A stretch of 55,656 nt of DNA from NCBI GenBank assembly GCA_003151975.1, contig PLZD01000025.1, positions 99,695 to 155,350 of the forward strand, in the 5' to 3' direction. Shown here one piece after another: positions 1 through 55,656 of the stretch. The notes beneath the pieces are model-generated. The model saw only the letters and a program-made list of their open reading frames with translations. It did no database searches and was not told where the DNA came from. Made by a program: the position numbers and the translations under genes. Position 1 is the first letter of the stretch; the number at the start of each line of letters is the position of its first letter. Source of the DNA: Elusimicrobiota bacterium. Lineage in GTDB: Bacteria; Elusimicrobiota; Elusimicrobia; UBA1565; UBA9628.

Positions 1-358
1 TGATTTCGTCGGCGAGCACGAGGTTCGAGAACAGCGGGCCTTTGCGCACCGAGAACTCCGCGTCCTTCGGGTTGAAGATCAGAGTGCCCGTGAGGTCGGC
101 GGGAAGCAGGTCCGGGGTGAACTGGATGCGCGAGAACTGCGCGTCGATGGCCTGCGAGAGGGTCTTGAAGGTCAAGGTTTTCGCGAGACCCGGGACGCCT
201 TCGAGCAGGATGTGGCCGTTGGCAAGAAGCCCGACGAGCACGCGGTCGACGACGTCCTCCTGGCCGACGATGACGCGCGCGACCTCGCGCTTGAGCTCGG
301 CCGCGAAGAGGCTTTCGTCGGCCACCTTCTTGTTGATCTCCTTGATGCCTGGCTGCAT
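1..358 (-). CDS. MoxR-family AAA+ ATPase (partial, cut by window edge)
   Basis: Only the first about 119 residues are inside the window; the gene runs off the left edge, so the truncation is an artefact. Reading the minus strand from the ATG at 358 gives an N-terminal helix, then a VIVGQEDVV stretch, a Walker A (EGVPGLAKT), the family signature [13 protein letters not shown] and the start of Walker B (LADEI). MoxR ATPases are chaperone-like AAA+ proteins, often acting with VWA or DUF58 partners on envelope targets. An AGGAGG ribosome site lies four bases before the ATG. It is the last visible gene of the run glutamine amidotransferase - HEAT - HEAT - MoxR, 15 bases after the preceding stop. 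A second MoxR paralogue is at 5876-6808 on the other strand. Confidence 0.93.
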
Positions 359-373
359 GGATCCTCCTAAGTT

Positions 374-982
374 CTACTGGGAATTCTGCTGCGACTTTTT
401 GACCGCGGCCTCGTATTGGTGACGCAGCTGGTCGGTCAGATTTTGGAAGTCCTTCATCCGCTTTTCCTGGAAGCGGCCCAGAGTGTGCAGGGCTTCCGTC
501 TTCACGTTGTTCTCCGGGTCCTTGAGCAGGGCCGCGACCCAGGGGGCCGCGGCGGGATCGCCGATGTCTCCTAACGCCTTGAGCGCCGCGATTCGCACGT
601 CGGGCTCGAGGTCGGCGAGCCCCTTGACCAGCGCGGGGACTTGCCGCGAGGTGCCGCCCTCATTGAGGAGCTTGACGGCCTTCATCCTGACGTCGACGTC
701 GGAGTCCTCGGCGACGGTCTTCTCGAGCAGGGTCAGCGAGTCGGGATCCTTCATGGTGTAGAGGAGTTGGATCGAGGTCCAGCGCACCCCGGGATCGGGG
801 TCCCGCGCCGTGTCATGAAGGCTCTTGAGCTCCTTGGCGTCGAGAAGAGGCATTTGCGCCGGTGCGGTCGTCAAGACCGGCGGCGGCGGCGGCGCGTTCC
901 GGGCGGCGATCATGTCTCCGTACTCTGTGTAAAGAAAGAGCGATGACGCGGCGATCGCGGTCAATGCCAGGATCCAGCGCAT
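374..982 (-). CDS. Membrane-anchored HEAT-repeat protein (first paralogue)
   Basis: This is a 202-residue protein. Residues 1-20 form a hydrophobic N-terminal anchor, followed by a short Pro-rich linker (five prolines) and about four HEAT-like helical repeats from residue 50 to 175 (pattern DPxPxVRxxAxxxLxxxxD, seen in DPDPGVRW, DSDVDVRM, DLEPDVRI, DPENNVKT). A charged, Gln-rich tail follows. HEAT repeats are protein-binding scaffolds, so a periplasmic scaffold tethered to the inner membrane is inferred. It closely resembles the next upstream gene (996-1589) in architecture and sequence around PLLD/PLID and DPGVRW, so the two are probably a tandem duplication. It sits between that gene and a MoxR ATPase, which suggests a shared complex. 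No catalytic motif is seen. Confidence 0.85.
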   Translation of the reverse strand: MRWILALTAIAASSLFLYTEYGDMIAARNAPPPPPVLTTAPAQMPLLDAKELKSLHDTARDPDPGVRWTSIQLLYTMKDPDSLTLLEKTVAEDSDVDVRMKAVKLLNEGGTSRQVPALVKGLADLEPDVRIAALKALGDIGDPAAAPWVAALLKDPENNVKTEALHTLGRFQEKRMKDFQNLTDQLRHQYEAAVKKSQQNSQ

Positions 983-995
983 CGCAAATCCGGAG

Positions 996-1589
996 CTACT
1001 TTTTTCTCGCCGCGGCGGCGGCGGCCGCCGCGTCGGCGGCGGCCTTCTCCTGGGCCGCCTTGATCTCCGCGGCGCGCTTATCCTGGAGGCTGTTGAGCGT
1101 CTTCAAGGCCTGGATGCGGACGTTCTCTTCCTGGTCCTTGAGCATCTCCATGATGTTGGGCGCTGTGGCGTAGTTTCCGATCTGATCGAGCGCCTGCAGC
1201 GCCCTGACGCGGACCTCGGGTTCCTGGTCCTTGAGCGCCTCGACGATGCTTTGCGTCGTCTGGTCGCTGCGGCGCGGCTCCATCAGCACGATGGCCTGGA
1301 GCCGGATCGAGGTCTCGGAATCCTTGTGCATCATGTCGTAGATGATGGGCAGGGCTTGCGGCGATTTCATCTTGTCGAGCAGGACGACGGCCTCCCAGCG
1401 CACGCCGGGGTCCTGGTCCTGGGTCGACTTGATGATCTTCGCCTGCTCGGCCGGGTCGATCAGCGGCGCCGGCTCGGACAAGATCGGCGGCGGAGGCGGG
1501 GGCGGCGGCGGCGGCGGCTTGGGCTTGAACTGCTGCCAGGCGAAGTAGCCGGCCACCACGAAGACGAGGAACATGAGGACGAATTTCAT
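996..1589 (-). CDS. Membrane-anchored HEAT-repeat protein with polyproline linker (second paralogue)
   Basis: The start at 1589 is chosen because the ATG forms an ATGA overlap with the stop of the upstream amidotransferase gene and is followed by a clear membrane segment; the longer open frame upstream has no protein-like N-terminus. The 197-residue product has a transmembrane anchor (residues 2-16), then eleven consecutive prolines, then about four HEAT repeats (DQDPGVRW, DSETSIRL, DQEPEVRV, DQEENVRI) and an Ala/Lys-rich tail that is probably helical. Role is inferred as an extracytoplasmic protein-protein scaffold. The eleven-proline run should stall ribosomes without EF-P, and its coding DNA is a GGC-rich triplet tract that might vary in length. 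It is paralogous to the adjacent downstream gene. Confidence 0.86.
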   Translation of the reverse strand: MKFVLMFLVFVVAGYFAWQQFKPKPPPPPPPPPPPILSEPAPLIDPAEQAKIIKSTQDQDPGVRWEAVVLLDKMKSPQALPIIYDMMHKDSETSIRLQAIVLMEPRRSDQTTQSIVEALKDQEPEVRVRALQALDQIGNYATAPNIMEMLKDQEENVRIQALKTLNSLQDKRAAEIKAAQEKAAADAAAAAAAARKK

Positions 1590-2467
1590 GAGAGTGAAGC
1601 CTCCATGGGCGAGCCTTTCGGGGTGAGCCCGCCAGGTGCGAAATCGAAGAGCGTGCGCGTGACCAGGGGGCGACCGCCTTTGAACTCGGCACGGACAAGT
1701 TCCGGCGGCTGGAACAAAGTCCAAGAGCCCTTGTCCGCGTTCTCGCTGGCGACGATCACGCGGTCGCCGCGCACGGTGAAGCTCATCGTGCCCCACGGCG
1801 TCGAGGGATTGCAGACGCCGCATTCGGCGAGGCCGCGGCTGGCGGCGTGACAGAAGGCGTACAGGACTTTCCCGTCGCTGATCAAAGTGTTGAGGCCCGT
1901 GTACGGAGCTTTCTTGCCGGGATGGTCCTTCTGGCAATCCTTCCAGAGCTCCCAATCTTGGGCGACGCAGGCCAGCAAGGCCTTTTCGACGTCCTTGACC
2001 TTGTCATAGTGCTTCACGAACTGCTGGAAATAGACCTCGCTGTCGTTGAGTGAGCGCAACTTTTTCGCGTAAGCGCCGAGCGTCGCGGTCACCTCCTGCG
2101 GAATTTGCAGGGTGCCGTTGTGCGCGAAGATCCACCGGCCGTCGATGAAGGGCTGCGTGTTGTCCATGTTGATGAGCCGCGTCTTGGGCAGCTTGCGCGG
2201 GTTCGAGGCGGCACGGATGTGGCCGATGACGACCTTGGACTCCGGGCGCGCGGCGGCCTCGAAGGCCTTCGCGTCCTTGAACGCCGGCTTCGGTGATTTG
2301 GACACCACCGGTTCGCCTTTGTTCCCGAAATAGGCGATCCCCCAGCCGTCCTTCTGAAGGTTGTCTTTCTTGAAATTACTTTGCTTGAGCAAAGAAAACT
2401 CGGACTCCACGAGGAAGTCCTCGGCGCTCTCGGCTCGCGGCGAAATCTGCCCGAAAAGTCGGCACAT
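1586..2467 (-). CDS. Class II glutamine amidotransferase (GATase_4/YafJ-like)
   Basis: This 293-residue protein begins MCRLFGQ, with Cys2 positioned as the N-terminal nucleophile once Met1 is removed, as in Ntn glutamine amidotransferases. Other family hallmarks are a GWGIAYF block near residue 42, an IGHIRAAS block near residue 80 and NTQPF...W.FAHNGTL near residues 100-120. The family hydrolyses glutamine to supply ammonia; stand-alone members of the YafJ/EgtC type have mostly unknown acceptors. No synthetase domain is attached. The gene heads the operon and its stop overlaps the start of a HEAT-repeat gene, so it is co-translated with that scaffold protein. Why an amidotransferase should be coupled to HEAT/MoxR genes is not obvious. 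Family is secure; substrate is unknown. Confidence 0.93.
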   Translation of the reverse strand: MCRLFGQISPRAESAEDFLVESEFSLLKQSNFKKDNLQKDGWGIAYFGNKGEPVVSKSPKPAFKDAKAFEAAARPESKVVIGHIRAASNPRKLPKTRLINMDNTQPFIDGRWIFAHNGTLQIPQEVTATLGAYAKKLRSLNDSEVYFQQFVKHYDKVKDVEKALLACVAQDWELWKDCQKDHPGKKAPYTGLNTLISDGKVLYAFCHAASRGLAECGVCNPSTPWGTMSFTVRGDRVIVASENADKGSWTLFQPPELVRAEFKGGRPLVTRTLFDFAPGGLTPKGSPMEASLS

Positions 2468-2478
2468 AGTCTTGGAGG

Positions 2479-2506
2479 ATTAAAACATTTTTCCCCCCTG
2501 CTTCAA
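2479..2506 (-). promoter_or_regulatory. Putative sigma-70 promoter for the amidotransferase operon
   Basis: On the minus strand TTGAAG (2501-2506) is followed after 16 bases by TTTAAT (2479-2484). The -10 ends 11 bases before the ATG at 2467, so the transcript would have only a few leader bases and no Shine-Dalgarno. A run of six G lies in the spacer. Confidence 0.5.
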
Positions 2507-2526
2507 TAGTGCCGGGGGCTAGGCAC

Positions 2527-3327
2527 TCAGCGGTTGATGCCCGAGTATGCCTTTATAAGGAAGTAGATGCAGATCGCGACGCCGGTCGGGATGACGCCGT
2601 ACCAAAGGACAAACCAATACTGGCTTTCCCAAATTCGGGCCACGCCTTCCTTGATCACCGAGACGGTCTCGTGCGATTCGAGAAAATCCCAAGCGACGAA
2701 CACCAGCGTCAGCAGCAAAGCCGCCGAGACGTAGCGCCGTCCCGCCGGACGCTTCCTGTCCAACGGATAGCGCCACAAGACCAGTCGACCGCTGATCGCC
2801 GGAGTTCCGACGTCTCCGTCTATCTCCAGCATGAAGCCCTTTCCCTCGATCACGAGGGCGTCTTCCGCGAGGAGATGCAGCTTGACGATCTCGGCGCGCG
2901 GGATCGCGAAGTACTCGATGCATTCGGCGAGCTCGGGCGCAGCGGTCAGTTTCTCGGCGTAGACCCATTCGACGTGGGATTTGTGGTCGAATTTGAGCTG
3001 CGGCGGCCTCGGCTGCGCGCCTTCGACGGCGTCGATGGCCTTCTCGGCGGCGACGCCGCCCACGATGCCCCCGGCGCGGCCGGCCAGGCGCGCCGCGATC
3101 TTGGCCGCCAGCGGCGCCTCGAAGCGGGCTTCTTTAATGAAGAAATAGAGCGCGTCGGGGTCGATGACCAGCGGGCCGTGGAAGCTCCAGCCTCCAAGCT
3201 CGGAAGTTACGGCGCGGATCAGCGGACGCTTGAAGTCGCCGACCTCCTTTTGCTTAAAAAAGTGGAAGCACAGCGTGCAGTACTCCGCGCCCTCCGCGTT
3301 ATCTGACTTGCATTTCGGGCATTTCAT
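2527..3327 (-). CDS. Zinc-ribbon membrane protein of unknown function
   Basis: The 266-residue protein opens with a zinc ribbon, CPKC at residues 3-6 and CTLC at about 17-20, where four cysteines can hold one zinc. The middle (30-190) is a soluble region of no recognised family containing a small Ala/Gly-rich stretch (about 80-110). Two hydrophobic segments follow (about 203-217 and 240-258), ending near the C-terminus. The zinc ribbon probably faces the cytoplasm. It lies upstream of and on the same strand as the amidotransferase operon, 59 bases away with a separate promoter in between, and is divergent from the CPBP protease gene. A GGGAG ribosome site lies six bases before the ATG. I do not recognise a function. 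Confidence 0.8.
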   Translation of the reverse strand: MKCPKCKSDNAEGAEYCTLCFHFFKQKEVGDFKRPLIRAVTSELGGWSFHGPLVIDPDALYFFIKEARFEAPLAAKIAARLAGRAGGIVGGVAAEKAIDAVEGAQPRPPQLKFDHKSHVEWVYAEKLTAAPELAECIEYFAIPRAEIVKLHLLAEDALVIEGKGFMLEIDGDVGTPAISGRLVLWRYPLDRKRPAGRRYVSAALLLTLVFVAWDFLESHETVSVIKEGVARIWESQYWFVLWYGVIPTGVAICIYFLIKAYSGINR

Positions 3328-3344
3328 CGCCGGCTCCCTGACGG

Positions 3345-3373
3345 AGTATAGCCCCGCGCGCCGCGGGCGTCCA
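3345..3373 (-). promoter_or_regulatory. Putative promoter for zinc-ribbon gene
   Basis: TGGACG (3368-3373) and TATACT (3345-3350) are separated by 17 bases on the minus strand, 17 bases before the ATG at 3327. It lies back to back with the CPBP promoter, the two -35 boxes being 13 bases apart. Confidence 0.5.
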
Positions 3374-3386
3374 GGGGCGGATCGCC

Positions 3387-3415
3387 TTGACGGCGCTGGA
3401 CCGCGCTGTTACACT
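3387..3415 (+). promoter_or_regulatory. Putative promoter for CPBP protease gene, leaderless geometry
   Basis: TTGACG (3387-3392), a 17-base spacer ending in TGT (extended -10 type) and TACACT (3410-3415). Only six bases separate the -10 from the ATG at 3422, so transcription should begin at or beside the start codon. Confidence 0.6.
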
Positions 3416-3421
3416 CCACCA

Positions 3422-5026
3422 ATGTCGAGCCGCAGGATGCTGACTCTCATCGGCTACGTGTTGGCGGCGATCGCGGGGCTGAAGCTTTTCGGCTATTCCG
3501 TGCCCATGACTTCGCTGACGGTGCTCAGCATCCTCTCGTTGGGCGGGGCGAAGTTCTTTCGCGCCCCCGGCGCTGCGAGCGGTCCCGCTTTTCAAATTCC
3601 GAAGATCCCGCAAAATGCGGAGCGCATCCTCAACCACGCACTCCCGACGATCATGGCCTTGGTGCGCCAAGCCGACGCCGCGCTCACGGCGCACGAACAC
3701 TTCGAGGCCGAGGTCGGCGGAACGTCCGCGCCGGCGTTCCAGAACTGGCTCATGAGCGGCTTGCGCGCGGCCGCGTATTGGGTCCCCATGTGCCTGCTCG
3801 CGATGGTCGCGGGCGCCGTTCTGGTCTCCCCCCTCAAGCTCGTGTCGGGAGGCCTCGGCCTGGCCGACACGGACACCGGACAATGGCTGCTCAAGCAATG
3901 GTGGCCGCGCCTGGCGGCGCGAGTGGCGTCCATCGAGGTGCTCGGGCAGATCTTTCTGCTGGGCTTCTTCGATGTCTGGCGAGCTTTGTTCCGGCGGCTG
4001 CGATACAAACGGAGCGATCCCGAGCTTGCCGCGGCGCTGGTGCTCTCATCCGGCTTTCTCGCGTTCCTGCTGGAGCAGGGCGACCCCTGGATGCGCGCCG
4101 TTCCGCTGCTGGGCATTCAGCTTGCGCTCGTCTACGCGTACGCGCGCACGCGCACCATGCTGGTGCCTGCGGCCGCCGGCGTCGTCATGGGACTGGCGTC
4201 GCTTTATTCGGCGCGCATGGTGGTCCTGCTGACGGCGCATCTGGGCTCGCTCGAATCTCTGCCGGGGATTCCGGGCGTTTTCGGCGTGCTCGCCGTGCTG
4301 GCCCTGAGTCTTTCCCTCTTCGCGCTCCTGGCCGCCTGGAGATTCGGCGCCTCGCATGGAATGAATTTCTTGACGGCGGCGGCGCGCGACCAATGGGAGC
4401 GCCTGCGCTCCGCGGGACTGTGGTGGAGCCGCGCATCCAGCCTCCCGAAATCGCCGCTGGCGTTGCTCCCGGTCGCATTGCCGTGGGGCGTCGCGATCTA
4501 TCTCGCGAGCTATCTTTCATACTACGCCGTCTACGCGATCGCGCCGGTGCAGGAGTCTGTGCCGCCGATGCTGAAGCAGACTCTGCTGATGCCGTTCGAC
4601 ATGCTCGTCTACATTTTTTTGATCGGCGCGGCGCTCGAGGAGGTCATCTTCCGCAAAGGACTCTTCAAGGCGCTCAAGCCCGCCGTCGGTGTTCGGCGCG
4701 CGGCCGCAATTTCAGCCGTCGTCTTTTCGGCGTTTCACTTCATCGATTTCAGCGTCGTGCTGAGCTTTCTCGGCGTCAACGCCTCGAGGCTCATCAAGTC
4801 GATGATGATGGTCTACGGCTTCTCCTGGGCTGGCTTCACGGGACGGGTCGCGGCCGGCTTGCTGCTCGCCGCGCTCTACGAGCAGGCGGGCGTCCTGTTG
4901 ATTCCCATTCTCGCGCATTTCACTTCGAACCTCATCGAGGCGGTCGGACTGCGCTGGGGGCTCGGCTGGTTCTTGGCGGCGGTGGCCGCTATTTTCGCGC
5001 TTCAGGTTCTGGACCGGAGGGCTTGA
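3422..5026 (+). CDS. CPBP-family intramembrane metalloprotease
   Basis: The ATG at 3422 is preferred over the longer open frame because a good promoter ends six bases before it and the protein then begins with a membrane segment. The 534-residue product has about ten hydrophobic segments. The C-terminal third carries all three motifs of the CPBP (CAAX protease / bacteriocin-processing) family: EEVIFR (EExxxR), FSAFH (FxxxH) and HFTSN (HxxxN). These form the intramembrane zinc site of Rce1-like glutamic/metalloproteases. The N-terminal half is an extra polytopic domain of unknown role, making this longer than typical 200-300 residue members. It is followed by a gene for a CNB-FHA protein whose promoter overlaps this gene's stop codon. 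The substrate is unknown; membrane-protein processing is inferred. Confidence 0.88.
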   Translation: MSSRRMLTLIGYVLAAIAGLKLFGYSVPMTSLTVLSILSLGGAKFFRAPGAASGPAFQIPKIPQNAERILNHALPTIMALVRQADAALTAHEHFEAEVGGTSAPAFQNWLMSGLRAAAYWVPMCLLAMVAGAVLVSPLKLVSGGLGLADTDTGQWLLKQWWPRLAARVASIEVLGQIFLLGFFDVWRALFRRLRYKRSDPELAAALVLSSGFLAFLLEQGDPWMRAVPLLGIQLALVYAYARTRTMLVPAAAGVVMGLASLYSARMVVLLTAHLGSLESLPGIPGVFGVLAVLALSLSLFALLAAWRFGASHGMNFLTAAARDQWERLRSAGLWWSRASSLPKSPLALLPVALPWGVAIYLASYLSYYAVYAIAPVQESVPPMLKQTLLMPFDMLVYIFLIGAALEEVIFRKGLFKALKPAVGVRRAAAISAVVFSAFHFIDFSVVLSFLGVNASRLIKSMMMVYGFSWAGFTGRVAAGLLLAALYEQAGVLLIPILAHFTSNLIEAVGLRWGLGWFLAAVAAIFALQVLDRRA

Positions 5027-5051
5027 CGCGGCGCGGCCGCGGGGCTAAACT
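5023..5051 (+). promoter_or_regulatory. Putative promoter for CNB-FHA gene, overlapping upstream stop
   Basis: TTGACG (5023-5028), 17-base spacer, TAAACT (5046-5051), then eight bases to the ATG at 5060. The TGA stop of the protease gene lies inside the -35 hexamer. No Shine-Dalgarno is present. Confidence 0.55.
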
Positions 5052-5059
5052 TCGACCGT

Positions 5060-5872
5060 ATGGCTACAGAACCCAAGCCCTCCCACATCGAGGACTTCGC
5101 CGCGGACTCCGTCATCGTGCGCGAAAGAGACGTCGACAAGGACGCCTACATCATCCTCTCCGGCAAGGTCGAGGTCTTCAAGGGCGCAGGCGCGAAGAAG
5201 CTCGTCCTCGCCCAGCTCGGCCCGGGCCAGATTTTCGGAGAGATGGCGATGGTCCTCGAGCGGCCGCGCACCGCCAGCGTGCGGGCCGTCGAGCCGACCA
5301 AGGTGTGGCGCATCACGGCGGATGCGTTCGCCAAGTCCCTTTCGGCCGATAAGGAGACGGCCTCCATCCTCAAGCTCATCTTCGAGCGCATCCGGACGAT
5401 CAACGCGGACGCGGTCCACAACGCCGGGATGATCTTCAAGACTCCCGCAGGCGCGGCCCCGTCCGGGACGATGAAGCGCCTGCCCGTGCTGAGCGGCGCC
5501 ACGCCGCGCGCGCGCGCCTGCCTCGAGGCCGTCGGCGGCTCGATCAAGATCGCGAGTTTGCCGTTCCTGATCGGCCGGCGGACGCACGGCCTTTTCGCCG
5601 ATATCCTGTCCCACAACGATCTCTATCTCGAGGACCGCGCACCTCACCAGGTTTCGCGGCATCACTGCTCGATCAATGGGGCTCACGATGGGACGGCTTA
5701 TTTCGTCCAGGACCGCGGCAGCACGCTGGGCACCATCGTCAACGGCAGGGAGATCGGCCTCGACACGGGAGAAAACCAGGCGCCTTTGGACCTGGCCGAC
5801 AATGAGGTCGTGCTGGGAGCGGCCGCGTCGGAGTTGCGATTCAAGGTCTCCTTCCGGGACACGGCGAGCTGA
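5060..5872 (+). CDS. Cyclic-nucleotide-binding and FHA domain protein
   Basis: The 270-residue protein joins two signalling domains. Residues 8-120 form a CRP-like cyclic-nucleotide-binding fold (DAYIILSGKVEVF, LGPGQIFGEMAMV with the FGE phosphate-cassette motif, then RPRTASVRA). After a linker (120-165), residues 170-262 form an FHA domain with the conserved LIGRRT, VSRHHCSI and DRGSTLGTIVNG motifs, which bind phosphothreonine. No DNA-binding helix-turn-helix or enzyme domain is present, so it is best read as an adaptor linking a nucleotide signal to a phosphorylated partner. It stands three bases before the MoxR gene, and I infer that it feeds regulation into the MoxR-DUF58-transglutaminase unit. 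The kinase that would make the FHA ligand is not in the window. Confidence 0.92.
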   Translation: MATEPKPSHIEDFAADSVIVRERDVDKDAYIILSGKVEVFKGAGAKKLVLAQLGPGQIFGEMAMVLERPRTASVRAVEPTKVWRITADAFAKSLSADKETASILKLIFERIRTINADAVHNAGMIFKTPAGAAPSGTMKRLPVLSGATPRARACLEAVGGSIKIASLPFLIGRRTHGLFADILSHNDLYLEDRAPHQVSRHHCSINGAHDGTAYFVQDRGSTLGTIVNGREIGLDTGENQAPLDLADNEVVLGAAASELRFKVSFRDTAS

Positions 5873-5875
5873 GTC

Positions 5876-6808
5876 ATGACGCCACAGGAGACTTTCCAGA
5901 AGATAGGCAAGAACATCGAGAAAGTGATGCGCGGCCAAAGCGCGGCAATTCGGAAGATCCTGGCGGCGCTCGCCGGCGGCGGCCACGTCCTGCTCGAGGA
6001 TTACCCCGGCACGGGCAAGACGACGCTGGCCAAGGCGCTGGCTAAATCAATCGGAGCCAAGTTCAGCCGCGTGCAGTTCACGCCGGACCTTCTCCCCTCC
6101 GACATCCTCGGCGTCTCGATCTTCGACCAGAAGCAGCAATCGTTCCAGTTCCACGAAGGTCCGATCTTCACGAACATCCTGCTCGCCGACGAGGTCAACC
6201 GCGCCTCGCCGCGCACGCAGTCGGCCTTGCTTGAAGCCATGGGAGAAGCCCAGGTCAGCATCGACGGCAAGACCTACCCGTTGGCCGAGCTCTTCTTCGT
6301 GATCGCGACGCAGAACCCCGTCGAGTTCCACGGCACCTACCCGCTGCCCGAGGCGCAGATGGACCGCTTCATGCTTCAGTTCTCCCCCGGCTACGTGGCG
6401 CCCGAGATCGAGGTCGAGGTGCTCTCGGACCAGCAGACCGCGCATCCCATCGACAGCCTGCACCCCTGCGTCTCGCTCGACGAGGTGCTGGCCCTGCGGC
6501 GCAGCTGCCGGCAGGTGCGCCTCAGTGCGGAGATCAAGCGCTACATCATCGACATCGTCGGCGCGACGCGCGCGGCTAAGGGCGTTCAGCTCGGCGCGGG
6601 ACCCCGCGGGTCGTTGTCCCTCATGAAGGCCGCGCAGGCCGCGGCCTTGCTCGACGGCGGCGATTTCGTCGCGCCCGAGCACGTGCAGGAGATGGCGGTT
6701 TGCGCCGTGGCGCATCGCATCAGCCTCGATCCCCAGGCGAAGTTCTCGGGCCTGACCGGGACGGCCATCGTCGAAGAAGTTTTAAAGTCGCTGAAAACAC
6801 CGTCGTGA
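5876..6808 (+). CDS. MoxR-family AAA+ ATPase
   Basis: This is a complete 310-residue MoxR ATPase. Visible motifs are VMRGQ (residue 17), Walker A DYPGTGKTT (about 43-51), [13 protein letters not shown], Walker B LLADEVNRA (about 103), a sensor block FFVIATQNPVEFHGTYPLPEAQMDRF (about 139-165; the family signature) and GPRGSLSLMKAAQ in the lid domain. MoxR proteins are thought to remodel or mature partner proteins. The next gene encodes DUF58, the usual MoxR partner, and its GTG start overlaps this stop (GTGA). The gene begins three bases after the CNB-FHA stop, so the two are probably one message. It is a paralogue of the partial gene at the left window edge. Confidence 0.96.
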   Translation: MTPQETFQKIGKNIEKVMRGQSAAIRKILAALAGGGHVLLEDYPGTGKTTLAKALAKSIGAKFSRVQFTPDLLPSDILGVSIFDQKQQSFQFHEGPIFTNILLADEVNRASPRTQSALLEAMGEAQVSIDGKTYPLAELFFVIATQNPVEFHGTYPLPEAQMDRFMLQFSPGYVAPEIEVEVLSDQQTAHPIDSLHPCVSLDEVLALRRSCRQVRLSAEIKRYIIDIVGATRAAKGVQLGAGPRGSLSLMKAAQAAALLDGGDFVAPEHVQEMAVCAVAHRISLDPQAKFSGLTGTAIVEEVLKSLKTPS

Positions 6809-8145
6809 ATCCTGATCGTCTGCGTTACTTGCAGATGATGTTCTACTCATCCGCGCGCTATTGGCTCGGGCGGCGCTGGACTCCCGCGGGCCGGCTCGTG
6901 CTCGGCGCGCTCGGTCTCTCCGCGGTTCTCGGCTTCGACACCGCGCAGAGCATGGCCTATCAATCGTTCTCTTTGCTGCTGGCGCTGGTCGTGCTCGCCG
7001 TCGTGCTCAATCGAAAGTTCGCTCCAAGCGTCGAGTTCCGTCGGGCGCTGCCGCGATTGGCGACCGCCGGAGAAGGCTTCACTTATTCGGCGCGCGTGCT
7101 CAACGCCGGCGCCGAGCCGCTCAACGGCATGACTTTCATCGAAGAAGTCGACGATCCGCGGCCCAGCTTGGAGCAATACCGGGCTCTGAAGGAACTGCCG
7201 GGCGAGAACTGGCTCGAGCGCGCGACCGGCTACGGGCGGTGGCTCAAGCTGATCGCGCGGCATCGCATCGCCGAAGGCGGCCAGAAGCCGCTCCCCGACC
7301 TGCCGCCGGGCGAGGCCCGCGAGGTCGCGCTCGAGATGACGCCCGCGCGGCGCGGCGTTCTGCGCCTGCCCGCGTTCAGCCTCGCGCGCCCCGACGCCCT
7401 GGGCGTGTTCAACGCCATCGCGCGCTTTGACGCGCCGCAGCACGTCCTCGTCCTGCCCAAGCGCTATCCGGCGCCGCGCCTGGAGCTCTCCGGCACGCGG
7501 CGCTACCAGCAGGGCGGCGTGGCGCTTTCGTCGACGGTGGGAGACTCGCAGGAGTTCATGGCTCTGCGCGACTATCGCCCCGGAGACCCTTTGCGCCGCA
7601 TTCATTGGAAGAGCTGGGCTAAGACCGGCAAGCCCGTGGTCAAGGAGTACGAGGACGAGTACTTCACGCGCCACGCGCTGGTGCTCGACACCTTCGCCGC
7701 ACCCGGCGCCGACGCGGTCTTCGAGGACGCGGTTTCGGCGGCGGCCTCATTCGCGTGCTCACTGCTGACGCAGGAGTCCTTGCTCGACCTGCTCTTCGTC
7801 GGAGAGAAGGCCTACTGCTTCACCGCGGGCCGCGGCCAGGGCGGCCCCGAGACCCTGCTCGAGGCGCTGGCGTGCGCCGAGCTTTGCGACGAGAAGCCGT
7901 TCTCGGAGCTGACCGCGAGCGTCGCGCGCCGGCGCGCGTCATTGAGCGGCTGCCTCTGCATTCTGCTCGGCTTGGACGATCAGCGCCGCGAGCTCGTGCG
8001 CCTGCTGCGCGGCTCCGGAGTCCCCGTCGTCGTCGCGGTGATAGCTAGCGCCGCGGACTTGCCCGACGCCGTCTGCGCGGCGCAAGGCGTGCGGCGCCTG
8101 GAGCCCGGCAAGATCGCCGAGGGCCTGGCGGGGATGGCGGCGTGA
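6805..8145 (+). CDS. DUF58 domain membrane protein
   Basis: The GTG at 6805 is chosen because it overlaps the MoxR stop as GTGA; an ATG at 6835 is the alternative and would remove ten residues. The 446-residue product has two transmembrane segments near residues 25-70, an extracytoplasmic-type beta region, then the DUF58 signature around residues 245-280 (SQEFMALRDYRPGDPLRRIHW, followed by KSWAKTGKPVVKEYE). DUF58 is related to VWA folds and regularly accompanies MoxR ATPases and TgpA-like transglutaminases. The stop overlaps the next gene as GTGA. Function inferred: membrane partner of the MoxR ATPase in an envelope-maturation complex. Confidence 0.93.
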   Translation: MNPDRLRYLQMMFYSSARYWLGRRWTPAGRLVLGALGLSAVLGFDTAQSMAYQSFSLLLALVVLAVVLNRKFAPSVEFRRALPRLATAGEGFTYSARVLNAGAEPLNGMTFIEEVDDPRPSLEQYRALKELPGENWLERATGYGRWLKLIARHRIAEGGQKPLPDLPPGEAREVALEMTPARRGVLRLPAFSLARPDALGVFNAIARFDAPQHVLVLPKRYPAPRLELSGTRRYQQGGVALSSTVGDSQEFMALRDYRPGDPLRRIHWKSWAKTGKPVVKEYEDEYFTRHALVLDTFAAPGADAVFEDAVSAAASFACSLLTQESLLDLLFVGEKAYCFTAGRGQGGPETLLEALACAELCDEKPFSELTASVARRRASLSGCLCILLGLDDQRRELVRLLRGSGVPVVVAVIASAADLPDAVCAAQGVRRLEPGKIAEGLAGMAA

Positions 8146-10109
8146 GGACGCCGCCGTTCTTGCTCGGCGCGGGACTGCTCTTTTGGAGCGTGCAGTCCGG
8201 CTATTGGATCTTGGCCGGTCTTTTGGCCTTCATACTCGAAAGCGCGCGCCGTCTCGAGCGGCGCTGGGAGTTCGCGCCGAAGGATTTCTACCGCGTCGGA
8301 GATTTGAGCACGGTGCTTTTCGCCTCGACCGTCGTCTATCTCGTCATGACGCTCGGCGTCATTCAGGCCTGGGCTCTCGTGCTTTGCTGGCTGCCCATCT
8401 CGCTGTTCCCCGTAATCGCGGCGCAGGAGCTCAGCGTCCAGGGCCGGCTCGACCTCGGAGCCTTGTTCTGGTCGCTGCGCGGCAAGCCGTCGGCCGCCCG
8501 GTCGATCGACGTTTCGTATCCATATTTTGCGCTCTGCATCATCAGTTCGGGCGCGGCCAACCGGAGGACGCCCGTTTATTTCGCCGGGATGTACGTCCTC
8601 TGCGCCTGGGCGCTGTGGCGCTTTCGACCGGCGGGGCGCTCCGCCTGGAGGTGGGCTGCCGTCGTTGCGGCCGCGGGAATCCTTGGAGCCGGGATCGCGG
8701 GAGGACTCTCGAGCCTGCAGGTCACGCTGGAGCGCTCGGCGATCAACGCGGTCTTCGGCGGCGGCGAGGTCTCGATGGATCCCTATCAAACCCGCACCGC
8801 GATGGGGCAGATCGGAAAAATACAGCAGTCCGGCGACATCGCCCTGCGCGTGCGCGCGCAAGGCAAGCCTCCCGCGCTTCTGCGCGCGGCGAGCTACAAT
8901 CACTACTCGAACGCCCAGTGGTTCGCGCGCGAGCCGGGCTTCCGGCCCGTGTCGACCGTTCAAGACGGGACCGGCTCGTGGTGGGAACTGTCTCCCGACG
9001 CGTCGGTAGAACAGGCAGTCCTCGTGACCGCCGCTTGGCCCAAGGGCATCGGAATGCTGGCGCTGCCGCTCAATGCCTCGCGCGTCGGGCTGCTTGCCGG
9101 CGCGCTGGTGCGCAACAAGCTCGGCGCGGTCAAGGCTTCGGAAGCGCCCTCGGCCGTGACCTACATCGTCGGCACGGCGCCGGGGGCCTCGCGCGACGCC
9201 GCGCCCGACGCGTTCGACCTCGAGGTCCCTCCGGCTGACGCGGCGACGCTCAAGCCTCTCGTCAAAGAACTCAAGCTCGGCGGCATGAGGCCGGCCCAGG
9301 CCGTAGCCGCCGTTTCGCGCTTCTTCGCCGACAATTTTCGCTACACGATCTTCCAGAACGAAGCGAGCGCCGAGCCGCTTAAGAACTTTCTCTTCAAGAC
9401 GAGGGCCGGCCATTGCGAATATTTCGCGACCTCGACCGTCCTGCTGCTGCGCGCGGCGGGCCTGCCCGCGCGCTACGCGACGGGCTACTCCGTGCAGGAG
9501 TACAGCCGGCTCGAGAAAGAGTACGTCGTGCGCCAGCGCCACGCGCACGCCTGGACCTTGGTGTGGATCGATGGCGCTTGGCGCGACCTCGACACGACGC
9601 CGATGTCCTGGCCCGAGATCGAGCAGAGCCGCGCATCTTCGCTCGAACCCCTCTCCGATATCGCGGGCTGGGCCCTTCTGCGCTTCTCTCTCTGGCGGCA
9701 GGAGCTCGCGCTGTCCGGCGGCGGCGGTCCCATGGCGTGGCTTTTGCTGACGATCCTCATCGGCTGGATGGTTTGGAAGGCGGCCGCCTTGGCGCGGGCT
9801 TCGCGCCGCGCGGCCAAACGGGGAGAAGAACCGCCGGCCGCCAGGGGAACGGATTCCGAGTTCTATCGGATCGAGGATCATCTGGGCCGCGCGGAATTGG
9901 GCCGTAAGCGTTGGGAGGCGCCGGCCGCGTGGGTCGAGAGAATCGCCGAGGGCCTCGGCGAGACGAAGAGCGCCCGGCTTCGCTCCTTGGCGGCGCTGCA
10001 CAGCCGCTATCGCTTCGATCCGCGGGGTCTGTCCGCCGCCGAGCGCGCGTCCCTCAAGGCGGGCGTGAGCGACTGGCTCGCCCTTGACGGCGACAGGATT
10101 CGGGGTTAA
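8142..10109 (+). CDS. TgpA-like membrane transglutaminase
   Basis: Start is the GTG at 8142, overlapping the DUF58 stop by four bases. The 655-residue product has about five to six N-terminal hydrophobic segments (1-190), an extracytoplasmic transglutaminase-like domain (about 340-500) and one C-terminal membrane segment near 530 followed by a cytoplasmic tail. The catalytic triad of the papain-like fold is visible: Cys in AGHCEYFATS, His in RHAHAWT and Asp in WRDLDTTP. Family members of the MoxR-DUF58-TgpA type are common in proteobacteria, where the Pseudomonas version is essential, but substrates are unsettled. It closes a three-gene unit whose members overlap by four bases each, indicating fixed stoichiometry. 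Confidence 0.94.
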   Translation: MRTPPFLLGAGLLFWSVQSGYWILAGLLAFILESARRLERRWEFAPKDFYRVGDLSTVLFASTVVYLVMTLGVIQAWALVLCWLPISLFPVIAAQELSVQGRLDLGALFWSLRGKPSAARSIDVSYPYFALCIISSGAANRRTPVYFAGMYVLCAWALWRFRPAGRSAWRWAAVVAAAGILGAGIAGGLSSLQVTLERSAINAVFGGGEVSMDPYQTRTAMGQIGKIQQSGDIALRVRAQGKPPALLRAASYNHYSNAQWFAREPGFRPVSTVQDGTGSWWELSPDASVEQAVLVTAAWPKGIGMLALPLNASRVGLLAGALVRNKLGAVKASEAPSAVTYIVGTAPGASRDAAPDAFDLEVPPADAATLKPLVKELKLGGMRPAQAVAAVSRFFADNFRYTIFQNEASAEPLKNFLFKTRAGHCEYFATSTVLLLRAAGLPARYATGYSVQEYSRLEKEYVVRQRHAHAWTLVWIDGAWRDLDTTPMSWPEIEQSRASSLEPLSDIAGWALLRFSLWRQELALSGGGGPMAWLLLTILIGWMVWKAAALARASRRAAKRGEEPPAARGTDSEFYRIEDHLGRAELGRKRWEAPAAWVERIAEGLGETKSARLRSLAALHSRYRFDPRGLSAAERASLKAGVSDWLALDGDRIRG

Positions 10110-10112
10110 CCT
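10084..10112 (+). promoter_or_regulatory. Putative promoter for response regulator gene
   Basis: TTGACG (10084-10089), 17-base spacer, TAACCT (10107-10112). The TAA stop of the transglutaminase gene forms the first half of the -10. A normal leader follows, with AAGGAG at 10126-10131, seven bases before the ATG at 10139. Confidence 0.5.
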
Positions 10113-10138
10113 CTGCGGAGAGAGCAAGGAGAGCTTTC

Positions 10139-10501
10139 ATGCCAAAGATTCTGATTGTCGACGATCAAAGCACCTTTCGCGCCATGCTCCACGAGTCGCT
10201 GCTCGCCAACGGCCACGAAGTCTGGGCGACTCAGGAGAACGGAGGCCTCAATCTCTTCAAGGACAAGAAGCCCGATCTCGTGATCCTCGATAGGAATCTT
10301 CCGCAGGCCGCGCGCACCGATCTTCTCAAGAACATCCGCAAGCTCGACAGGAAGGTTAAGGTCATCGTGCTGACGGCCTTCACGACCCAGGCCAAGAAGG
10401 CCTATTCCGGCCAAAAGGTCAGCGCCTATTTTTCCAAGGGCGCGGCGGTGGAGGACATGCTCGAGGCGATCAAAAAGGCGCTCGCGGACGCCGCGCGCTA
10501 G
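10139..10501 (+). CDS. Single-domain response regulator (CheY-like receiver)
   Basis: The 120-residue protein is a lone receiver domain. Visible are ILIVDDQ (acidic pair near residues 8-9), the phospho-acceptor Asp in LVILDRNLP (about residue 51), the conserved Thr in VIVLTAF (about 79) and the Lys in FSKGA (about 99). There is no output domain, so it acts by protein contact or as a phosphate relay. No histidine kinase is visible. An AAGGAG ribosome site precedes the ATG. The stop codon interlocks with that of the convergent gspF-like gene inside a CTAG, so the two messages end on top of each other with no space for a terminator between them. Confidence 0.93.
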   Translation: MPKILIVDDQSTFRAMLHESLLANGHEVWATQENGGLNLFKDKKPDLVILDRNLPQAARTDLLKNIRKLDRKVKVIVLTAFTTQAKKAYSGQKVSAYFSKGAAVEDMLEAIKKALADAAR

Positions 10502-11718
10502 TCGCCGACGGCACCCGGCCCCTCGATGATGGGCAGGAACATGGCGACCACGATCGTGCCCACGATGAGCCCCATGATCACGATCACGATGGGCTCGATC
10601 AGCGACGAGAGCCCTTTGACGTCCGTGTCCACTTCGGCGTCGTAGAAATCGGCGATCTTGGCGAGCATGATGTCCAGCGAGCCGGTCTCCTCGCCGACGG
10701 CGATCATCGAAGTCACCAACTCGGGGAAGACGCCCGATCTTTCCAACGGAGCGGAGAGAGTCCCCCCCTCGCGGATCGCGCCGCGGGATTCGAGCACGGC
10801 CTCGGCGATGATCGCGTTGCCGGCCGTATCGGCGACGGTCTCGAGGGCCTGCAGGATCGGCACGCCGGACTTGAGCAAAGTGCCCAACGTCCGGGCGAAG
10901 CGCGCCACGGCGGCCTTGCGGATCAGCAGGCCGAAGAGCGGCAAGTCGAGCAGGCGCGCGTCCGTCCAGCGGCGGCCGGCGTTCGACGCGTAGAACCTCT
11001 TGGCCCCCAGCCACAGCGCGACGCCGACTGGAATGAAATACGGAAACCCGGTCTTGAAGAAGGAGGAAATGTCGACGAGCATCTGCGTCGGCACCGGCAG
11101 GGCCTTGCCGAGGCTCGCGAAGATCTTCTGGAACGTCGGGATGACGAAGACCAGGAGGAAAACGGTCACGCCGCCGCAGATCGACAGGACGATGGCCGGG
11201 TACATGAGGGCCGAACGCACTTTGGCTCTGAGCTGCTCGGCGGCCTCGAGATAAGCCGACAAGCGCTCGAGGATCGTGTCGAGGATGCCTCCCAGCTCGC
11301 CGGCCTTGACCATGGAAGTGTAAAGCGTCGGAAACGCGTCGGGATGTTTTTGCAGCGCGTCGGTGATCGAAAGTCCCCCCTCGATGTCCATGCGAACGGC
11401 GGCCAGGACCTCCTTGAAGTAGGGATTCTTCGTCTGCCTTTCGAGAATCCCCAAGCCGCGCACGATCGGAACGCCCGCGCTCACGAGAGTCGCGAACTGG
11501 CGCGAAAAAAGAACGAGGTCCTTAGAAGAGACGTCGCCCTTTTGACGGAAGAATCCCGCGAAGGCGTCGGTCAGGCCGCGCTTTCGTTGGTTGAGCTCGA
11601 GGATGATGAGCCGCTGCGAGCGCAGCGACTCCGCGGCGGAGGCCCGTTCGGGCGCCTCGATGATCCCTTCGGTCACGGCGCCGTTGGCGCCCCGGGCCTT
11701 GTATGTGAAGATTCCCAT
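10498..11718 (-). CDS. GspF/PilC-family inner-membrane assembly protein
   Basis: The 406-residue protein has the standard GspF/PilC architecture and length: an N-terminal MGIFTYKARGANG start, two repeated T2SSF domains (about 70-190 and 273-395) and three membrane segments (about 170-190, 220-240, 378-400). Motifs include FSRQFATLVSAGVPIV and, in the second copy, FARTLGTLLKSGVPILQAL, with the EETGSL block near residue 340. These proteins are the platform on which type II secretion pseudopilins or type IV pilins are assembled. It stands alone here, without ATPase or pilin genes, so which machine it serves is unknown; the RDD-pilin-like protein at 15.3 kb is the only possible relative in the window. 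Confidence 0.95.
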   Translation of the reverse strand: MGIFTYKARGANGAVTEGIIEAPERASAAESLRSQRLIILELNQRKRGLTDAFAGFFRQKGDVSSKDLVLFSRQFATLVSAGVPIVRGLGILERQTKNPYFKEVLAAVRMDIEGGLSITDALQKHPDAFPTLYTSMVKAGELGGILDTILERLSAYLEAAEQLRAKVRSALMYPAIVLSICGGVTVFLLVFVIPTFQKIFASLGKALPVPTQMLVDISSFFKTGFPYFIPVGVALWLGAKRFYASNAGRRWTDARLLDLPLFGLLIRKAAVARFARTLGTLLKSGVPILQALETVADTAGNAIIAEAVLESRGAIREGGTLSAPLERSGVFPELVTSMIAVGEETGSLDIMLAKIADFYDAEVDTDVKGLSSLIEPIVIVIMGLIVGTIVVAMFLPIIEGPGAVGD

Positions 11719-11723
11719 ATGAA

Positions 11724-11752
11724 TGTATAGCCCCGGCTCGCGGCGGGTTCAA
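11724..11752 (-). promoter_or_regulatory. Putative leaderless promoter for gspF-like gene
   Basis: TTGAAC (11747-11752), 17-base spacer and TATACA (11724-11729) on the minus strand, with only five bases to the ATG at 11718. There is no Shine-Dalgarno. Confidence 0.55.
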
Positions 11753-11772
11753 GTGGCGAATAGTCACACTTT

Positions 11773-11790
11773 GTCAGACCCGGTCTTGAC
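11773..11790. other. Short bulged inverted repeat in ACT-gspF gap
   Basis: GTCAGAC and GTCTTGAC pair as a seven-base stem with one bulge and a three-base loop in the 91-base gap. No T tract follows on the minus strand, so it is only a weak terminator candidate for the ACT gene; it could equally be an operator. Confidence 0.3.
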
Positions 11791-11809
11791 GGCGGAAGGA
11801 ATCTGGCTT

Positions 11810-12211
11810 CTAGCCGGCGTCGGTCAGCAGCTTGAGACCGCGCTCGGAATCCTGGACGGAGATCAGGATGCGCGCCGCATGCCCGAGGGTCGCCGTCCCG
11901 TAGACCGTCGTGATGTTGACCTTGCCGTCGGCGAGGATCTTCGTGATCCGCGCAAGGGCGCCCGGGCGGTCGTCGACCTCGACGGAGAGCAAGGTCGTCT
12001 CGACGCTGGCAAAGCCCGCCTTCGAGAGAATGTGCGAGACGTCCGCCTGCGGGCCCACCGCGAGGCGCACCAGCCCCGAGTCGTCGCGCACCTCGGAAGC
12101 GATCCCCAAGATGTTGACGCCCTTGTCGGCAAGCAAACCGGCCAAGGCGCTCAAGGCGCCCGGCCGGTTTGGCAGGAAGACGCTGAATTGCTTTAGAGTC
12201 TCGACTTTCAA
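11810..12211 (-). CDS. Double ACT-domain protein
   Basis: The 133-residue protein is two ACT domains in tandem (about 5-65 and 70-130), each beginning with the ligand-loop pattern: FLPNRPGALSALAGLLADKGVNI and VDDRPGALARITKILADGKVNI. ACT domains bind amino acids or other small ligands and usually regulate attached enzymes; stand-alone double-ACT proteins are presumed amino-acid sensors. The start is a TTG at 12211 because no ATG or GTG precedes the first ACT strand. Seven bases separate it from the upstream secreted-protein gene, and an eight-base-pair hairpin ends on the first base of the TTG, which could restrain translation. Confidence 0.87.
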   Translation of the reverse strand: MKVETLKQFSVFLPNRPGALSALAGLLADKGVNILGIASEVRDDSGLVRLAVGPQADVSHILSKAGFASVETTLLSVEVDDRPGALARITKILADGKVNITTVYGTATLGHAARILISVQDSERGLKLLTDAG

Positions 12212-12233
12212 CCTGGGTCTATTTTACCCAGGT
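12211..12233 (-). promoter_or_regulatory. Perfect 8-bp inverted repeat spanning a stop codon and abutting a TTG start
   Basis: On the minus strand ACCTGGGT and ACCCAGGT flank a seven-base loop AAAATAG that contains the TAG stop of the secreted-protein gene. The 3' arm ends on the first base of the TTG start of the ACT gene. There is no T tract, so translational control or coupling is more likely than termination. Confidence 0.55.
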
Positions 12234-12956
12234 ATCGAGTGCCTTTTCAACCTTTGAGACGTACTGGCCTTGGAACGGGCCGCCGACTTCGTTCATCTTG
12301 CCGTCGCCCTGCAGGTAGTAGAGGCTCTTGCCCTGCGAGTTCTTGACGACCGTGGATATCTGCCACTTGACGGTGGCCATCATGCCGGCGACCGGGTCGG
12401 CGGCGGTGCCCACGTTGACGATGCTCGAGTCGGGGATCTCGACGTTCAGCGAGAACTTGTAGCCCCACGCGACGTCGACCTTGAGCGGCTCGATGGTCAC
12501 GGCCGTCAGATACTTGCCGTGGCCGTTGTAGCTGCCGCCGTAGGTGCGAAGCACCTGGTACTCGACGTCGATGACCTTGATGCCGTAGGCGTTCTTGGCC
12601 GTGAAGCCGTAGACCTGGCCCGCCGGAGGCCGCCAGCCCGCGAGGCTGTCCCAATGCGTGAGGCCGGCCGGCAGCGCGGTCGCGTACTGCGTCTTGACGT
12701 CGACGACCGGCTGGTTCTTCTCGATGATCGCCCAGATTTTCTGCGCGATGTTGATGATGTTGCCGAGGTCGAGAGAGGGTTCCCCTCCCCCTCCGCCCTT
12801 CGGCAGCGGCGCGGGAATGTCCTTAATGGAAACGGACGGACCGCGCTTCTCGATGGTAATGGACTTTTCATCGAGCGTGAATTGTTTGGAATCAGTCGGG
12901 GCGGTTTGAGACCAGGCGGGCGCGAGCAGGGCGACGGCGAGGGCGGCAAGATACAT
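12219..12956 (-). CDS. Secreted protein of unknown function
   Basis: The ATG at 12956 is chosen because a GGAGG site lies four bases upstream and a signal peptide follows (hydrophobic run YLAALAVALLAP, likely cleavage after AWS-Q). The longer open frame lacks these. The mature part (about 230 residues) has a Gly-rich loop near residue 60, then an all-beta-looking region with a repeated tyrosine pattern (QYVS, TYGGSYNGHGKY). It is presumably periplasmic or exported. I recognise no family. It is followed after seven bases by the ACT gene and preceded by its own promoter and a 24-base phased repeat. Confidence 0.78.
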   Translation of the reverse strand: MYLAALAVALLAPAWSQTAPTDSKQFTLDEKSITIEKRGPSVSIKDIPAPLPKGGGGGEPSLDLGNIINIAQKIWAIIEKNQPVVDVKTQYATALPAGLTHWDSLAGWRPPAGQVYGFTAKNAYGIKVIDVEYQVLRTYGGSYNGHGKYLTAVTIEPLKVDVAWGYKFSLNVEIPDSSIVNVGTAADPVAGMMATVKWQISTVVKNSQGKSLYYLQGDGKMNEVGGPFQGQYVSKVEKALDTWVK

Positions 12957-13000
12957 CGGACCTCCGTGCTGCGATGGCCCCCAGGTCCATCGACCTACTG

Positions 13001-13029
13001 ATTGTAGCACAAAGGCCTAGGCCCGCAAA
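13001..13029 (-). promoter_or_regulatory. Putative promoter for the secreted-protein gene
   Basis: TTTGCG (13024-13029), 17-base spacer ending TGC (extended -10) and TACAAT (13001-13006) on the minus strand. It gives a leader of about 38 bases with a GGAGG site. Confidence 0.5.
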
Positions 13030-13067
13030 GGTCCAAAGGCCTAGAGAGAAATGGGCCTAAAGGCCTA
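13011..13067. repeat. Three AAAGGCCTA copies at exact 24-base spacing
   Basis: AAAGGCCTA occurs at 13011, 13035 and 13059 (plus strand). The last copy contains the TAG stop of the MFS gene (minus strand) and the first lies inside the promoter spacer of the next gene. The AGGCCT core is self-complementary, so any two copies could pair into a small hairpin in the RNA. Confidence 0.7.
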
Positions 13068-15164
13068 CTCGCCGGTTTCGTGCTTCTTGATGTGGCGGCG
13101 CAGACGGATCGACGTGAAGACGTAATAGGCCGCGAGCACCGCGCCCAGGCCCAGGAAGACCATGAACGGGATATGGCTGCCGGGGTAGAGCTTGAAGAGC
13201 TTCGAGAAGCCGAAGATGCCCGCCGTGGCCAGGGCCGTCGAGATCGTGCGGATCGTGCCCATGACCTTGCCTTTCTTTTCCTGCGGCGTGTTCATCTGCG
13301 CGATGGAGATCAGCTGCAGCGTCGACATGACGTTGGTGATTCCGAAAGGGATCATGGCCAGCGCCGCCAGCATCGGGCTCGAGAAGAGCAGCGGGATGAA
13401 GCCCGCGATGCCGATCGCCGAGAAGAGCAGCCACTTGGCCGCGGAACGCGCGTCGGCGTGAGGGTCCTCCGCCTTCGGATCCGTCTTGATGCCGGTCTTT
13501 TTCGAGAAGAGGATCGAGACTTCCTCGGCCTTGCTGTTGAGCCACGGCCACTTGGATTTGAGCCACTTCCAGCCCATCTGCGGAACTCCGGAAAGGATGG
13601 CGGCGGCGATCAGCCCGCCCATGCTGTAGAGGCTGACGATCTTGCCGGCCACGCCGGAGGCGGCCGCCTGCTCGAGGACCGACGCGCCCGGGTGCAGGAA
13701 GTTGCCGTAGCCGATGGCGATGACCGCGTACAGAAGATAGTTCAGGATGACGAGCGCCGGATAGCCGGCGATCGCGATATTGAGCAGGCCCGGGTCGGTG
13801 GGCTTGTCGGTCGCGGCTTTCTTCGTCTTGGCGACGTCGGCGATCCTGAGCATGAGCGCGAGCAGGAGCGCTGAGGCGATCAGGGCCACGGGCATGATCC
13901 AGAGCGTTCCCACGAAGCCGAAGACGCCTAGCAGGGCGCCGATGCCGTAGGGCACCGCGATGCCCGCGATCTCGAGGATGAACTGCGAGGACGAGTTGTA
14001 CTTTTGGAACGCGGCCTTGTCGTCCTTGAAGATGGCGATCGGCACGGTCTGCTGAGCGGTGCCGTTGGCGCTGTTCATGAAGGCGCGCGCGATTACGAGG
14101 CCGATCAGCAGGGCCGGGGTGGCGACGGTGAGGATGTGCATGCTGAAAAGCAGCAAGGTCGCCGCCGAGACGGCGGCCACCCCGATCAGAGTGCCGATGA
14201 AAGTTTTCTTGAGGCCGAGCTTATCGACGACCCAGCCGCCGGCAAATCCCGCGACGAGGCTCGTGCCCATGGCGACCAAAGTGATCGTCGTGTACGCGTC
14301 GAAAGTGGGAGAGTTGAAGCTGGTCTGCACCCACTTCGCCCAAGCGGCCGACCAGGCCTCGACGCCGACCTGCGCCACGATAAGGCCCGCGATGAAGACG
14401 TAGGCGTTGCGCCACGGGCTCGATTTGCCCTTGCCGCTGCCGCCGTCGCCGGAAGGCGTGCTCGGCGGAACTGCCGGAGGAACGTCCGCTGCCTTCGTGC
14501 CGGCCTGAGTTTCAACTGGAGGAGCCTGGGACGAGCTCGCGTTGAGCTTGGCTTCGGGAGACTTCTTGCTGGACTCATTTCCGAAGAGCGTCGTGAAAGG
14601 GCTGTAGACCGCGGCCGGCAGGATGGATGCGGCTTTGTCGCTGAAATATTTGCGGACCGCGGTGATCTCGGATCCGATGCGGTGCGTGTTGGCGATGCGG
14701 CCGGTCGCATCCTCGAGCGTCAGTTCGGCGTGCGCGGGGTCGATCTCCGAGCCGGCGGGTTGAACGGCGTGCGCGGCAGGCGCGGTCTCCCCCGCAGGGT
14801 TCACTGAGACCAACGCGGTTCCCTCCGGGATATTCAGCGCCGTCGCGTGGTCGAACGGCAGCTGCATCTGAACGGGTCGCGGAGAAAGGTCTTGGGATTG
14901 GAGGAGGCCTGCTTGCGCGTCGAGGCTCGGCGTGACGCCATCGACGCCGATATTGGGAACCGCGAGCTTGGTGTCGAGGCCTTGCGGGAGCTCGAAGCCG
15001 TTCAACTGCAATTGGACGGGGGCGGGGCCGGAGACCTTCCCCGGATTGACCGTATTAAGGACGTTGACGCGGATGACGGCGCCTTCGGCGGCGTACGCCT
15101 CGTAGCCCGGAGAAACCCAAACAAGGGCCGAGCAGACCGCAAGAACAAGTAGGCGCCTAATCAT
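13065..15164 (-). CDS. MFS transporter with a long exported N-terminal extension
   Basis: The 699-residue product begins with a typical signal sequence (RRLLVLAVCSALVWVSPGYEAYAAE), followed by about 220 residues without membrane segments, rich in Pro, Ala and Ser toward the end. From about residue 250 a complete Major Facilitator fold follows with about twelve membrane segments. It includes a family-like loop between helices 2 and 3 (GGWVVDKLGLKKT) and a large central cytoplasmic loop around residues 520-570 (Lys- and Asp-rich). The substrate cannot be told. The exported extension is unusual: if the signal is cleaved, the transporter core must insert after a translocated domain. The gene lacks a Shine-Dalgarno, and a -10-like CATAAT lies six bases before the ATG. 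Confidence 0.88.
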   Translation of the reverse strand: MIRRLLVLAVCSALVWVSPGYEAYAAEGAVIRVNVLNTVNPGKVSGPAPVQLQLNGFELPQGLDTKLAVPNIGVDGVTPSLDAQAGLLQSQDLSPRPVQMQLPFDHATALNIPEGTALVSVNPAGETAPAAHAVQPAGSEIDPAHAELTLEDATGRIANTHRIGSEITAVRKYFSDKAASILPAAVYSPFTTLFGNESSKKSPEAKLNASSSQAPPVETQAGTKAADVPPAVPPSTPSGDGGSGKGKSSPWRNAYVFIAGLIVAQVGVEAWSAAWAKWVQTSFNSPTFDAYTTITLVAMGTSLVAGFAGGWVVDKLGLKKTFIGTLIGVAAVSAATLLLFSMHILTVATPALLIGLVIARAFMNSANGTAQQTVPIAIFKDDKAAFQKYNSSSQFILEIAGIAVPYGIGALLGVFGFVGTLWIMPVALIASALLLALMLRIADVAKTKKAATDKPTDPGLLNIAIAGYPALVILNYLLYAVIAIGYGNFLHPGASVLEQAAASGVAGKIVSLYSMGGLIAAAILSGVPQMGWKWLKSKWPWLNSKAEEVSILFSKKTGIKTDPKAEDPHADARSAAKWLLFSAIGIAGFIPLLFSSPMLAALAMIPFGITNVMSTLQLISIAQMNTPQEKKGKVMGTIRTISTALATAGIFGFSKLFKLYPGSHIPFMVFLGLGAVLAAYYVFTSIRLRRHIKKHETGE

Positions 15165-15170
15165 ATCGTC

Positions 15171-15176
15171 ATTATG
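15171..15176 (-). promoter_or_regulatory. -10-like box six bases before the MFS start
   Basis: CATAAT on the minus strand precedes the ATG at 15164 by six bases; TATACC overlaps it upstream. No convincing -35 is visible at 16-18 bases. It fits the leaderless spacing seen at other genes here. Confidence 0.35.
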
Positions 15177-15230
15177 GTATATCGCGCCCGGCGCTCCCCG
15201 GGTCCTTCGTCCCAGGGCGCATAGGCAATG

Positions 15231-15250
15231 GGCCCAGTGCGGGCTGGGCC
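15231..15250. other. 7-bp inverted repeat in divergent intergenic region
   Basis: GGCCCAG (15231-15237) and CTGGGCC (15244-15250) flank a six-base loop between the divergent MFS and RDD genes. No T tract follows on either strand, so an operator is the more likely reading. The rest of this 152-base gap holds the two promoter regions and nothing else recognisable. Confidence 0.4.
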
Positions 15251-15278
15251 AAAGGGAGCAATCACTCCCCCCATGTCC

Positions 15279-15307
15279 TTGATTTTCTAGAGTTGAGAGT
15301 CTATACT
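15279..15307 (+). promoter_or_regulatory. Putative promoter for the RDD gene
   Basis: TTGATT (15279-15284), 17-base spacer, TATACT (15302-15307), then nine bases to the ATG at 15317 without a ribosome site. The hexamers are among the best in the window. Confidence 0.6.
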
Positions 15308-15316
15308 AATGCCGCG

Positions 15317-16174
15317 ATGGCGCTTCCCGAAATCAATCCGCTGGCCGGGTTCCCCTCCGGCCAGCCTCAGGGCGAGGTCGAGCTCTTTCCGGCCAAGATC
15401 AACGACCGGTTCATCGCCTACGTCTTCGACGCCGTCCCCTTTGCCGCGGCCTATCTCGGGACGCTCTATTACCTGATCAGGATCAAGCAGGTCGCCCGCT
15501 ATTCGCACGATCTCGATCACCGCATCGGTCTCGCTTGTGTCGGGTCGTACCTGCTCTACCAGCTGATCGGCAACGCGACGGGCGCGACCGTCGGCAAGCG
15601 GCTCATGGGACTGCGCATCGTGCACAAGGACGGCGAGCCCATCGGAATCTTGGGCGCTCTCATGCGCACGATCGGCTACGCGATCAGCACTCCGTTCTGC
15701 AGCTTCGGCTTCGTCATCGCGCTCTTCCACCCGCAATCGCGCGCCCTTCACGATCTGCTGTCGGGCAGCATGGTCATCGAGCGCGAGAAGAAATCGGGCG
15801 CGGACTCGGCCCTCTTGTTCATCACGGCCGTCATCATGCTCGTCGGCATGTACTCCGCGATGATCTGGAGCAACATGAACCGCCTGACCGAGAAGGATCT
15901 GCTCGCGGTCGAAAAGGCCCGGGACGGCCTCAAGATCATGGCCCAGGTCGAGGAAGCCTACAAGGCCTCGCACCCGGCCTACACTCAATCTCTGAGCGAG
16001 CTCGCCAATGAGAGCGGAAACGCGGACCAGTTCCGCTCCGCGATGGCCGACATCTTCGATCCCAACGAATTCACCGTCGAGGCCGGAAACCGAGGCTACC
16101 GTATTTCCGGCGTCGCTAAGGACGCGCGCAAGACCCGGATCGCGATCTCCGGACCTCCCCCCGCCCTCGAGTAA
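15317..16174 (+). CDS. RDD-family membrane protein with a pilin-like C-terminal domain
   Basis: The start at 15317 follows a well-placed promoter by nine bases. In the 285-residue product, residues 25-160 form an RDD domain: INDRFIAYVFDAV (the Arg-Asp signature), GATVGKRLMGLRIV and HDLLSGSMVI, with membrane segments near 32-52, 75-90 and 115-135. A fourth membrane helix follows at about 170-190. The remaining 95 residues (LKIMAQVEEAYKASHPAYTQSLSELA, then NRGYRISG) resemble the globular part of type II/IV pseudopilins, where an alpha-helix leads into YxxSLxEL. The pairing looks like a fusion of an RDD channel-like domain to a pilin-like sensor or assembly domain. It converges on the ArnT-like gene with one base between stops. 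Confidence 0.85.
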   Translation: MALPEINPLAGFPSGQPQGEVELFPAKINDRFIAYVFDAVPFAAAYLGTLYYLIRIKQVARYSHDLDHRIGLACVGSYLLYQLIGNATGATVGKRLMGLRIVHKDGEPIGILGALMRTIGYAISTPFCSFGFVIALFHPQSRALHDLLSGSMVIEREKKSGADSALLFITAVIMLVGMYSAMIWSNMNRLTEKDLLAVEKARDGLKIMAQVEEAYKASHPAYTQSLSELANESGNADQFRSAMADIFDPNEFTVEAGNRGYRISGVAKDARKTRIAISGPPPALE

Positions 16175-16175
16175 G

Positions 16176-17819
16176 TTAAAACTCGGCCAGCGCCCAGGGC
16201 CCGTACTCGGCGAAGCGTTTGCGCTCGGCGCCGACGGTGCTGAAGATGAAGGCCGTGTCCAGCCGGCGGAACGCGATGAAGACCTTTTTGTCCTCGAATG
16301 GCAGCTCCGACAGAGCGGTCTCGTCGCCGAAGCGATCCGCGTTGGCCGGGTCGAGTTGGGCGTAATGCAGCTCGCCGCTCCAGTTGACCACCTTGTCGAC
16401 GCGATGCTGCGTGTAGAACGGCAGCCCGTGAAGATAGATGCCGTAGACGTAGATCTGGTCGCCCGGCTGCAGGCGTCCCGCGAGGCTGAGGGCCAGGCTC
16501 TTGACGCTCATGATGTCGGCTCCCGCCGACATCGCGCCCAAGGCCAGAGCTCCGACGGCCAAGCCGGCGAGCCCGAGCCTTTTGATGGAGTCCCGCTGGC
16601 TCACGCCGAAAGCGGCAAGCCCGCCGCCGAGCACGAGGACCGCCGCGAACGCGAAGGGCTTGAGCGCGAGCAGCGCGGGGGTGGCGTCGAGGCTGTTGAA
16701 AGCCGACGGGAACAGCGACGGGCCGGCCAGGACGACGCCCAGCAGGACCGCTCCGATGACCCAGGAGAACCGCTTGCTCCAGATCGCGATCGGACGCTGA
16801 TGCGCGCTGGCCACCAAGAGGGCCATCTGAGGGAAGACCGGCAGTATGTAAGTCGCCAGCTTCGACTGGGACTTGGAGAAGAACGCGACGACCAGAAGCA
16901 TCCACAGCGCCATCGCGGCGTCGCGGGGCTCCGCGCGCCAGTCATCCCACCTGCGCCAGAGCGCGCTAAGCGCCGCAGGCGTCCAGGGCATCAGCCCCGC
17001 CGGCAGAACCAGCAGGAAGAAATACCACGGGCTCATCCGGTTGTACTTCTGGGTTAAGAAGCGCTGGAAGTGCTGCTCGACGAAAAAGAAATGCAGGAAG
17101 CCGGGATGCCTGTGCTCCATCAGCAGGAACCAGGGCGCCGCGATCAGCAGGAATAGGACCGGCCCGATCGGATTGAGCAGCCCCCAGAAGCCCTTGCGCC
17201 ATTTTGGAAACAAGATGAGCAATGCGATCGTCCACAAGCCCGGAAAAACGAGCGCGACGAGGCCCTTGGTGAGGAGCGCCAGGGCCGCGAAGGCCCAGGC
17301 CGCGGGCCCGGCCCAGAATCCGTCCTGTGGACGGACCAGGCAGCGCAGGATCATGGCGGTCGTGAGCAGAAGGAAGACGGTCAGCGGCAAGTCGGGAGTG
17401 ATGTAGTGAGAAAGGAAAAAATAAAGCCCGGAACTCGCCATGATGACCGCAGCACTCGCTCCGACGCGCGGAGAATAGAGCCACGCCCCGAGCCAAGCCA
17501 ACGCGAGCATTCCCAGGACGGAAAGCGCGGCCAGGGGAAAGCGAGCGGCCGCCTCGCTGACTCCGAAGACCTTATAAGAGGAAGCCGCCAGCCAATACCA
17601 CATCGGGGGCTTCTCGACGTAGTCCATGTAGTCGAGCTGCGGCGTGGCCCAATCGCCGGTCTCGGCCATTTCGCGCGGAACCTCCGCGTAGCGGGCGTCG
17701 TCGACCTCGATCAGCGGATGGCCGAGGCTCCAGAAAGGCGAGGTCAGCGCGACGGCGAAGACGATCCAGAGCGCCCGGGAGGGCTTGGCGCCCTCGAATT
17801 TCCAGAAGGCGAACCTCAT
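16176..17819 (-). CDS. ArnT-like glycosyltransferase family 39 protein
   Basis: The 547-residue protein has about eleven membrane segments and the family motif DDARYAEVPREM in the first periplasmic loop (about residues 40-51), followed by WATPQLDYMDYVEKPPMWYWL. This matches ArnT/PMT_2 enzymes, which transfer sugars from an undecaprenyl-phosphate carrier to lipid A or proteins on the outer face of the inner membrane. A soluble C-terminal domain (about 440-547) completes the usual length. The start abuts the stop of the dehydrogenase gene with no gap, so the two are co-translated. The sugar and acceptor are unknown; glycosylation of an exported protein or lipid is inferred. Confidence 0.92.
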   Translation of the reverse strand: MRFAFWKFEGAKPSRALWIVFAVALTSPFWSLGHPLIEVDDARYAEVPREMAETGDWATPQLDYMDYVEKPPMWYWLAASSYKVFGVSEAAARFPLAALSVLGMLALAWLGAWLYSPRVGASAAVIMASSGLYFFLSHYITPDLPLTVFLLLTTAMILRCLVRPQDGFWAGPAAWAFAALALLTKGLVALVFPGLWTIALLILFPKWRKGFWGLLNPIGPVLFLLIAAPWFLLMEHRHPGFLHFFFVEQHFQRFLTQKYNRMSPWYFFLLVLPAGLMPWTPAALSALWRRWDDWRAEPRDAAMALWMLLVVAFFSKSQSKLATYILPVFPQMALLVASAHQRPIAIWSKRFSWVIGAVLLGVVLAGPSLFPSAFNSLDATPALLALKPFAFAAVLVLGGGLAAFGVSQRDSIKRLGLAGLAVGALALGAMSAGADIMSVKSLALSLAGRLQPGDQIYVYGIYLHGLPFYTQHRVDKVVNWSGELHYAQLDPANADRFGDETALSELPFEDKKVFIAFRRLDTAFIFSTVGAERKRFAEYGPWALAEF

Positions 17820-18854
17820 CTAGCCGACTTTCAGCACGACTTTGCCGAATTGTTTTTTGAGGGCGAGATACTCGTGGGCTTGGCGCGCCTCGGTGAGCGG
17901 GAAGACTTTGTCCACGACGGGCTTGACGCGGCCGGCCGCCACCAGGCGCGCGACCTCGCGCATTTCGGCTTGGGTGCCCATTTTGGAACCGAGAATTTGA
18001 AGCTGGCGGCTGAATAGATAGCGCATATCGAGGCTGACATCAGGTCCCGTGGTCGAGCCGCAGGTGACGAGCCGGCCTCCGGGCTTCAGGCTCTTGATGA
18101 CCGCGTCGAAGACGGCGGGTCCGACGTGCTCGACGGCGATGTCGGCCATCCGGCCCCCCGTCAGCTTGTGCGTGGATTTGACGATATCTTGGGGTGGGCT
18201 ATGAATGCCCGCGTCGGCGCCGAGCTTGAGGGCTCTGTCGAGCTTCTCCTCTGAGGTCGAAGTCGCGATGACGAACGCGCCCGCGAGCTTCGCGATCTGG
18301 ATCGCGGCGACGCCGACGCCGGACCCCGCTCCAAGAACGAGCACCGTCGACGCGGGACCGCAGCGCCCGAGCGTCATCAGCATGTGCCAAGCGGTCAGGA
18401 AGGTCAGCGGGTAGGACGCCCCCTCCTCGAAGCTTAGGGTGCTCGGCAGCGGCAGCAAGTAATCTTGCGGCACGCGCAAAAGCTCGGCGTAGCCGCCGGG
18501 GCCGGCCTGCGCGCCGATAATGCCGTATTCCTTGCATTGGTTGTCGAGCCCCGACAGGCAGAAATCGCAGCGCCCGCACGAGCGCCCCGGAGAGACCGCG
18601 ACGCGGTCTCCTTTCTTGAACCCAACGACGCCGGCGCCGATGTCCTCGATCTCGCCGGCGACGTCGCAGCCGAGAATGTGCGGCAGCGCGATTTTGTAGG
18701 CCGGGATGCCGTCGCGCACGAAAAGGTCGAGGTGGTTCAGCGCGCAGGCGCGCACGCGGACAAGGACTTCGCCCGTCGAAGGTTTAGGGTCGGGGACTGT
18801 GGCGGCTTTGAGCGTCTCCGGACCGCCGAACTTCTCGATAATGACCGCGCGCAT
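17820..18854 (-). CDS. Zinc-type alcohol dehydrogenase/quinone reductase (MDR superfamily)
   Basis: The 344-residue protein has the medium-chain dehydrogenase layout: a GroES-like N-terminal half with ACALNHLDLFVRDG, HILGCDVAGEI and the structural-zinc cysteines CGRCDFCLSGLDNQC (about 92-106), then a Rossmann half with the VLVLGAGSGVGVAAIQIAKLAG dinucleotide loop (about 170). The typical catalytic Cys of true alcohol dehydrogenases is replaced by Asn (ALNHLD), so it may be a zinc-independent-type oxidoreductase with structural zinc only. NADP(H) or NAD(H) use cannot be decided. It is directly coupled to the ArnT-like gene. A -10-like TAGAAT lies eight bases before the ATG. Confidence 0.93.
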   Translation of the reverse strand: MRAVIIEKFGGPETLKAATVPDPKPSTGEVLVRVRACALNHLDLFVRDGIPAYKIALPHILGCDVAGEIEDIGAGVVGFKKGDRVAVSPGRSCGRCDFCLSGLDNQCKEYGIIGAQAGPGGYAELLRVPQDYLLPLPSTLSFEEGASYPLTFLTAWHMLMTLGRCGPASTVLVLGAGSGVGVAAIQIAKLAGAFVIATSTSEEKLDRALKLGADAGIHSPPQDIVKSTHKLTGGRMADIAVEHVGPAVFDAVIKSLKPGGRLVTCGSTTGPDVSLDMRYLFSRQLQILGSKMGTQAEMREVARLVAAGRVKPVVDKVFPLTEARQAHEYLALKKQFGKVVLKVG

Positions 18855-18873
18855 GCGCAGGCATTCTACAAAA
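18855..18873 (-). promoter_or_regulatory. Shared 19-base element before the MDR gene, containing a -10 box
   Basis: TTTTGTAGAATGCCTGCGC fills the whole gap between the coiled-coil gene's stop and the dehydrogenase ATG. The same sequence with one change is at 35955-35973, before the SpoIID gene. TAGAAT (18863-18868) is a good -10 box eight bases from the ATG; no -35 is evident. Confidence 0.5.
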
Positions 18874-20517
18874 TCAGGTCTTCTTGAGCATGTTCTGGAA
18901 CGCGGCGTTGAGCATCGAGATCATCTCTTCCTTCTGCGAGATGGCCGCGATGAGCTTTTGGCGCTCGTTGTCCCAGTCGACGAAGCGTCCCGAGATGGCG
19001 TCCTTTTCGTGGATCGCTTTAGTCATGTGCTCGGTCAAAGTGGAGAGCTGGGAGCGCAGCTCGGAGGCCGCGGTGGATTCCTTGGCCCGGAGCTCGATCT
19101 CGGCGGTGATCCGCTGTTCCATCTGCGAGAACTTCGCGCGCCAGCCCTCCTCGGAGAGCGAGCGCTCCTCGATGTACATGCGGACCTTTTGGGCCTCGGT
19201 GATGAGCGCCTTGGCCAGGCCGTCGCGTTCGGCGGACATCGCCGCGAATCGTTCGTCTTTCTCGATGAGATTTCGGCCGTGCAGGGAGATCTGGTCCTTG
19301 AGTTTGGCGTTCTCGAACTCCAAATCCGTGAAGCGCGCGGCGAGCTGGCGGAGCTTCTCGCGCTCGGTGTCGGCCTCGGCGTGCATGGCGCCCAGCGCGT
19401 CGCCCATGGTTTTCTCTATGTGGCGGCGCTCGCCGAGGTATTTCTGCAGGTCGCGCGTGCGGTCGTCGAGCGCCTTGAGCAGGTCGTCGCGCTCGAGCTC
19501 GAGTCCGGCGATGACCTGGTCCTTCGCTTTGGGCGGAGTGGTGAGCATCGAGATCGCCTTGGAAAGGTCCTCGCGTATGCGGCCCGTGTCGGTGGTGGTC
19601 GTTTGCTGGGAGAGGATCACGTCCGAGAAGCGCTGGCCGAGGCCCTCGATGCGCTTCTCGAGCTCCGCCTCGCGCGCGGCCCGCTCGCGCAGCAGTTCCT
19701 GGCGGAATTGGTGGTTGTCTTCGCCCCAGGCGCGCTGCAAAGACTCCCTCTCGACGGAAATCTGGCGCAGGCGCTCCGCCTGGCGCTCGGCCTCGACTTC
19801 CTGGTGCCTCTGCCAAGCGGTCATGCGATCGCGCAAGTCCGATGAGAACTGCGAAAGCATAGTGGATACTTCTCCCTCGAGGCGCCGAGAGCCTTCGGGC
19901 AGCGCCGAAGTCAGGGATTTAAGTTCGGGAAGGACTTTGGTGAACGACTGCGTCTCCAAGCGCCACAGCGCGATCTGCTCCATGAGATTGGACAGGGCCG
20001 CGGTCAGCCCGGCGACCTCCGTCTTGAGCTGGAACTGCTCCTGGGTGAGAGCGCTTTGCTCCTTCGCCAAACCTTGCTGCGAGACGGCGATGTCCTTGGA
20101 GCCGGTCTCGCGCGAGGTCACGGCGTCTTTGAGCAAGGTGACCCAGCTTTGGTGCATCTCGTCGAGCCGCTTCTCGAGCGCGTCGATGCGGCCGCGCGCG
20201 TGCGACTTCATCTCGTCGGTCTCGCGTTCGGCCTTCTCGCGCCGGAGCTGCTCGGAGACCGCCTTGAGATGCGACTCGACGTCGCCCCGCAGAGCTTCCT
20301 GCTGCTGGATCTGAGACTGCGCCGATCGGGCCTTCTCGCGCTCGATCGTGATTTCGCGCTCGAGAGCCTCTAGTCGGCGCGAGAAAAAATCCATCATGGG
20401 CGTCAGCGGCACGTGAGGGACGCTGGGGCGCAGAAGCTCGGGACTCGGCGGCGCGGGCGGCATGGATGTCGGCGGCGCAGGAGGGATCGGGGGTTCCTCG
20501 GGGTCGAAAGGGTTCAT
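18874..20517 (-). CDS. Long coiled-coil protein with proline-rich N-terminus
   Basis: The 547-residue protein starts with a Pro-rich tract (residues 5-38; PPIPPAPP-type), then from about residue 42 to the end is almost entirely heptad-like, charged helix (for example RRLEALEREITIEREKARS and RADLEFENAKLKDQISLHGR-like stretches). There is no signal peptide or membrane segment, so it is predicted to be cytoplasmic. Such proteins act as spacers, tethers or cytoskeletal elements; no SMC-type hinge or ATPase head is present. It sits six bases after a PorV/PorQ-family gene, suggesting co-transcription with the kelch-PorV pair, with the dehydrogenase and ArnT-like genes following. Its function is unknown. 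Confidence 0.85.
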   Translation of the reverse strand: MNPFDPEEPPIPPAPPTSMPPAPPSPELLRPSVPHVPLTPMMDFFSRRLEALEREITIEREKARSAQSQIQQQEALRGDVESHLKAVSEQLRREKAERETDEMKSHARGRIDALEKRLDEMHQSWVTLLKDAVTSRETGSKDIAVSQQGLAKEQSALTQEQFQLKTEVAGLTAALSNLMEQIALWRLETQSFTKVLPELKSLTSALPEGSRRLEGEVSTMLSQFSSDLRDRMTAWQRHQEVEAERQAERLRQISVERESLQRAWGEDNHQFRQELLRERAAREAELEKRIEGLGQRFSDVILSQQTTTTDTGRIREDLSKAISMLTTPPKAKDQVIAGLELERDDLLKALDDRTRDLQKYLGERRHIEKTMGDALGAMHAEADTEREKLRQLAARFTDLEFENAKLKDQISLHGRNLIEKDERFAAMSAERDGLAKALITEAQKVRMYIEERSLSEEGWRAKFSQMEQRITAEIELRAKESTAASELRSQLSTLTEHMTKAIHEKDAISGRFVDWDNERQKLIAAISQKEEMISMLNAAFQNMLKKT

Positions 20518-20523
20518 GCGGGC

Positions 20524-21507
20524 CTATCTCTCTCTATAGCGGCGGGACGCCTTGTTCGGAAGGTTGAACGAAATCGAGAAGTGGTGGATCTGGTCGCCCA
20601 GCACTCCCATCGGCGTGAAAGCGTAGTCGGCGGTGAAGTTCCCTACCGTCAAACCCAAACCGCAGCTCGCGGCGGATTCCACGTTGAGGCTCTCGATGTT
20701 GAGGCTGTTGAAGCCGGCGCGCATCGCGAGCTTCATGTTGCGGTCGATCTGGAGAGTGTATTCCACGCCGAGAGCGCCCGTAACGACGTTGTTGATGGGA
20801 ATAATGGCCTCCACAGAGACCAGCAGCTCGTGCGTGACGAACATGGCGCCGCCGAGGCGCGCTCGAAAGGGCAGAGTGTCCCGCTTTTGATCGAAGTTCT
20901 GCCCGATGCCCATGTTTTGGGCCACCGCGGAGACGTCGTATGTGTACGGTCCGGTATAGAACCGGGAAAGAATTCCGAGGTCTCCGCTGTAGCCGTCCGA
21001 GTGGAGCAGGTAGTCGGAGTGGATCCAGCGCATCGTGCCGCCCATCGTCACGTCGACCTCGCTGTCGGAGAGATCGAAGACCGACTGGCCCCAGCCGATT
21101 TCGCCCACGTAGTCGCGAGGCCGGAACTGGCCGAGGGTGTTGCCGGAGATGTCCGTGTTGGTGACGAGACCGTAGTCCTGGTAGCGCCAGCCGAGGCCGA
21201 GGACGCCGGTCTCGTTGATCCTCTGCGCGACGTAAGCGGACTGGTAACTGATGTCCTCGTACGACTTCGTATATTCGAACGAGGCGTCGGTCCTCGGCAC
21301 GCGGCTGAGGCCCGCCGGGTTCCAGTACATCGAATAGGCGTCGTTGGTCACCGCGGAATAGGCGCCGCCCATCGCGATGCCGCGGGCGCCCTGATCGGTG
21401 ATCAAGAAATTCGAGCCCGTCGTGCCGATGGCGTCCTTGGTGAAGTCGGCGGCGCGCGATGCCGAGCAGGCCAAGGCGAGCGCGGCGGCGAGTAGGGCCC
21501 TTTTCAT
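20524..21507 (-). CDS. PorV/PorQ-family outer-membrane barrel protein, coupled to the kelch giant
   Basis: The 327-residue protein has a signal peptide (ALLAAALALACSASRA-A) and the PorV/PorQ signature GARGIAMGGAYSAV...DAYSMYWNPAGLS (about 42-70). It is followed by alternating beta-strand segments of an outer-membrane barrel, ending in an aromatic strand (HHFSISFNLP). In Bacteroidota PorV is the type IX secretion shuttle that receives cargo by its C-terminal domain; PorQ and relatives have similar folds. Its ATG overlaps the stop of the 2053-residue kelch protein (ATGA at 21504-21507), so it is translated directly after that exported protein. I infer it handles secretion or anchoring of that product. 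Specific PorV versus generic FadL-like function is uncertain. Confidence 0.88.
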   Translation of the reverse strand: MKRALLAAALALACSASRAADFTKDAIGTTGSNFLITDQGARGIAMGGAYSAVTNDAYSMYWNPAGLSRVPRTDASFEYTKSYEDISYQSAYVAQRINETGVLGLGWRYQDYGLVTNTDISGNTLGQFRPRDYVGEIGWGQSVFDLSDSEVDVTMGGTMRWIHSDYLLHSDGYSGDLGILSRFYTGPYTYDVSAVAQNMGIGQNFDQKRDTLPFRARLGGAMFVTHELLVSVEAIIPINNVVTGALGVEYTLQIDRNMKLAMRAGFNSLNIESLNVESAASCGLGLTVGNFTADYAFTPMGVLGDQIHHFSISFNLPNKASRRYRER

Positions 21508-24500
21508 CTAAGGACCACCACCTTGAAGATGCGCTTGGCGTCGGCGGACTCGACGGCGGCCATGTAGACGCCGCTGGAGATGTTGCGCCCGGCCTTGTTC
21601 GTGCCGTCCCAGATCCAAAGGCCGGAGCCGTTGGCGTACGCCTCGTTGACGAGCTCGCCGCGCGCGGTGAAGATGCGCACGTGGGAGTACGCGGGCATGT
21701 TCCCGAAAGTGATGTAGCCCTGGCCGCGGCTCGGATAGAACGGGTTCGGGAAGATGAGAGTGGTGTCCACCGAGGCCGAGGCCAGCACGGTGCCCGCCTG
21801 GAACACGGTAAAGTGGTTGACCTCGGCCGTCAGCAGCATGTCGGCCGTGTCGAACGTCGTGCTCAACGGCACGCAGGCGCCGGTGACGTCGACGCGCTGC
21901 AGCGCGACCTGGACGAGGTTGGTACCCGGCGGAATATCGGCGGCCGTGTAGCCGATGGTCAGGAAGACCGGCCCCGTGGGCTGGACTGGCGGGAAGGTGT
22001 TGATCTGAATCCCGATCGCCAGGCCGTTGTTGCCGCAGGGAGAGACGGGGATGGCGGCCATCGAGGAGACATTGACGATGGTGCCGACTGGCAGGTTGCC
22101 GATGGGGATCTTGATGTCGACGAAGCGGGGCGGTGAGGTGCCGATGAAGCCCGAGCACTCGTTGTTCTGGTGCAACTGGATCACGCAGCTGAAAGTTCCG
22201 GGCGCGCCGCCGCCGTTGAAGGGGGCAGTCGTCAGAATGTTGGAGAATGCCGTCACGGCCCCGAATATGTTCTCACCTTGAATCCGTATCCCATACGTCG
22301 TGCCCGTGATGAGCCCTGAGATCGTGTTCGTCGTAACGTTGTTATGGGCGGAGAACGGCTGGAAGATAATGTCGCTCGTGGAGAAGTTGTCGGTAGAGTA
22401 ATCGATCTGGTAGGTCGCCGACGACGAATTGCCGTTGGCGTTCCAGTTGAAGCTGATCGAGGTCGCGTTGGCGGAGATCAAGGTCAAATTGATTGGCGGA
22501 TTGGCCAACGTGCTGGTCGTTCCGATGACCGCGGGCGCCGTCGGCACGCCGTTCCCGTTCTTCGCGGCGACCGTGACGACGTACAGCGACGCGGGAGGAA
22601 TCAGACCCGTGTAGGCGAGGGCGATGATGTTGCCGGCGACGTTCGTCGTGCTTGTGCCGGAAGCAAAGCCCCCCACCGCCGTCAAATCGACGACGTATTG
22701 GGTGTTTAGGATCGGGTTGCCGTCGGGCAGCCATTGCGCGACGAAGCCGCCCGTGGAGATCGAGCCCGGTACGAACGGCGGTATGCCCGGCAGCGGCGCG
22801 GCCGCCAGCGTGAAGACGGTCGGACCTAGGATCAGCGGCCCCTCGCCGGCCGCGGTCACGACGCTGACGCCGATCTCGCGCGCGGTATTGGTCCCTCCGA
22901 CGATGTCCAGGTAGGTCGGGTTTTGAGTCGTGACGATGACGGCGTTGGACGTCGCGTTGTACACCTTGAAGAACTCTCCCGCGGCGGGATTGATCGGCGG
23001 CACGGAGTTGGTCCAGTTCCAAAGGACCGAGACCGAGTCCTGCGCCGTGCCGGTGATCAAGGTGACTTGATCGCGCGTGCGCGTCGAGACGTAGATCTCG
23101 GGCAGAGCGGGCAGGGGGTAGGCATTGATTTGGTTGGCCCAGCCTGAGGGCTGATTGGCCCCGTTGTAGGCCTGCACGCGGAAGGAGAAGGTCGTGTTGG
23201 CCGAGAGGCCTGTGAGGAGCGCGAAATTCGTCGTGTCCGGGAAGCCTTGATTGAGCAGGATCGGCGTCGAGATCGAGGTCGTGAACGGGTTCTTGCCGTT
23301 GGCTTGGCAGGACGCCGGCGGGTTGGGCAGGATCAAGGCGCAGGCGTCGGGATTGTCGGTGGAAATGGTGATCTCGAAGACGGTTCCCGGGGAGTTGCCG
23401 TTGGTGCTCCACTGGAGCAGGATGCTGGTGTTGGTCACCGAGGCGATCGAGACCAGCACCGGAGGCACGGCCATCGTGTAGAAGGTATTCGAGACCGTCA
23501 AAGGTCCGTCTCCGCTCATGTTGAACGCGGCCACCGCGATCGAGTCCTGAGTGTTGGGAACGAGCCCGGTGATCGTGAACTGTTGGCCGACGCTCCCGAA
23601 GTTCGGAGCCACTGTGGAGAGGAGTACGGTGTTCGAGGCTGTATAAAGGTCGAAGCCGCAGACGCCGCTTCCATTCGCGCAGACGGGGAGTACGTTGCCC
23701 GGAGCGTTCCAGATCCAGGTGATGCTCGTGACGCCGATGCCGGCGTAAACCGGGCCGACTCCGCCGGGGAAGGGAGTCGGGATGGACCCGAGGGCCGCCG
23801 GCAGCGGCGGGCCGGACTGCATGACGACGGCGTCCGAGAACTGATCGTTGGAGGCCGTGCGGGCCTGGTACCAGCCGTAAGGAACGAGATCGCCTGAAGG
23901 CGCCGGAAAGCCTCCCATCGTCGCCGGGTTGTAGCCCGGCATCGCGATCGTGATCGACGAGTCCGTGTTGGTCCAGGGGTTGTTGGCGTTGCCGCTGTAG
24001 CTTTGGTAAATGAAGCGAGTCAGGTCCAGCGCGAAGCCGCTGTTGCCCTGAGAAGAGGTTCCGCCCGAGTTGTCCAGGGATTGAATGACGAGACGCGGCT
24101 GATACTGAACCGTGTTGTTGGTCCCATCACCGAGGTTTCCCTCCGACTCGCCCTGGAAATTGAAGCCCCGGAAGGTGACGCTGCTGCCGTGGTCGAAGGG
24201 GCTGCCTACCAGGCCGATGTCGGTGGCCGTGATGCTCGAAATCCGCAGAGTCGGGGATCTGTTCAGCGTGAAGGCGTCCGGCGTTCCTTGATAAAGCACG
24301 GCATCGACGGTGTTCTCCACGAAGGTGTTGCCCGCGCCTCCGTTGATCTTGTTCCCGGAGCCCCCCAAAGTGTACAGGTTCGCCACGGTTCTGCCGGGAG
24401 GTCCCGACGCGGGCGTCAGCACCATGCCCTGCCCGGTGTGAGGCGAAACCAGGTTGCCGACGATCTGCCACGAGGAGATGGAGATGTCGAAGGTCTCGAC

Positions 24501-27500
24501 CGAAACCAGGGCGTTGTTGAGCGAGATTTGCGCCCCTCCCGCGACCGCCACGACGCCGGTGGGCAGCAGGACCGCCGTGTGTTCGGTGCGCCCGACCTGC
24601 AGGCGCGAGCCGGAGATGCCCGTGTCGACCCACCTGTCGGCGATCGGACAATCGAGGCCAACGACGGGACAATAGAGGAAGGACGAGGTCGTCTCGCCGA
24701 AGCCGTCGTCTCCTCCGATGACGAGGATGCGGCCGTCGAACATCATGATGGCGCGGTGGGACCGCAGCCGCGGCATCGGGAATGTCGGGACTCCGTTGGC
24801 ATTCTGGTACAGCGCCGAGGCCGCGGCCCACGCGCCGCAGGCGCCGGGCAGGCAGGCCCCGGTCGGAGGCGTGTAGATCTCGCTGGTGTTGAGGACGCCG
24901 GTGGTGCTCACGCCCATCGTGACCAGGACGCGGCCGTCCTGCAGCAGCGTCGCTTGGTGCAGGGCGCGCGCGATGCTCATGTCCGGGCCGCGAGCCCACT
25001 GCCCTGAGATCGGATCGTAGATTTCCATGGACTGCAGGTACATCCCGTTGGGCGAGTTGGGGATGCCTCCGTAGCCGCCCGTGACCATGACCCGCCCATC
25101 GGCCAGCAAAGTGGCGGTGTGGTTCTCGCGCGGAGTCGACATGTACGGAGCCGGCAGCCAAGTCTGAGTATAAGGGAAGTAGGTTTCCACCGCGGAGGTC
25201 GGCCCCGTGGAGATCGCCGTCGTGGCGAAGCCGCCGGCCACGAGCACCCGGCCGTTGACGAGCAAGGTCGAGGTGTGAAGGTCGCGCGCCACGTTCATGG
25301 GGGCGGTCATCTGGGCCCCGTTGGTCAGCGGGTTGAATATCTCGGCGCTTCCCTGCACGTTGGGCCCGTTCGTACCTCCGGCCGAAAGGATGGTGCCGTC
25401 GGGCAGGGCCGTCGTGGACTGCAGCGCGCGCGGCGTGGTCAGGGCGGTCGCCGAGCCCCAAGCGGCCATTTGCGGGATCAGCGACCAAGTCGCGGTCGAA
25501 CCGAGGACGTCGGTCTGGATCGACGCGCGCGCGGGGCAAGCGCTGGTATAAGCGCAAGCCTCGCCGCCGAAGACCTGGAAATCGCCGGCCGGGGTGATCA
25601 AGGCGCTGGTGTTGAAGGCCCAGGGCACCCCGCGCCACTCGAAGGTCCAGGCATTGGGGATGCCGCCGGATTCCGTGTACTCCTCCTCGTCGCCGAACTC
25701 CATAGCCTCGATGATGAAGGTCGCGACGTCGACTGTGAACGATTGCCCCGAGACGTCGATGCGGTTGATGAAGACGTCGGGCTGGCCGCCCATTCCACCG
25801 AGCTTGACTGGGATAACCGTGCCGACCTCCGGCGGATTGACGGAGCCGGCGAATGTGCCGTTTCCATTCACTCCTAAATACTGGATAGTGCCCTGAGGGT
25901 TGATCCAGGTGATCGGGCCGAAGGTGGCCAGGCCCCCCCCTCCGAGCGGGTTCTGGAAGATCGGCGTTCCACCGGGGATGTCGCCCTCGAGCGCCGAGAA
26001 ATTTATCGTATAGGAGCTGGTCTGGATCAAGGTCGCTCCCGTCAGCAGCACCTTGCTTCCGACACCCAAGGTCGCCCCGACGTAGGCTTGAGGGAAGGGG
26101 ATGGTGATCGCCGAGCCGCCGACGATGCTGCCTCCGGTGATAATGACGGTGGTGTTTCCCGCGCTCATGATTCCACCGAAAGTGATGTGCGAGCCCGCTC
26201 CTATGGTGTCGTCGGTGGGCGCGACGGTCGGGAGGAAATTCATTTCCGCCGTTCCGCCCGGGATGCCGAGCAGCGGCATGGTCGCGCTGACGTGGCCACA
26301 GTCGGCTGACGATCCTTGGTTGGAGTTGATGCAAAACACATCGACGCCGCTCAGATTGGCGCGCAGGCCCGACTGCGGCGGGCCCAGGAGGCCCGGAAGC
26401 ATATTCGCGGTGCCCACGCCGAACGACAGCACCGGCTGCGAGAAGAGCAGTTCGCCGTTCTCGATCATCCCGGTGACCGGGGTTCCCAGCTTAGTCAGCA
26501 CAGGGAGCCAGAGATTGCCTCCAGTGATCGCGGTGGGCCAGGGTCCCGGAGCGCCGGCCACGTGGAAATTTCCGAGGATGAACGAGTCCGGGCCGGGAAG
26601 GGGGATGATCGGGAAGGACGCCGAGGCGTTGAAGAAGGTCGTCGTGATGTTGCCGAGGCCGCCGAAGATCTTGACGCTGCCGTCGACGTCGAGCGCGGCC
26701 GACATCATCGCCTTACGCGCCTCCAGAGGCGCGCCTTCGGTGATCGAGTTGGAGATCGGATCGTAGATTTCCGTGCTGGAAAGGAATCCGCGGTTGGCCA
26801 GGACGTCCCTGTCGTTGAGTCCCCCCGCGATCATGACCCGGCCGTCTCCCATCATGATGGCCGAGTGGAAAGCGCGCTGCGCCAGCAGAGGCTGGCCCCC
26901 GACGAAGAAGCTGGCCGCGACCGACGGCCCAGGATTGAAGAGGTCCGTGGGGTCGACGTACCGCGAGTTGGAGCAGTTCGGCGCGGGCGCGCCGCACGGA
27001 AGCCCGATGCCGCCGGCAAACCACACGCGCCCGTCGCGCAGCAAGGTGGCGGTCTGCCCGGCGCGGGCCGTGGTCAGGGAGGGTCCGGCCACCCAGCTTC
27101 CCGGCGCCGCCCCGCCGCATCCGGCCAAGGGCGCTCCCTGCGTGTAAACGGCGCATGTGTTGGTAACCTGGGCGGCGGGGCTGTTTATCGTGCCGCCGCA
27201 GACGAGGACCTGGCCGCCGAGGTTCTGGTCCTTGAGCAAAGTGGCGGTGTGCGCGAAGCGGGTGCCCAGGAAAGCGGCGTTGGCCAGGAAATTCGAGCTG
27301 CAGTTGAGCTTGGGGCTGTAGACTTCGAAAGTGTTGGTGACCCCGGCGGGCGTGATGCCGCCGGCGATCAGGATGTCGCCGTTGGGAAGCAAAGTCGCGG
27401 TGAAGGAGGAGCGGGCGACTGACAGAATGCCCTCGTTGATGGGGTTGTCGAGATTGCGCTGCTCGATGCGCTGGACGGTGGTGAGCTGGGTGCCGACGCC

Positions 27501-27665
27501 TTCGCTGGTCTGGCCGCCGAAATACATAACGTCCCCGTCGGGCAAGAGGACGCCGCTCATGTTGAAGCGGGGCGCCCAGGAGTTCGCGCGCGCGGCGGCG
27601 CCGCAAAAAAGCAATAGAGCCCCGACGAGGGCCAATGATGTCGTGCGCGATGTCTTAGCTTGCAT
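21504..27665 (-). CDS. Giant exported kelch/FN3 protein with FlgD-like C-terminal domain
   Basis: The 2053-residue protein has a signal peptide (residues 1-28). Roughly thirteen kelch motifs of the form RxxHTATLLxDGRVLVAGG lie in two blocks (about 30-345 and 735-1125), with a 380-residue insertion between them. Next comes an immunoglobulin-like domain near 1130-1290 similar to the one after the propeller in galactose-oxidase-like proteins. Five FN3 domains follow (about 1300-1813), then a beta domain ending NHFTVFQ (His at 1951). The FlgD-like C-terminal domain is last (IFPNPFYPS at about 1970 to the final KVVVLR). I see no evidence for galactose-oxidase catalysis; a surface adhesin or filament is more likely. 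It has its own promoter and is coupled to a PorV-like gene. Confidence 0.9.
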   Translation of the reverse strand: MQAKTSRTTSLALVGALLLFCGAAARANSWAPRFNMSGVLLPDGDVMYFGGQTSEGVGTQLTTVQRIEQRNLDNPINEGILSVARSSFTATLLPNGDILIAGGITPAGVTNTFEVYSPKLNCSSNFLANAAFLGTRFAHTATLLKDQNLGGQVLVCGGTINSPAAQVTNTCAVYTQGAPLAGCGGAAPGSWVAGPSLTTARAGQTATLLRDGRVWFAGGIGLPCGAPAPNCSNSRYVDPTDLFNPGPSVAASFFVGGQPLLAQRAFHSAIMMGDGRVMIAGGLNDRDVLANRGFLSSTEIYDPISNSITEGAPLEARKAMMSAALDVDGSVKIFGGLGNITTTFFNASASFPIIPLPGPDSFILGNFHVAGAPGPWPTAITGGNLWLPVLTKLGTPVTGMIENGELLFSQPVLSFGVGTANMLPGLLGPPQSGLRANLSGVDVFCINSNQGSSADCGHVSATMPLLGIPGGTAEMNFLPTVAPTDDTIGAGSHITFGGIMSAGNTTVIITGGSIVGGSAITIPFPQAYVGATLGVGSKVLLTGATLIQTSSYTINFSALEGDIPGGTPIFQNPLGGGGLATFGPITWINPQGTIQYLGVNGNGTFAGSVNPPEVGTVIPVKLGGMGGQPDVFINRIDVSGQSFTVDVATFIIEAMEFGDEEEYTESGGIPNAWTFEWRGVPWAFNTSALITPAGDFQVFGGEACAYTSACPARASIQTDVLGSTATWSLIPQMAAWGSATALTTPRALQSTTALPDGTILSAGGTNGPNVQGSAEIFNPLTNGAQMTAPMNVARDLHTSTLLVNGRVLVAGGFATTAISTGPTSAVETYFPYTQTWLPAPYMSTPRENHTATLLADGRVMVTGGYGGIPNSPNGMYLQSMEIYDPISGQWARGPDMSIARALHQATLLQDGRVLVTMGVSTTGVLNTSEIYTPPTGACLPGACGAWAAASALYQNANGVPTFPMPRLRSHRAIMMFDGRILVIGGDDGFGETTSSFLYCPVVGLDCPIADRWVDTGISGSRLQVGRTEHTAVLLPTGVVAVAGGAQISLNNALVSVETFDISISSWQIVGNLVSPHTGQGMVLTPASGPPGRTVANLYTLGGSGNKINGGAGNTFVENTVDAVLYQGTPDAFTLNRSPTLRISSITATDIGLVGSPFDHGSSVTFRGFNFQGESEGNLGDGTNNTVQYQPRLVIQSLDNSGGTSSQGNSGFALDLTRFIYQSYSGNANNPWTNTDSSITIAMPGYNPATMGGFPAPSGDLVPYGWYQARTASNDQFSDAVVMQSGPPLPAALGSIPTPFPGGVGPVYAGIGVTSITWIWNAPGNVLPVCANGSGVCGFDLYTASNTVLLSTVAPNFGSVGQQFTITGLVPNTQDSIAVAAFNMSGDGPLTVSNTFYTMAVPPVLVSIASVTNTSILLQWSTNGNSPGTVFEITISTDNPDACALILPNPPASCQANGKNPFTTSISTPILLNQGFPDTTNFALLTGLSANTTFSFRVQAYNGANQPSGWANQINAYPLPALPEIYVSTRTRDQVTLITGTAQDSVSVLWNWTNSVPPINPAAGEFFKVYNATSNAVIVTTQNPTYLDIVGGTNTAREIGVSVVTAAGEGPLILGPTVFTLAAAPLPGIPPFVPGSISTGGFVAQWLPDGNPILNTQYVVDLTAVGGFASGTSTTNVAGNIIALAYTGLIPPASLYVVTVAAKNGNGVPTAPAVIGTTSTLANPPINLTLISANATSISFNWNANGNSSSATYQIDYSTDNFSTSDIIFQPFSAHNNVTTNTISGLITGTTYGIRIQGENIFGAVTAFSNILTTAPFNGGGAPGTFSCVIQLHQNNECSGFIGTSPPRFVDIKIPIGNLPVGTIVNVSSMAAIPVSPCGNNGLAIGIQINTFPPVQPTGPVFLTIGYTAADIPPGTNLVQVALQRVDVTGACVPLSTTFDTADMLLTAEVNHFTVFQAGTVLASASVDTTLIFPNPFYPSRGQGYITFGNMPAYSHVRIFTARGELVNEAYANGSGLWIWDGTNKAGRNISSGVYMAAVESADAKRIFKVVVLR

Positions 27666-27711
27666 GGCTTGCTCGGACTAGTCGACCATGGACTATCCGG
27701 GCTTCAAGGGC

Positions 27712-27740
27712 AGAGTAACAGAGCCGTGTTACAAAATCAA
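27712..27740 (-). promoter_or_regulatory. Putative promoter of the kelch giant gene
   Basis: TTGATT (27735-27740), 17-base spacer ending TGT (extended -10) and TACTCT (27712-27717), giving a leader of about 40 bases before the ATG at 27665. The spacer carries a perfect dyad (27715-27732). Confidence 0.55.
27715..27732. promoter_or_regulatory. Perfect GTAACA-N6-TGTTAC dyad, possible operator
   Basis: GTAACA and TGTTAC are separated by six bases, starting two bases inside the -35 and reaching into the -10. The promoter of the lipoprotein gene at 33.8 kb has the same left half-site in the same register with a degenerate right half. A repressor or activator site is inferred. Confidence 0.4.
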
Positions 27741-27778
27741 TAACAGGGACTTATAGGAACTGGGGCGAGGCGGGGACT

Positions 27779-28474
27779 TTAAGGAACGCTGATGACCGAG
27801 GCGCCGCGATCGGTCTTGGAGTTTTGGGGGTCGAGGGTTTTCTTGCCGTCCACGAGGAAGTGGTAGCGGTAGGTGTTGGGGGTCAGATATAAAGTCAGGG
27901 ACCACTGGCCGTCGTCCTTTTCCTTCATTTCCTTCATTCCGTTGCCCCGCACGATGAAAGCCCCCGCGAGCTCCACCTTCTTGGCTCCCGGCGCGGAGAT
28001 CTGGAAATTGACCGCCACGGCTTTCACTTTGGCCCCGTCGGCGGCGTCCGACGGCGGGGCCGCGTTCGGCGCGGCCGCCTTCTGGGCCGACGCGTCGTGA
28101 GGCTTTGCCGGCTCGCGCTTCGGCGCTTCGTTGAGCAGCGAAGGCTTGGGCGGCGGCAACCCGTTCTTGGCGACGGGCGCAATCGGCTCGGTCTTCTTCG
28201 GCGCGGGCGGCGTCTTGGGGGTTTCTACCGGCTTCGGGTTCTCGGCCGTCTTGGCAGCCGGCTTCACGCGCCGCGGCGGCGCGACGGGCGCGGCCGGCGC
28301 CGCGAGATGCTGGTAAATCTTGGCGGCCAGCGCTCCGCCGAAGACGATCACGAAGAAAAAATCGAGGACGAGCAGGACGCCCCAGATGCGCACGCCGCGC
28401 GAGCCGGAGGGTCCCTTGGGCTGGCCGCCGGTCACGGTAGAAGGCGCCGACGAAGGGCCGGATATGTCGAGCAT
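27779..28474 (-). CDS. Membrane-anchored protein with CBM48/AMPK-type glycogen-binding domain
   Basis: The 231-residue protein has one membrane helix (about 30-52), a long low-complexity linker rich in Pro, Ala and Lys (about 55-145), and a C-terminal domain (about 150-231). The last matches the early-set carbohydrate-binding module of AMPK-beta and CBM48 proteins: VNFQISAPGAKKVELAGAF, WSLTLYLTPNTYRYHFLVDG, then DPQN. Such domains bind alpha-glucans or act as protein-docking E-set folds. With the linker outside the membrane the domain is probably periplasmic. Its promoter -35 overlaps the stop of the upstream kdsC-like gene. It lies 113 bases before the kelch giant; that gap holds the giant's promoter and nothing else I recognise. 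Confidence 0.88.
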   Translation of the reverse strand: MLDISGPSSAPSTVTGGQPKGPSGSRGVRIWGVLLVLDFFFVIVFGGALAAKIYQHLAAPAAPVAPPRRVKPAAKTAENPKPVETPKTPPAPKKTEPIAPVAKNGLPPPKPSLLNEAPKREPAKPHDASAQKAAAPNAAPPSDAADGAKVKAVAVNFQISAPGAKKVELAGAFIVRGNGMKEMKEKDDGQWSLTLYLTPNTYRYHFLVDGKKTLDPQNSKTDRGASVISVP

Positions 28475-28483
28475 TTCGGTGTG

Positions 28484-28512
28484 ATTCTAGCGCAATGGAC
28501 CGGGCCTGTCAA
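28484..28512 (-). promoter_or_regulatory. Strong consensus promoter for the CBM48 protein gene
   Basis: TTGACA (28507-28512), exactly 17 bases, then TAGAAT (28484-28489), with nine bases to the ATG at 28474. The -35 includes the TGA stop of the kdsC-like gene (28509-28511). It is the best sigma-70 match in the window. Confidence 0.7.
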
Positions 28513-29072
28513 TCGGCCGGCCCGGCTTCGAAGCGCGCGAGCACCGCGCGCCATTTCCCCTGCGCGCCCAACAGAAGCTCGACGACCTCGCGCACGGCGC
28601 CGGCGCCCGCCTGGGCCCGCGTGATCCAGTGGGCCGCGGCCTTGACCTCGGCCCGCCCGCTGGGAACGGTGACTGCGATGCCCGCCGCCTTGAGCACTGG
28701 GATATCGGGAAGATCGTCGCCCATATAAAGGACCTCGGAGGCCGAGACGCCGGCCTCGATGAGAATGCCGTCGAAGACCGTCTTCTTGTCGAGTCGTCCC
28801 TGATGGATGAAGGAGACCTTCAGGAGCTTGAGCCGTTCGGCCATGCCTTCCGAATTCCGTCCGCTGATGACGCCCGTGCGGATGCCTTCCTGCGCGAGCC
28901 AGGAGAGCGCGATGGAATCCTGCGCGTGCACGCCCTTGAACTCGACGAGGCGTCCGGCTTGGTCGACGAGGTGGTAGATGAGCCCTCCCGTGAGCACGCC
29001 GTCGATGTCCATGATGACGAGTTTTATGCCGCGCGCGCGCTTTACGAGCTGGGCGCGGGAGAGCTTGCTCAC
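28509..29072 (-). CDS. kdsC: KdsC-like HAD phosphatase (Kdo-8-phosphate phosphatase)
   Basis: The 187-residue protein has the compact HAD fold of the KdsC/YrbI group: motif I MDIDGVLTGG (residues 21-30), motif II VISGRNSE (about 67), the motif III lysine (probably in LDKKTVF, about 95), and motif IV MGDDLPDIPVL (about 117). There is no cap domain, as expected for tetrameric KdsC. The enzyme removes phosphate from Kdo-8-phosphate during lipopolysaccharide core synthesis; related phosphatases act on other sialic-acid-like sugars. The start is a GTG overlapping the Tal-Pgi stop (GTGA). The arabinose-5-phosphate branch of the pentose pathway links it to the RpiB and Tal-Pgi genes upstream. Family certain, exact sugar likely. 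Confidence 0.9.
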   Translation of the reverse strand: MSKLSRAQLVKRARGIKLVIMDIDGVLTGGLIYHLVDQAGRLVEFKGVHAQDSIALSWLAQEGIRTGVISGRNSEGMAERLKLLKVSFIHQGRLDKKTVFDGILIEAGVSASEVLYMGDDLPDIPVLKAAGIAVTVPSGRAEVKAAAHWITRAQAGAGAVREVVELLLGAQGKWRAVLARFEAGPAD

Positions 29073-31888
29073 GCCCGGACCTTCTTTCCCTCGACGAGAG
29101 GCTCGAGCGCGTTGCGCAGGGCGCTCAAAGGCTTGGAGCCGGAGTTCCCCAGCTCGAGCCGCAGCACGCGGCGCCCGGCCGCCTTCAGGGCGGCGTAATC
29201 GCCGAGCGCCTGCGCTCGGTGCAAAGTCGCGAAGTCAAAAGCGCGTCCCGCAATCGGCAGGGCGGCGCCTTCGGAATCGGAAAGCATGAGAAAGACTCCC
29301 GAATCAGGGCCTCCTTTGTAGAGCTGTCCCGAGGAATGCAGGTAGCGCGGCCCGAACTCCAGGCACACGGGATAGTCTCCGAGACGGCGCAGAAGGCCGG
29401 CGATGCCGTCGAGCGCCACGCGCTCCTCGTCGGGATTGACGTAGGCCAGAACCGCGAGATAGTCCCCCTTTTTGAGGCGGGACAGGTGCGCGCGCAAGAC
29501 CGACTCGAGAGGAAGGTCGGGAGCCGTTTCCGCGCCGGAGCCCGTCAGAATCTTTACCAGCGCGTCGTCGGCAGAGGCCGCCCAGCCGCCCGCGCGCAAA
29601 GGCGATTTCTCGGCGGGAAGCTTGCCTTTCTTGAGCGAACCGAGCAAAGTGTTGGTCTGGTCTTTGGCGGACTGCACGTTGGGCTGGTCGAACGGATTGA
29701 TCTTGAGCAGGAAGCCGGCGGCCGCGGTGGCGACCTCCCATATTAGGAACTGGGCGCCGAGGTCGTAGGCGTCGCGCAGCGGGATGGTGATGACGGGATG
29801 GCCCGCGCGCTCCAGGTCGCTCAAGCGGTCCACCGCTTTTTTGTCGGGCGAATTGGGAAGCTCGATGCGCACGAAGAGCCGATCCTTGCCGAAGTTCCCC
29901 TCATCAAGGCGTTCTGAGGGAACCGGCACGATGCCCTGTCCCTCTTTGCCCGTCGACTCGGCGACGAGCTGCTCGATCCAGAGGCCGAGCGATTCGATGG
30001 CCGGCGAGAGCGAGAGGGTCAGCTTGTCCTGTCCCTTGAGCGCGTGGCGGCCGAGCGCCGCGCCCAGACGAAGGCCCGGGTTTTGCGCTGTCTCCGTCGA
30101 GGGCGAGAGCTGGCGCATCGCCTCACGGGCGTTGGACAGCAACTTCTCGACGTCGACGCCCATGACGGCCGCGGGCAAAAGACCGAAGAGCGAGAGCGCG
30201 CTGTAGCGCCCTCCGATGTCGGCCGGATTGTTGAACACGCGGCGGAAGGACCGCTCGCGCGCGAGCTTGTCCATCGAGGTCCCGGGATCGGTGATGGCGA
30301 CGAACTGCCGCCCGGCCTTGGCGCCGGCGAGCTTCTCGACCTTCGAGTAGAAATAGTCGAGGAAGCAGTTTGGCTCGATCGTGGAGCCGGATTTGCTCGA
30401 GACGATGAAGAGCGTCTTGGGCAGGTCGAGCCGGCCTTCGAGCGATAAGATCGCTCCGGGATTCGTCGTGTCGAGAACCTCGAGCTTAGGATGACCCTTG
30501 GTCGCGGGAAAGCAGGTCCGAAAGACCTCGCAGCAAAGGCTCGAGCCGCCCATGCCGAGCACGACCGCGTGGCTGAATCCCTCCGCCTTGATCTCGGCGA
30601 CGAACTGGCGCAGCTGGCCGACGTTCAAGGCCATCGCGTCGGCGACCGTCAGCCAGCCGAGCGAGTTCTTGATGATTTTTTGGTGGTCCTTCTCGGATTT
30701 CCACAGCGACGCGTCCTTGTCCCAGAGCCGCGAGATGAACATCTCCTTGCGCAGCTGCTCCAAGCCCGTCTCGACGACTCCGGCCTCGGCCTGAACGATT
30801 TCCTTCTTGGCCGCGATCTCCCCCATCAAAGTCTCGAACGATTTGGCGAAGGATTTGACGCCCTCGTCCTCGAGCTCGCGCATGACCACGTCGAGCTTAA
30901 CGAGCTTTTCCAGCTTCTGCCACTGCGCGCGCGCCTCATCGACGTTCTCCTCGATGCTGGGCCGGCAGCGTCCGTGGTCGCGGAACGCGTCGACGGTGGC
31001 CGGCGGCATCGTGTTGACCGTCGGCTCGCCGATGAGCTCTTCGACGTAGAGCACGTCGCTGTAGGCGGGGTTCTTGGTGCCGGTCGAAGCCCAGAGCAGG
31101 CGCTGGGGCTGCGCTCCGAGTTTCTTGAGGGCCGCGAAGCGCGGGCTCCCGAACTCCCTCTTATAAATCTGATAAGCGATCTTGGCGTTGGCGATGGCGG
31201 CCTTGCCGCGCAGGGCCAGGGCCTCGGGCGTGCCGATCTTGTCGAGCTGCTTGTCGATGTTGCTGTCGACGCGGCTGACGAAGAAGCTGGCGACCGAGGC
31301 GACGCGCGAGAGGTCCTTGTGGTGCTTGGCGCGGCGCTCGAGTCCTTGGAGGTAGGCCTCGACGACCTCGGAGTAGCGGTCCTGCGAGAAGAGCAAAGTG
31401 ACGTTGACCGGGATGCCGTCGGCGGTGGCGTCCTCGAAGGCCTGCAAGCCCGCCTTCGTGCCGGGGATCTTGATCATCACGTTGGCGCGGCCGACCAGCT
31501 TGTGGAGGCGCAGGGCCTCAGTGTGGCTGGTCTGCGCTTCGTGCGCGAGGTTCGGCGCGAGTTCGATGCTCACAAAGCCGTCGGTTCCGCGAGAATCGTC
31601 GTAGAGCGGCTTGAAATGGTCGGCGGCCGCGCGGATGTCTTCGATCGCAATCGCCTCGAAGATTTCGGCGGGGGTCTTGCCCGCCTTAGCCTCACGGGAA
31701 ATGGACTCGTCGTAGGCCGACGAGCCGCCGATGGCTTTCTCGAAGATCGTTGGGTTGGAGGTCAGTCCGCGCACGCCGTCGTTCTCGATCAGGCGCTTGA
31801 GTTGCCCGGACGAAATTAATTCGCGGCTGACGTTGTCGTACCAGACGCTGACGCCGAAGCGGTGCAGTTCCTTGAGCGGGTTGGACAT
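29069..31888 (-). CDS. Bifunctional transaldolase / glucose-6-phosphate isomerase
   Basis: The ATG at 31888 is chosen because the protein then begins as transaldolases do (NPLKELHRFGVSVWYDN) and forms a TAATG overlap with RpiB. The 939-residue product has an N-terminal transaldolase (about 1-365; TSNPTIFEKAIG, the Schiff-base lysine region VMIKIPGTKAGL, and RLLWASTGTKNPAYSD). A C-terminal phosphoglucose isomerase follows (about 400-930; GMGGSSL, the SKSGSTIE motif near 590, GGRYSALS). Fused Tal-Pgi proteins are known in several bacterial groups. The two activities join the non-oxidative pentose pathway (sedoheptulose-7-P plus glyceraldehyde-3-P to erythrose-4-P plus fructose-6-P) to fructose-6-P/glucose-6-P exchange. 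The stop overlaps kdsC. Confidence 0.96.
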   Translation of the reverse strand: MSNPLKELHRFGVSVWYDNVSRELISSGQLKRLIENDGVRGLTSNPTIFEKAIGGSSAYDESISREAKAGKTPAEIFEAIAIEDIRAAADHFKPLYDDSRGTDGFVSIELAPNLAHEAQTSHTEALRLHKLVGRANVMIKIPGTKAGLQAFEDATADGIPVNVTLLFSQDRYSEVVEAYLQGLERRAKHHKDLSRVASVASFFVSRVDSNIDKQLDKIGTPEALALRGKAAIANAKIAYQIYKREFGSPRFAALKKLGAQPQRLLWASTGTKNPAYSDVLYVEELIGEPTVNTMPPATVDAFRDHGRCRPSIEENVDEARAQWQKLEKLVKLDVVMRELEDEGVKSFAKSFETLMGEIAAKKEIVQAEAGVVETGLEQLRKEMFISRLWDKDASLWKSEKDHQKIIKNSLGWLTVADAMALNVGQLRQFVAEIKAEGFSHAVVLGMGGSSLCCEVFRTCFPATKGHPKLEVLDTTNPGAILSLEGRLDLPKTLFIVSSKSGSTIEPNCFLDYFYSKVEKLAGAKAGRQFVAITDPGTSMDKLARERSFRRVFNNPADIGGRYSALSLFGLLPAAVMGVDVEKLLSNAREAMRQLSPSTETAQNPGLRLGAALGRHALKGQDKLTLSLSPAIESLGLWIEQLVAESTGKEGQGIVPVPSERLDEGNFGKDRLFVRIELPNSPDKKAVDRLSDLERAGHPVITIPLRDAYDLGAQFLIWEVATAAAGFLLKINPFDQPNVQSAKDQTNTLLGSLKKGKLPAEKSPLRAGGWAASADDALVKILTGSGAETAPDLPLESVLRAHLSRLKKGDYLAVLAYVNPDEERVALDGIAGLLRRLGDYPVCLEFGPRYLHSSGQLYKGGPDSGVFLMLSDSEGAALPIAGRAFDFATLHRAQALGDYAALKAAGRRVLRLELGNSGSKPLSALRNALEPLVEGKKVRA

Positions 31889-32346
31889 TATTTTCCCCTT
31901 GAGAATTCTTTTTCGATCGCGATGACTTTGTCGAGGCGGCGCTGGTGACGCTCCAGCTTGGAGAAGCGGGCGCCGAGCCACACCTTGACGATTTCCTCGG
32001 CCAGCGACGCGCCGATGATTCTGGCGCCGAGGCACAGGATGTTGACGTCGTCGTCCTCGACGCCCTGATGCGCGGAAAAAGTGTCGTGGCAAAGCCCGCC
32101 GCGCGCGCCCGGGACCTTGTTGACGGCGACGCTCGCGCCCACGCCGCTGCCGCAGACCATGATGCCGCGCTCGGCCTTGCCGCCCGCGACGGCCAACGCG
32201 ACCTTCTTGGCGTAGTCGGGATAGTCGACGGCCTCTGCGCTGTCGGTCCCCTGGTTGAGGATTTCGTGACCTTGCTTTTCGAGAAGCGTCTTGAGGTGGG
32301 CTTTGAGCTCGTAGCCGGCGTGATCGGCGCCTAGGGCGATCTTCAT
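31888..32346 (-). CDS. rpiB: Ribose-5-phosphate isomerase B
   Basis: The 152-residue protein is a full-length RpiB/LacAB-family isomerase. Visible are MKIALGADHAGYELK, the DYPDYA block (about 42), VCGSGVGASVAVNKVPGARGGLCHD with the catalytic-region Cys (about 65-90) and DDDVNILCLGARIIG (about 100). It interconverts ribulose-5-phosphate and ribose-5-phosphate. The start at 32346 gives the canonical N-terminus; longer frames upstream are non-coding. A TACAAT box lies six bases before the ATG and no ribosome site is present, suggesting a leaderless message even though it also follows the kinase gene. Its stop shares a base with the Tal-Pgi start. Confidence 0.96.
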   Translation of the reverse strand: MKIALGADHAGYELKAHLKTLLEKQGHEILNQGTDSAEAVDYPDYAKKVALAVAGGKAERGIMVCGSGVGASVAVNKVPGARGGLCHDTFSAHQGVEDDDVNILCLGARIIGASLAEEIVKVWLGARFSKLERHQRRLDKVIAIEKEFSRGK

Positions 32347-32352
32347 CCGTCC

Positions 32353-32382
32353 ATTGTACCGATTCGAGAGTCGTTCGAGCAA
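32353..32382 (-). promoter_or_regulatory. Putative leaderless promoter for rpiB
   Basis: TTGCTC (32377-32382), 18-base spacer and TACAAT (32353-32358), six bases before the ATG at 32346. The -35 overlaps the arm of the adjacent hairpin. Confidence 0.5.
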
Positions 32383-32410
32383 CTGCACGACAGTGCAGTT
32401 GCTATTTTTT
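32378..32410 (+). terminator. Perfect 11-bp hairpin with T6, intrinsic-terminator shape on the plus strand
   Basis: AGCAACTGCAC and GTGCAGTTGCT flank a GACA loop and are followed on the plus strand by ATTTTTT. This is a textbook intrinsic terminator, but every recognised gene nearby is on the minus strand. On that strand the hairpin directly follows the kinase stop codon (32402-32404), without a U tract, and might protect or process the message. The T run doubles as the Lys-Lys codons of the kinase tail. Confidence 0.6.
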
Positions 32411-33175
32411 CGCGGCGGCGATGTCGGCGGAGTAGGCGGCCCGCGTGACCGAGAACCGACTCGATACGCGTTTCTGAAACGCGTCTTGGAATATCCGGTC
32501 CTTGAAAAGAGTCCCGTGGCAAACGAGAGGTGTTTTCCCGGCGAGGCGCAGATCTCCGCGGACGCGGAGAGCGCAATCGGCGAGGTGAGATGCTCCGCGC
32601 GCGACGATCGCGCTGGCCGCCGAGTTCTTGCGCGCGAGGCGGAGGACTGTCGGAGCGAGTCCCGCGATCGCGCGGATCGGTTTGGGCTCGTGCGCGAGAC
32701 GCAAGGCCAGCGACTCGGGGAAATATTTCGCGAGCCGCGGCTCGCGCAGCGCCTCGCGGCCGAGCCAGAAGCCGGACCCCTCGTCGCCAAGATACGCGCC
32801 GAGTCCCCCCGCCCGCGCGGATTTTCCCCGCGCGCTTCGGCCGTAAGCGATCGAGCCGGTGCCCGCGATGACGAGCACGCCCGGCCCGCCGCCGAAGGCC
32901 GCTTCATGAGCGAGTTCCACATCGGAGATCACGCGCACGCGCTTGGAAAGGGTCTTAAGCGAGAGAGCGAGCGCGCGCCGGTCGGCGGCGTTCCAAACGC
33001 CCGTGGGTCCCACGGTCAGACGGTCGAGGCGCCCGAATTTAAGCTTCCTGAGTTCAGGCGCGAGCGCCGTCCAGCGCACGGCCGGGATCCTCCAGCGCCG
33101 TTTGATCTTGCCGTCCTCGGCGAGCGCGGCGCGCAACCAGGTCGCGCCGAGGTCGACGCCCAAGCTGCGGTTCAA
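32402..33175 (-). CDS. BadF/BadG-type sugar kinase (N-acetylglucosamine-kinase-like)
   Basis: The start is taken as the TTG at 33175, which overlaps the upstream stop as TTGA; the frame is open further upstream but reads through the lipoprotein gene without protein-like features. The 257-residue product shows the ASKHA ATPase fold: phosphate 1 loop SLGVDLGATWLRAAL (residues 4-18), GPTGVWN, phosphate 2/adenosine region VLVIAGTGSIAYGRS (about 104-118), then GGLGAYLGDEGSGFWLGREAL. This fits the BadF/BadG/BcrA/BcrD group, which here most resembles glucosamine or N-acetylglucosamine kinases rather than benzoyl-CoA reductase activators, since no cluster cysteines are seen. It sits in a sugar-phosphate operon. 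Confidence 0.85.
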   Translation of the reverse strand: MNRSLGVDLGATWLRAALAEDGKIKRRWRIPAVRWTALAPELRKLKFGRLDRLTVGPTGVWNAADRRALALSLKTLSKRVRVISDVELAHEAAFGGGPGVLVIAGTGSIAYGRSARGKSARAGGLGAYLGDEGSGFWLGREALREPRLAKYFPESLALRLAHEPKPIRAIAGLAPTVLRLARKNSAASAIVARGASHLADCALRVRGDLRLAGKTPLVCHGTLFKDRIFQDAFQKRVSSRFSVTRAAYSADIAAAKK

Positions 33176-33834
33176 GGCGAGCCTTGCTTGTAGAGCTTGG
33201 ACGGAGCAGGTTCGGTCGAGAGATCGTTGAGCGACTGGTCGAGCGCCGCCGTCCACTCGACGGCGTTGGTCCGGTAGACGGTCGGCGCGTCGGGGTCCAT
33301 CATCTCGTGGATCGTGGACTCGGTGAGCTGCCGCCGCGCGTCGAGGCTGTCGTCGAGCCAGACGGACATCTCAGGCTCGTGGCCGGGCAGAGCGGCCTTA
33401 ACCCGCACTTCCACAACGCCGAGCGGGACGATCTTCGTCGGCTTGACCGTGATGGCCAGCTTGCGCAGGATGCTGCGCGGGAAGGCCGTCGATATCGTGC
33501 GCCCGTCGATTTCCACCTTGATCCTCTCTTCTTGTTTACCGAAGACGCTGCGCGTGGGCGTCAGGTGATAGGTATCGGGCTCGACCTGATAGAGCAGAGG
33601 CTGGCCCGGGCGGATTTTCAGGCGGTAGGTTTCCCCGTTGCCGCGGTCTCCCTGCCCTTCGAAATTGATCCACATCTGCCCGTTGCGCGTTTCCCCCGAC
33701 GGCAGGATGAAGCGTCCGCCGATGATGATCGAGGAGAGGCCGGATTCGGGATGGTGGCCCAAGGACGGGGAGGTGCCGGCGCAGCCCGCCGCCAGCAGAC
33801 AAAACACGATCGACGCCGCGCCGCTCCTCAACAC
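33172..33834 (-). CDS. Predicted lipoprotein of unknown function
   Basis: The start is a GTG at 33834, six bases after a strong -10 box. The 220-residue protein has a lipoprotein signal (FCLLAAGC, Cys at about residue 18), then a beta-rich region with an IIIGGRFILPSGE stretch and a second half with VRVKAALPGHEPEMSVWLDDS. The likely fate is a membrane-anchored periplasmic lipoprotein. I recognise no family. Its stop overlaps the TTG of the kinase gene, so it leads the operon lipoprotein-kinase and probably on to rpiB, tal-pgi and kdsC. Confidence 0.8.
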   Translation of the reverse strand: MLRSGAASIVFCLLAAGCAGTSPSLGHHPESGLSSIIIGGRFILPSGETRNGQMWINFEGQGDRGNGETYRLKIRPGQPLLYQVEPDTYHLTPTRSVFGKQEERIKVEIDGRTISTAFPRSILRKLAITVKPTKIVPLGVVEVRVKAALPGHEPEMSVWLDDSLDARRQLTESTIHEMMDPDAPTVYRTNAVEWTAALDQSLNDLSTEPAPSKLYKQGSP

Positions 33835-33840
33835 GGCCTC

Positions 33841-33869
33841 ATCATAACCAATCGCTGTTACGGAATCAA
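33841..33869 (-). promoter_or_regulatory. Strong leaderless promoter for the lipoprotein/kinase operon
   Basis: TTGATT (33864-33869), 17 bases, TATGAT (33841-33846), then six bases to the GTG at 33834. GTAACA lies two bases after the -35, in the same register as the dyad in the kelch-gene promoter. Confidence 0.65.
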
Positions 33870-33885
33870 TGCGCCGGGCGCGGGC

Positions 33886-35943
33886 TCAATACTTGAGCGA
33901 GGAGAGCTCGACGCCGCGGAAATACGCCTTGATGATCTCCTCGTAGGACTCGCCGGCCTCGGCGCGGCCCATCGCTCCCGACTGGCAGAGGCCGACGCCG
34001 TGGCCCCAGCCCCCACCGTGAAATATCATCCGTTCGGGTTGACCCTTGGCGTCGTACTCGATCTCGGTCATGAAAAGGGTGCTGCGCAGCGAGCCCAAGC
34101 CCAGCAGGCTGCGGATCTGGATCTCCGAGTCCATCTTGACCTTCTTGCGGGAGCCTACGATCATCATCGCGTTGACGTTGCCGGCCGACGAGCGCCGGAG
34201 AACCTTGAGCGCCTTGAGCTTGCCGATCTTGAACTTTTTGTCGAGCTTCTCCTCGAGGTCCCGGATCGCGACGACGCGGTTCCAGCGGAAATGGGACGGA
34301 TGGACGTCGTTGGAGGGTTTGCAGAACGCGGGCGGCGTGCCCAAGAGCCATTGCCTGAGCTCCCAGGGCGAGGAAGGCCGCGCTCCCAGCGCGAAGCCGT
34401 CGGCCACGCCCGTCCAGTAGGGCACGTCGCCCCAACCCGTGACGTCTTTGCCGCTCTGCGTGAAGCCGCCGCAGTTGGAGGAATAGATGACTTGCGCGGG
34501 CTTCCCTTTATAGGTCACGACCTTGCCCCGCGTCAGGTCCACGACCTCGCGCGAGCGCGCGCTCTCGGAGCGCACTCCCCCGTAAACCTGGCAATGGTCG
34601 CCGTCGCAGAGGTCGTAGCCGTCCTTCTTGTGGCGCCTTGTCAGCAGCTTGATGTAAAGCGCGTGCGTGCGGGCCATGACGGCTTGGGCTTTGAGCGCCT
34701 CGATGGGCGACTTGATGGGCATCTCGGAGGAAACGACGCCGTGCACGTAGTTCTCGAGATCCACGACGTTGACGAGACGCAGGTTCCCCTTGGACAGCGC
34801 GATCTCGAGCTGGCCGCGCAGGGTGCGGCCGGCCGTGGAAAAACCGGCGCCGGGGACGTCGTCGAGCGTGATCACCGCTTTGCCGGGGTTCTTCGGCCGT
34901 ATGAGGACGCCGGAGCTTTTCACGCTGACGATCTTGCCCTCGGCGTCGGCGATGATGAGCTGGCTCTTCCTTTTGATCTTGCGCACCCGCGCCGTCCAGT
35001 GGTCGCCGGCGTCGCCGTCGCCGAGCCTGCGGCCGGTTCCGGCGTCGTCGAGCTCGAAATCCTCCGTCACCTTGAAGGACGCCGTCAGCCGCGGGCGCGG
35101 CTTTCCCGCCTCGTTGCTCCCAATCCCGATGCGAAGGATCGGGACGTTCTTTCCCGGGGGCGGCGACTCGACGACGTAAGGGATCGGCTTGTGCAGGCCG
35201 GAGGGGCGCAGCTCCGAGGGAGAGCGCGAGAGCATCGGTTGAACGCGGTCGACGAGCAGCTGGATGCGCTTGCTGTGGGGCTCGGCGTCGAGCTCCTTCG
35301 AGAACTGCTTCCAGGCGCCGTTGTAGTCGCGTTGGCGCAGCAGCACGCGGCCCAGTGCCTCGCGTCCTTCCACGAAATACGAGTCCTCGATGACGGCGCG
35401 CTTGTAGGCTTCGGCGGCGGAGCCGTCGTCGGCGAGCTTCTCGAATGCCTGTCCTTCGTAGAAAGGAATCAGGCCCATCAGGGGCGCGGCTTGCGAGGCT
35501 TTATCTAGAAAGGAGACGGCTTCCTGCAGGCGCCCAAGGTCTATCGCCGCGCGAGCCGCGCCCAGCAGGGCGGCGACGTTGTCGGGCTGGCGGCGCAGCG
35601 CGTGCTCGAAGGTCTCCGAGGCCTCCGCGGTCTTCCGGCTGCGCCATTGCGCCCAACCCAGCGCGCTCATGACGTTCGGATCGACGGTGAGCGCCGAGGC
35701 GCGCGCGTACCAGCGCACGGCCTCCTTAAGCTGGCCGCTCTCCTCGAGGACCTGGGCGCCGTTGAGCCAAGCAAGCATGGTCGAGGAGCTTTTCTTCACG
35801 GCTTGGCCGTAGGCGTCGACGGCCTTCGCATAGTCCCCTGAGAAATAGAGCGCGTTGCCCCGCGCCACGAGGGCGTGGACATTAGTCTCCGGAGCGGCGC
35901 GCACGGTCGCGGCCAGGAGCGTCTGCAGCAGTAGGATCAGCAT
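33886..35943 (-). CDS. TPR-SpoIID/LytB-domain exported protein
   Basis: The 685-residue protein has a signal peptide (LILLLQTLLAATVRA), then about five TPR repeats (25-230), a linker and beta region (230-370), and a SpoIID/LytB domain (about 385-680). Family motifs are NVVDLENYVHGVVSSEMP with the Glu corresponding to the SpoIID catalytic residue, IEALKAQAVMARTHAL, SSNCGGFTQ, and the C-terminal GGGWGHGVGLCQSGA. SpoIID cleaves denuded peptidoglycan glycan strands; LytB members enhance amidases. In a non-sporulating diderm this is presumably a periplasmic peptidoglycan-remodelling enzyme with TPRs for partner binding. It follows the PorV-TPR gene by 39 bases and could open the wall for the giant exported protein (inference). 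Confidence 0.93.
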   Translation of the reverse strand: MLILLLQTLLAATVRAAPETNVHALVARGNALYFSGDYAKAVDAYGQAVKKSSSTMLAWLNGAQVLEESGQLKEAVRWYARASALTVDPNVMSALGWAQWRSRKTAEASETFEHALRRQPDNVAALLGAARAAIDLGRLQEAVSFLDKASQAAPLMGLIPFYEGQAFEKLADDGSAAEAYKRAVIEDSYFVEGREALGRVLLRQRDYNGAWKQFSKELDAEPHSKRIQLLVDRVQPMLSRSPSELRPSGLHKPIPYVVESPPPGKNVPILRIGIGSNEAGKPRPRLTASFKVTEDFELDDAGTGRRLGDGDAGDHWTARVRKIKRKSQLIIADAEGKIVSVKSSGVLIRPKNPGKAVITLDDVPGAGFSTAGRTLRGQLEIALSKGNLRLVNVVDLENYVHGVVSSEMPIKSPIEALKAQAVMARTHALYIKLLTRRHKKDGYDLCDGDHCQVYGGVRSESARSREVVDLTRGKVVTYKGKPAQVIYSSNCGGFTQSGKDVTGWGDVPYWTGVADGFALGARPSSPWELRQWLLGTPPAFCKPSNDVHPSHFRWNRVVAIRDLEEKLDKKFKIGKLKALKVLRRSSAGNVNAMMIVGSRKKVKMDSEIQIRSLLGLGSLRSTLFMTEIEYDAKGQPERMIFHGGGWGHGVGLCQSGAMGRAEAGESYEEIIKAYFRGVELSSLKY

Positions 35944-35954
35944 GAGGGGCTACG

Positions 35955-35973
35955 GCGCAGACATTCTACAAAA
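35955..35973 (-). promoter_or_regulatory. Second copy of the 19-base element, before the SpoIID gene
   Basis: TTTTGTAGAATGTCTGCGC differs by one base from 18855-18873. TAGAAT (35963-35968) is a possible -10 box, giving a leader of about 12 bases to the ATG at 35943. No clear -35 is visible. Confidence 0.45.
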
Positions 35974-35982
35974 CGGATGGGC

Positions 35983-37359
35983 CTAGCGGCTCTTGGCGCC
36001 GCGCAGAGTCTCCAACTCTCGCTCCACGTAGCGGCGCGTCTTCTCGCGCGGATGCGCCTCGAGGGCCTTCTCGAAGACCTGCTTGGCGTAAGCCGGGTTG
36101 CCCTCGCGGAGCAGGCACATGCCCAAGCCCGTGTAGGCGTCAGCCACGACGGGCTCGTTGAGCCCCAGCGACATCGCGAGCTTGAGGCCATCGGAATAAT
36201 ACTCGTGCGCCTGGGGCACGTCCTTTTTGAGCCAAGCGATGTAGCCCATCTCCTCGTAGTAGTAGACCATGCGCTGGTCGTTCTCGTTGAGCATGTCGGC
36301 GCCGAGCTGGAGCTCCTTCTTGGCGAGCAGGTAATAGCCCGCCTTGCGGTGTTCCTCGGCGAGCGCGAAGTGCGCCTCGGGAGTGTTCTCGTCGGCCCTC
36401 TTGATCTTCGGCTTGTCGCGGTTCTCGCGATATTCCTGGGGCGGCTTGGCGCCCCAGCGCACCGTCGCGCTGATGCTGTTCGTCAGGCCCAGGTCGCCGT
36501 ACGGCACGATCGCGTAGTCGATGGAGAACGCTCCGACGTTCCAGCCGAGGCCCGCCGTGATGCCCAAGCCGGCCGTATTGCGCAGGTTGAAGCCGGCGCG
36601 CAGGGCGATGGTTTTGTTGTAGATGGTCTCCGCGCCGACCGCGAAGAGGTAGCCTTGGCTGCGCTCCTTCATTATGTCGGCGGAAATCGTGTTCTCGGTA
36701 TCGCCGATCGTCATGCCGTAAGCCAGGCCCGCGCGAACGTTGGTGGGCATGCGCTCCTGGTTCTGGGAGAAGCGCACGCTGGGTCCGAGATTTTGCCCGA
36801 CGATGCCTAAGGTCAGGCGCGGGATCACGGCGATCGGATAGAGAAGCCCCGCGTCGAAGGCGTAGCCGTCGGCCGCGACTTTGTCGATGTTCTCGCTGAT
36901 GTACTTCGCTCCGACGCCCAGACTCAGCGTGTCGTAGAAGTTGTGGCCGTAGCCGAGGCCGACGGCCAGGTCGTTGGCGCCGAAGGTCCCGAGGGTCCCG
37001 TTGGGCGAGGAGATCGTCGTGCGGTCGATCTGCCCGTAGCCGACGTAATTGAGGTTGGTGCCGAAGCCTTGGCGCGTCGCGAGGCCCACATACTCATGGT
37101 TGACGCCGCCAAAGTACTGGTTGTGCATGAAGGTGGCCTCGTGCTGAGCGATGCGGCCGAGGCCGGCCGGGTTGTAGTACAGAGCGTTGGCGTCGGTCGC
37201 GAGCGCCGTGTAGGCTCCGCCCATCGCGGTGGGCCGCGCGCCTTCGTCGAGAAACAGGAAGTCGAAGGCGTCGCCGCCGGCGCGGCCCTGCTGGGCGGCG
37301 CAGGGAAGCGCCGCCGCAGAGAGGAGCGCGAAGGCCAGCGTTAGTTTCAGGGTCTTCAT
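35983..37359 (-). CDS. PorV/PorQ-family barrel protein with C-terminal TPR domain, coupled to the 6054-residue giant
   Basis: The 458-residue protein has a signal peptide (ALLSAAALPCAAQ-Q) and the PorV/PorQ signature GARPTAMGGAYTAL...DANALYYNPAGLG (about 40-67), then a beta-barrel region to about residue 310. The rest (about 325-455) is helical TPR-like repeats (HFALAEEHRKAGYYLLAKKELQLG, then VADAYTGLGMCLLREGNPAYAKQVFEKAL), absent from the other PorV-like protein at 20.5 kb. Its ATG overlaps the stop of the 6054-residue protein (ATGA, 37356-37359). By analogy with type IX secretion I infer a dedicated partner of that giant; the TPR tail would sit in the periplasm and could recruit other components such as the neighbouring TPR-SpoIID protein. 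Confidence 0.88.
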   Translation of the reverse strand: MKTLKLTLAFALLSAAALPCAAQQGRAGGDAFDFLFLDEGARPTAMGGAYTALATDANALYYNPAGLGRIAQHEATFMHNQYFGGVNHEYVGLATRQGFGTNLNYVGYGQIDRTTISSPNGTLGTFGANDLAVGLGYGHNFYDTLSLGVGAKYISENIDKVAADGYAFDAGLLYPIAVIPRLTLGIVGQNLGPSVRFSQNQERMPTNVRAGLAYGMTIGDTENTISADIMKERSQGYLFAVGAETIYNKTIALRAGFNLRNTAGLGITAGLGWNVGAFSIDYAIVPYGDLGLTNSISATVRWGAKPPQEYRENRDKPKIKRADENTPEAHFALAEEHRKAGYYLLAKKELQLGADMLNENDQRMVYYYEEMGYIAWLKKDVPQAHEYYSDGLKLAMSLGLNEPVVADAYTGLGMCLLREGNPAYAKQVFEKALEAHPREKTRRYVERELETLRGAKSR

Positions 37360-40300
37360 CTGAGAATGGCCACCTTCCTAGTCGCGGTCATGGTCCCTTG
37401 GCTGGTGATGACGACGAAATAGATGCCCGACGCGACGTCCTTGCCCATGTCGTTCTTCGCGTCCCATTGAACTTTGCCGGCGCCGGCGCCCAGCGAGTTG
37501 AAGTGGGCGACGAGCGAGCCGCTGATCGTGTAGATCTTGATCTGGTAGTCCGCGGGCAGATTGTCGATGATGATGCCCGAGTTGGGATCGGCCGCGTTGA
37601 AGGGCCGTCCCTCGTCGGAGTTGGGGCCGTTGGGCTTGAAGGGATTCGGGTAGATGCGGATGGTGCCGAGGTTGGCCGTCGGCGGAACGCCGAACGCCGA
37701 GAAGAAGCTGAAGTGGGGCGTCAGGCCGAACACCAGTTCGTTGACCGTATCGAGCGTCGTGGCCGCGTCCTGCTGCCAGTTGCCGCTGACGGCGTTGTAG
37801 CTGAAGACCTTGAGCTGGGATACCGGCACGCCCGTTGCGCCGACGGTGCCGTTCTTGTTCGGGTCCTGGTAGCTGAACGAGATCGAGCCGAGCTGACCGC
37901 CCGAGAGCATTGTCTGTCCGTTGCCCAGGAGGATCGAGACGCCGAGATTGGGCACTCCGACTCCGCCGGGAGGCGGCGCGGGAGGCCCGGGATTGGGGAC
38001 GACCGTGATCGTCGTCGAAGAGGTCGACAGCGCGCCCGCCGGGATCACGATGTTGGCGATCATCGAAGACGCCCCGTCGCCGGCCGTCACCGTATTGTCG
38101 ACGGAATTGCTGATCACCTGCCGCCTCTGGATCATCCCCCCTCCCAGGCTGATCTCGTTGACGTCCCACGCGACGGGGTCGGCGACGATCGTGATGCTGC
38201 CCAGGGCCGTATCGGTCGCGCCGGAGACGTCGTAGGCGATCGTGCGCAGGTCGTAGTTGGTCGCGGGCTGCGAGGTCAGGTCCCAGTGCACGAAGAACGG
38301 CGGCGCCAGCGACGGGTTCGGGTGCGCACCCTCGGCGGCCGGCACGAGATGCCAGACGGTGTCGGTCGTGGCCTTGTACTCGAAGAGCACCTGCGAGGTC
38401 TGCGCGGCGGTGCCGGACGTCAAATGGGCGTAGAGCGTCACGCGGTTGCCGGTGACCCTCGTGCCGGCCACGGGCGATTCCACCGCGGCGCTCACCGCCG
38501 AGAGCGTCGCCGTCGAAGCGGACGTGGCGAGCACGCTCGTGTTCGTCTCAATGATGCCGCAGTGGTTTTCCGCTCGGATCGCGAAACGGTAGGACGCCGT
38601 CGAGGGCAGCACACCGGTCGTGTAGGCGGTGGTGGGCGCCGCGATCGTGGCCAGGGGCGCGCCGTAGTTGACGGCCCCGGTGCCCGCGTCGTAGTAGAGG
38701 AAATATTGACGCACCGGCGAGGGCGAGGGACTCCAGCTCAGCGCGATCTGGTTGCCCGCGAGCGACGCCGCGACGAGCGCGCTGGGCGCCGACGGCGTAG
38801 AGCCCTGCGTGACGAAGGAGACCGTCGCGTCGAACGCCGTCGGCAAGCCGGCGAAGTTGCGGTTGCGCACGCGGTAGTAGTAAGTCGAGCATTCCAGCAG
38901 TGTCGAATCCGTCACGTTGGAGAACGCGCCCGAGAAGGCCGTCGCGTAGGTCACCGAGTCGGTCGAGCGCTGGACCTCGGCTACGGTGGCCGCGGGATTT
39001 TGATTGAGCGCCCAGCTCAGCGTCGCGCTCGTGATTTGAACGTTCGAAATCGCGGATCCCGTCGGCGGGTTCGCGTAGGTGAACGCCGAGCCCAGCGCCG
39101 TGAAGGCGCTCACGTCGGAGCCGTTGACGGCCTGGGTCCGCGCGTAATACGTCGTGTTGGGCGTGAGCGCCGGAGGCAGGCCCCCGGTTCCGAAGAGGGC
39201 CGCGAGGTTGAAGGTGCTCGAGCTAGCGTTGATGGTCCCGAAATTGTCGGTCGAGATCTGCGTCACATAGGTCGTTCCCACTCCGTTGCCGCCGCTGGTC
39301 CAATTGACCGTCATGCTGGACGTGCCGATCGTCGTGAAGCTCGTTCCCGCGACTCCCGGCCCGAGCAGCAAGGTCATCGTCGTCGGCAGGACCGTGTAGG
39401 CGGTGGACTGCCCGTTGTTGCCGATGGCCTTGGCCTGGAAGTAGTAGGTGGTGTTCGAGTTGAGTCCCGCGAATACGGCCGACAGGTTCAGCGTCACGCT
39501 CGAGGAGTTGACGGTGGCGAAATTGTCGGTCGAGATCTGCGCCGCGTAGTAGGTGCCGGCCGCATCATTGCTGGTCCAATTCGCCGTGACCATAGTCGTG
39601 CCGTCGCCGGTGGGCGCGGCCGAGATCGGCGCCGAGACGAGCGTCCAAGTCGAAGGGGCGAAAACGAAAGCCGTGGCCGCTCCGTCGTTGTTGAATGCGA
39701 GGACCTTGAAGTAATAGGTCGCGTTGGACTGCAAGCCCGTGAAGAAGGCGGAGGCGTTGAGCGTCAGGGAGGACGCGTTGACCGTCGCGAAATTATCCGT
39801 GGAAACTTGCGCGAGGTAATTCGTCCAGGCGGGATCGCCGTTGGCCCCCCAACTGATCGAGACCGACGAGAAATCGACTTGGGCCAGCGCCGGCGAGAGG
39901 GGCGCGTTGGCCAACGTAGAAGTCGCGGTGAGATTCGTGAAAGCGGTCCAGGTCGATGTATTGATGTTGAACGCCGCGGCTTGCGCGTAATACGTCGTGT
40001 TCGTGCCCAGCCCCGCGAACGCGGCGAATAAATTATAAGTCTGAGACGACATCACGATCGGATTGAGGCTCGCCATCGTCGAGATCTGCGCGTAGTACGT
40101 GGTTCCCGACGGATTGCCGTTGGCGGTCCAGTTGATCGTGAAGGAGTTGGCCAGGATCGCGGTGAAGACCGGCGCGGCGAGTCCCGGCGAGGCGGTCGGC
40201 GTGGCGGTCGAACCGTAAATTACGAAGGCTGTCGCCGTCCCCCCGCCGTTGACGGCCTGGACCCTGGCGAAATAAACGGAGTCGGCGGCCAACCCCGCGA

Positions 40301-43300
40301 ATGACGCGTTGATATTGAAAGTCTGCGAGCTCGCGGCCAGCGGATTGAAGCTCGCCATCGTGGAGATCTGCGCGAGATAGCTCGTCTGCGCAGGGTCATA
40401 GCCGGTAGCGAAAGTGCCCGATGACCAGTTCAGCGTCAAGCCGCTTCCCGTGACCGCGGTGAAGGTGGCCACGGCGGCGGCGGGAGGAGCGGCCAGCGTC
40501 ATCGTCGAGCCCAGAGCGAGGAAGGCGCTGGAGCCCGACGCGTTGGTCGCCTGCACGCGGCCGTAGTAGGTCGTGTTCGGAGTCAGGTTCGGCCCCGCTC
40601 CTCCCGCGCCGAGCGCGACGGATAGGTTGAGCGTCGAAGATGAAAGGTTGATCGTCGCGAAGTTGTCCGTCGAAATTTGGGCGTAGTAGGTCGTGCCCGC
40701 CCCGTTGCCGCCGGTGGTCCAATTCGCCGTCAGAGAGTTCGAGTTGACCGCCGTGAAGATGTTGGCCGCGGCGCCGGGAGGCAGCAGCAAGGTCACCGTC
40801 GACGGCAGGACGACGAAGGGGCCGCCTTGGCCGTTGTACGCGACGACCTGGACCTTGAAGTAGTAGGTCGTGTTGGCGTTGAGACCGGGGAACGTCGCGA
40901 AAGCGTTGATCGTCTCGCTCGCGGAGTTGACGGTCGCGAAGTTGTCTGTCGAGATGCGCGCGGAATAGACCGTCGTCGCGGGATTGCCGTTGGCAAGCCA
41001 ATTCGCCGTGATGCTCGACGAGCCCACGAAGCTTGGGTTGGCCGCGATGGGCTGCGCGTACTGCGTCCAGGTCGAAGGCACGGAGTCGAACGCCGTGCCC
41101 ACCCCGTCGCTGTTGAGCGCCTGCACCTGGACGTAGTAGGTCGAGTTCTGCACCAACCCGAAGAAGGTCGCCGAGGTGCCGAGAGTCTGCGAGGTGATGT
41201 TGACGGTCGCGAAGTTGTCGGTCGAAAGTTGAGCGGCGTAGGTCGTGTAGGCCGGATTGCCGTTGGTCCCCCAGCTCACGCTGATCGACGAGAGGTCGAC
41301 CTGGAGCAGCGCGGCGAGTATGGGCGCCTTGGCCAAGGTCGAAGTCGAGCCCAGGTTGGTGAAGGCGGTCCAGGTGGACGTGTTGATGTTGTAAGCCGCG
41401 GCCTGGGCGAAGTACGTGGTGTTGGCGCTCAAGCCCGGGAAGGCGGCGAAGAGATTGAGCGTCTGGGAGGACAACAGGATCGGAGTCAGCGTCGCCATCG
41501 TCGAGATCTGCGCGTAGTAGGTCGTTCCCGCGGGATTGCCGTTCGCGGTCCAGTTGACCTGAAGCCCGGCCGTCAAAACGGCGGTGAAGACCGGCGCCGC
41601 GGGGCTCGGCGGCGCGATCGGCGTCGTCGTCGAGCCGAGATTGACGAAGGCCGTGTTCAGCCCGAGGCCGTTGATCGCCTTGACCTCGGCGAAGTACGGC
41701 GCCTGCGGCGTCAGGCCCGAGAAGGTCGCGAAGACGTTCTCGGTCTGCGAGCTCGCCGAGAGTGGAATGAAGCTCGCCATCGTGGAAATTTGGGCGAGGT
41801 AGATGGTTTGCGCCGAGTTGTACCCCGTGACGAGCGTCCCTGACGACCAATTGATCGTGAGGCTGTTTCCGCCGACGGCCGTGAAGGTCGACACCGCGGG
41901 GCCGGGATCGGCGGCCATAGTCATCGTCAGAGGTAAGGCCGTAAAGCCGCTGGCCTGGCCTCCGAAGCCGAGCACCTCCACTTCCGTGTAATAGCTCGCG
42001 TTGGGATTGAGGCCGGAGAACAAGGCGGAGGTGTTGAGCGTCTGGCTCGTCGCGTTGACCGTGGCGAAATTGTCGGTCGAGATCGCGGTGAGATAGATCG
42101 TGCCCAGCGAGTTGCCGTTGGCGCCCCAGTTCGCGGTCATCGAGCTCAAGCCCACGGTCGTGGGCGGAGCGCTCAGCGGCGGCGAGATCAAGGTCCAGGT
42201 CGAAGGCAGCGCCGTGAACGCCGTCGCAAGCCCGTTATTGCCGATCGCCTTGGTCTTGAAGTAGTAGGTCGTGTTGGGCGCCAAACCCGAGAAGACGATC
42301 GAGGTGTTTAAGGTCTGGCTCGTCGCGTTGACCGTGGCGAAGTTGTCGGTCGAGATCTGAGCCACGAAATTGGTCAGAGCGGCGTCGGTCGTCGTCCAGT
42401 TCGCGGTGATCTGGCTGGTCGTGATGCCGGAAGGCGCGGCGGAGACCGGCGCCGAGACGACGGTCCACGTGGTGGGCGCCGCGACGAAGGCGGTGGCAGC
42501 ACCCTCGTTGTTGAGCGCGCGCACTGTGAAATAGTAGGTCGCGTTGGACTGCAGCCCCTTGAAGAACGCCGACGCGTTGAGCGTCAGGGAGGACGCGTTG
42601 ACGGTCGCGAAATTGTCGGTGGAAATCTGCGCGAAGTAGTTCGTCCAAGCGGGATCGCCGTTGGCGCCCCAGATGATCGAGACCGACGAGAAATCCACCT
42701 GTGCCAGCGCGGGCGCGAGAGGCGCGCTGGCCAAAGTCGAAGTCGCGGTCAGGTTGGTGAATGCCGTCCAGGTCGTGGTGTTGAGGTTGTAGGCCGCGGC
42801 TTGCGCGTAGTAAGTCGCGTTCGTGTTGAGGCCGACGAACGAGGCGAACAGGTTGTAGGTCTGCGACGAGACTAAAATCGGGTTGAAGCTCGCCATCGTC
42901 GAGATCTGCGCATAGTAGGTCGTGCCGGCTTGGTTTCCGTTGCTCGTCCAATTGACCGTCAAGGCGTTATTGGTAATCGCCGTAAAGACCGGGCTCGCCG
43001 CGCCGGGCGCCGCGGTGGGCGTCGAGGTCGAGCCGAAGTTGACGAACGCGGTGTTGAGGCCGAGGCCGTTGATCGCCTTGACCTGGGCGAAGTACGGCGA
43101 GTTCGGCGTTAAGCCGCCGAAGGCCACGCTCGTGTTGAATGTCTGCGAGCTCGCGGACAATGGAATAAAGCTCGCCATCGTGGAGATCTGCGCGAGATAG
43201 AACGTCTGCGCCGTGTTGTAGCCGGTGGCGAGAGTGCCCGACGACCAGTTGAGCGTCAGGGCGTTTCCTCCCACCGCCGTGAAGGTCGCGATCGCGGGCG

Positions 43301-46300
43301 CTGGATCGGCGGCGAGCGTCATCGTCGACGGCAGGCTCACGAAGGCCGTGGCGCGGCCGTCGTAGCCTAGGACTTGGACTTGCGTGTAGTAGCTGGCGTT
43401 GGGATTGAGGCCTGGGAACAGCACCGTGACGTTCAGGGTTTGGCTCGAGGCGTTGACGGTCGCGAAATTGTCGGTGGAGATCTGAGCGATGAAGATCGTG
43501 CCGACCGCGTCGCCGTTGGCCCCCCAGTTCGCCGTCGCCGAGCTCAATCCCACGGTCGTCGGCGCCGCGGCGAGCGGCAAAGCGATCGCGGTCCAGGTCG
43601 AAGGCAGCGCGGTGAAGCTCGTCGCCAAACCGTTGTTGCCGATCGCCTTGGCCTGGAAGTAGTACGTCGCGTTGGAGACCAGGCCCGAGAACACGACGGA
43701 CGTATTGAAAGTCTGGCTCGTCGCGTTGACGGTGGCGAAATTGTCGGTGGAAATCTGAGTTATATAGTTCGTGAAAGCTGCGTCGATAGTCGTCCAGTTG
43801 GCCGCAATCTGCGTGGTTGTGATTCCGGCCGGAGCGGCCGAGACCGGCGCCGAGACGACGGTCCACGTGGTCGGCGCCGCGACGAAGACGGTGGCAGCAC
43901 CCTCGCTGTTGAGCGCGCGCACCTTGAAGAAGTAGGTCGCGTTCGATTGGAGTGCGGTGAAGAACGCCGACGCGTTGAGCGTCAGGCTCGAGGCGTTGAC
44001 GGTCGCGAAATTGTCGGTGGAAATCTGCGCGAAGTAGTTCGTCCACGCGGGATCGCCGTTGGCGCCCCAGCTGATCGAGACCGACGAGAAATCCACCTGT
44101 GCCAGCGCCGGCGCGAGCGGCGCGTTGGCCAACGTCGAGGTCGCCGTCAGGTTCGTGAATGCGGTCCAGGTTGTCGTGGCGAGGTTGTAGGCCGCGGCCT
44201 GCGCGTAGTAAGTGGTGTTGATGTTGAGTCCCGCGAACGTCGCGAGGAGATTGTAGGTCTGCGAAGACATCAGGATCGGATTGAAGCTCGCCATCGTCGA
44301 GATCTGCGCGTAATACGTCGTGCCGGCCGGATTGCCGTCGCTCGTCCAATTGGCCGTCAGCGAATTAATGCCGATCGCGGTAAAGACCGGCGCGGCAAGT
44401 CCCGGGGGCGCGGTCGGAGTCTGCGTCGAGCCGAAATTGACGAAAACGGTGTTGAGCCCGAGGCCGTTGATCGCCTTGACCTGGGCGAAGTACGGATCGT
44501 TGGGTATGAGGCCGCTGAAGGGCGCGCTTGTGTTAAGTGTTTGCGAACTCGCGAACAGAGGATTGAAGCTCGCCATCGTCGAGATCTGCGCCAGGTAAAT
44601 CGTCTGTGCCGTGTTGTAGCCGGTCGCCAAAGTGCCCGACGACCAGTTCAGCGTCAGGGCGTTCCCTCCGACCGCCGTGAAAGTAGCTATCGCGGGCGCG
44701 GGATCGGCGGCCAGCGTCATCGTAGACGGTAGGCTTACGAAGGCCGTCGCGCGGCCGTCGTAGCCCAGGACTTGGACTTGCGTGTAGTAGCTGGCGTTGG
44801 GATTGAGGCCCGTAAACAGCACCGCGGCGTTCAGAGTTTGGCTCGAGGCGTTGACCGTCGTAAAATTATCGGTGGAGATCTGGGCGATGTAGATCGTGCT
44901 GAGCGTGTCGCCGTTAGGCCCCCAATTCGCGGTCATCGAGCTCAAGCCGACCGTCGTGGGAGCAGCCGCGATGGGCAGCGCGATCGAGGTCCAGGTCGAG
45001 GGCAGCGCGGTGTAGCTCGTCGCGAGCCCGTTGTTGCCGATCGCCTTGGCTTGGAAGTAGTAAGTCGCGTTCGAGACCAGGCCCGAGAACACGACGGAAG
45101 TGTTGAAGGTCTGGCTCGTCGCGTTGACGGTGACGAAATTATCGGTCGAGACTTGCGCGATGTAGTTGGTGAAGGCTCCGTCGCCGGTCGCCCAGTTGGA
45201 CGTGATCTGCGTCGTGCCGACTGCGCTGGGCTGCGCGACGATCGGCGCGGAGACGACGGTCCAGGTCGTAGGCGCCGCGACGAAGGCGGTGGCGGCGCCG
45301 TAGTTGTTGAGAGCGCGGACCTTGAAATAGTAGGTCGCGTTCGACTGCAAAGCCGTGAAGAAGGCCGACGTATTTAGCGTCAGGCTCGAAGCGTTGATTG
45401 TGGCGAAATTATCGGTGGAAATCTGCGCGAAGTAGTTCGTCCACGCGGGATCGCCGTTGGCGCCCCAACTGATCGAGACCGACGAGAAATCGACTTGCGC
45501 GAGCGCGGGTGCCGACGGCGCGTTGGCCAAGGTCGAAGTCGCGGTCAGATTGTCGAAGGTGGTCCAGGTCGAGGAGTTTAAATTGTAGGCGGCGGCCTGA
45601 GCGTAGTAGGTCGTGTTGGTGTTGAGTCCCGCAAACGAGGCGAAGACGTTGTAGGTCTGCGATGATAGAACTATTGGCACGAAAGTCGGCATCGTCGAGA
45701 TCTGCGCGTAATACGTGGTGCCCGCTTGGTTGCCGTCGGCCGACCAGTTCAGAGTGAACGAGTTCGCCAGGATCGCCGTGAACGTCGACGAACCCGGCGC
45801 ACCCGGGACCGCCGTCGGCGTTGCGGTCGAGCCGAAATTGACGAAGGCCGTATAAAGGCCCGTGCCGTTGATCGCCAGGACCTGAGCGAAGTAGGTGAAG
45901 TTCGGATTGAGCCCGGCGAAGGCGACGCTCGTGTTGAACGTCTGCGAGCTCGCCGCCAGCGGAATGAAGCTCGCCATCGTCGATATTTGCGCGAGGTAGA
46001 ACGTCTGCGCCGCGTTGTAGCCCGTCGCCAAAGAGCCCGACGACCAGTTGAGCGTCAGTCCGTTGCCCGCGACGGCCGTGAAGGTCGCGATCGCGGGCGC
46101 GGGATTTGCCGCAAGCGTCATCGTCGATCCCAAGCTCGTGAACGTGGTCGAGAGCCCTCCGTTGGCGACCGCCTTGGTCTGGAAATAGTAGGTCGTGTTC
46201 GGCGAGAGATTGAGGCCGCTTCCCCCCGCTCCAAAGAGGGTTGAGAGATTGAGGGTCTGGCTGGAGAGATTGACGGTCGCGAAGCCGTCCGTCGAGATCT

Positions 46301-49300
46301 GCGCAAGGTAGATCGTGGTCGTCGAATCATTGTTGGCCAGCCAGTTGACGGTGACGCTCGAGAGGCCGATCGTGCTCAGCGCGGCCGAGGCCGGCGGCGC
46401 GGCCAAGGTCCACGTCGATGGGAGGGCCGTGAAGCTCGTCGCCAGGTTGTTGCTGTTGACGGCCTCCACCTCGAGGAAATAGGTGTCGTTGGAGACGAGG
46501 TTGAAGAAGGTCACCGACGGGTTGAGCGTCTGGCTCGACGCGCTGACGGAGAGGAAGTTGTCCGTCGAGATCTGAGCGACGTAGATGGTCCCGACGGGGT
46601 CGCCGTTGGCGCTCCAGTTGAAGCCGACGGAGGACAAGTTGACTTGCGCCAGAGCCGGCGCGGCTGGCGCCGCGGCCAGCGACGAGGTCGAGCCGATGTT
46701 CGTGAACGCCGTCCAAGTGCTCGCGTTGAGATTGAAGGCGGCGGCCTGCAAAAAGTAGGTCGTGTTCGCGTTGAGGCCGACGAAGGTCGCGTTCAGGTTG
46801 TAGGTCTGCGACGACATCATGATGGGATTGAAGGTCGCCATCGTCGAGATCTGGGCGTAGTAAGTCGTGCCGGCCGCATTGCCGTTGGCCGTCCAGTTGG
46901 CCGTCAGTGCGTTGGCGAGGATCGCGGAGAACGCCGGGCTCGCCGCTCCGGGCTGAAGCCCCATGGTGGCCGTCGAGCCGAAGTTTGTGAACGTCGTGCT
47001 GCCGCCGCTGACGTTGGCGGCCTGGACCTCGGCGAAGTAAGGGAAGCCTTCCATGAGGCCGCCGAAGGAGGCCGAGATGTTGAAGGTCAGCGACGACGCC
47101 GCCACGGGCGCGAAATTGGCCATCGTTGAAATCTGCACGACGTACAGCGTGCTCATCGGGTTGTAGCCGGTTCCTGCGGTCCCCGAGGACCAATTTAGAG
47201 TGAAGCTGTTGATCGTGACGGCCGTGAAGGTTCCGACTCCAATGGGCGCCGCGGGTGCCGCCGCGAGCGTGACCGTCGAGACCGGCACGGCGGCGGCGAA
47301 GTTGTAGTTCGAGCCGTACAGCGCTCCCGCGCGCAAATAGTAAGTCGTGTTCGGCGCGAGGCCTTGCGGCGCGAGCTGGGTCGTCGCGGCGACCGCGGTC
47401 GCCGATGAAATCAGCCCCGCGGAGAAATCCGCGACGAGCGCCGCGTCGGCGCGGTAGCCGTCGGAGGCCACGGCGCCCCAGCTCAATGTGATGCTCGAGG
47501 AGACGACGCCCGCGACGACTGGGTTGGTCGGAGGCGGCGCGGTCTCGGAGGCCTGCGCCGTGCCGCCGTAGGAGCCTTGGTTGGCGCGGCCGCCGTTGGG
47601 GGCGGGCTCGACGGCGAAGGAGGCCTCCGTGGGATCGGCCGCGTCGATCGTCAGCGAGGTCGCGGCGTCCGCGGTGAAGCCCGCGACCGTAGGGTCGTAG
47701 CGCCCGCGCATCGAGCGCGGGTGCAAGTCTTCGGTGCTCGTGACTTGCCAGAGCGGATTGGCCGCGATCGAATGGGTGTCCTGACCGGAGCCGGCTCTCC
47801 ACCCGGCGAGGAATTGGAAGCCCGCGCCGCCCCAGACTCCCGCGTTGAGGCTGTTCGAGCTGAACCAATCGTTGTAGTCCGAGGAGAAGCCGCCTTCGCT
47901 GTCGGCCGAGACGCTGATGCTGGCCGACGAGCCCGTCACCGTCATCGAGGCCTCGAAAACGTCGTCTTTGATCACGGCGCCGGCGCAGCCGTTGGTCAAA
48001 AGCATCAGATAGGCGTTCGTGAGCGAGGTCCCCGCGGCTAGAATGTCGTTGAACTTGAATGTGGTCCCGGCCGCCCCGACGAGATCGACGCCGGTAAAGC
48101 CGCCGCCGGTCAGCAGTCCCGGCTCGATGATGCGGTCGCGGTCGAACAGCAGTCCCGCGGTGCTTTGCGCGTAGATTCCGTACGCCGTCGCCGCGCCCAT
48201 CGAGCCGGCGGTCCGGTAGACGATTGTGTTGTTCTCGATCGTCGCGCCGGAGGCCAGCCCGTTGATGTAGAGGCCGTAGGTATTGACGCCGGTCCCCACC
48301 GTCGGCACGATCGTATTCGACGTGATGAACAGTTGGGTGGTTCCGGCTTGAGTCGCCACGGAGATACCGAACTCCGCGCCAGTGAGGATCACGTTGGTCG
48401 ATAAGTAGATCGCGCCCTGGTTGCTCTTGTCGAGGTAAATGCCCGAGCCGTTGCCCCCTCCCAGGAAGACGCTCGAAGAGACGAAGAGATTGACGCTGCC
48501 CGCGTCAAGCCAGAGGGCGCTGCCCGCGGTTCCGGTCGCGGCGATCACATCGTTTCCGATGATAGTGCCCGTCGAGCCGCTGACATAGACTCCCGTCGAG
48601 CCTTGAACATACGAGTCGACCAAAGTGTTGGACGAGCTTTGAGAGACGAAGACTCCGGGGAAACCGCCGACTGCCGTGATCGTGCTGAGCGAGATCGTGT
48701 TGTACTTGGCGTTGGTGGCCAGGCGCAAGCCGTAGCCGTTGACGTTCTGCACGTAGACGCGGGAGAAGAGATTGTACGAGGCCGACTGAAGATCGACGGC
48801 CTCGTTGCTGGCGCCGGTCACGCTCGAGAAGCTGATCGTGTTGTACGTCGCGGAGTTTTGGTAGGTGACGCCGACGCCGCCGTTCGGAGCGCCGATCACG
48901 CTTTGCGTGACGGTGTTGGAGGACCCGCTGTTGAGCCAATACGCGCGCCCTCCCACGCCGCCCGCCGTGAAGGTGCTTTGGGTGATCGTGCCCCCGTTGA
49001 AGGAGACGAGCAAAGACGCGGAGCCGTTTGGATTGGCGACGACGGATTGGCTGATCGTCGTCGAAGAGGCCTGGTTGCTTGCGAGTGCGTAATAAAGCGG
49101 GGCCTGGCTGTATAGCGTGCTTTGGGTAATGTTCGTGAACGGAACATAGGCCGCCCCGTTGGCGATGTTGACCGCGTTGCCGTTGGCGCCCCCGATGTAG
49201 CATTGCGCGAAGTCGTTCATCGCTCCACCGATTGTCACGGCGTCGATATTCGCCGCGATGCTCGTCATCGTGCTCTGGAAGAATGTGTTGTCGTTGGCGC

Positions 49301-52300
49301 CCACGCTCAGCACGGCCCCGCTCGAGATGAAGCACCCGGAGACGGTATTCGACGACGAGCCATCAAAATAGAGTCCGATACCCGCGGCGCTGCCTCCGAA
49401 GGAGCTGGCCGAGATCGTGTTCGTCGAACCGGTGGCAAGCAGTCCGTAGCCCGCCTGCACCGTGACGCTCGCGCCCGAGACCATCGTCCAGCTCGAGACC
49501 GCGATTCCCGCGCCCCAAATCCTGCCCCCGCTATCGACGCTCATGCTGGTGATCGTCACGTACGCCGACGAGGCCGAGACGCCGTAGGTGACGGCATGCG
49601 TCGGGATCGCCATGAGGTGATAGAGCGTGACGCTCGTGTTCATGATTTGGAACGCCGCCGTCGAGGCGACGGGCGGGTTGATGACGGGCGCCGTGCTCAC
49701 GAAGCTCGGGTCGGCCATGATCGTGAGCTGGTAGCCGTTGTTGACGAAGCCTTGAATGGTGACTTGCTCCGTGTAGGTCTGAGTGTCCTTGATGATGACG
49801 CATTCCGTGCCGGGCATGTTGTGGTTGAGCGCGTTGACCGCGGCCATGATCGTCGTGTAGTTCTCGGTGCCGTCCTGCTTGACGTTGAAGCCGGAGCTGC
49901 AGCCGGGGGCGAGTCCTTCCGGCGAGATCGACGCCTGGGGCGTGTCGCCCGTCGAGCCCTGGTTGGCCCGCCCGTTGTTCGGAATCGGCTCGAGCGAGAA
50001 CGGCTCCGCGGGATCGGCCATATCGATCGTCGGAGAGGTGACGCCGTCGTCGACGAAGGTCTGCGAAACGGGATTCCAGCGGCCGTTGATCGACTGGGGA
50101 TGGAAATCCTCGACGCCGGCTCCCGGGTTGAACCAGAGCGGGTCGGCCGCGATGGAGTGGACGTCCTGCCCCGAGCCGGCCTGCCAGCCGCCCAGGAATT
50201 GATAGTTGGACGCTCCCCAGACGCCCGTGTTGGCGGAGTTGGGGCTGAACCAGTCGTTGTAGTCCTCGAACAAGAAGCCCTCGCTGTCGGCCGAGATGAT
50301 GATCGAAGCGGAGGAGGCGGTGACCGTCATCGAGGCGAGGAAGATGTTGTCCTTGATGACGATCGGGGTGGACCCGTTGAAGAGCCGCACGAGATAGGCG
50401 CTGGTCAGTCCCGTTCCCGTCGAGAGGACGTCGTTGAATTTGAAGGCGGAGCCGGTCGTGCCGTAGAACGAGACGGCTTCGTAGGAGCCGGCGATCAGCA
50501 TGCCCGGCATCGAGATGATGTTATGGTCCATGGCGAGGCCCGACGCGCTTTGCGCGTAAATTCCGTAAGAAATCGAACCGGGAGCGGAGACCGGCGTGCG
50601 GTAGTAGATGCCGTTGTTCTCGACTGTGGCGCCGGAGGTGAGGCCGTTGAAGTAAAGGCCGTAGCCCGGCAACGAGGGTAGGATCGTGTTGGAGGTGACG
50701 TAGATCGCAGTTCCCGCCTGCTGGGTCGCCACGCCGACGGCGAACAGCGCGCCGGGCGTCACCGTGTTCGAAGTCAGGAAGATCGCGCCCTTGTTGTTCG
50801 TCTCGAGGTTGATGCCGTACGCGGCCGCTCCTCCGCTGACGACGCTCGAGGACAAGGTCAGCCCGGAACTGGTTCCGCTCAGAGCGATGCCGCTGCCGTT
50901 TGAGTTCGTCGCCAGCAAGGTGCTGGATCCGACGACCGTGCCCGTCGACCCTCGGACCCATACTCCCGTGGAGCCCGAGACGGAGCAGTTGCTGACCGTG
51001 TTCGACAGTGAGGCGTCCAATTCAATGCCGGCGGCCGAGGCGACGATCGTGTCGCCGGCGAGCGCGTTGGCCTGCGCGCCCGCATGGAGCCAGGCGCCCC
51101 CGTTGAGGGCGCTGTCGGCGACCGTGTTGCCGGCGGCTTGCGAGAGCTCTAGGGCCCAGTTGCCGAAATTCGTCGTCATCGTGCTTTGGTTGATCACGTT
51201 GTAGCCCGCGCCCGCGCCCAGCGTGATTCCCTTGCCGTTAGCGCTCGTGTAAAAGCCGCCGACGAAGGAGTTCGAGGAGGAGTTCACGACGCTCAAGCCG
51301 GAGTAGTTGATGTCGGTGGAAAACAAGTTGAGCTGCGAGAAGGAATTGTCATTGGCCCCGTTTAGGAGGCTCACGGCGTTGCCCATCGTGTTCGACGCGG
51401 TGAAGACGGTGAAGGTGTTGTAGGTCGCGCCGTTGAGATAGGCGCCCGCGAACCCGGCGCCGCTGGCCGACGCCGTGCTGTAGGCGACGACGTCGCCGGT
51501 CCCGTCGAGATAGATGCCGTTGACTCCCTGCACCGTGACGCTGGAGTAGCTGATGGTGCTCCAGCTCGAGATCGCGATCCCGGCGGTCCCGATGCTGAAA
51601 TTGCTGTCGACGCTCATGCTGCTGATCGTCACGTTGGGAGACGAAGCCTTGACGGCGTAGGGCAACGGGATGCTGTCACGCACCGAGATGTGACCGATGG
51701 TCACGCTCGAGTTCATGATCAGGAACGCGGCGGTATGGCCCGCCGTGGGGCTGACCACGGGGGCCGAGCTGATGAAGCTGGGGTCGGAAAGAATCTCGAC
51801 CTGTAAGCCGTTGTTGGTGAAGTTTTGTATGGTGACTTGCTCGTGGTAGGTCTGCGTGTCGCGGATGACGACGCACTCGTTGCCGATGAGATTTGTGCTC
51901 AGGGCGTTGACCGCGGCTTGTATCGTCGTGAAGTCCGCCGAGCCGTCGAGCTTGACGTTGAAGCCCGAAGCGCAGCCGGGACCCAGCAGAGGGACCGACT
52001 TCGACGCTTCCGTCGTGTCGCCCGTCGAACCCTGGTTGGCGCGCCCGCCTTTGGGCGCCAGCTCCTGTCCGAACGGTTCGGACGGATCGGCCTTGTCGAT
52101 GGTCGGCGAGGTCACCGAGTCGTAGACGAAGGCGGCCGCGGTGGGATCCCACCGTCCGTTTCCCGACTCAGGGTGAAAGTCCTCGACCGAAGTCAACTGC
52201 CAGAGGGGATTGGCGGCGATGGAATTGGCGTCTTGTCCGCTGGCCGCGTTCCAGCCTGCGGGGAATTGATAGCTCGAGGCCCCCCAGATCCCGGTGTCGA

Positions 52301-55300
52301 AGCTGTTCGAGCTGAACCAATCGTTGTAGTCCGAGGAGAAGCTCCCTTCGCTGTCGGCCGACACGCTGATGGAGGCGGACGAGCCGGTCACCGTCATCGA
52401 GGCGGAGAAGATGTTGTCTTTGACGACGGTTCCCACCGAGCCGTTGGTCAGGCGCAGCAGGTACGCGTTGGTGAAAAGCGTGCCGGTCGAGTGCACGTCG
52501 TTGAACTTGAACGTGGTTTCGGTCGCGCTGGCGAGCGCGGCCGCCTCCAGGCTTCCTCCCGTCAGCGTGCCCGCGTGCGAGAAGCGGTTATGATCGATCA
52601 TCAATCCCGAGGCGCTTTGAGCGTAAAGCCCGTAGGTCGTGAATCCTGCCATCGAGCCGGACGCTCGGAAGTAGACGCTGTTGCTTTCGATCGTCGCCCC
52701 TGAGGTCAGTCCGTTCAGGTAGAGGCCGTAGGTGTTGTACGCGGCGGGCATGGTCGGCACGATCGTGTTGGATGTGATGAAGATCTGGGTCCCCGCGGAC
52801 TGGGTCGCGGCGTAGATTCCGTACTGGGCTCCGTTGACGATCGAGTTGCTCGACAGGACGATCGTTCCCGAGTTTCCAACGCCGAGATAGACCCCGGCGC
52901 CGCGCGCACCGCCGACGGCCGAGTCCGCGCTCATCGTCAGTCCCACGCTTCCGCCGGTCAGAAGCAAGCCGCTTCCCCCGACGTTTGTGCCGGTGAGCGC
53001 GCAGTTGGTGACCGAGGTTCCCGTGGAGCCGTTGACGAAGACGCCGGTCGATCCGGAAAGCGTCGAGCCGTCGATGGAGTCGAGCGAGCCCGAATAAACC
53101 ATGACCGCGGCGCCTGCGCTGTTTGTCGCGTACGAGGCACTGACCGCGGTCGCCGCAGATCCATTGAGGAAAAACGCGTATCGCGCGGCTCCCGCGACCT
53201 GCGCCGTGCTGTACGAGATCGAGTCGCTGACGCCGTCGACATAGAAGCCGTGGGCCGATTGCATCGTGACGCTGGAGTTGCTGACCGCCACCGAGCTCGA
53301 AAGGTACATGCCCGCGGTGAGGATTTTCCCCCCGCTGTCGACGTTGACGCTCGAGATGATGATGTTCGGAGAGGAAGCCGCCACTCCGTAGGGAACCGCG
53401 TTGGTTCCGAGGACCCAGACGTTTCCGATCTCCACGTTCGAATTCATGATTTGGATCGCCGCGGTGGATCCGGCCGGCGGGCTCACGACCGGCCCCGAGG
53501 TGACGAAGGTCTCGTCGGCGGCGATGATGATCGCGTTGCCGTTCATCGTGAAGCCTTGGATGGTGACCTGTTCGTGGTAGGTCTGAGTGTCCTCGATGAT
53601 GACGCACTCTTGGAAGGACAGGTTCGTGTTCAGCGAGTTGACGGCGGCTTGGATCGTGGTGTAGTCTTCGGTCCCGTCCTGCTTGACCGTCGCTCCGCCC
53701 TGGCAGCCCTGGTTCAACGGCGTATGAGAATGCGACGCCTCGGCCGTGTTGCCGTAAGAGCCCTGGTTGGCCCTGCCGCCGTTTGGCGCAGTCTCATTGA
53801 AGAAGGGGTCGCCGTTTTTGGCCGAGTCTATCGTCTGGGAGAAGGCGCCGTCATTGACGAAGGCGCCGATGGTGGGATCCCAGCGGCCTTTGCTCGAGCG
53901 CGGATGAAAATCCTCGACGCCCGTCACCTGCCACAACGGAGGGGCGCGCTTGGATTTTGGATCTTGGTTGGTGGCCGTGTTCCAACTGGGGTCCGTGAAG
54001 CTGTAGCTCGTTCCGCCCCAGTTCCCCGTGTTGTAGGCGTTGGAGCTGTACCAATCGTTGAAGTTGGACCCAAAGCCGGACTCGCTGTCGGCCGAAACGT
54101 CGATGGTCGCCGAAGATCCTGTCACCGTCATTGAGGCGTCGAAGATGTTGTTCTTGACCGAGGCGTTCGTCGAGCCGTTGGCGAGGCGCAGCAGCAGGGC
54201 GTTTACGAACAGCGTGCCGGTCGAGTGGACGTCGTTGTAGCTGAAGCTGGCGGAGTCGGAGCCGAACAACGCGACGGCCTCGTAGCTTCCGCCGGTCAGC
54301 GACCCCGACATCGAGATGCGGTTGTGGTCGATGAACATCCCGCCGCTGGCGCTCAGGGCGTAGATGCCGTAGGTCTTGAAGGCCCCCATCGAGCCGAGAC
54401 CACGGTAGTAGATGCCGTTGTTGATAATTCCCGCCCATTGGCCGTCGAAATACATTCCGTAAGTGTTGTGGGCCGTCGAAAAAGTCGGGACGATCGTGTT
54501 CGAAGTGATGACGATGTAGGCGCTCGCGGCTTGAGTCGCGGCGTAGATGCCGTATTGCGCTCCCGCAGGAATGGTGTTCGTCGAAAAGTTGATGTTGCCT
54601 GAATTGCCTTGGTCGAGGCGCGCGCCGGCTCCCTGGGGTCCTCCAATCAGAGTCGACGTCGAGACAGTCAGGCCGTCGCTGCCGCCCGCGAGCCAGAGCG
54701 CGTTGCCGACGACGTTGGTGCCGACGAAGACGCTCGCGTCGATCACCGTCGAAGTCGAGTCCGTGATCCAGAGGGCCTGCGAGCCCGAGACGTAGGAGTT
54801 GTCGATGACGACGGAAACCGACGTTGAGACCTGCATGCCGAACCCGCCCGTGTTGGTCGCCGTTGAAAGAGTGAGCGTGACCCTGGAGGCTTGGCTCATC
54901 AGTATGGCGGGCGCGACGGCGGAGTTGACGGCGACGCTGGAGTTGGCGATCAGGCTGAGGCTCGTGATCGAGACTCCGGCCTTGTTGATTTTTCCGGTCG
55001 CATCGATGATGTTGACGCCGCTGATGGTGACGTTGGTCGAAGAGGCCCAGACGCCGTAGGTCATGGCGTTGGTCGGCACGACGTAGACCGACTCGATGGT
55101 CACGCTCGTGTTGAGTATCTGGAACGCCGCTGTCGAGGCCGCGAGCGGGCTCACGATGGGAGTGTTGGCGGTTGTGATCGCGCCGATCGCGAGCTGGAAT
55201 CCGTTAGGGTTCTTGCCTTGGACGGTGACCTGCTCGGGGTAGGTCGCGCTGTCCTGAATGTCGATGCAGTAATTCCCAGCGAAGGCGCCCGCCGGCACGC

Positions 55301-55520
55301 CGTTGACGCACTGCATGATCGTCGTGCAGTCGCCGCCGCCGGCGGACTTTACGACTTTGGTGGTCGAACAGCTGATCGCCGACGCGCACGGCGCGAGCAC
55401 GGATGAGGCCGCGAGCAGCAAAAGCGCCAGAATTTTGGTAGACAGGAGTCCGGCGGAGGATCGCGCGGGGCGGTCGGTTCGCGGTGCGGATCGGAGCAAG
55501 TGCGTGTGGGACCCACGCAT
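37356..55520 (-). CDS. 6054-residue exported beta-helix/FN3 surface protein with FlgD-like C-terminal domain
   Basis: This single uninterrupted frame of 18.2 kb starts at 55520 with a long signal peptide (hydrophobic core around residues 30-45, ILALLLLAASSVLAPCASA). Four right-handed beta-helix modules follow (about 47-2665), each opening with a DGxxDYTTIQAAVNxL motif like pectin-lyase-fold proteins and closing with EPxPNGGRANQGSYG. Then come about 32 FN3 domains (2665-5680) and a beta domain with LTPHFSFF (His at 5936). The C-terminal domain runs from IRIYPNPFKPN (about 5955) to the end KVAILR. No enzyme active site is recognised. It is probably an adhesin, stalk or sheath protein exposed on the surface. 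Ser, Thr, Asn and Ala dominate. The stop is coupled to a PorV-TPR gene. Confidence 0.92.
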   Translation of the reverse strand: MRGSHTHLLRSAPRTDRPARSSAGLLSTKILALLLLAASSVLAPCASAISCSTTKVVKSAGGGDCTTIMQCVNGVPAGAFAGNYCIDIQDSATYPEQVTVQGKNPNGFQLAIGAITTANTPIVSPLAASTAAFQILNTSVTIESVYVVPTNAMTYGVWASSTNVTISGVNIIDATGKINKAGVSITSLSLIANSSVAVNSAVAPAILMSQASRVTLTLSTATNTGGFGMQVSTSVSVVIDNSYVSGSQALWITDSTSTVIDASVFVGTNVVGNALWLAGGSDGLTVSTSTLIGGPQGAGARLDQGNSGNINFSTNTIPAGAQYGIYAATQAASAYIVITSNTIVPTFSTAHNTYGMYFDGQWAGIINNGIYYRGLGSMGAFKTYGIYALSASGGMFIDHNRISMSGSLTGGSYEAVALFGSDSASFSYNDVHSTGTLFVNALLLRLANGSTNASVKNNIFDASMTVTGSSATIDVSADSESGFGSNFNDWYSSNAYNTGNWGGTSYSFTDPSWNTATNQDPKSKRAPPLWQVTGVEDFHPRSSKGRWDPTIGAFVNDGAFSQTIDSAKNGDPFFNETAPNGGRANQGSYGNTAEASHSHTPLNQGCQGGATVKQDGTEDYTTIQAAVNSLNTNLSFQECVIIEDTQTYHEQVTIQGFTMNGNAIIIAADETFVTSGPVVSPPAGSTAAIQIMNSNVEIGNVWVLGTNAVPYGVAASSPNIIISSVNVDSGGKILTAGMYLSSSVAVSNSSVTMQSAHGFYVDGVSDSISYSTAQVAGAARYAFFLNGSAATAVSASYATNSAGAAVMVYSGSLDSIDGSTLSGSTGVFVNGSTGTSVTNCALTGTNVGGSGLLLTGGSVGLTMSADSAVGGARGAGVYLGVGNSGTIVLSSNSIVNGAQYGIYAATQSAGTQIFITSNTIVPTMPAAYNTYGLYLNGLTSGATIESNSVYFRASGSMAGFTTYGLYAQSASGLMIDHNRFSHAGTLTGGSLEAAALASATETTFKFNDVHSTGTLFTNAYLLRLTNGSVGTVVKDNIFSASMTVTGSSASISVSADSEGSFSSDYNDWFSSNSFDTGIWGASSYQFPAGWNAASGQDANSIAANPLWQLTSVEDFHPESGNGRWDPTAAAFVYDSVTSPTIDKADPSEPFGQELAPKGGRANQGSTGDTTEASKSVPLLGPGCASGFNVKLDGSADFTTIQAAVNALSTNLIGNECVVIRDTQTYHEQVTIQNFTNNGLQVEILSDPSFISSAPVVSPTAGHTAAFLIMNSSVTIGHISVRDSIPLPYAVKASSPNVTISSMSVDSNFSIGTAGIAISSWSTISYSSVTVQGVNGIYLDGTGDVVAYSTASASGAGFAGAYLNGATYNTFTVFTASNTMGNAVSLLNGANDNSFSQLNLFSTDINYSGLSVVNSSSNSFVGGFYTSANGKGITLGAGAGYNVINQSTMTTNFGNWALELSQAAGNTVADSALNGGAWLHAGAQANALAGDTIVASAAGIELDASLSNTVSNCSVSGSTGVWVRGSTGTVVGSSTLLATNSNGSGIALSGTSSGLTLSSSVVSGGAAAYGINLETNNKGAIFLTSNTVTPGALFAVGVATQQAGTAIYVTSNTILPSLPGYGLYFNGLTSGATVENNGIYYRTPVSAPGSISYGIYAQSASGLAMDHNIISMPGMLIAGSYEAVSFYGTTGSAFKFNDVLSTGTGLTSAYLVRLFNGSTPIVIKDNIFLASMTVTASSASIIISADSEGFLFEDYNDWFSPNSANTGVWGASNYQFLGGWQAGSGQDVHSIAADPLWFNPGAGVEDFHPQSINGRWNPVSQTFVDDGVTSPTIDMADPAEPFSLEPIPNNGRANQGSTGDTPQASISPEGLAPGCSSGFNVKQDGTENYTTIMAAVNALNHNMPGTECVIIKDTQTYTEQVTIQGFVNNGYQLTIMADPSFVSTAPVINPPVASTAAFQIMNTSVTLYHLMAIPTHAVTYGVSASSAYVTITSMSVDSGGRIWGAGIAVSSWTMVSGASVTVQAGYGLLATGSTNTISASSFGGSAAGIGLYFDGSSSNTVSGCFISSGAVLSVGANDNTFFQSTMTSIAANIDAVTIGGAMNDFAQCYIGGANGNAVNIANGAAYVPFTNITQSTLYSQAPLYYALASNQASSTTISQSVVANPNGSASLLVSFNGGTITQSTFTAGGVGGRAYWLNSGSSNTVTQSVIGAPNGGVGVTYQNSATYNTISFSSVTGASNEAVDLQSASYNLFSRVYVQNVNGYGLRLATNAKYNTISLSTITAVGGFPGVFVSQSSSNTLVDSYVQGSTGVYVSGSTGTIIGNDVIAATGTAGSALWLDAGSVNLFVSSSVFLGGGNGSGIYLDKSNQGAIYLSTNVILTGAEFGISVATQAGTTQLFITSNTIVPTVGTGVNTYGLYINGLASGATIENNTIVYRTAGSMGAATAYGIYAQSTAGLLFDRDRIIEPGLLTGGGFTGVDLVGAAGTTFKFNDILAAGTSLTNAYLMLLTNGCAGAVIKDDVFEASMTVTGSSASISVSADSEGGFSSDYNDWFSSNSLNAGVWGGAGFQFLAGWRAGSGQDTHSIAANPLWQVTSTEDLHPRSMRGRYDPTVAGFTADAATSLTIDAADPTEASFAVEPAPNGGRANQGSYGGTAQASETAPPPTNPVVAGVVSSSITLSWGAVASDGYRADAALVADFSAGLISSATAVAATTQLAPQGLAPNTTYYLRAGALYGSNYNFAAAVPVSTVTLAAAPAAPIGVGTFTAVTINSFTLNWSSGTAGTGYNPMSTLYVVQISTMANFAPVAASSLTFNISASFGGLMEGFPYFAEVQAANVSGGSTTFTNFGSTATMGLQPGAASPAFSAILANALTANWTANGNAAGTTYYAQISTMATFNPIMMSSQTYNLNATFVGLNANTTYFLQAAAFNLNASTWTAFTNIGSTSSLAAAPAAPALAQVNLSSVGFNWSANGDPVGTIYVAQISTDNFLSVSASSQTLNPSVTFFNLVSNDTYFLEVEAVNSNNLATSFTALPSTWTLAAPPASAALSTIGLSSVTVNWLANNDSTTTIYLAQISTDGFATVNLSSQTLNLSTLFGAGGSGLNLSPNTTYYFQTKAVANGGLSTTFTSLGSTMTLAANPAPAIATFTAVAGNGLTLNWSSGSLATGYNAAQTFYLAQISTMASFIPLAASSQTFNTSVAFAGLNPNFTYFAQVLAINGTGLYTAFVNFGSTATPTAVPGAPGSSTFTAILANSFTLNWSADGNQAGTTYYAQISTMPTFVPIVLSSQTYNVFASFAGLNTNTTYYAQAAAYNLNSSTWTTFDNLTATSTLANAPSAPALAQVDFSSVSISWGANGDPAWTNYFAQISTDNFATINASSLTLNTSAFFTALQSNATYYFKVRALNNYGAATAFVAAPTTWTVVSAPIVAQPSAVGTTQITSNWATGDGAFTNYIAQVSTDNFVTVNATSQTFNTSVVFSGLVSNATYYFQAKAIGNNGLATSYTALPSTWTSIALPIAAAPTTVGLSSMTANWGPNGDTLSTIYIAQISTDNFTTVNASSQTLNAAVLFTGLNPNASYYTQVQVLGYDGRATAFVSLPSTMTLAADPAPAIATFTAVGGNALTLNWSSGTLATGYNTAQTIYLAQISTMASFNPLFASSQTLNTSAPFSGLIPNDPYFAQVKAINGLGLNTVFVNFGSTQTPTAPPGLAAPVFTAIGINSLTANWTSDGNPAGTTYYAQISTMASFNPILMSSQTYNLLATFAGLNINTTYYAQAAAYNLATTTWTAFTNLTATSTLANAPLAPALAQVDFSSVSISWGANGDPAWTNYFAQISTDNFATVNASSLTLNASAFFTALQSNATYFFKVRALNSEGAATVFVAAPTTWTVVSAPVSAAPAGITTTQIAANWTTIDAAFTNYITQISTDNFATVNATSQTFNTSVVFSGLVSNATYYFQAKAIGNNGLATSFTALPSTWTAIALPLAAAPTTVGLSSATANWGANGDAVGTIFIAQISTDNFATVNASSQTLNVTVLFPGLNPNASYYTQVQVLGYDGRATAFVSLPSTMTLAADPAPAIATFTAVGGNALTLNWSSGTLATGYNTAQTFYLAQISTMASFIPLSASSQTFNTSVAFGGLTPNSPYFAQVKAINGLGLNTAFVNFGSTSTPTAAPGAASPVFTAITNNALTVNWTSNGNQAGTTYYAQISTMASFNPILVSSQTYNLFASFVGLNTNATYYAQAAAYNLNTTTWTAFTNLTATSTLASAPLAPALAQVDFSSVSIIWGANGDPAWTNYFAQISTDNFATVNASSLTLNASAFFKGLQSNATYYFTVRALNNEGAATAFVAAPTTWTVVSAPVSAAPSGITTSQITANWTTTDAALTNFVAQISTDNFATVNATSQTLNTSIVFSGLAPNTTYYFKTKAIGNNGLATAFTALPSTWTLISPPLSAPPTTVGLSSMTANWGANGNSLGTIYLTAISTDNFATVNATSQTLNTSALFSGLNPNASYYTEVEVLGFGGQASGFTALPLTMTMAADPGPAVSTFTAVGGNSLTINWSSGTLVTGYNSAQTIYLAQISTMASFIPLSASSQTENVFATFSGLTPQAPYFAEVKAINGLGLNTAFVNLGSTTTPIAPPSPAAPVFTAVLTAGLQVNWTANGNPAGTTYYAQISTMATLTPILLSSQTLNLFAAFPGLSANTTYFAQAAAYNINTSTWTAFTNLGSTSTLAKAPILAALLQVDLSSISVSWGTNGNPAYTTYAAQLSTDNFATVNITSQTLGTSATFFGLVQNSTYYVQVQALNSDGVGTAFDSVPSTWTQYAQPIAANPSFVGSSSITANWLANGNPATTVYSARISTDNFATVNSASETINAFATFPGLNANTTYYFKVQVVAYNGQGGPFVVLPSTVTLLLPPGAAANIFTAVNSNSLTANWTTGGNGAGTTYYAQISTDNFATINLSSSTLNLSVALGAGGAGPNLTPNTTYYGRVQATNASGSSAFLALGSTMTLAAPPAAAVATFTAVTGSGLTLNWSSGTFATGYDPAQTSYLAQISTMASFNPLAASSQTFNINASFAGLAADSVYFARVQAVNGGGTATAFVIYGSTATPTASPGLAAPVFTAILANSFTINWTANGNPSGTTYYAQISTMASLNPIVMSSQTYNLFAAFAGLGTNTTYYAQAAAFNINTSTWTAFTNLTATSTLANAPLSPALAQVDFSSVSISWGANGDPAWTNYLAQVSTDNFATVNASSLTLNASAFFTGLQSNATYYFKVLAFNNDGAATAFVFAPSTWTLVSAPISAAPTGDGTTMVTANWTSNDAAGTYYAAQISTDNFATVNSSSVTLNLSAVFAGLNSNTTYYFQAKAIGNNGQSTAYTVLPTTMTLLLGPGVAGTSFTTIGTSSMTVNWTSGGNGVGTTYVTQISTDNFGTINASSSTFNLAALFGTGGLPPALTPNTTYYARTQAVNGSDVSAFTALGSAFTYANPPTGSAISNVQITSATLSWALNQNPAATVAEVQRSTDSVTYATAFSGAFSNVTDSTLLECSTYYYRVRNRNFAGLPTAFDATVSFVTQGSTPSAPSALVAASLAGNQIALSWSPSPSPVRQYFLYYDAGTGAVNYGAPLATIAAPTTAYTTGVLPSTASYRFAIRAENHCGIIETNTSVLATSASTATLSAVSAAVESPVAGTRVTGNRVTLYAHLTSGTAAQTSQVLFEYKATTDTVWHLVPAAEGAHPNPSLAPPFFVHWDLTSQPATNYDLRTIAYDVSGATDTALGSITIVADPVAWDVNEISLGGGMIQRRQVISNSVDNTVTAGDGASSMIANIVIPAGALSTSSTTITVVPNPGPPAPPPGGVGVPNLGVSILLGNGQTMLSGGQLGSISFSYQDPNKNGTVGATGVPVSQLKVFSYNAVSGNWQQDAATTLDTVNELVFGLTPHFSFFSAFGVPPTANLGTIRIYPNPFKPNGPNSDEGRPFNAADPNSGIIIDNLPADYQIKIYTISGSLVAHFNSLGAGAGKVQWDAKNDMGKDVASGIYFVVITSQGTMTATRKVAILR
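39073..46115 (-). repeat. Five-copy 1.4-kb tandem repeat of FN3 quintets
   Basis: Within the giant gene, groups of five different FN3 domains repeat in the same order. A marker (reverse complement of the coding for LAQISTMASF) occurs at 40350, 41772, 43170, 44568 and 45969, so the spacings are 1422, 1398, 1398 and 1401 bases (474, 466, 466, 467 codons). The quintet types can be told by their openings: xDPAPAIATFTAV, APVFTAI, ALAQVDFSSVSISW, SAPVSAAP and APTTVGLSS. The central copies are closest to each other and the outer ones more diverged, as expected from unequal recombination. Confidence 0.85.
47530..49899 (-). repeat. Beta-helix module 4 of the giant protein
   Basis: Opens with VKQDGTENYTTIMAAVNAL, closes with GGRANQGSYGGTAQAS just before the first FN3 domain. 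About 790 residues, the longest copy, with many extra turns such as STTISQSVV and NTISLSTIT. Confidence 0.75.
49900..51979 (-). repeat. Beta-helix module 3 of the giant protein
   Basis: Opens with VKLDGSADFTTIQAAVNAL, closes with GRANQGSTGDTPQAS. About 690 residues, longer than modules 1 and 2 because of additional helix turns in the middle (NTFTVFTASNT and ANALAGDTIV region). Confidence 0.75.
51980..53706 (-). repeat. Beta-helix module 2 of the giant protein
   Basis: Opens with VKQDGTEDYTTIQAAVNSL and TYHEQVTIQGF, closes with GGRANQGSTGDTTEAS. About 575 residues. The opening resembles the start of pectinesterase/pectin-lyase-fold domains. Confidence 0.75.
53707..55380 (-). repeat. Beta-helix module 1 of the giant protein
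   Basis: First and shortest of four homologous modules (about 560 residues). It begins with GDCTTIMQCVNG and YPEQVTVQG, continues with many short turns of the VTISGVNI and SNTIVPT kind, and ends with GGRANQGSYGNTAEAS. Its opening is the most diverged, with extra cysteines. Confidence 0.75.
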
Positions 55521-55527
55521 TGTTCTA

Positions 55528-55555
55528 AGGTTAACAGGATTCCCTTATAAGTCAA
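55528..55555 (-). promoter_or_regulatory. Putative promoter of the 6054-residue gene
   Basis: TTGACT (55550-55555), 16-base spacer ending TGT and TAACCT (55528-55533), seven bases before the ATG at 55520; no Shine-Dalgarno. An alternative is TATAAG slightly upstream with CTGTAA as -35, which would give a leader of about 25 bases. Confidence 0.45.
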
Positions 55556-55601
55556 TGACAATTTGGTTACAGACTATATAAGAGGAAGGGGCCGGGAAAA
55601 A

Positions 55602-55656
55602 TGGAGCGGGTGATGGGAATCGAACCCACGTATGCAGCTTGGGAAGCTGCCGTTCT
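55602..55656 (-). tRNA. tRNA-Gly (anticodon CCC), partial at the window edge
   Basis: The minus strand reads an anticodon stem GCAGC/GCTGC with loop TTCCCAA (anticodon CCC, decoding GGG), a T arm with TTCGATT, the 3' acceptor strand CACCCGC, discriminator T (as in bacterial glycine tRNAs) and an encoded CCA. The 5' third lies beyond the window. TTTTT follows CCA directly. The giant gene begins 81 bases downstream on the same strand. Confidence 0.93.

What the first reader, a model, noticed from the sequence alone, without database searches (positions are those of the whole stretch)
37356..55520. A 6054-residue beta-helix plus FN3 surface protein
An 18.2-kb single frame encodes four pectin-lyase-like modules, about 32 FN3 domains and a C-terminal sorting-type domain. 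The combination of four full beta-helix modules at the tip with a very long FN3 stalk suggests a long fibre presenting a glycan- or surface-binding head. The protein would occupy a large fraction of the secretion capacity of a small cell.
Basis: partly seen in the sequence, partly recalled or inferred. Interest (0 to 1): 0.7.

Follow-up and report, generated by a model that had tools for sequence, protein, structure and literature searches.

The report
Giant fibre with its own exporter
A 6,054-residue surface fibre of an uncultured Elusimicrobiota bacterium ends in a type IX secretion tag and is translationally coupled to its own PorV-like outer-membrane carrier, one of about 15 such cargo-carrier pairs in the genome, in a phylum outside the one to which this secretion system is said to be restricted.

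Summary
It is unlikely to be an assembly artefact: the longest exact repeat is 56 bp. The more telling fact lies just outside the finding. The stop codon overlaps (ATGA) the start of P0003, a PorV/PorQ-family 14-strand barrel with a C-terminal TPR domain. A second giant in the window (P0002) has the same arrangement. In this genome 15 of 17 CTD proteins found sit next to a PorV-family gene, 11 with the exact ATGA overlap, and CTD and PorV sequences co-diverge (Mantel r=0.65 within one genome). The pairing recurs across Elusimicrobiota and in some other phyla. A divergent SprA/Sov-like translocon occurs in 130 of 150 Elusimicrobiota genomes sampled; no PorU-type sortase was found in six. Best reading: a SprB-like giant adhesin exported by a SprA-like translocon and held on the surface by its dedicated PorV-like shuttle. 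This resembles SprB-SprF, but with type A signals and PorV-family carriers outside Bacteroidota. Export, anchoring and adhesion are inferred.

The parts
37356..55520 (-). Giant cargo gene P0001, 6054 aa: signal peptide-like N-terminus, 4 beta-helix modules, 32 FN3, Ig-like region, T9SS type A CTD
55371..55520 (-). N-terminal ~50 aa with hydrophobic signal-peptide-like stretch (STKILALLLLAASSVLAPCASA)
   Evidence: read from the translation; no signal-peptide program was available
53721..55370 (-). beta-helix module 1 (aa 51-600)
   Evidence: 50% identical to module 2
51990..53720 (-). beta-helix module 2 (aa 601-1177)
   Evidence: AlphaFold model is a right-handed beta-helix, mean pLDDT 75; last ~125 aa not modelled confidently
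49917..51989 (-). beta-helix module 3 (aa 1178-1868)
47556..49916 (-). beta-helix module 4 (aa 1869-2655)
38511..47546 (-). 32 tandem FN3 domains (aa 2659-~5670), with 466-aa superunits of five domains
37671..38510 (-). Ig-like and pre-CTD region (aa 5671-5950)
   Evidence: by eye; no family match claimed
37359..37670 (-). C-terminal T9SS type A sorting domain (aa 5951-6054), ends ...KVAILR
   Evidence: TIGR04183 25.4 bits, cut-off 23; own CTD HMM 97 bits for this stretch (a seed member); profile of 14 CTDs matches the PorZ chain 5m11 at 9e-14
37356..37359 (-). ATGA overlap: stop of the cargo gene and start of its PorV-like gene
   Evidence: same overlap in 11 of 15 pairs of this genome
35983..37359 (-). 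P0003, PorV/PorQ-family outer-membrane barrel with C-terminal TPR domain (458 aa), proposed dedicated shuttle/anchor
   Evidence: NF033709 163.5 bits, cut-off 90; AlphaFold mean pLDDT 84, 14 strands at aa 73-302 and TPR helices from ~327; best PDB fold matches are PorV 8gl6_F and 6h3i_F
21504..27665 (-). Second CTD cargo in the window, P0002 (2053 aa, Kelch + FN3 + CTD)
20524..21507 (-). PorV-family partner of P0002, same ATGA overlap
   Evidence: (143 bits, over cut-off)

Best explanation
P0001 is a giant surface adhesin exported by a type IX-like system of Elusimicrobiota. Sec takes it to the periplasm (inferred from the N-terminus). Its CTD is recognised at a SprA-like outer-membrane translocon. 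P0003, made from the same transcript by coupled translation (inferred from the ATGA overlap), collects it by the CTD. Because no PorU-type sortase was found, P0003 probably remains its membrane anchor, with the TPR domain facing the periplasm. The 32 FN3 domains would form a stalk holding the beta-helix head away from the cell to bind polysaccharide or another surface. Shown here: the domains, the CTD, PorV-family membership and predicted fold, the gene coupling, its genome-wide and phylum-wide repetition, the co-divergence of CTD and PorV, and the SprA-like gene. Inferred: export, one-to-one specificity, non-covalent anchoring, the role of the head.
For: CTD over the curated TIGR04183 cut-off and similar to the solved PorZ and PorU chains. 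P0003 is PorV/PorQ family, a predicted 14-strand barrel, top fold match T9SS PorV. 15 of 17 CTD proteins found in this genome are adjacent to a PorV gene, 11 with exact ATGA overlap. CTD places with a PorV directly downstream: 10/13, 18/25 and 13/17 in three relatives, one a complete chromosome; about 0.3-0.4% expected by chance. In loci fetched by PorV similarity, 34 of 40 Elusimicrobiota loci and 24 of 37 from other or unnamed lineages have a CTD cargo just upstream. CTD and PorV distances correlate: r=0.65, p=1e-4 for 14 paralogous pairs of one genome; r=0.885 for 78 pairs (partly species relatedness). A SprA homologue (160.9 bits to TIGR04189; PDB SprA 4.7e-24; hhalign probability 100 over 1243 columns) is present in 130 of 150 Elusimicrobiota genomes. 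No Peptidase_C25 in six Elusimicrobiota genomes, while a KSB1 genome gave strong hits. Precedent: SprB needs and is anchored by SprF, encoded directly downstream (PMC9143113, PMC12618676).
Against: No expression, localisation or binding data. The SprA and PorV homologues fall below the curated equivalog cut-offs (160.9 of 200; 74.6 of 250), so function may have shifted. Two CTD proteins of this genome, including the largest, have no PorV next door, and a few PorVs have no CTD, so pairing is a strong tendency rather than a rule. Co-divergence is also expected if each pair simply duplicates as a unit. GldM was not found, but the search was silent in every genome, SprA-positive ones included, so the energy source is unknown. 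An unknown sortase could still cut the CTD.
Confidence: 0.72

Rival explanations
1. P0001 is a secreted or released polysaccharide-active enzyme: the beta-helix modules cleave or epimerise glycans, the FN3 stretch is a spacer, and the CTD is only a secretion tag that is later removed.
For: Predicted module resembles beta-helix glycan enzymes such as lacto-N-biosidase, AlgE4, alginate and fucoidan lyases. Pfam Pectinesterase is a weak hit in one relative's beta-helix cargo.
Against: Matches are generic for the right-handed beta-helix fold (TM-scores mostly 0.15-0.4, identity about 10%); no catalytic family is assigned by Pfam or NCBIfam; 32 FN3 and a membrane-coupled partner fit a tethered fibre better; relatives keep the FN3 part and CTD while the head changes.
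Confidence: 0.15
2. P0003 and its paralogues are FadL-like uptake channels that import products or ligands captured by the adjacent surface protein, not secretion shuttles.
For: PorV belongs to the FadL-like fold class, and FadL and TodX structures are also matched.
Against: Sequence and fold are closest to T9SS PorV; the neighbour is a CTD protein whatever its other domains (beta-helix, Kelch, FN3); CTD and PorV co-diverge; the SprA partner of PorV is present.
Confidence: 0.08
3. Carriers are interchangeable: cargo and PorV genes are neighbours only because they spread as duplicated cassettes, and any PorV paralogue can carry any CTD.
For: Co-duplication alone gives correlated trees; two CTD proteins here lack a neighbouring PorV; in F. 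johnsoniae one shuttle serves three orphan cargoes (PMC12618676).
Against: The exact ATGA overlap is kept in 11 of 15 widely diverged pairs, pairing persists across the phylum, and about 15-20 PorV paralogues are retained where Bacteroidota use one PorV for all type A CTDs (PMC12618676).
Confidence: 0.17

Closest known systems
SprB-SprF cargo-shuttle pairs of Flavobacterium johnsoniae (T9SS type B CTD with PorP/SprF)
   Same: Giant repetitive surface adhesin (SprB 669 kDa), cognate FadL-type 14-strand barrel encoded directly downstream, several paralogous pairs per genome, shuttle doubles as surface anchor (PMC9143113, PMC12618676)
   Different: Here the CTD is type A and the partner is PorV/PorQ family with, in this case, a C-terminal TPR domain; the host is Elusimicrobiota; no gliding is known
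T9SS type A cargo with PorV, PorU and A-LPS (Porphyromonas gingivalis gingipains)
   Same: TIGR04183-type CTD, PorV-family barrel, SprA/Sov-type translocon
   Different: In Bacteroidota one PorV serves all type A CTDs (PMC12618676) and PorU cuts the CTD; here about one PorV per cargo, and no C25 sortase found
PorV/PorQ family (NF033709) and UPF0164
   Same: P0003 scores 163.5 bits, cut-off 90
   Different: PorV and PorQ equivalog cut-offs not reached; carries TPR repeats
Huge proteins (>5000 aa) of Elusimicrobiota
   Same: PMC11573180 already names Elusimicrobiota as enriched in huge proteins
   Different: The passages read give no secretion route for them; this work proposes one

Membership tests
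T9SS type A substrate | C-terminal TIGR04183 sorting domain at the very end of the protein | tested here: met
   25.4 bits, cut-off 23; P0002 reaches 20.4, below cut-off
T9SS type A substrate | N-terminal Sec signal peptide | tested here: inconclusive
   hydrophobic stretch and AxA site read by eye; no predictor available
T9SS type A substrate | SprA/Sov translocon in the same genome | tested here: met
   clear homologue, though 160.9 bits is below the equivalog cut-off of 200
T9SS type A substrate | PorU (Peptidase_C25) sortase that removes the CTD | tested here: not met
   no hit in six Elusimicrobiota genomes; KSB1 control rings
T9SS type A substrate | GldL/GldM (PorL/PorM) motor | tested here: inconclusive
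   TIGR03517 silent in all genomes including SprA-positive ones; GldL not searched
T9SS type A substrate | attachment to anionic LPS | not testable with these tools
   needs biochemistry
PorV/PorQ family (NF033709), for P0003 | score over the family cut-off | tested here: met
   163.5 against 90
PorV/PorQ family (NF033709), for P0003 | 14-strand FadL-like barrel like solved PorV | tested here: met
   predicted model only
PorV proper (NF033710 equivalog), for P0003 | score over the equivalog cut-off | tested here: not met
   74.6 against 250
SprB-SprF type B pair | type B CTD (TIGR04131) | tested here: not met
   not among NCBIfam hits at E<=0.001
SprB-SprF type B pair | cognate shuttle gene directly downstream | tested here: met
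   ATGA overlap, but the partner is PorV family, not PorP/SprF
SprB-SprF type B pair | role in gliding | not testable with these tools
   no culture; motor-like cluster noted only in passing

The most novel reading that the evidence does not exclude
Elusimicrobiota run a separate branch of the type IX system in which nearly every surface giant has a private PorV-family carrier-anchor and at least one giant is driven by a non-flagellar FliG-MotA-MotB rotary motor encoded beside its PorV, making a gliding or adhesin-moving machine that evolved in parallel with Bacteroidota gliding.
Probability: 0.2. Interest if true: 0.9.

Novelty: new variant of a known kind. Interest (0 to 1): 0.68.

Why it matters
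A 2025 paper still calls the T9SS exclusive to Bacteroidota (PMC12618676). A SprA-like gene in 130 of 150 Elusimicrobiota genomes, with PorV-family proteins and type A-like CTD cargoes in each of the four genomes where both were counted, would move the origin and range of the system well outside that phylum. One carrier per type A cargo, in place of one for all, makes the question of how CTDs choose shuttles directly testable, with dozens of natural cognate pairs. It also offers a secretion route for the huge proteins already counted but unexplained in this phylum.

Tried and rejected
LPXTG-type sorting: no motif. Tandem-repeat or assembly artefact: TRF empty, longest exact repeat 56 bp. P0003 as a single query in genome contigs found nothing; an alignment of relatives worked. 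SprA_N PF14349 gave nothing anywhere; the full-length TIGR04189 model did. Single-sequence PDB search with the SprA-like protein failed; the alignment succeeded. GldM search uninformative. FliF-like ring homology of the FliG-domain protein was suspected from memory, but no database hit supported it. A first module self-BLAST returned nothing; module-by-module BLAST worked. The same-size orthologue test gave only partial matches.

Full report
OBSERVATION. The frame exists exactly at 37356-55520, on the minus strand: 6054 codons, ATG start, no internal stop. Its N-terminus has a signal-peptide-like hydrophobic stretch. Aa 51-2655 are four modules 40-50% identical to each other that match Pfam Beta_helix. 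Aa 2659-5572 hold 31 FN3 repeats by a repeat-specific HMM, and Pfam adds one at ~5577-5656. The last 104 aa are a T9SS type A sorting domain (TIGR04183, 25.4 bits, cut-off 23). FN3 domains form 466-aa superunits 57-87% identical; the longest exact DNA repeat in the gene is 56 bp, so short reads could resolve it.

SURROUNDINGS. The stop codon overlaps by four bases (ATGA) the start of P0003 (35983-37359). P0003 belongs to the PorV/PorQ family (163.5 bits, cut-off 90). Its AlphaFold model (mean pLDDT 84) has 14 strands followed by TPR helices, and the best fold matches in the PDB are the PorV chains of T9SS translocon complexes. A second giant in the same window, P0002 (Kelch, FN3, CTD), is followed by a second PorV-family gene with the same overlap. 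A tRNA-Gly(CCC) gene lies just upstream of P0001, straddling the window edge.

THE PATTERN. In the window's genome (4.64 Mb, 68 contigs, 96% complete) a CTD search found 16 places and the PorV family model 23 matches, several of them pieces of one gene. Fetching and tiling these regions gave 17 CTD proteins, one of them weak (C39). Fifteen, the weak one included, have a PorV-family gene immediately adjacent on the same strand. Eleven of these 15 pairs share the exact ATGA overlap and one more has TAATG. Cargo precedes PorV except in one pair (L041). Unpaired are a 14,133-aa giant on C43 and a 601-aa protein on C17.

RELATIVES. All 57 genomes searched (own genome, family, order, class) encode homologues of P0003, from 2 to 30 places each. 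Of 29 P0003 homologues in relatives, 26 have a detectable CTD just upstream. In three relatives, one a complete chromosome, 10 of 13, 18 of 25 and 13 of 17 CTD places have a PorV directly downstream, against about 0.3-0.4% by chance. A scan of named genomes places the host among Elusimicrobiota: contig lengths in two relatives, G008 and G027, equal those of Elusimicrobia bacterium GWA2_66_18 and NC_groundwater_1678. Of the loci so fetched, 34 of 40 Elusimicrobiota and 24 of 37 others (Stahlbacteria/WOR-3, Hydrogenedentota, Gemmatimonadales, Ignavibacteria and others) have a CTD cargo upstream. This scan was seeded with P0003-like PorVs and is not an unbiased census.

CO-DIVERGENCE. Distances between CTDs and distances between PorVs agree among 14 paralogous pairs within the genome (Mantel r=0.646, p=1e-4; r=0.631 without the closest pair) and among 78 pairs overall (r=0.885, where species relatedness contributes). 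The P0001 CTD is closest in this genome to that of C26 (55% identical), whose PorV is also closest to P0003 (about 47%). Co-duplication explains this as well as co-adaptation does.

TRANSLOCON. A SprA/Sov homologue of 1878 aa lies on contig C26. It scores 160.9 bits against TIGR04189 (equivalog cut-off 200); its family profile matches solved SprA at 4.7e-24 and aligns to SprA of Ignavibacteria, KSB1 and Calditrichota with probability 100 over 1243 columns. It is found in 130 of 150 sampled Elusimicrobiota genomes, mostly as a single copy; all 20 genomes without it belong to one family and many are reduced. No Peptidase_C25 sortase was found in six Elusimicrobiota genomes although a KSB1 control gave strong hits. 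A GldM search was uninformative because it found nothing anywhere.

MECHANISM. The nearest understood system is SprB-SprF: a 669-kDa adhesin whose cognate barrel, encoded next door, exports and anchors it (PMC9143113, PMC12618676). I infer that P0003 does the same for P0001, with a type A CTD and a PorV-family barrel in place of type B and PorP/SprF. The TPR domain of P0003 could dock to periplasmic or wall components, as PorE's TPR region is proposed to do (PMC9143113); this is speculation. The beta-helix head resembles glycan-active beta-helices and tailspikes only generically, so its ligand is unknown.

CONSERVATION OF THE FIBRE. Among cargoes upstream of P0003-like PorVs, FN3 domains and the CTD recur while the head changes: L199 (G035) has 5888 aa with FN3 throughout the half scanned; L099 has a similar beta-helix plus FN3; L167 has Kelch, beta-helix and FN3. 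The architecture is thus a modular member of a family, not a unique protein.

PRIOR KNOWLEDGE. Enrichment of huge proteins in Elusimicrobiota is published (PMC11573180). I found no paper in the held open-access library that ties PorV or T9SS to Elusimicrobiota; the library is incomplete. A 2025 paper states that the T9SS is exclusive to Bacteroidota (PMC12618676); another puts it in the Fibrobacteres-Bacteroidetes-Chlorobi group (PMC11205867, abstract).

VERDICT. The interest lies in the dedicated type A cargo-PorV pairs and the phylum-wide SprA-like gene. I call it a new variant of a known kind and do not file it as a canonical T9SS, because the PorU sortase was tested and not found and the homologues fall below equivalog cut-offs.

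Noticed in passing
L208 (G000:C32) 7163-13691, L056:10933-12531; also L209, L210, L211, L212: A conserved cluster in at least five of the six genomes: PorV-family barrel (no CTD partner adjacent in four of them), FliG-domain protein with two TM segments and TPRs, a long Pro-rich/coiled-coil protein, MotA, MotB and a lipoprotein. It holds the only FliG_C match in the window's genome. It could be a non-flagellar rotary motor for this secretion or adhesin system.
   Followed up: partly
L059+L214+L047 (G000:C43): A 14,133-aa CTD protein without an adjacent PorV. Proteins with the same C-terminal ending in G035 (at least 8219 aa) and G047 (at least 8046 aa) lie beside the PorV/FliG/MotAB cluster, so its partner may be the PorV on C32.
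   Followed up: partly
L194:3-6458 (G047:C28): Cargo, CTD and PorV barrel are in one open frame with a signal-peptide-like stretch between them: either a natural fusion or a lost or misread stop codon.
   Followed up: partly
L041:8569-12440; apparently G008:C8, G047:C8, G057:C1:991060-994745: A pair type with reversed order (PorV first, then CTD cargo) that seems conserved in relatives; adjacency in relatives judged from coordinates only.
   Followed up: partly
L187 (G057 = CP096137.1, about 3209000-3213500): The SprA-like frame is split into several ORFs in the complete genome, perhaps long-read indel errors.
   Followed up: no
20 SprA-negative genomes: All Elusimicrobiota genomes without a SprA-like match belong to one family (f15), many under 1.4 Mb, which suggests loss during genome reduction.
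   Followed up: no
window 55600-55656, minus strand: 3' part of a tRNA-Gly(CCC) gene that crosses the window edge just upstream of the giant gene.
   Followed up: yes
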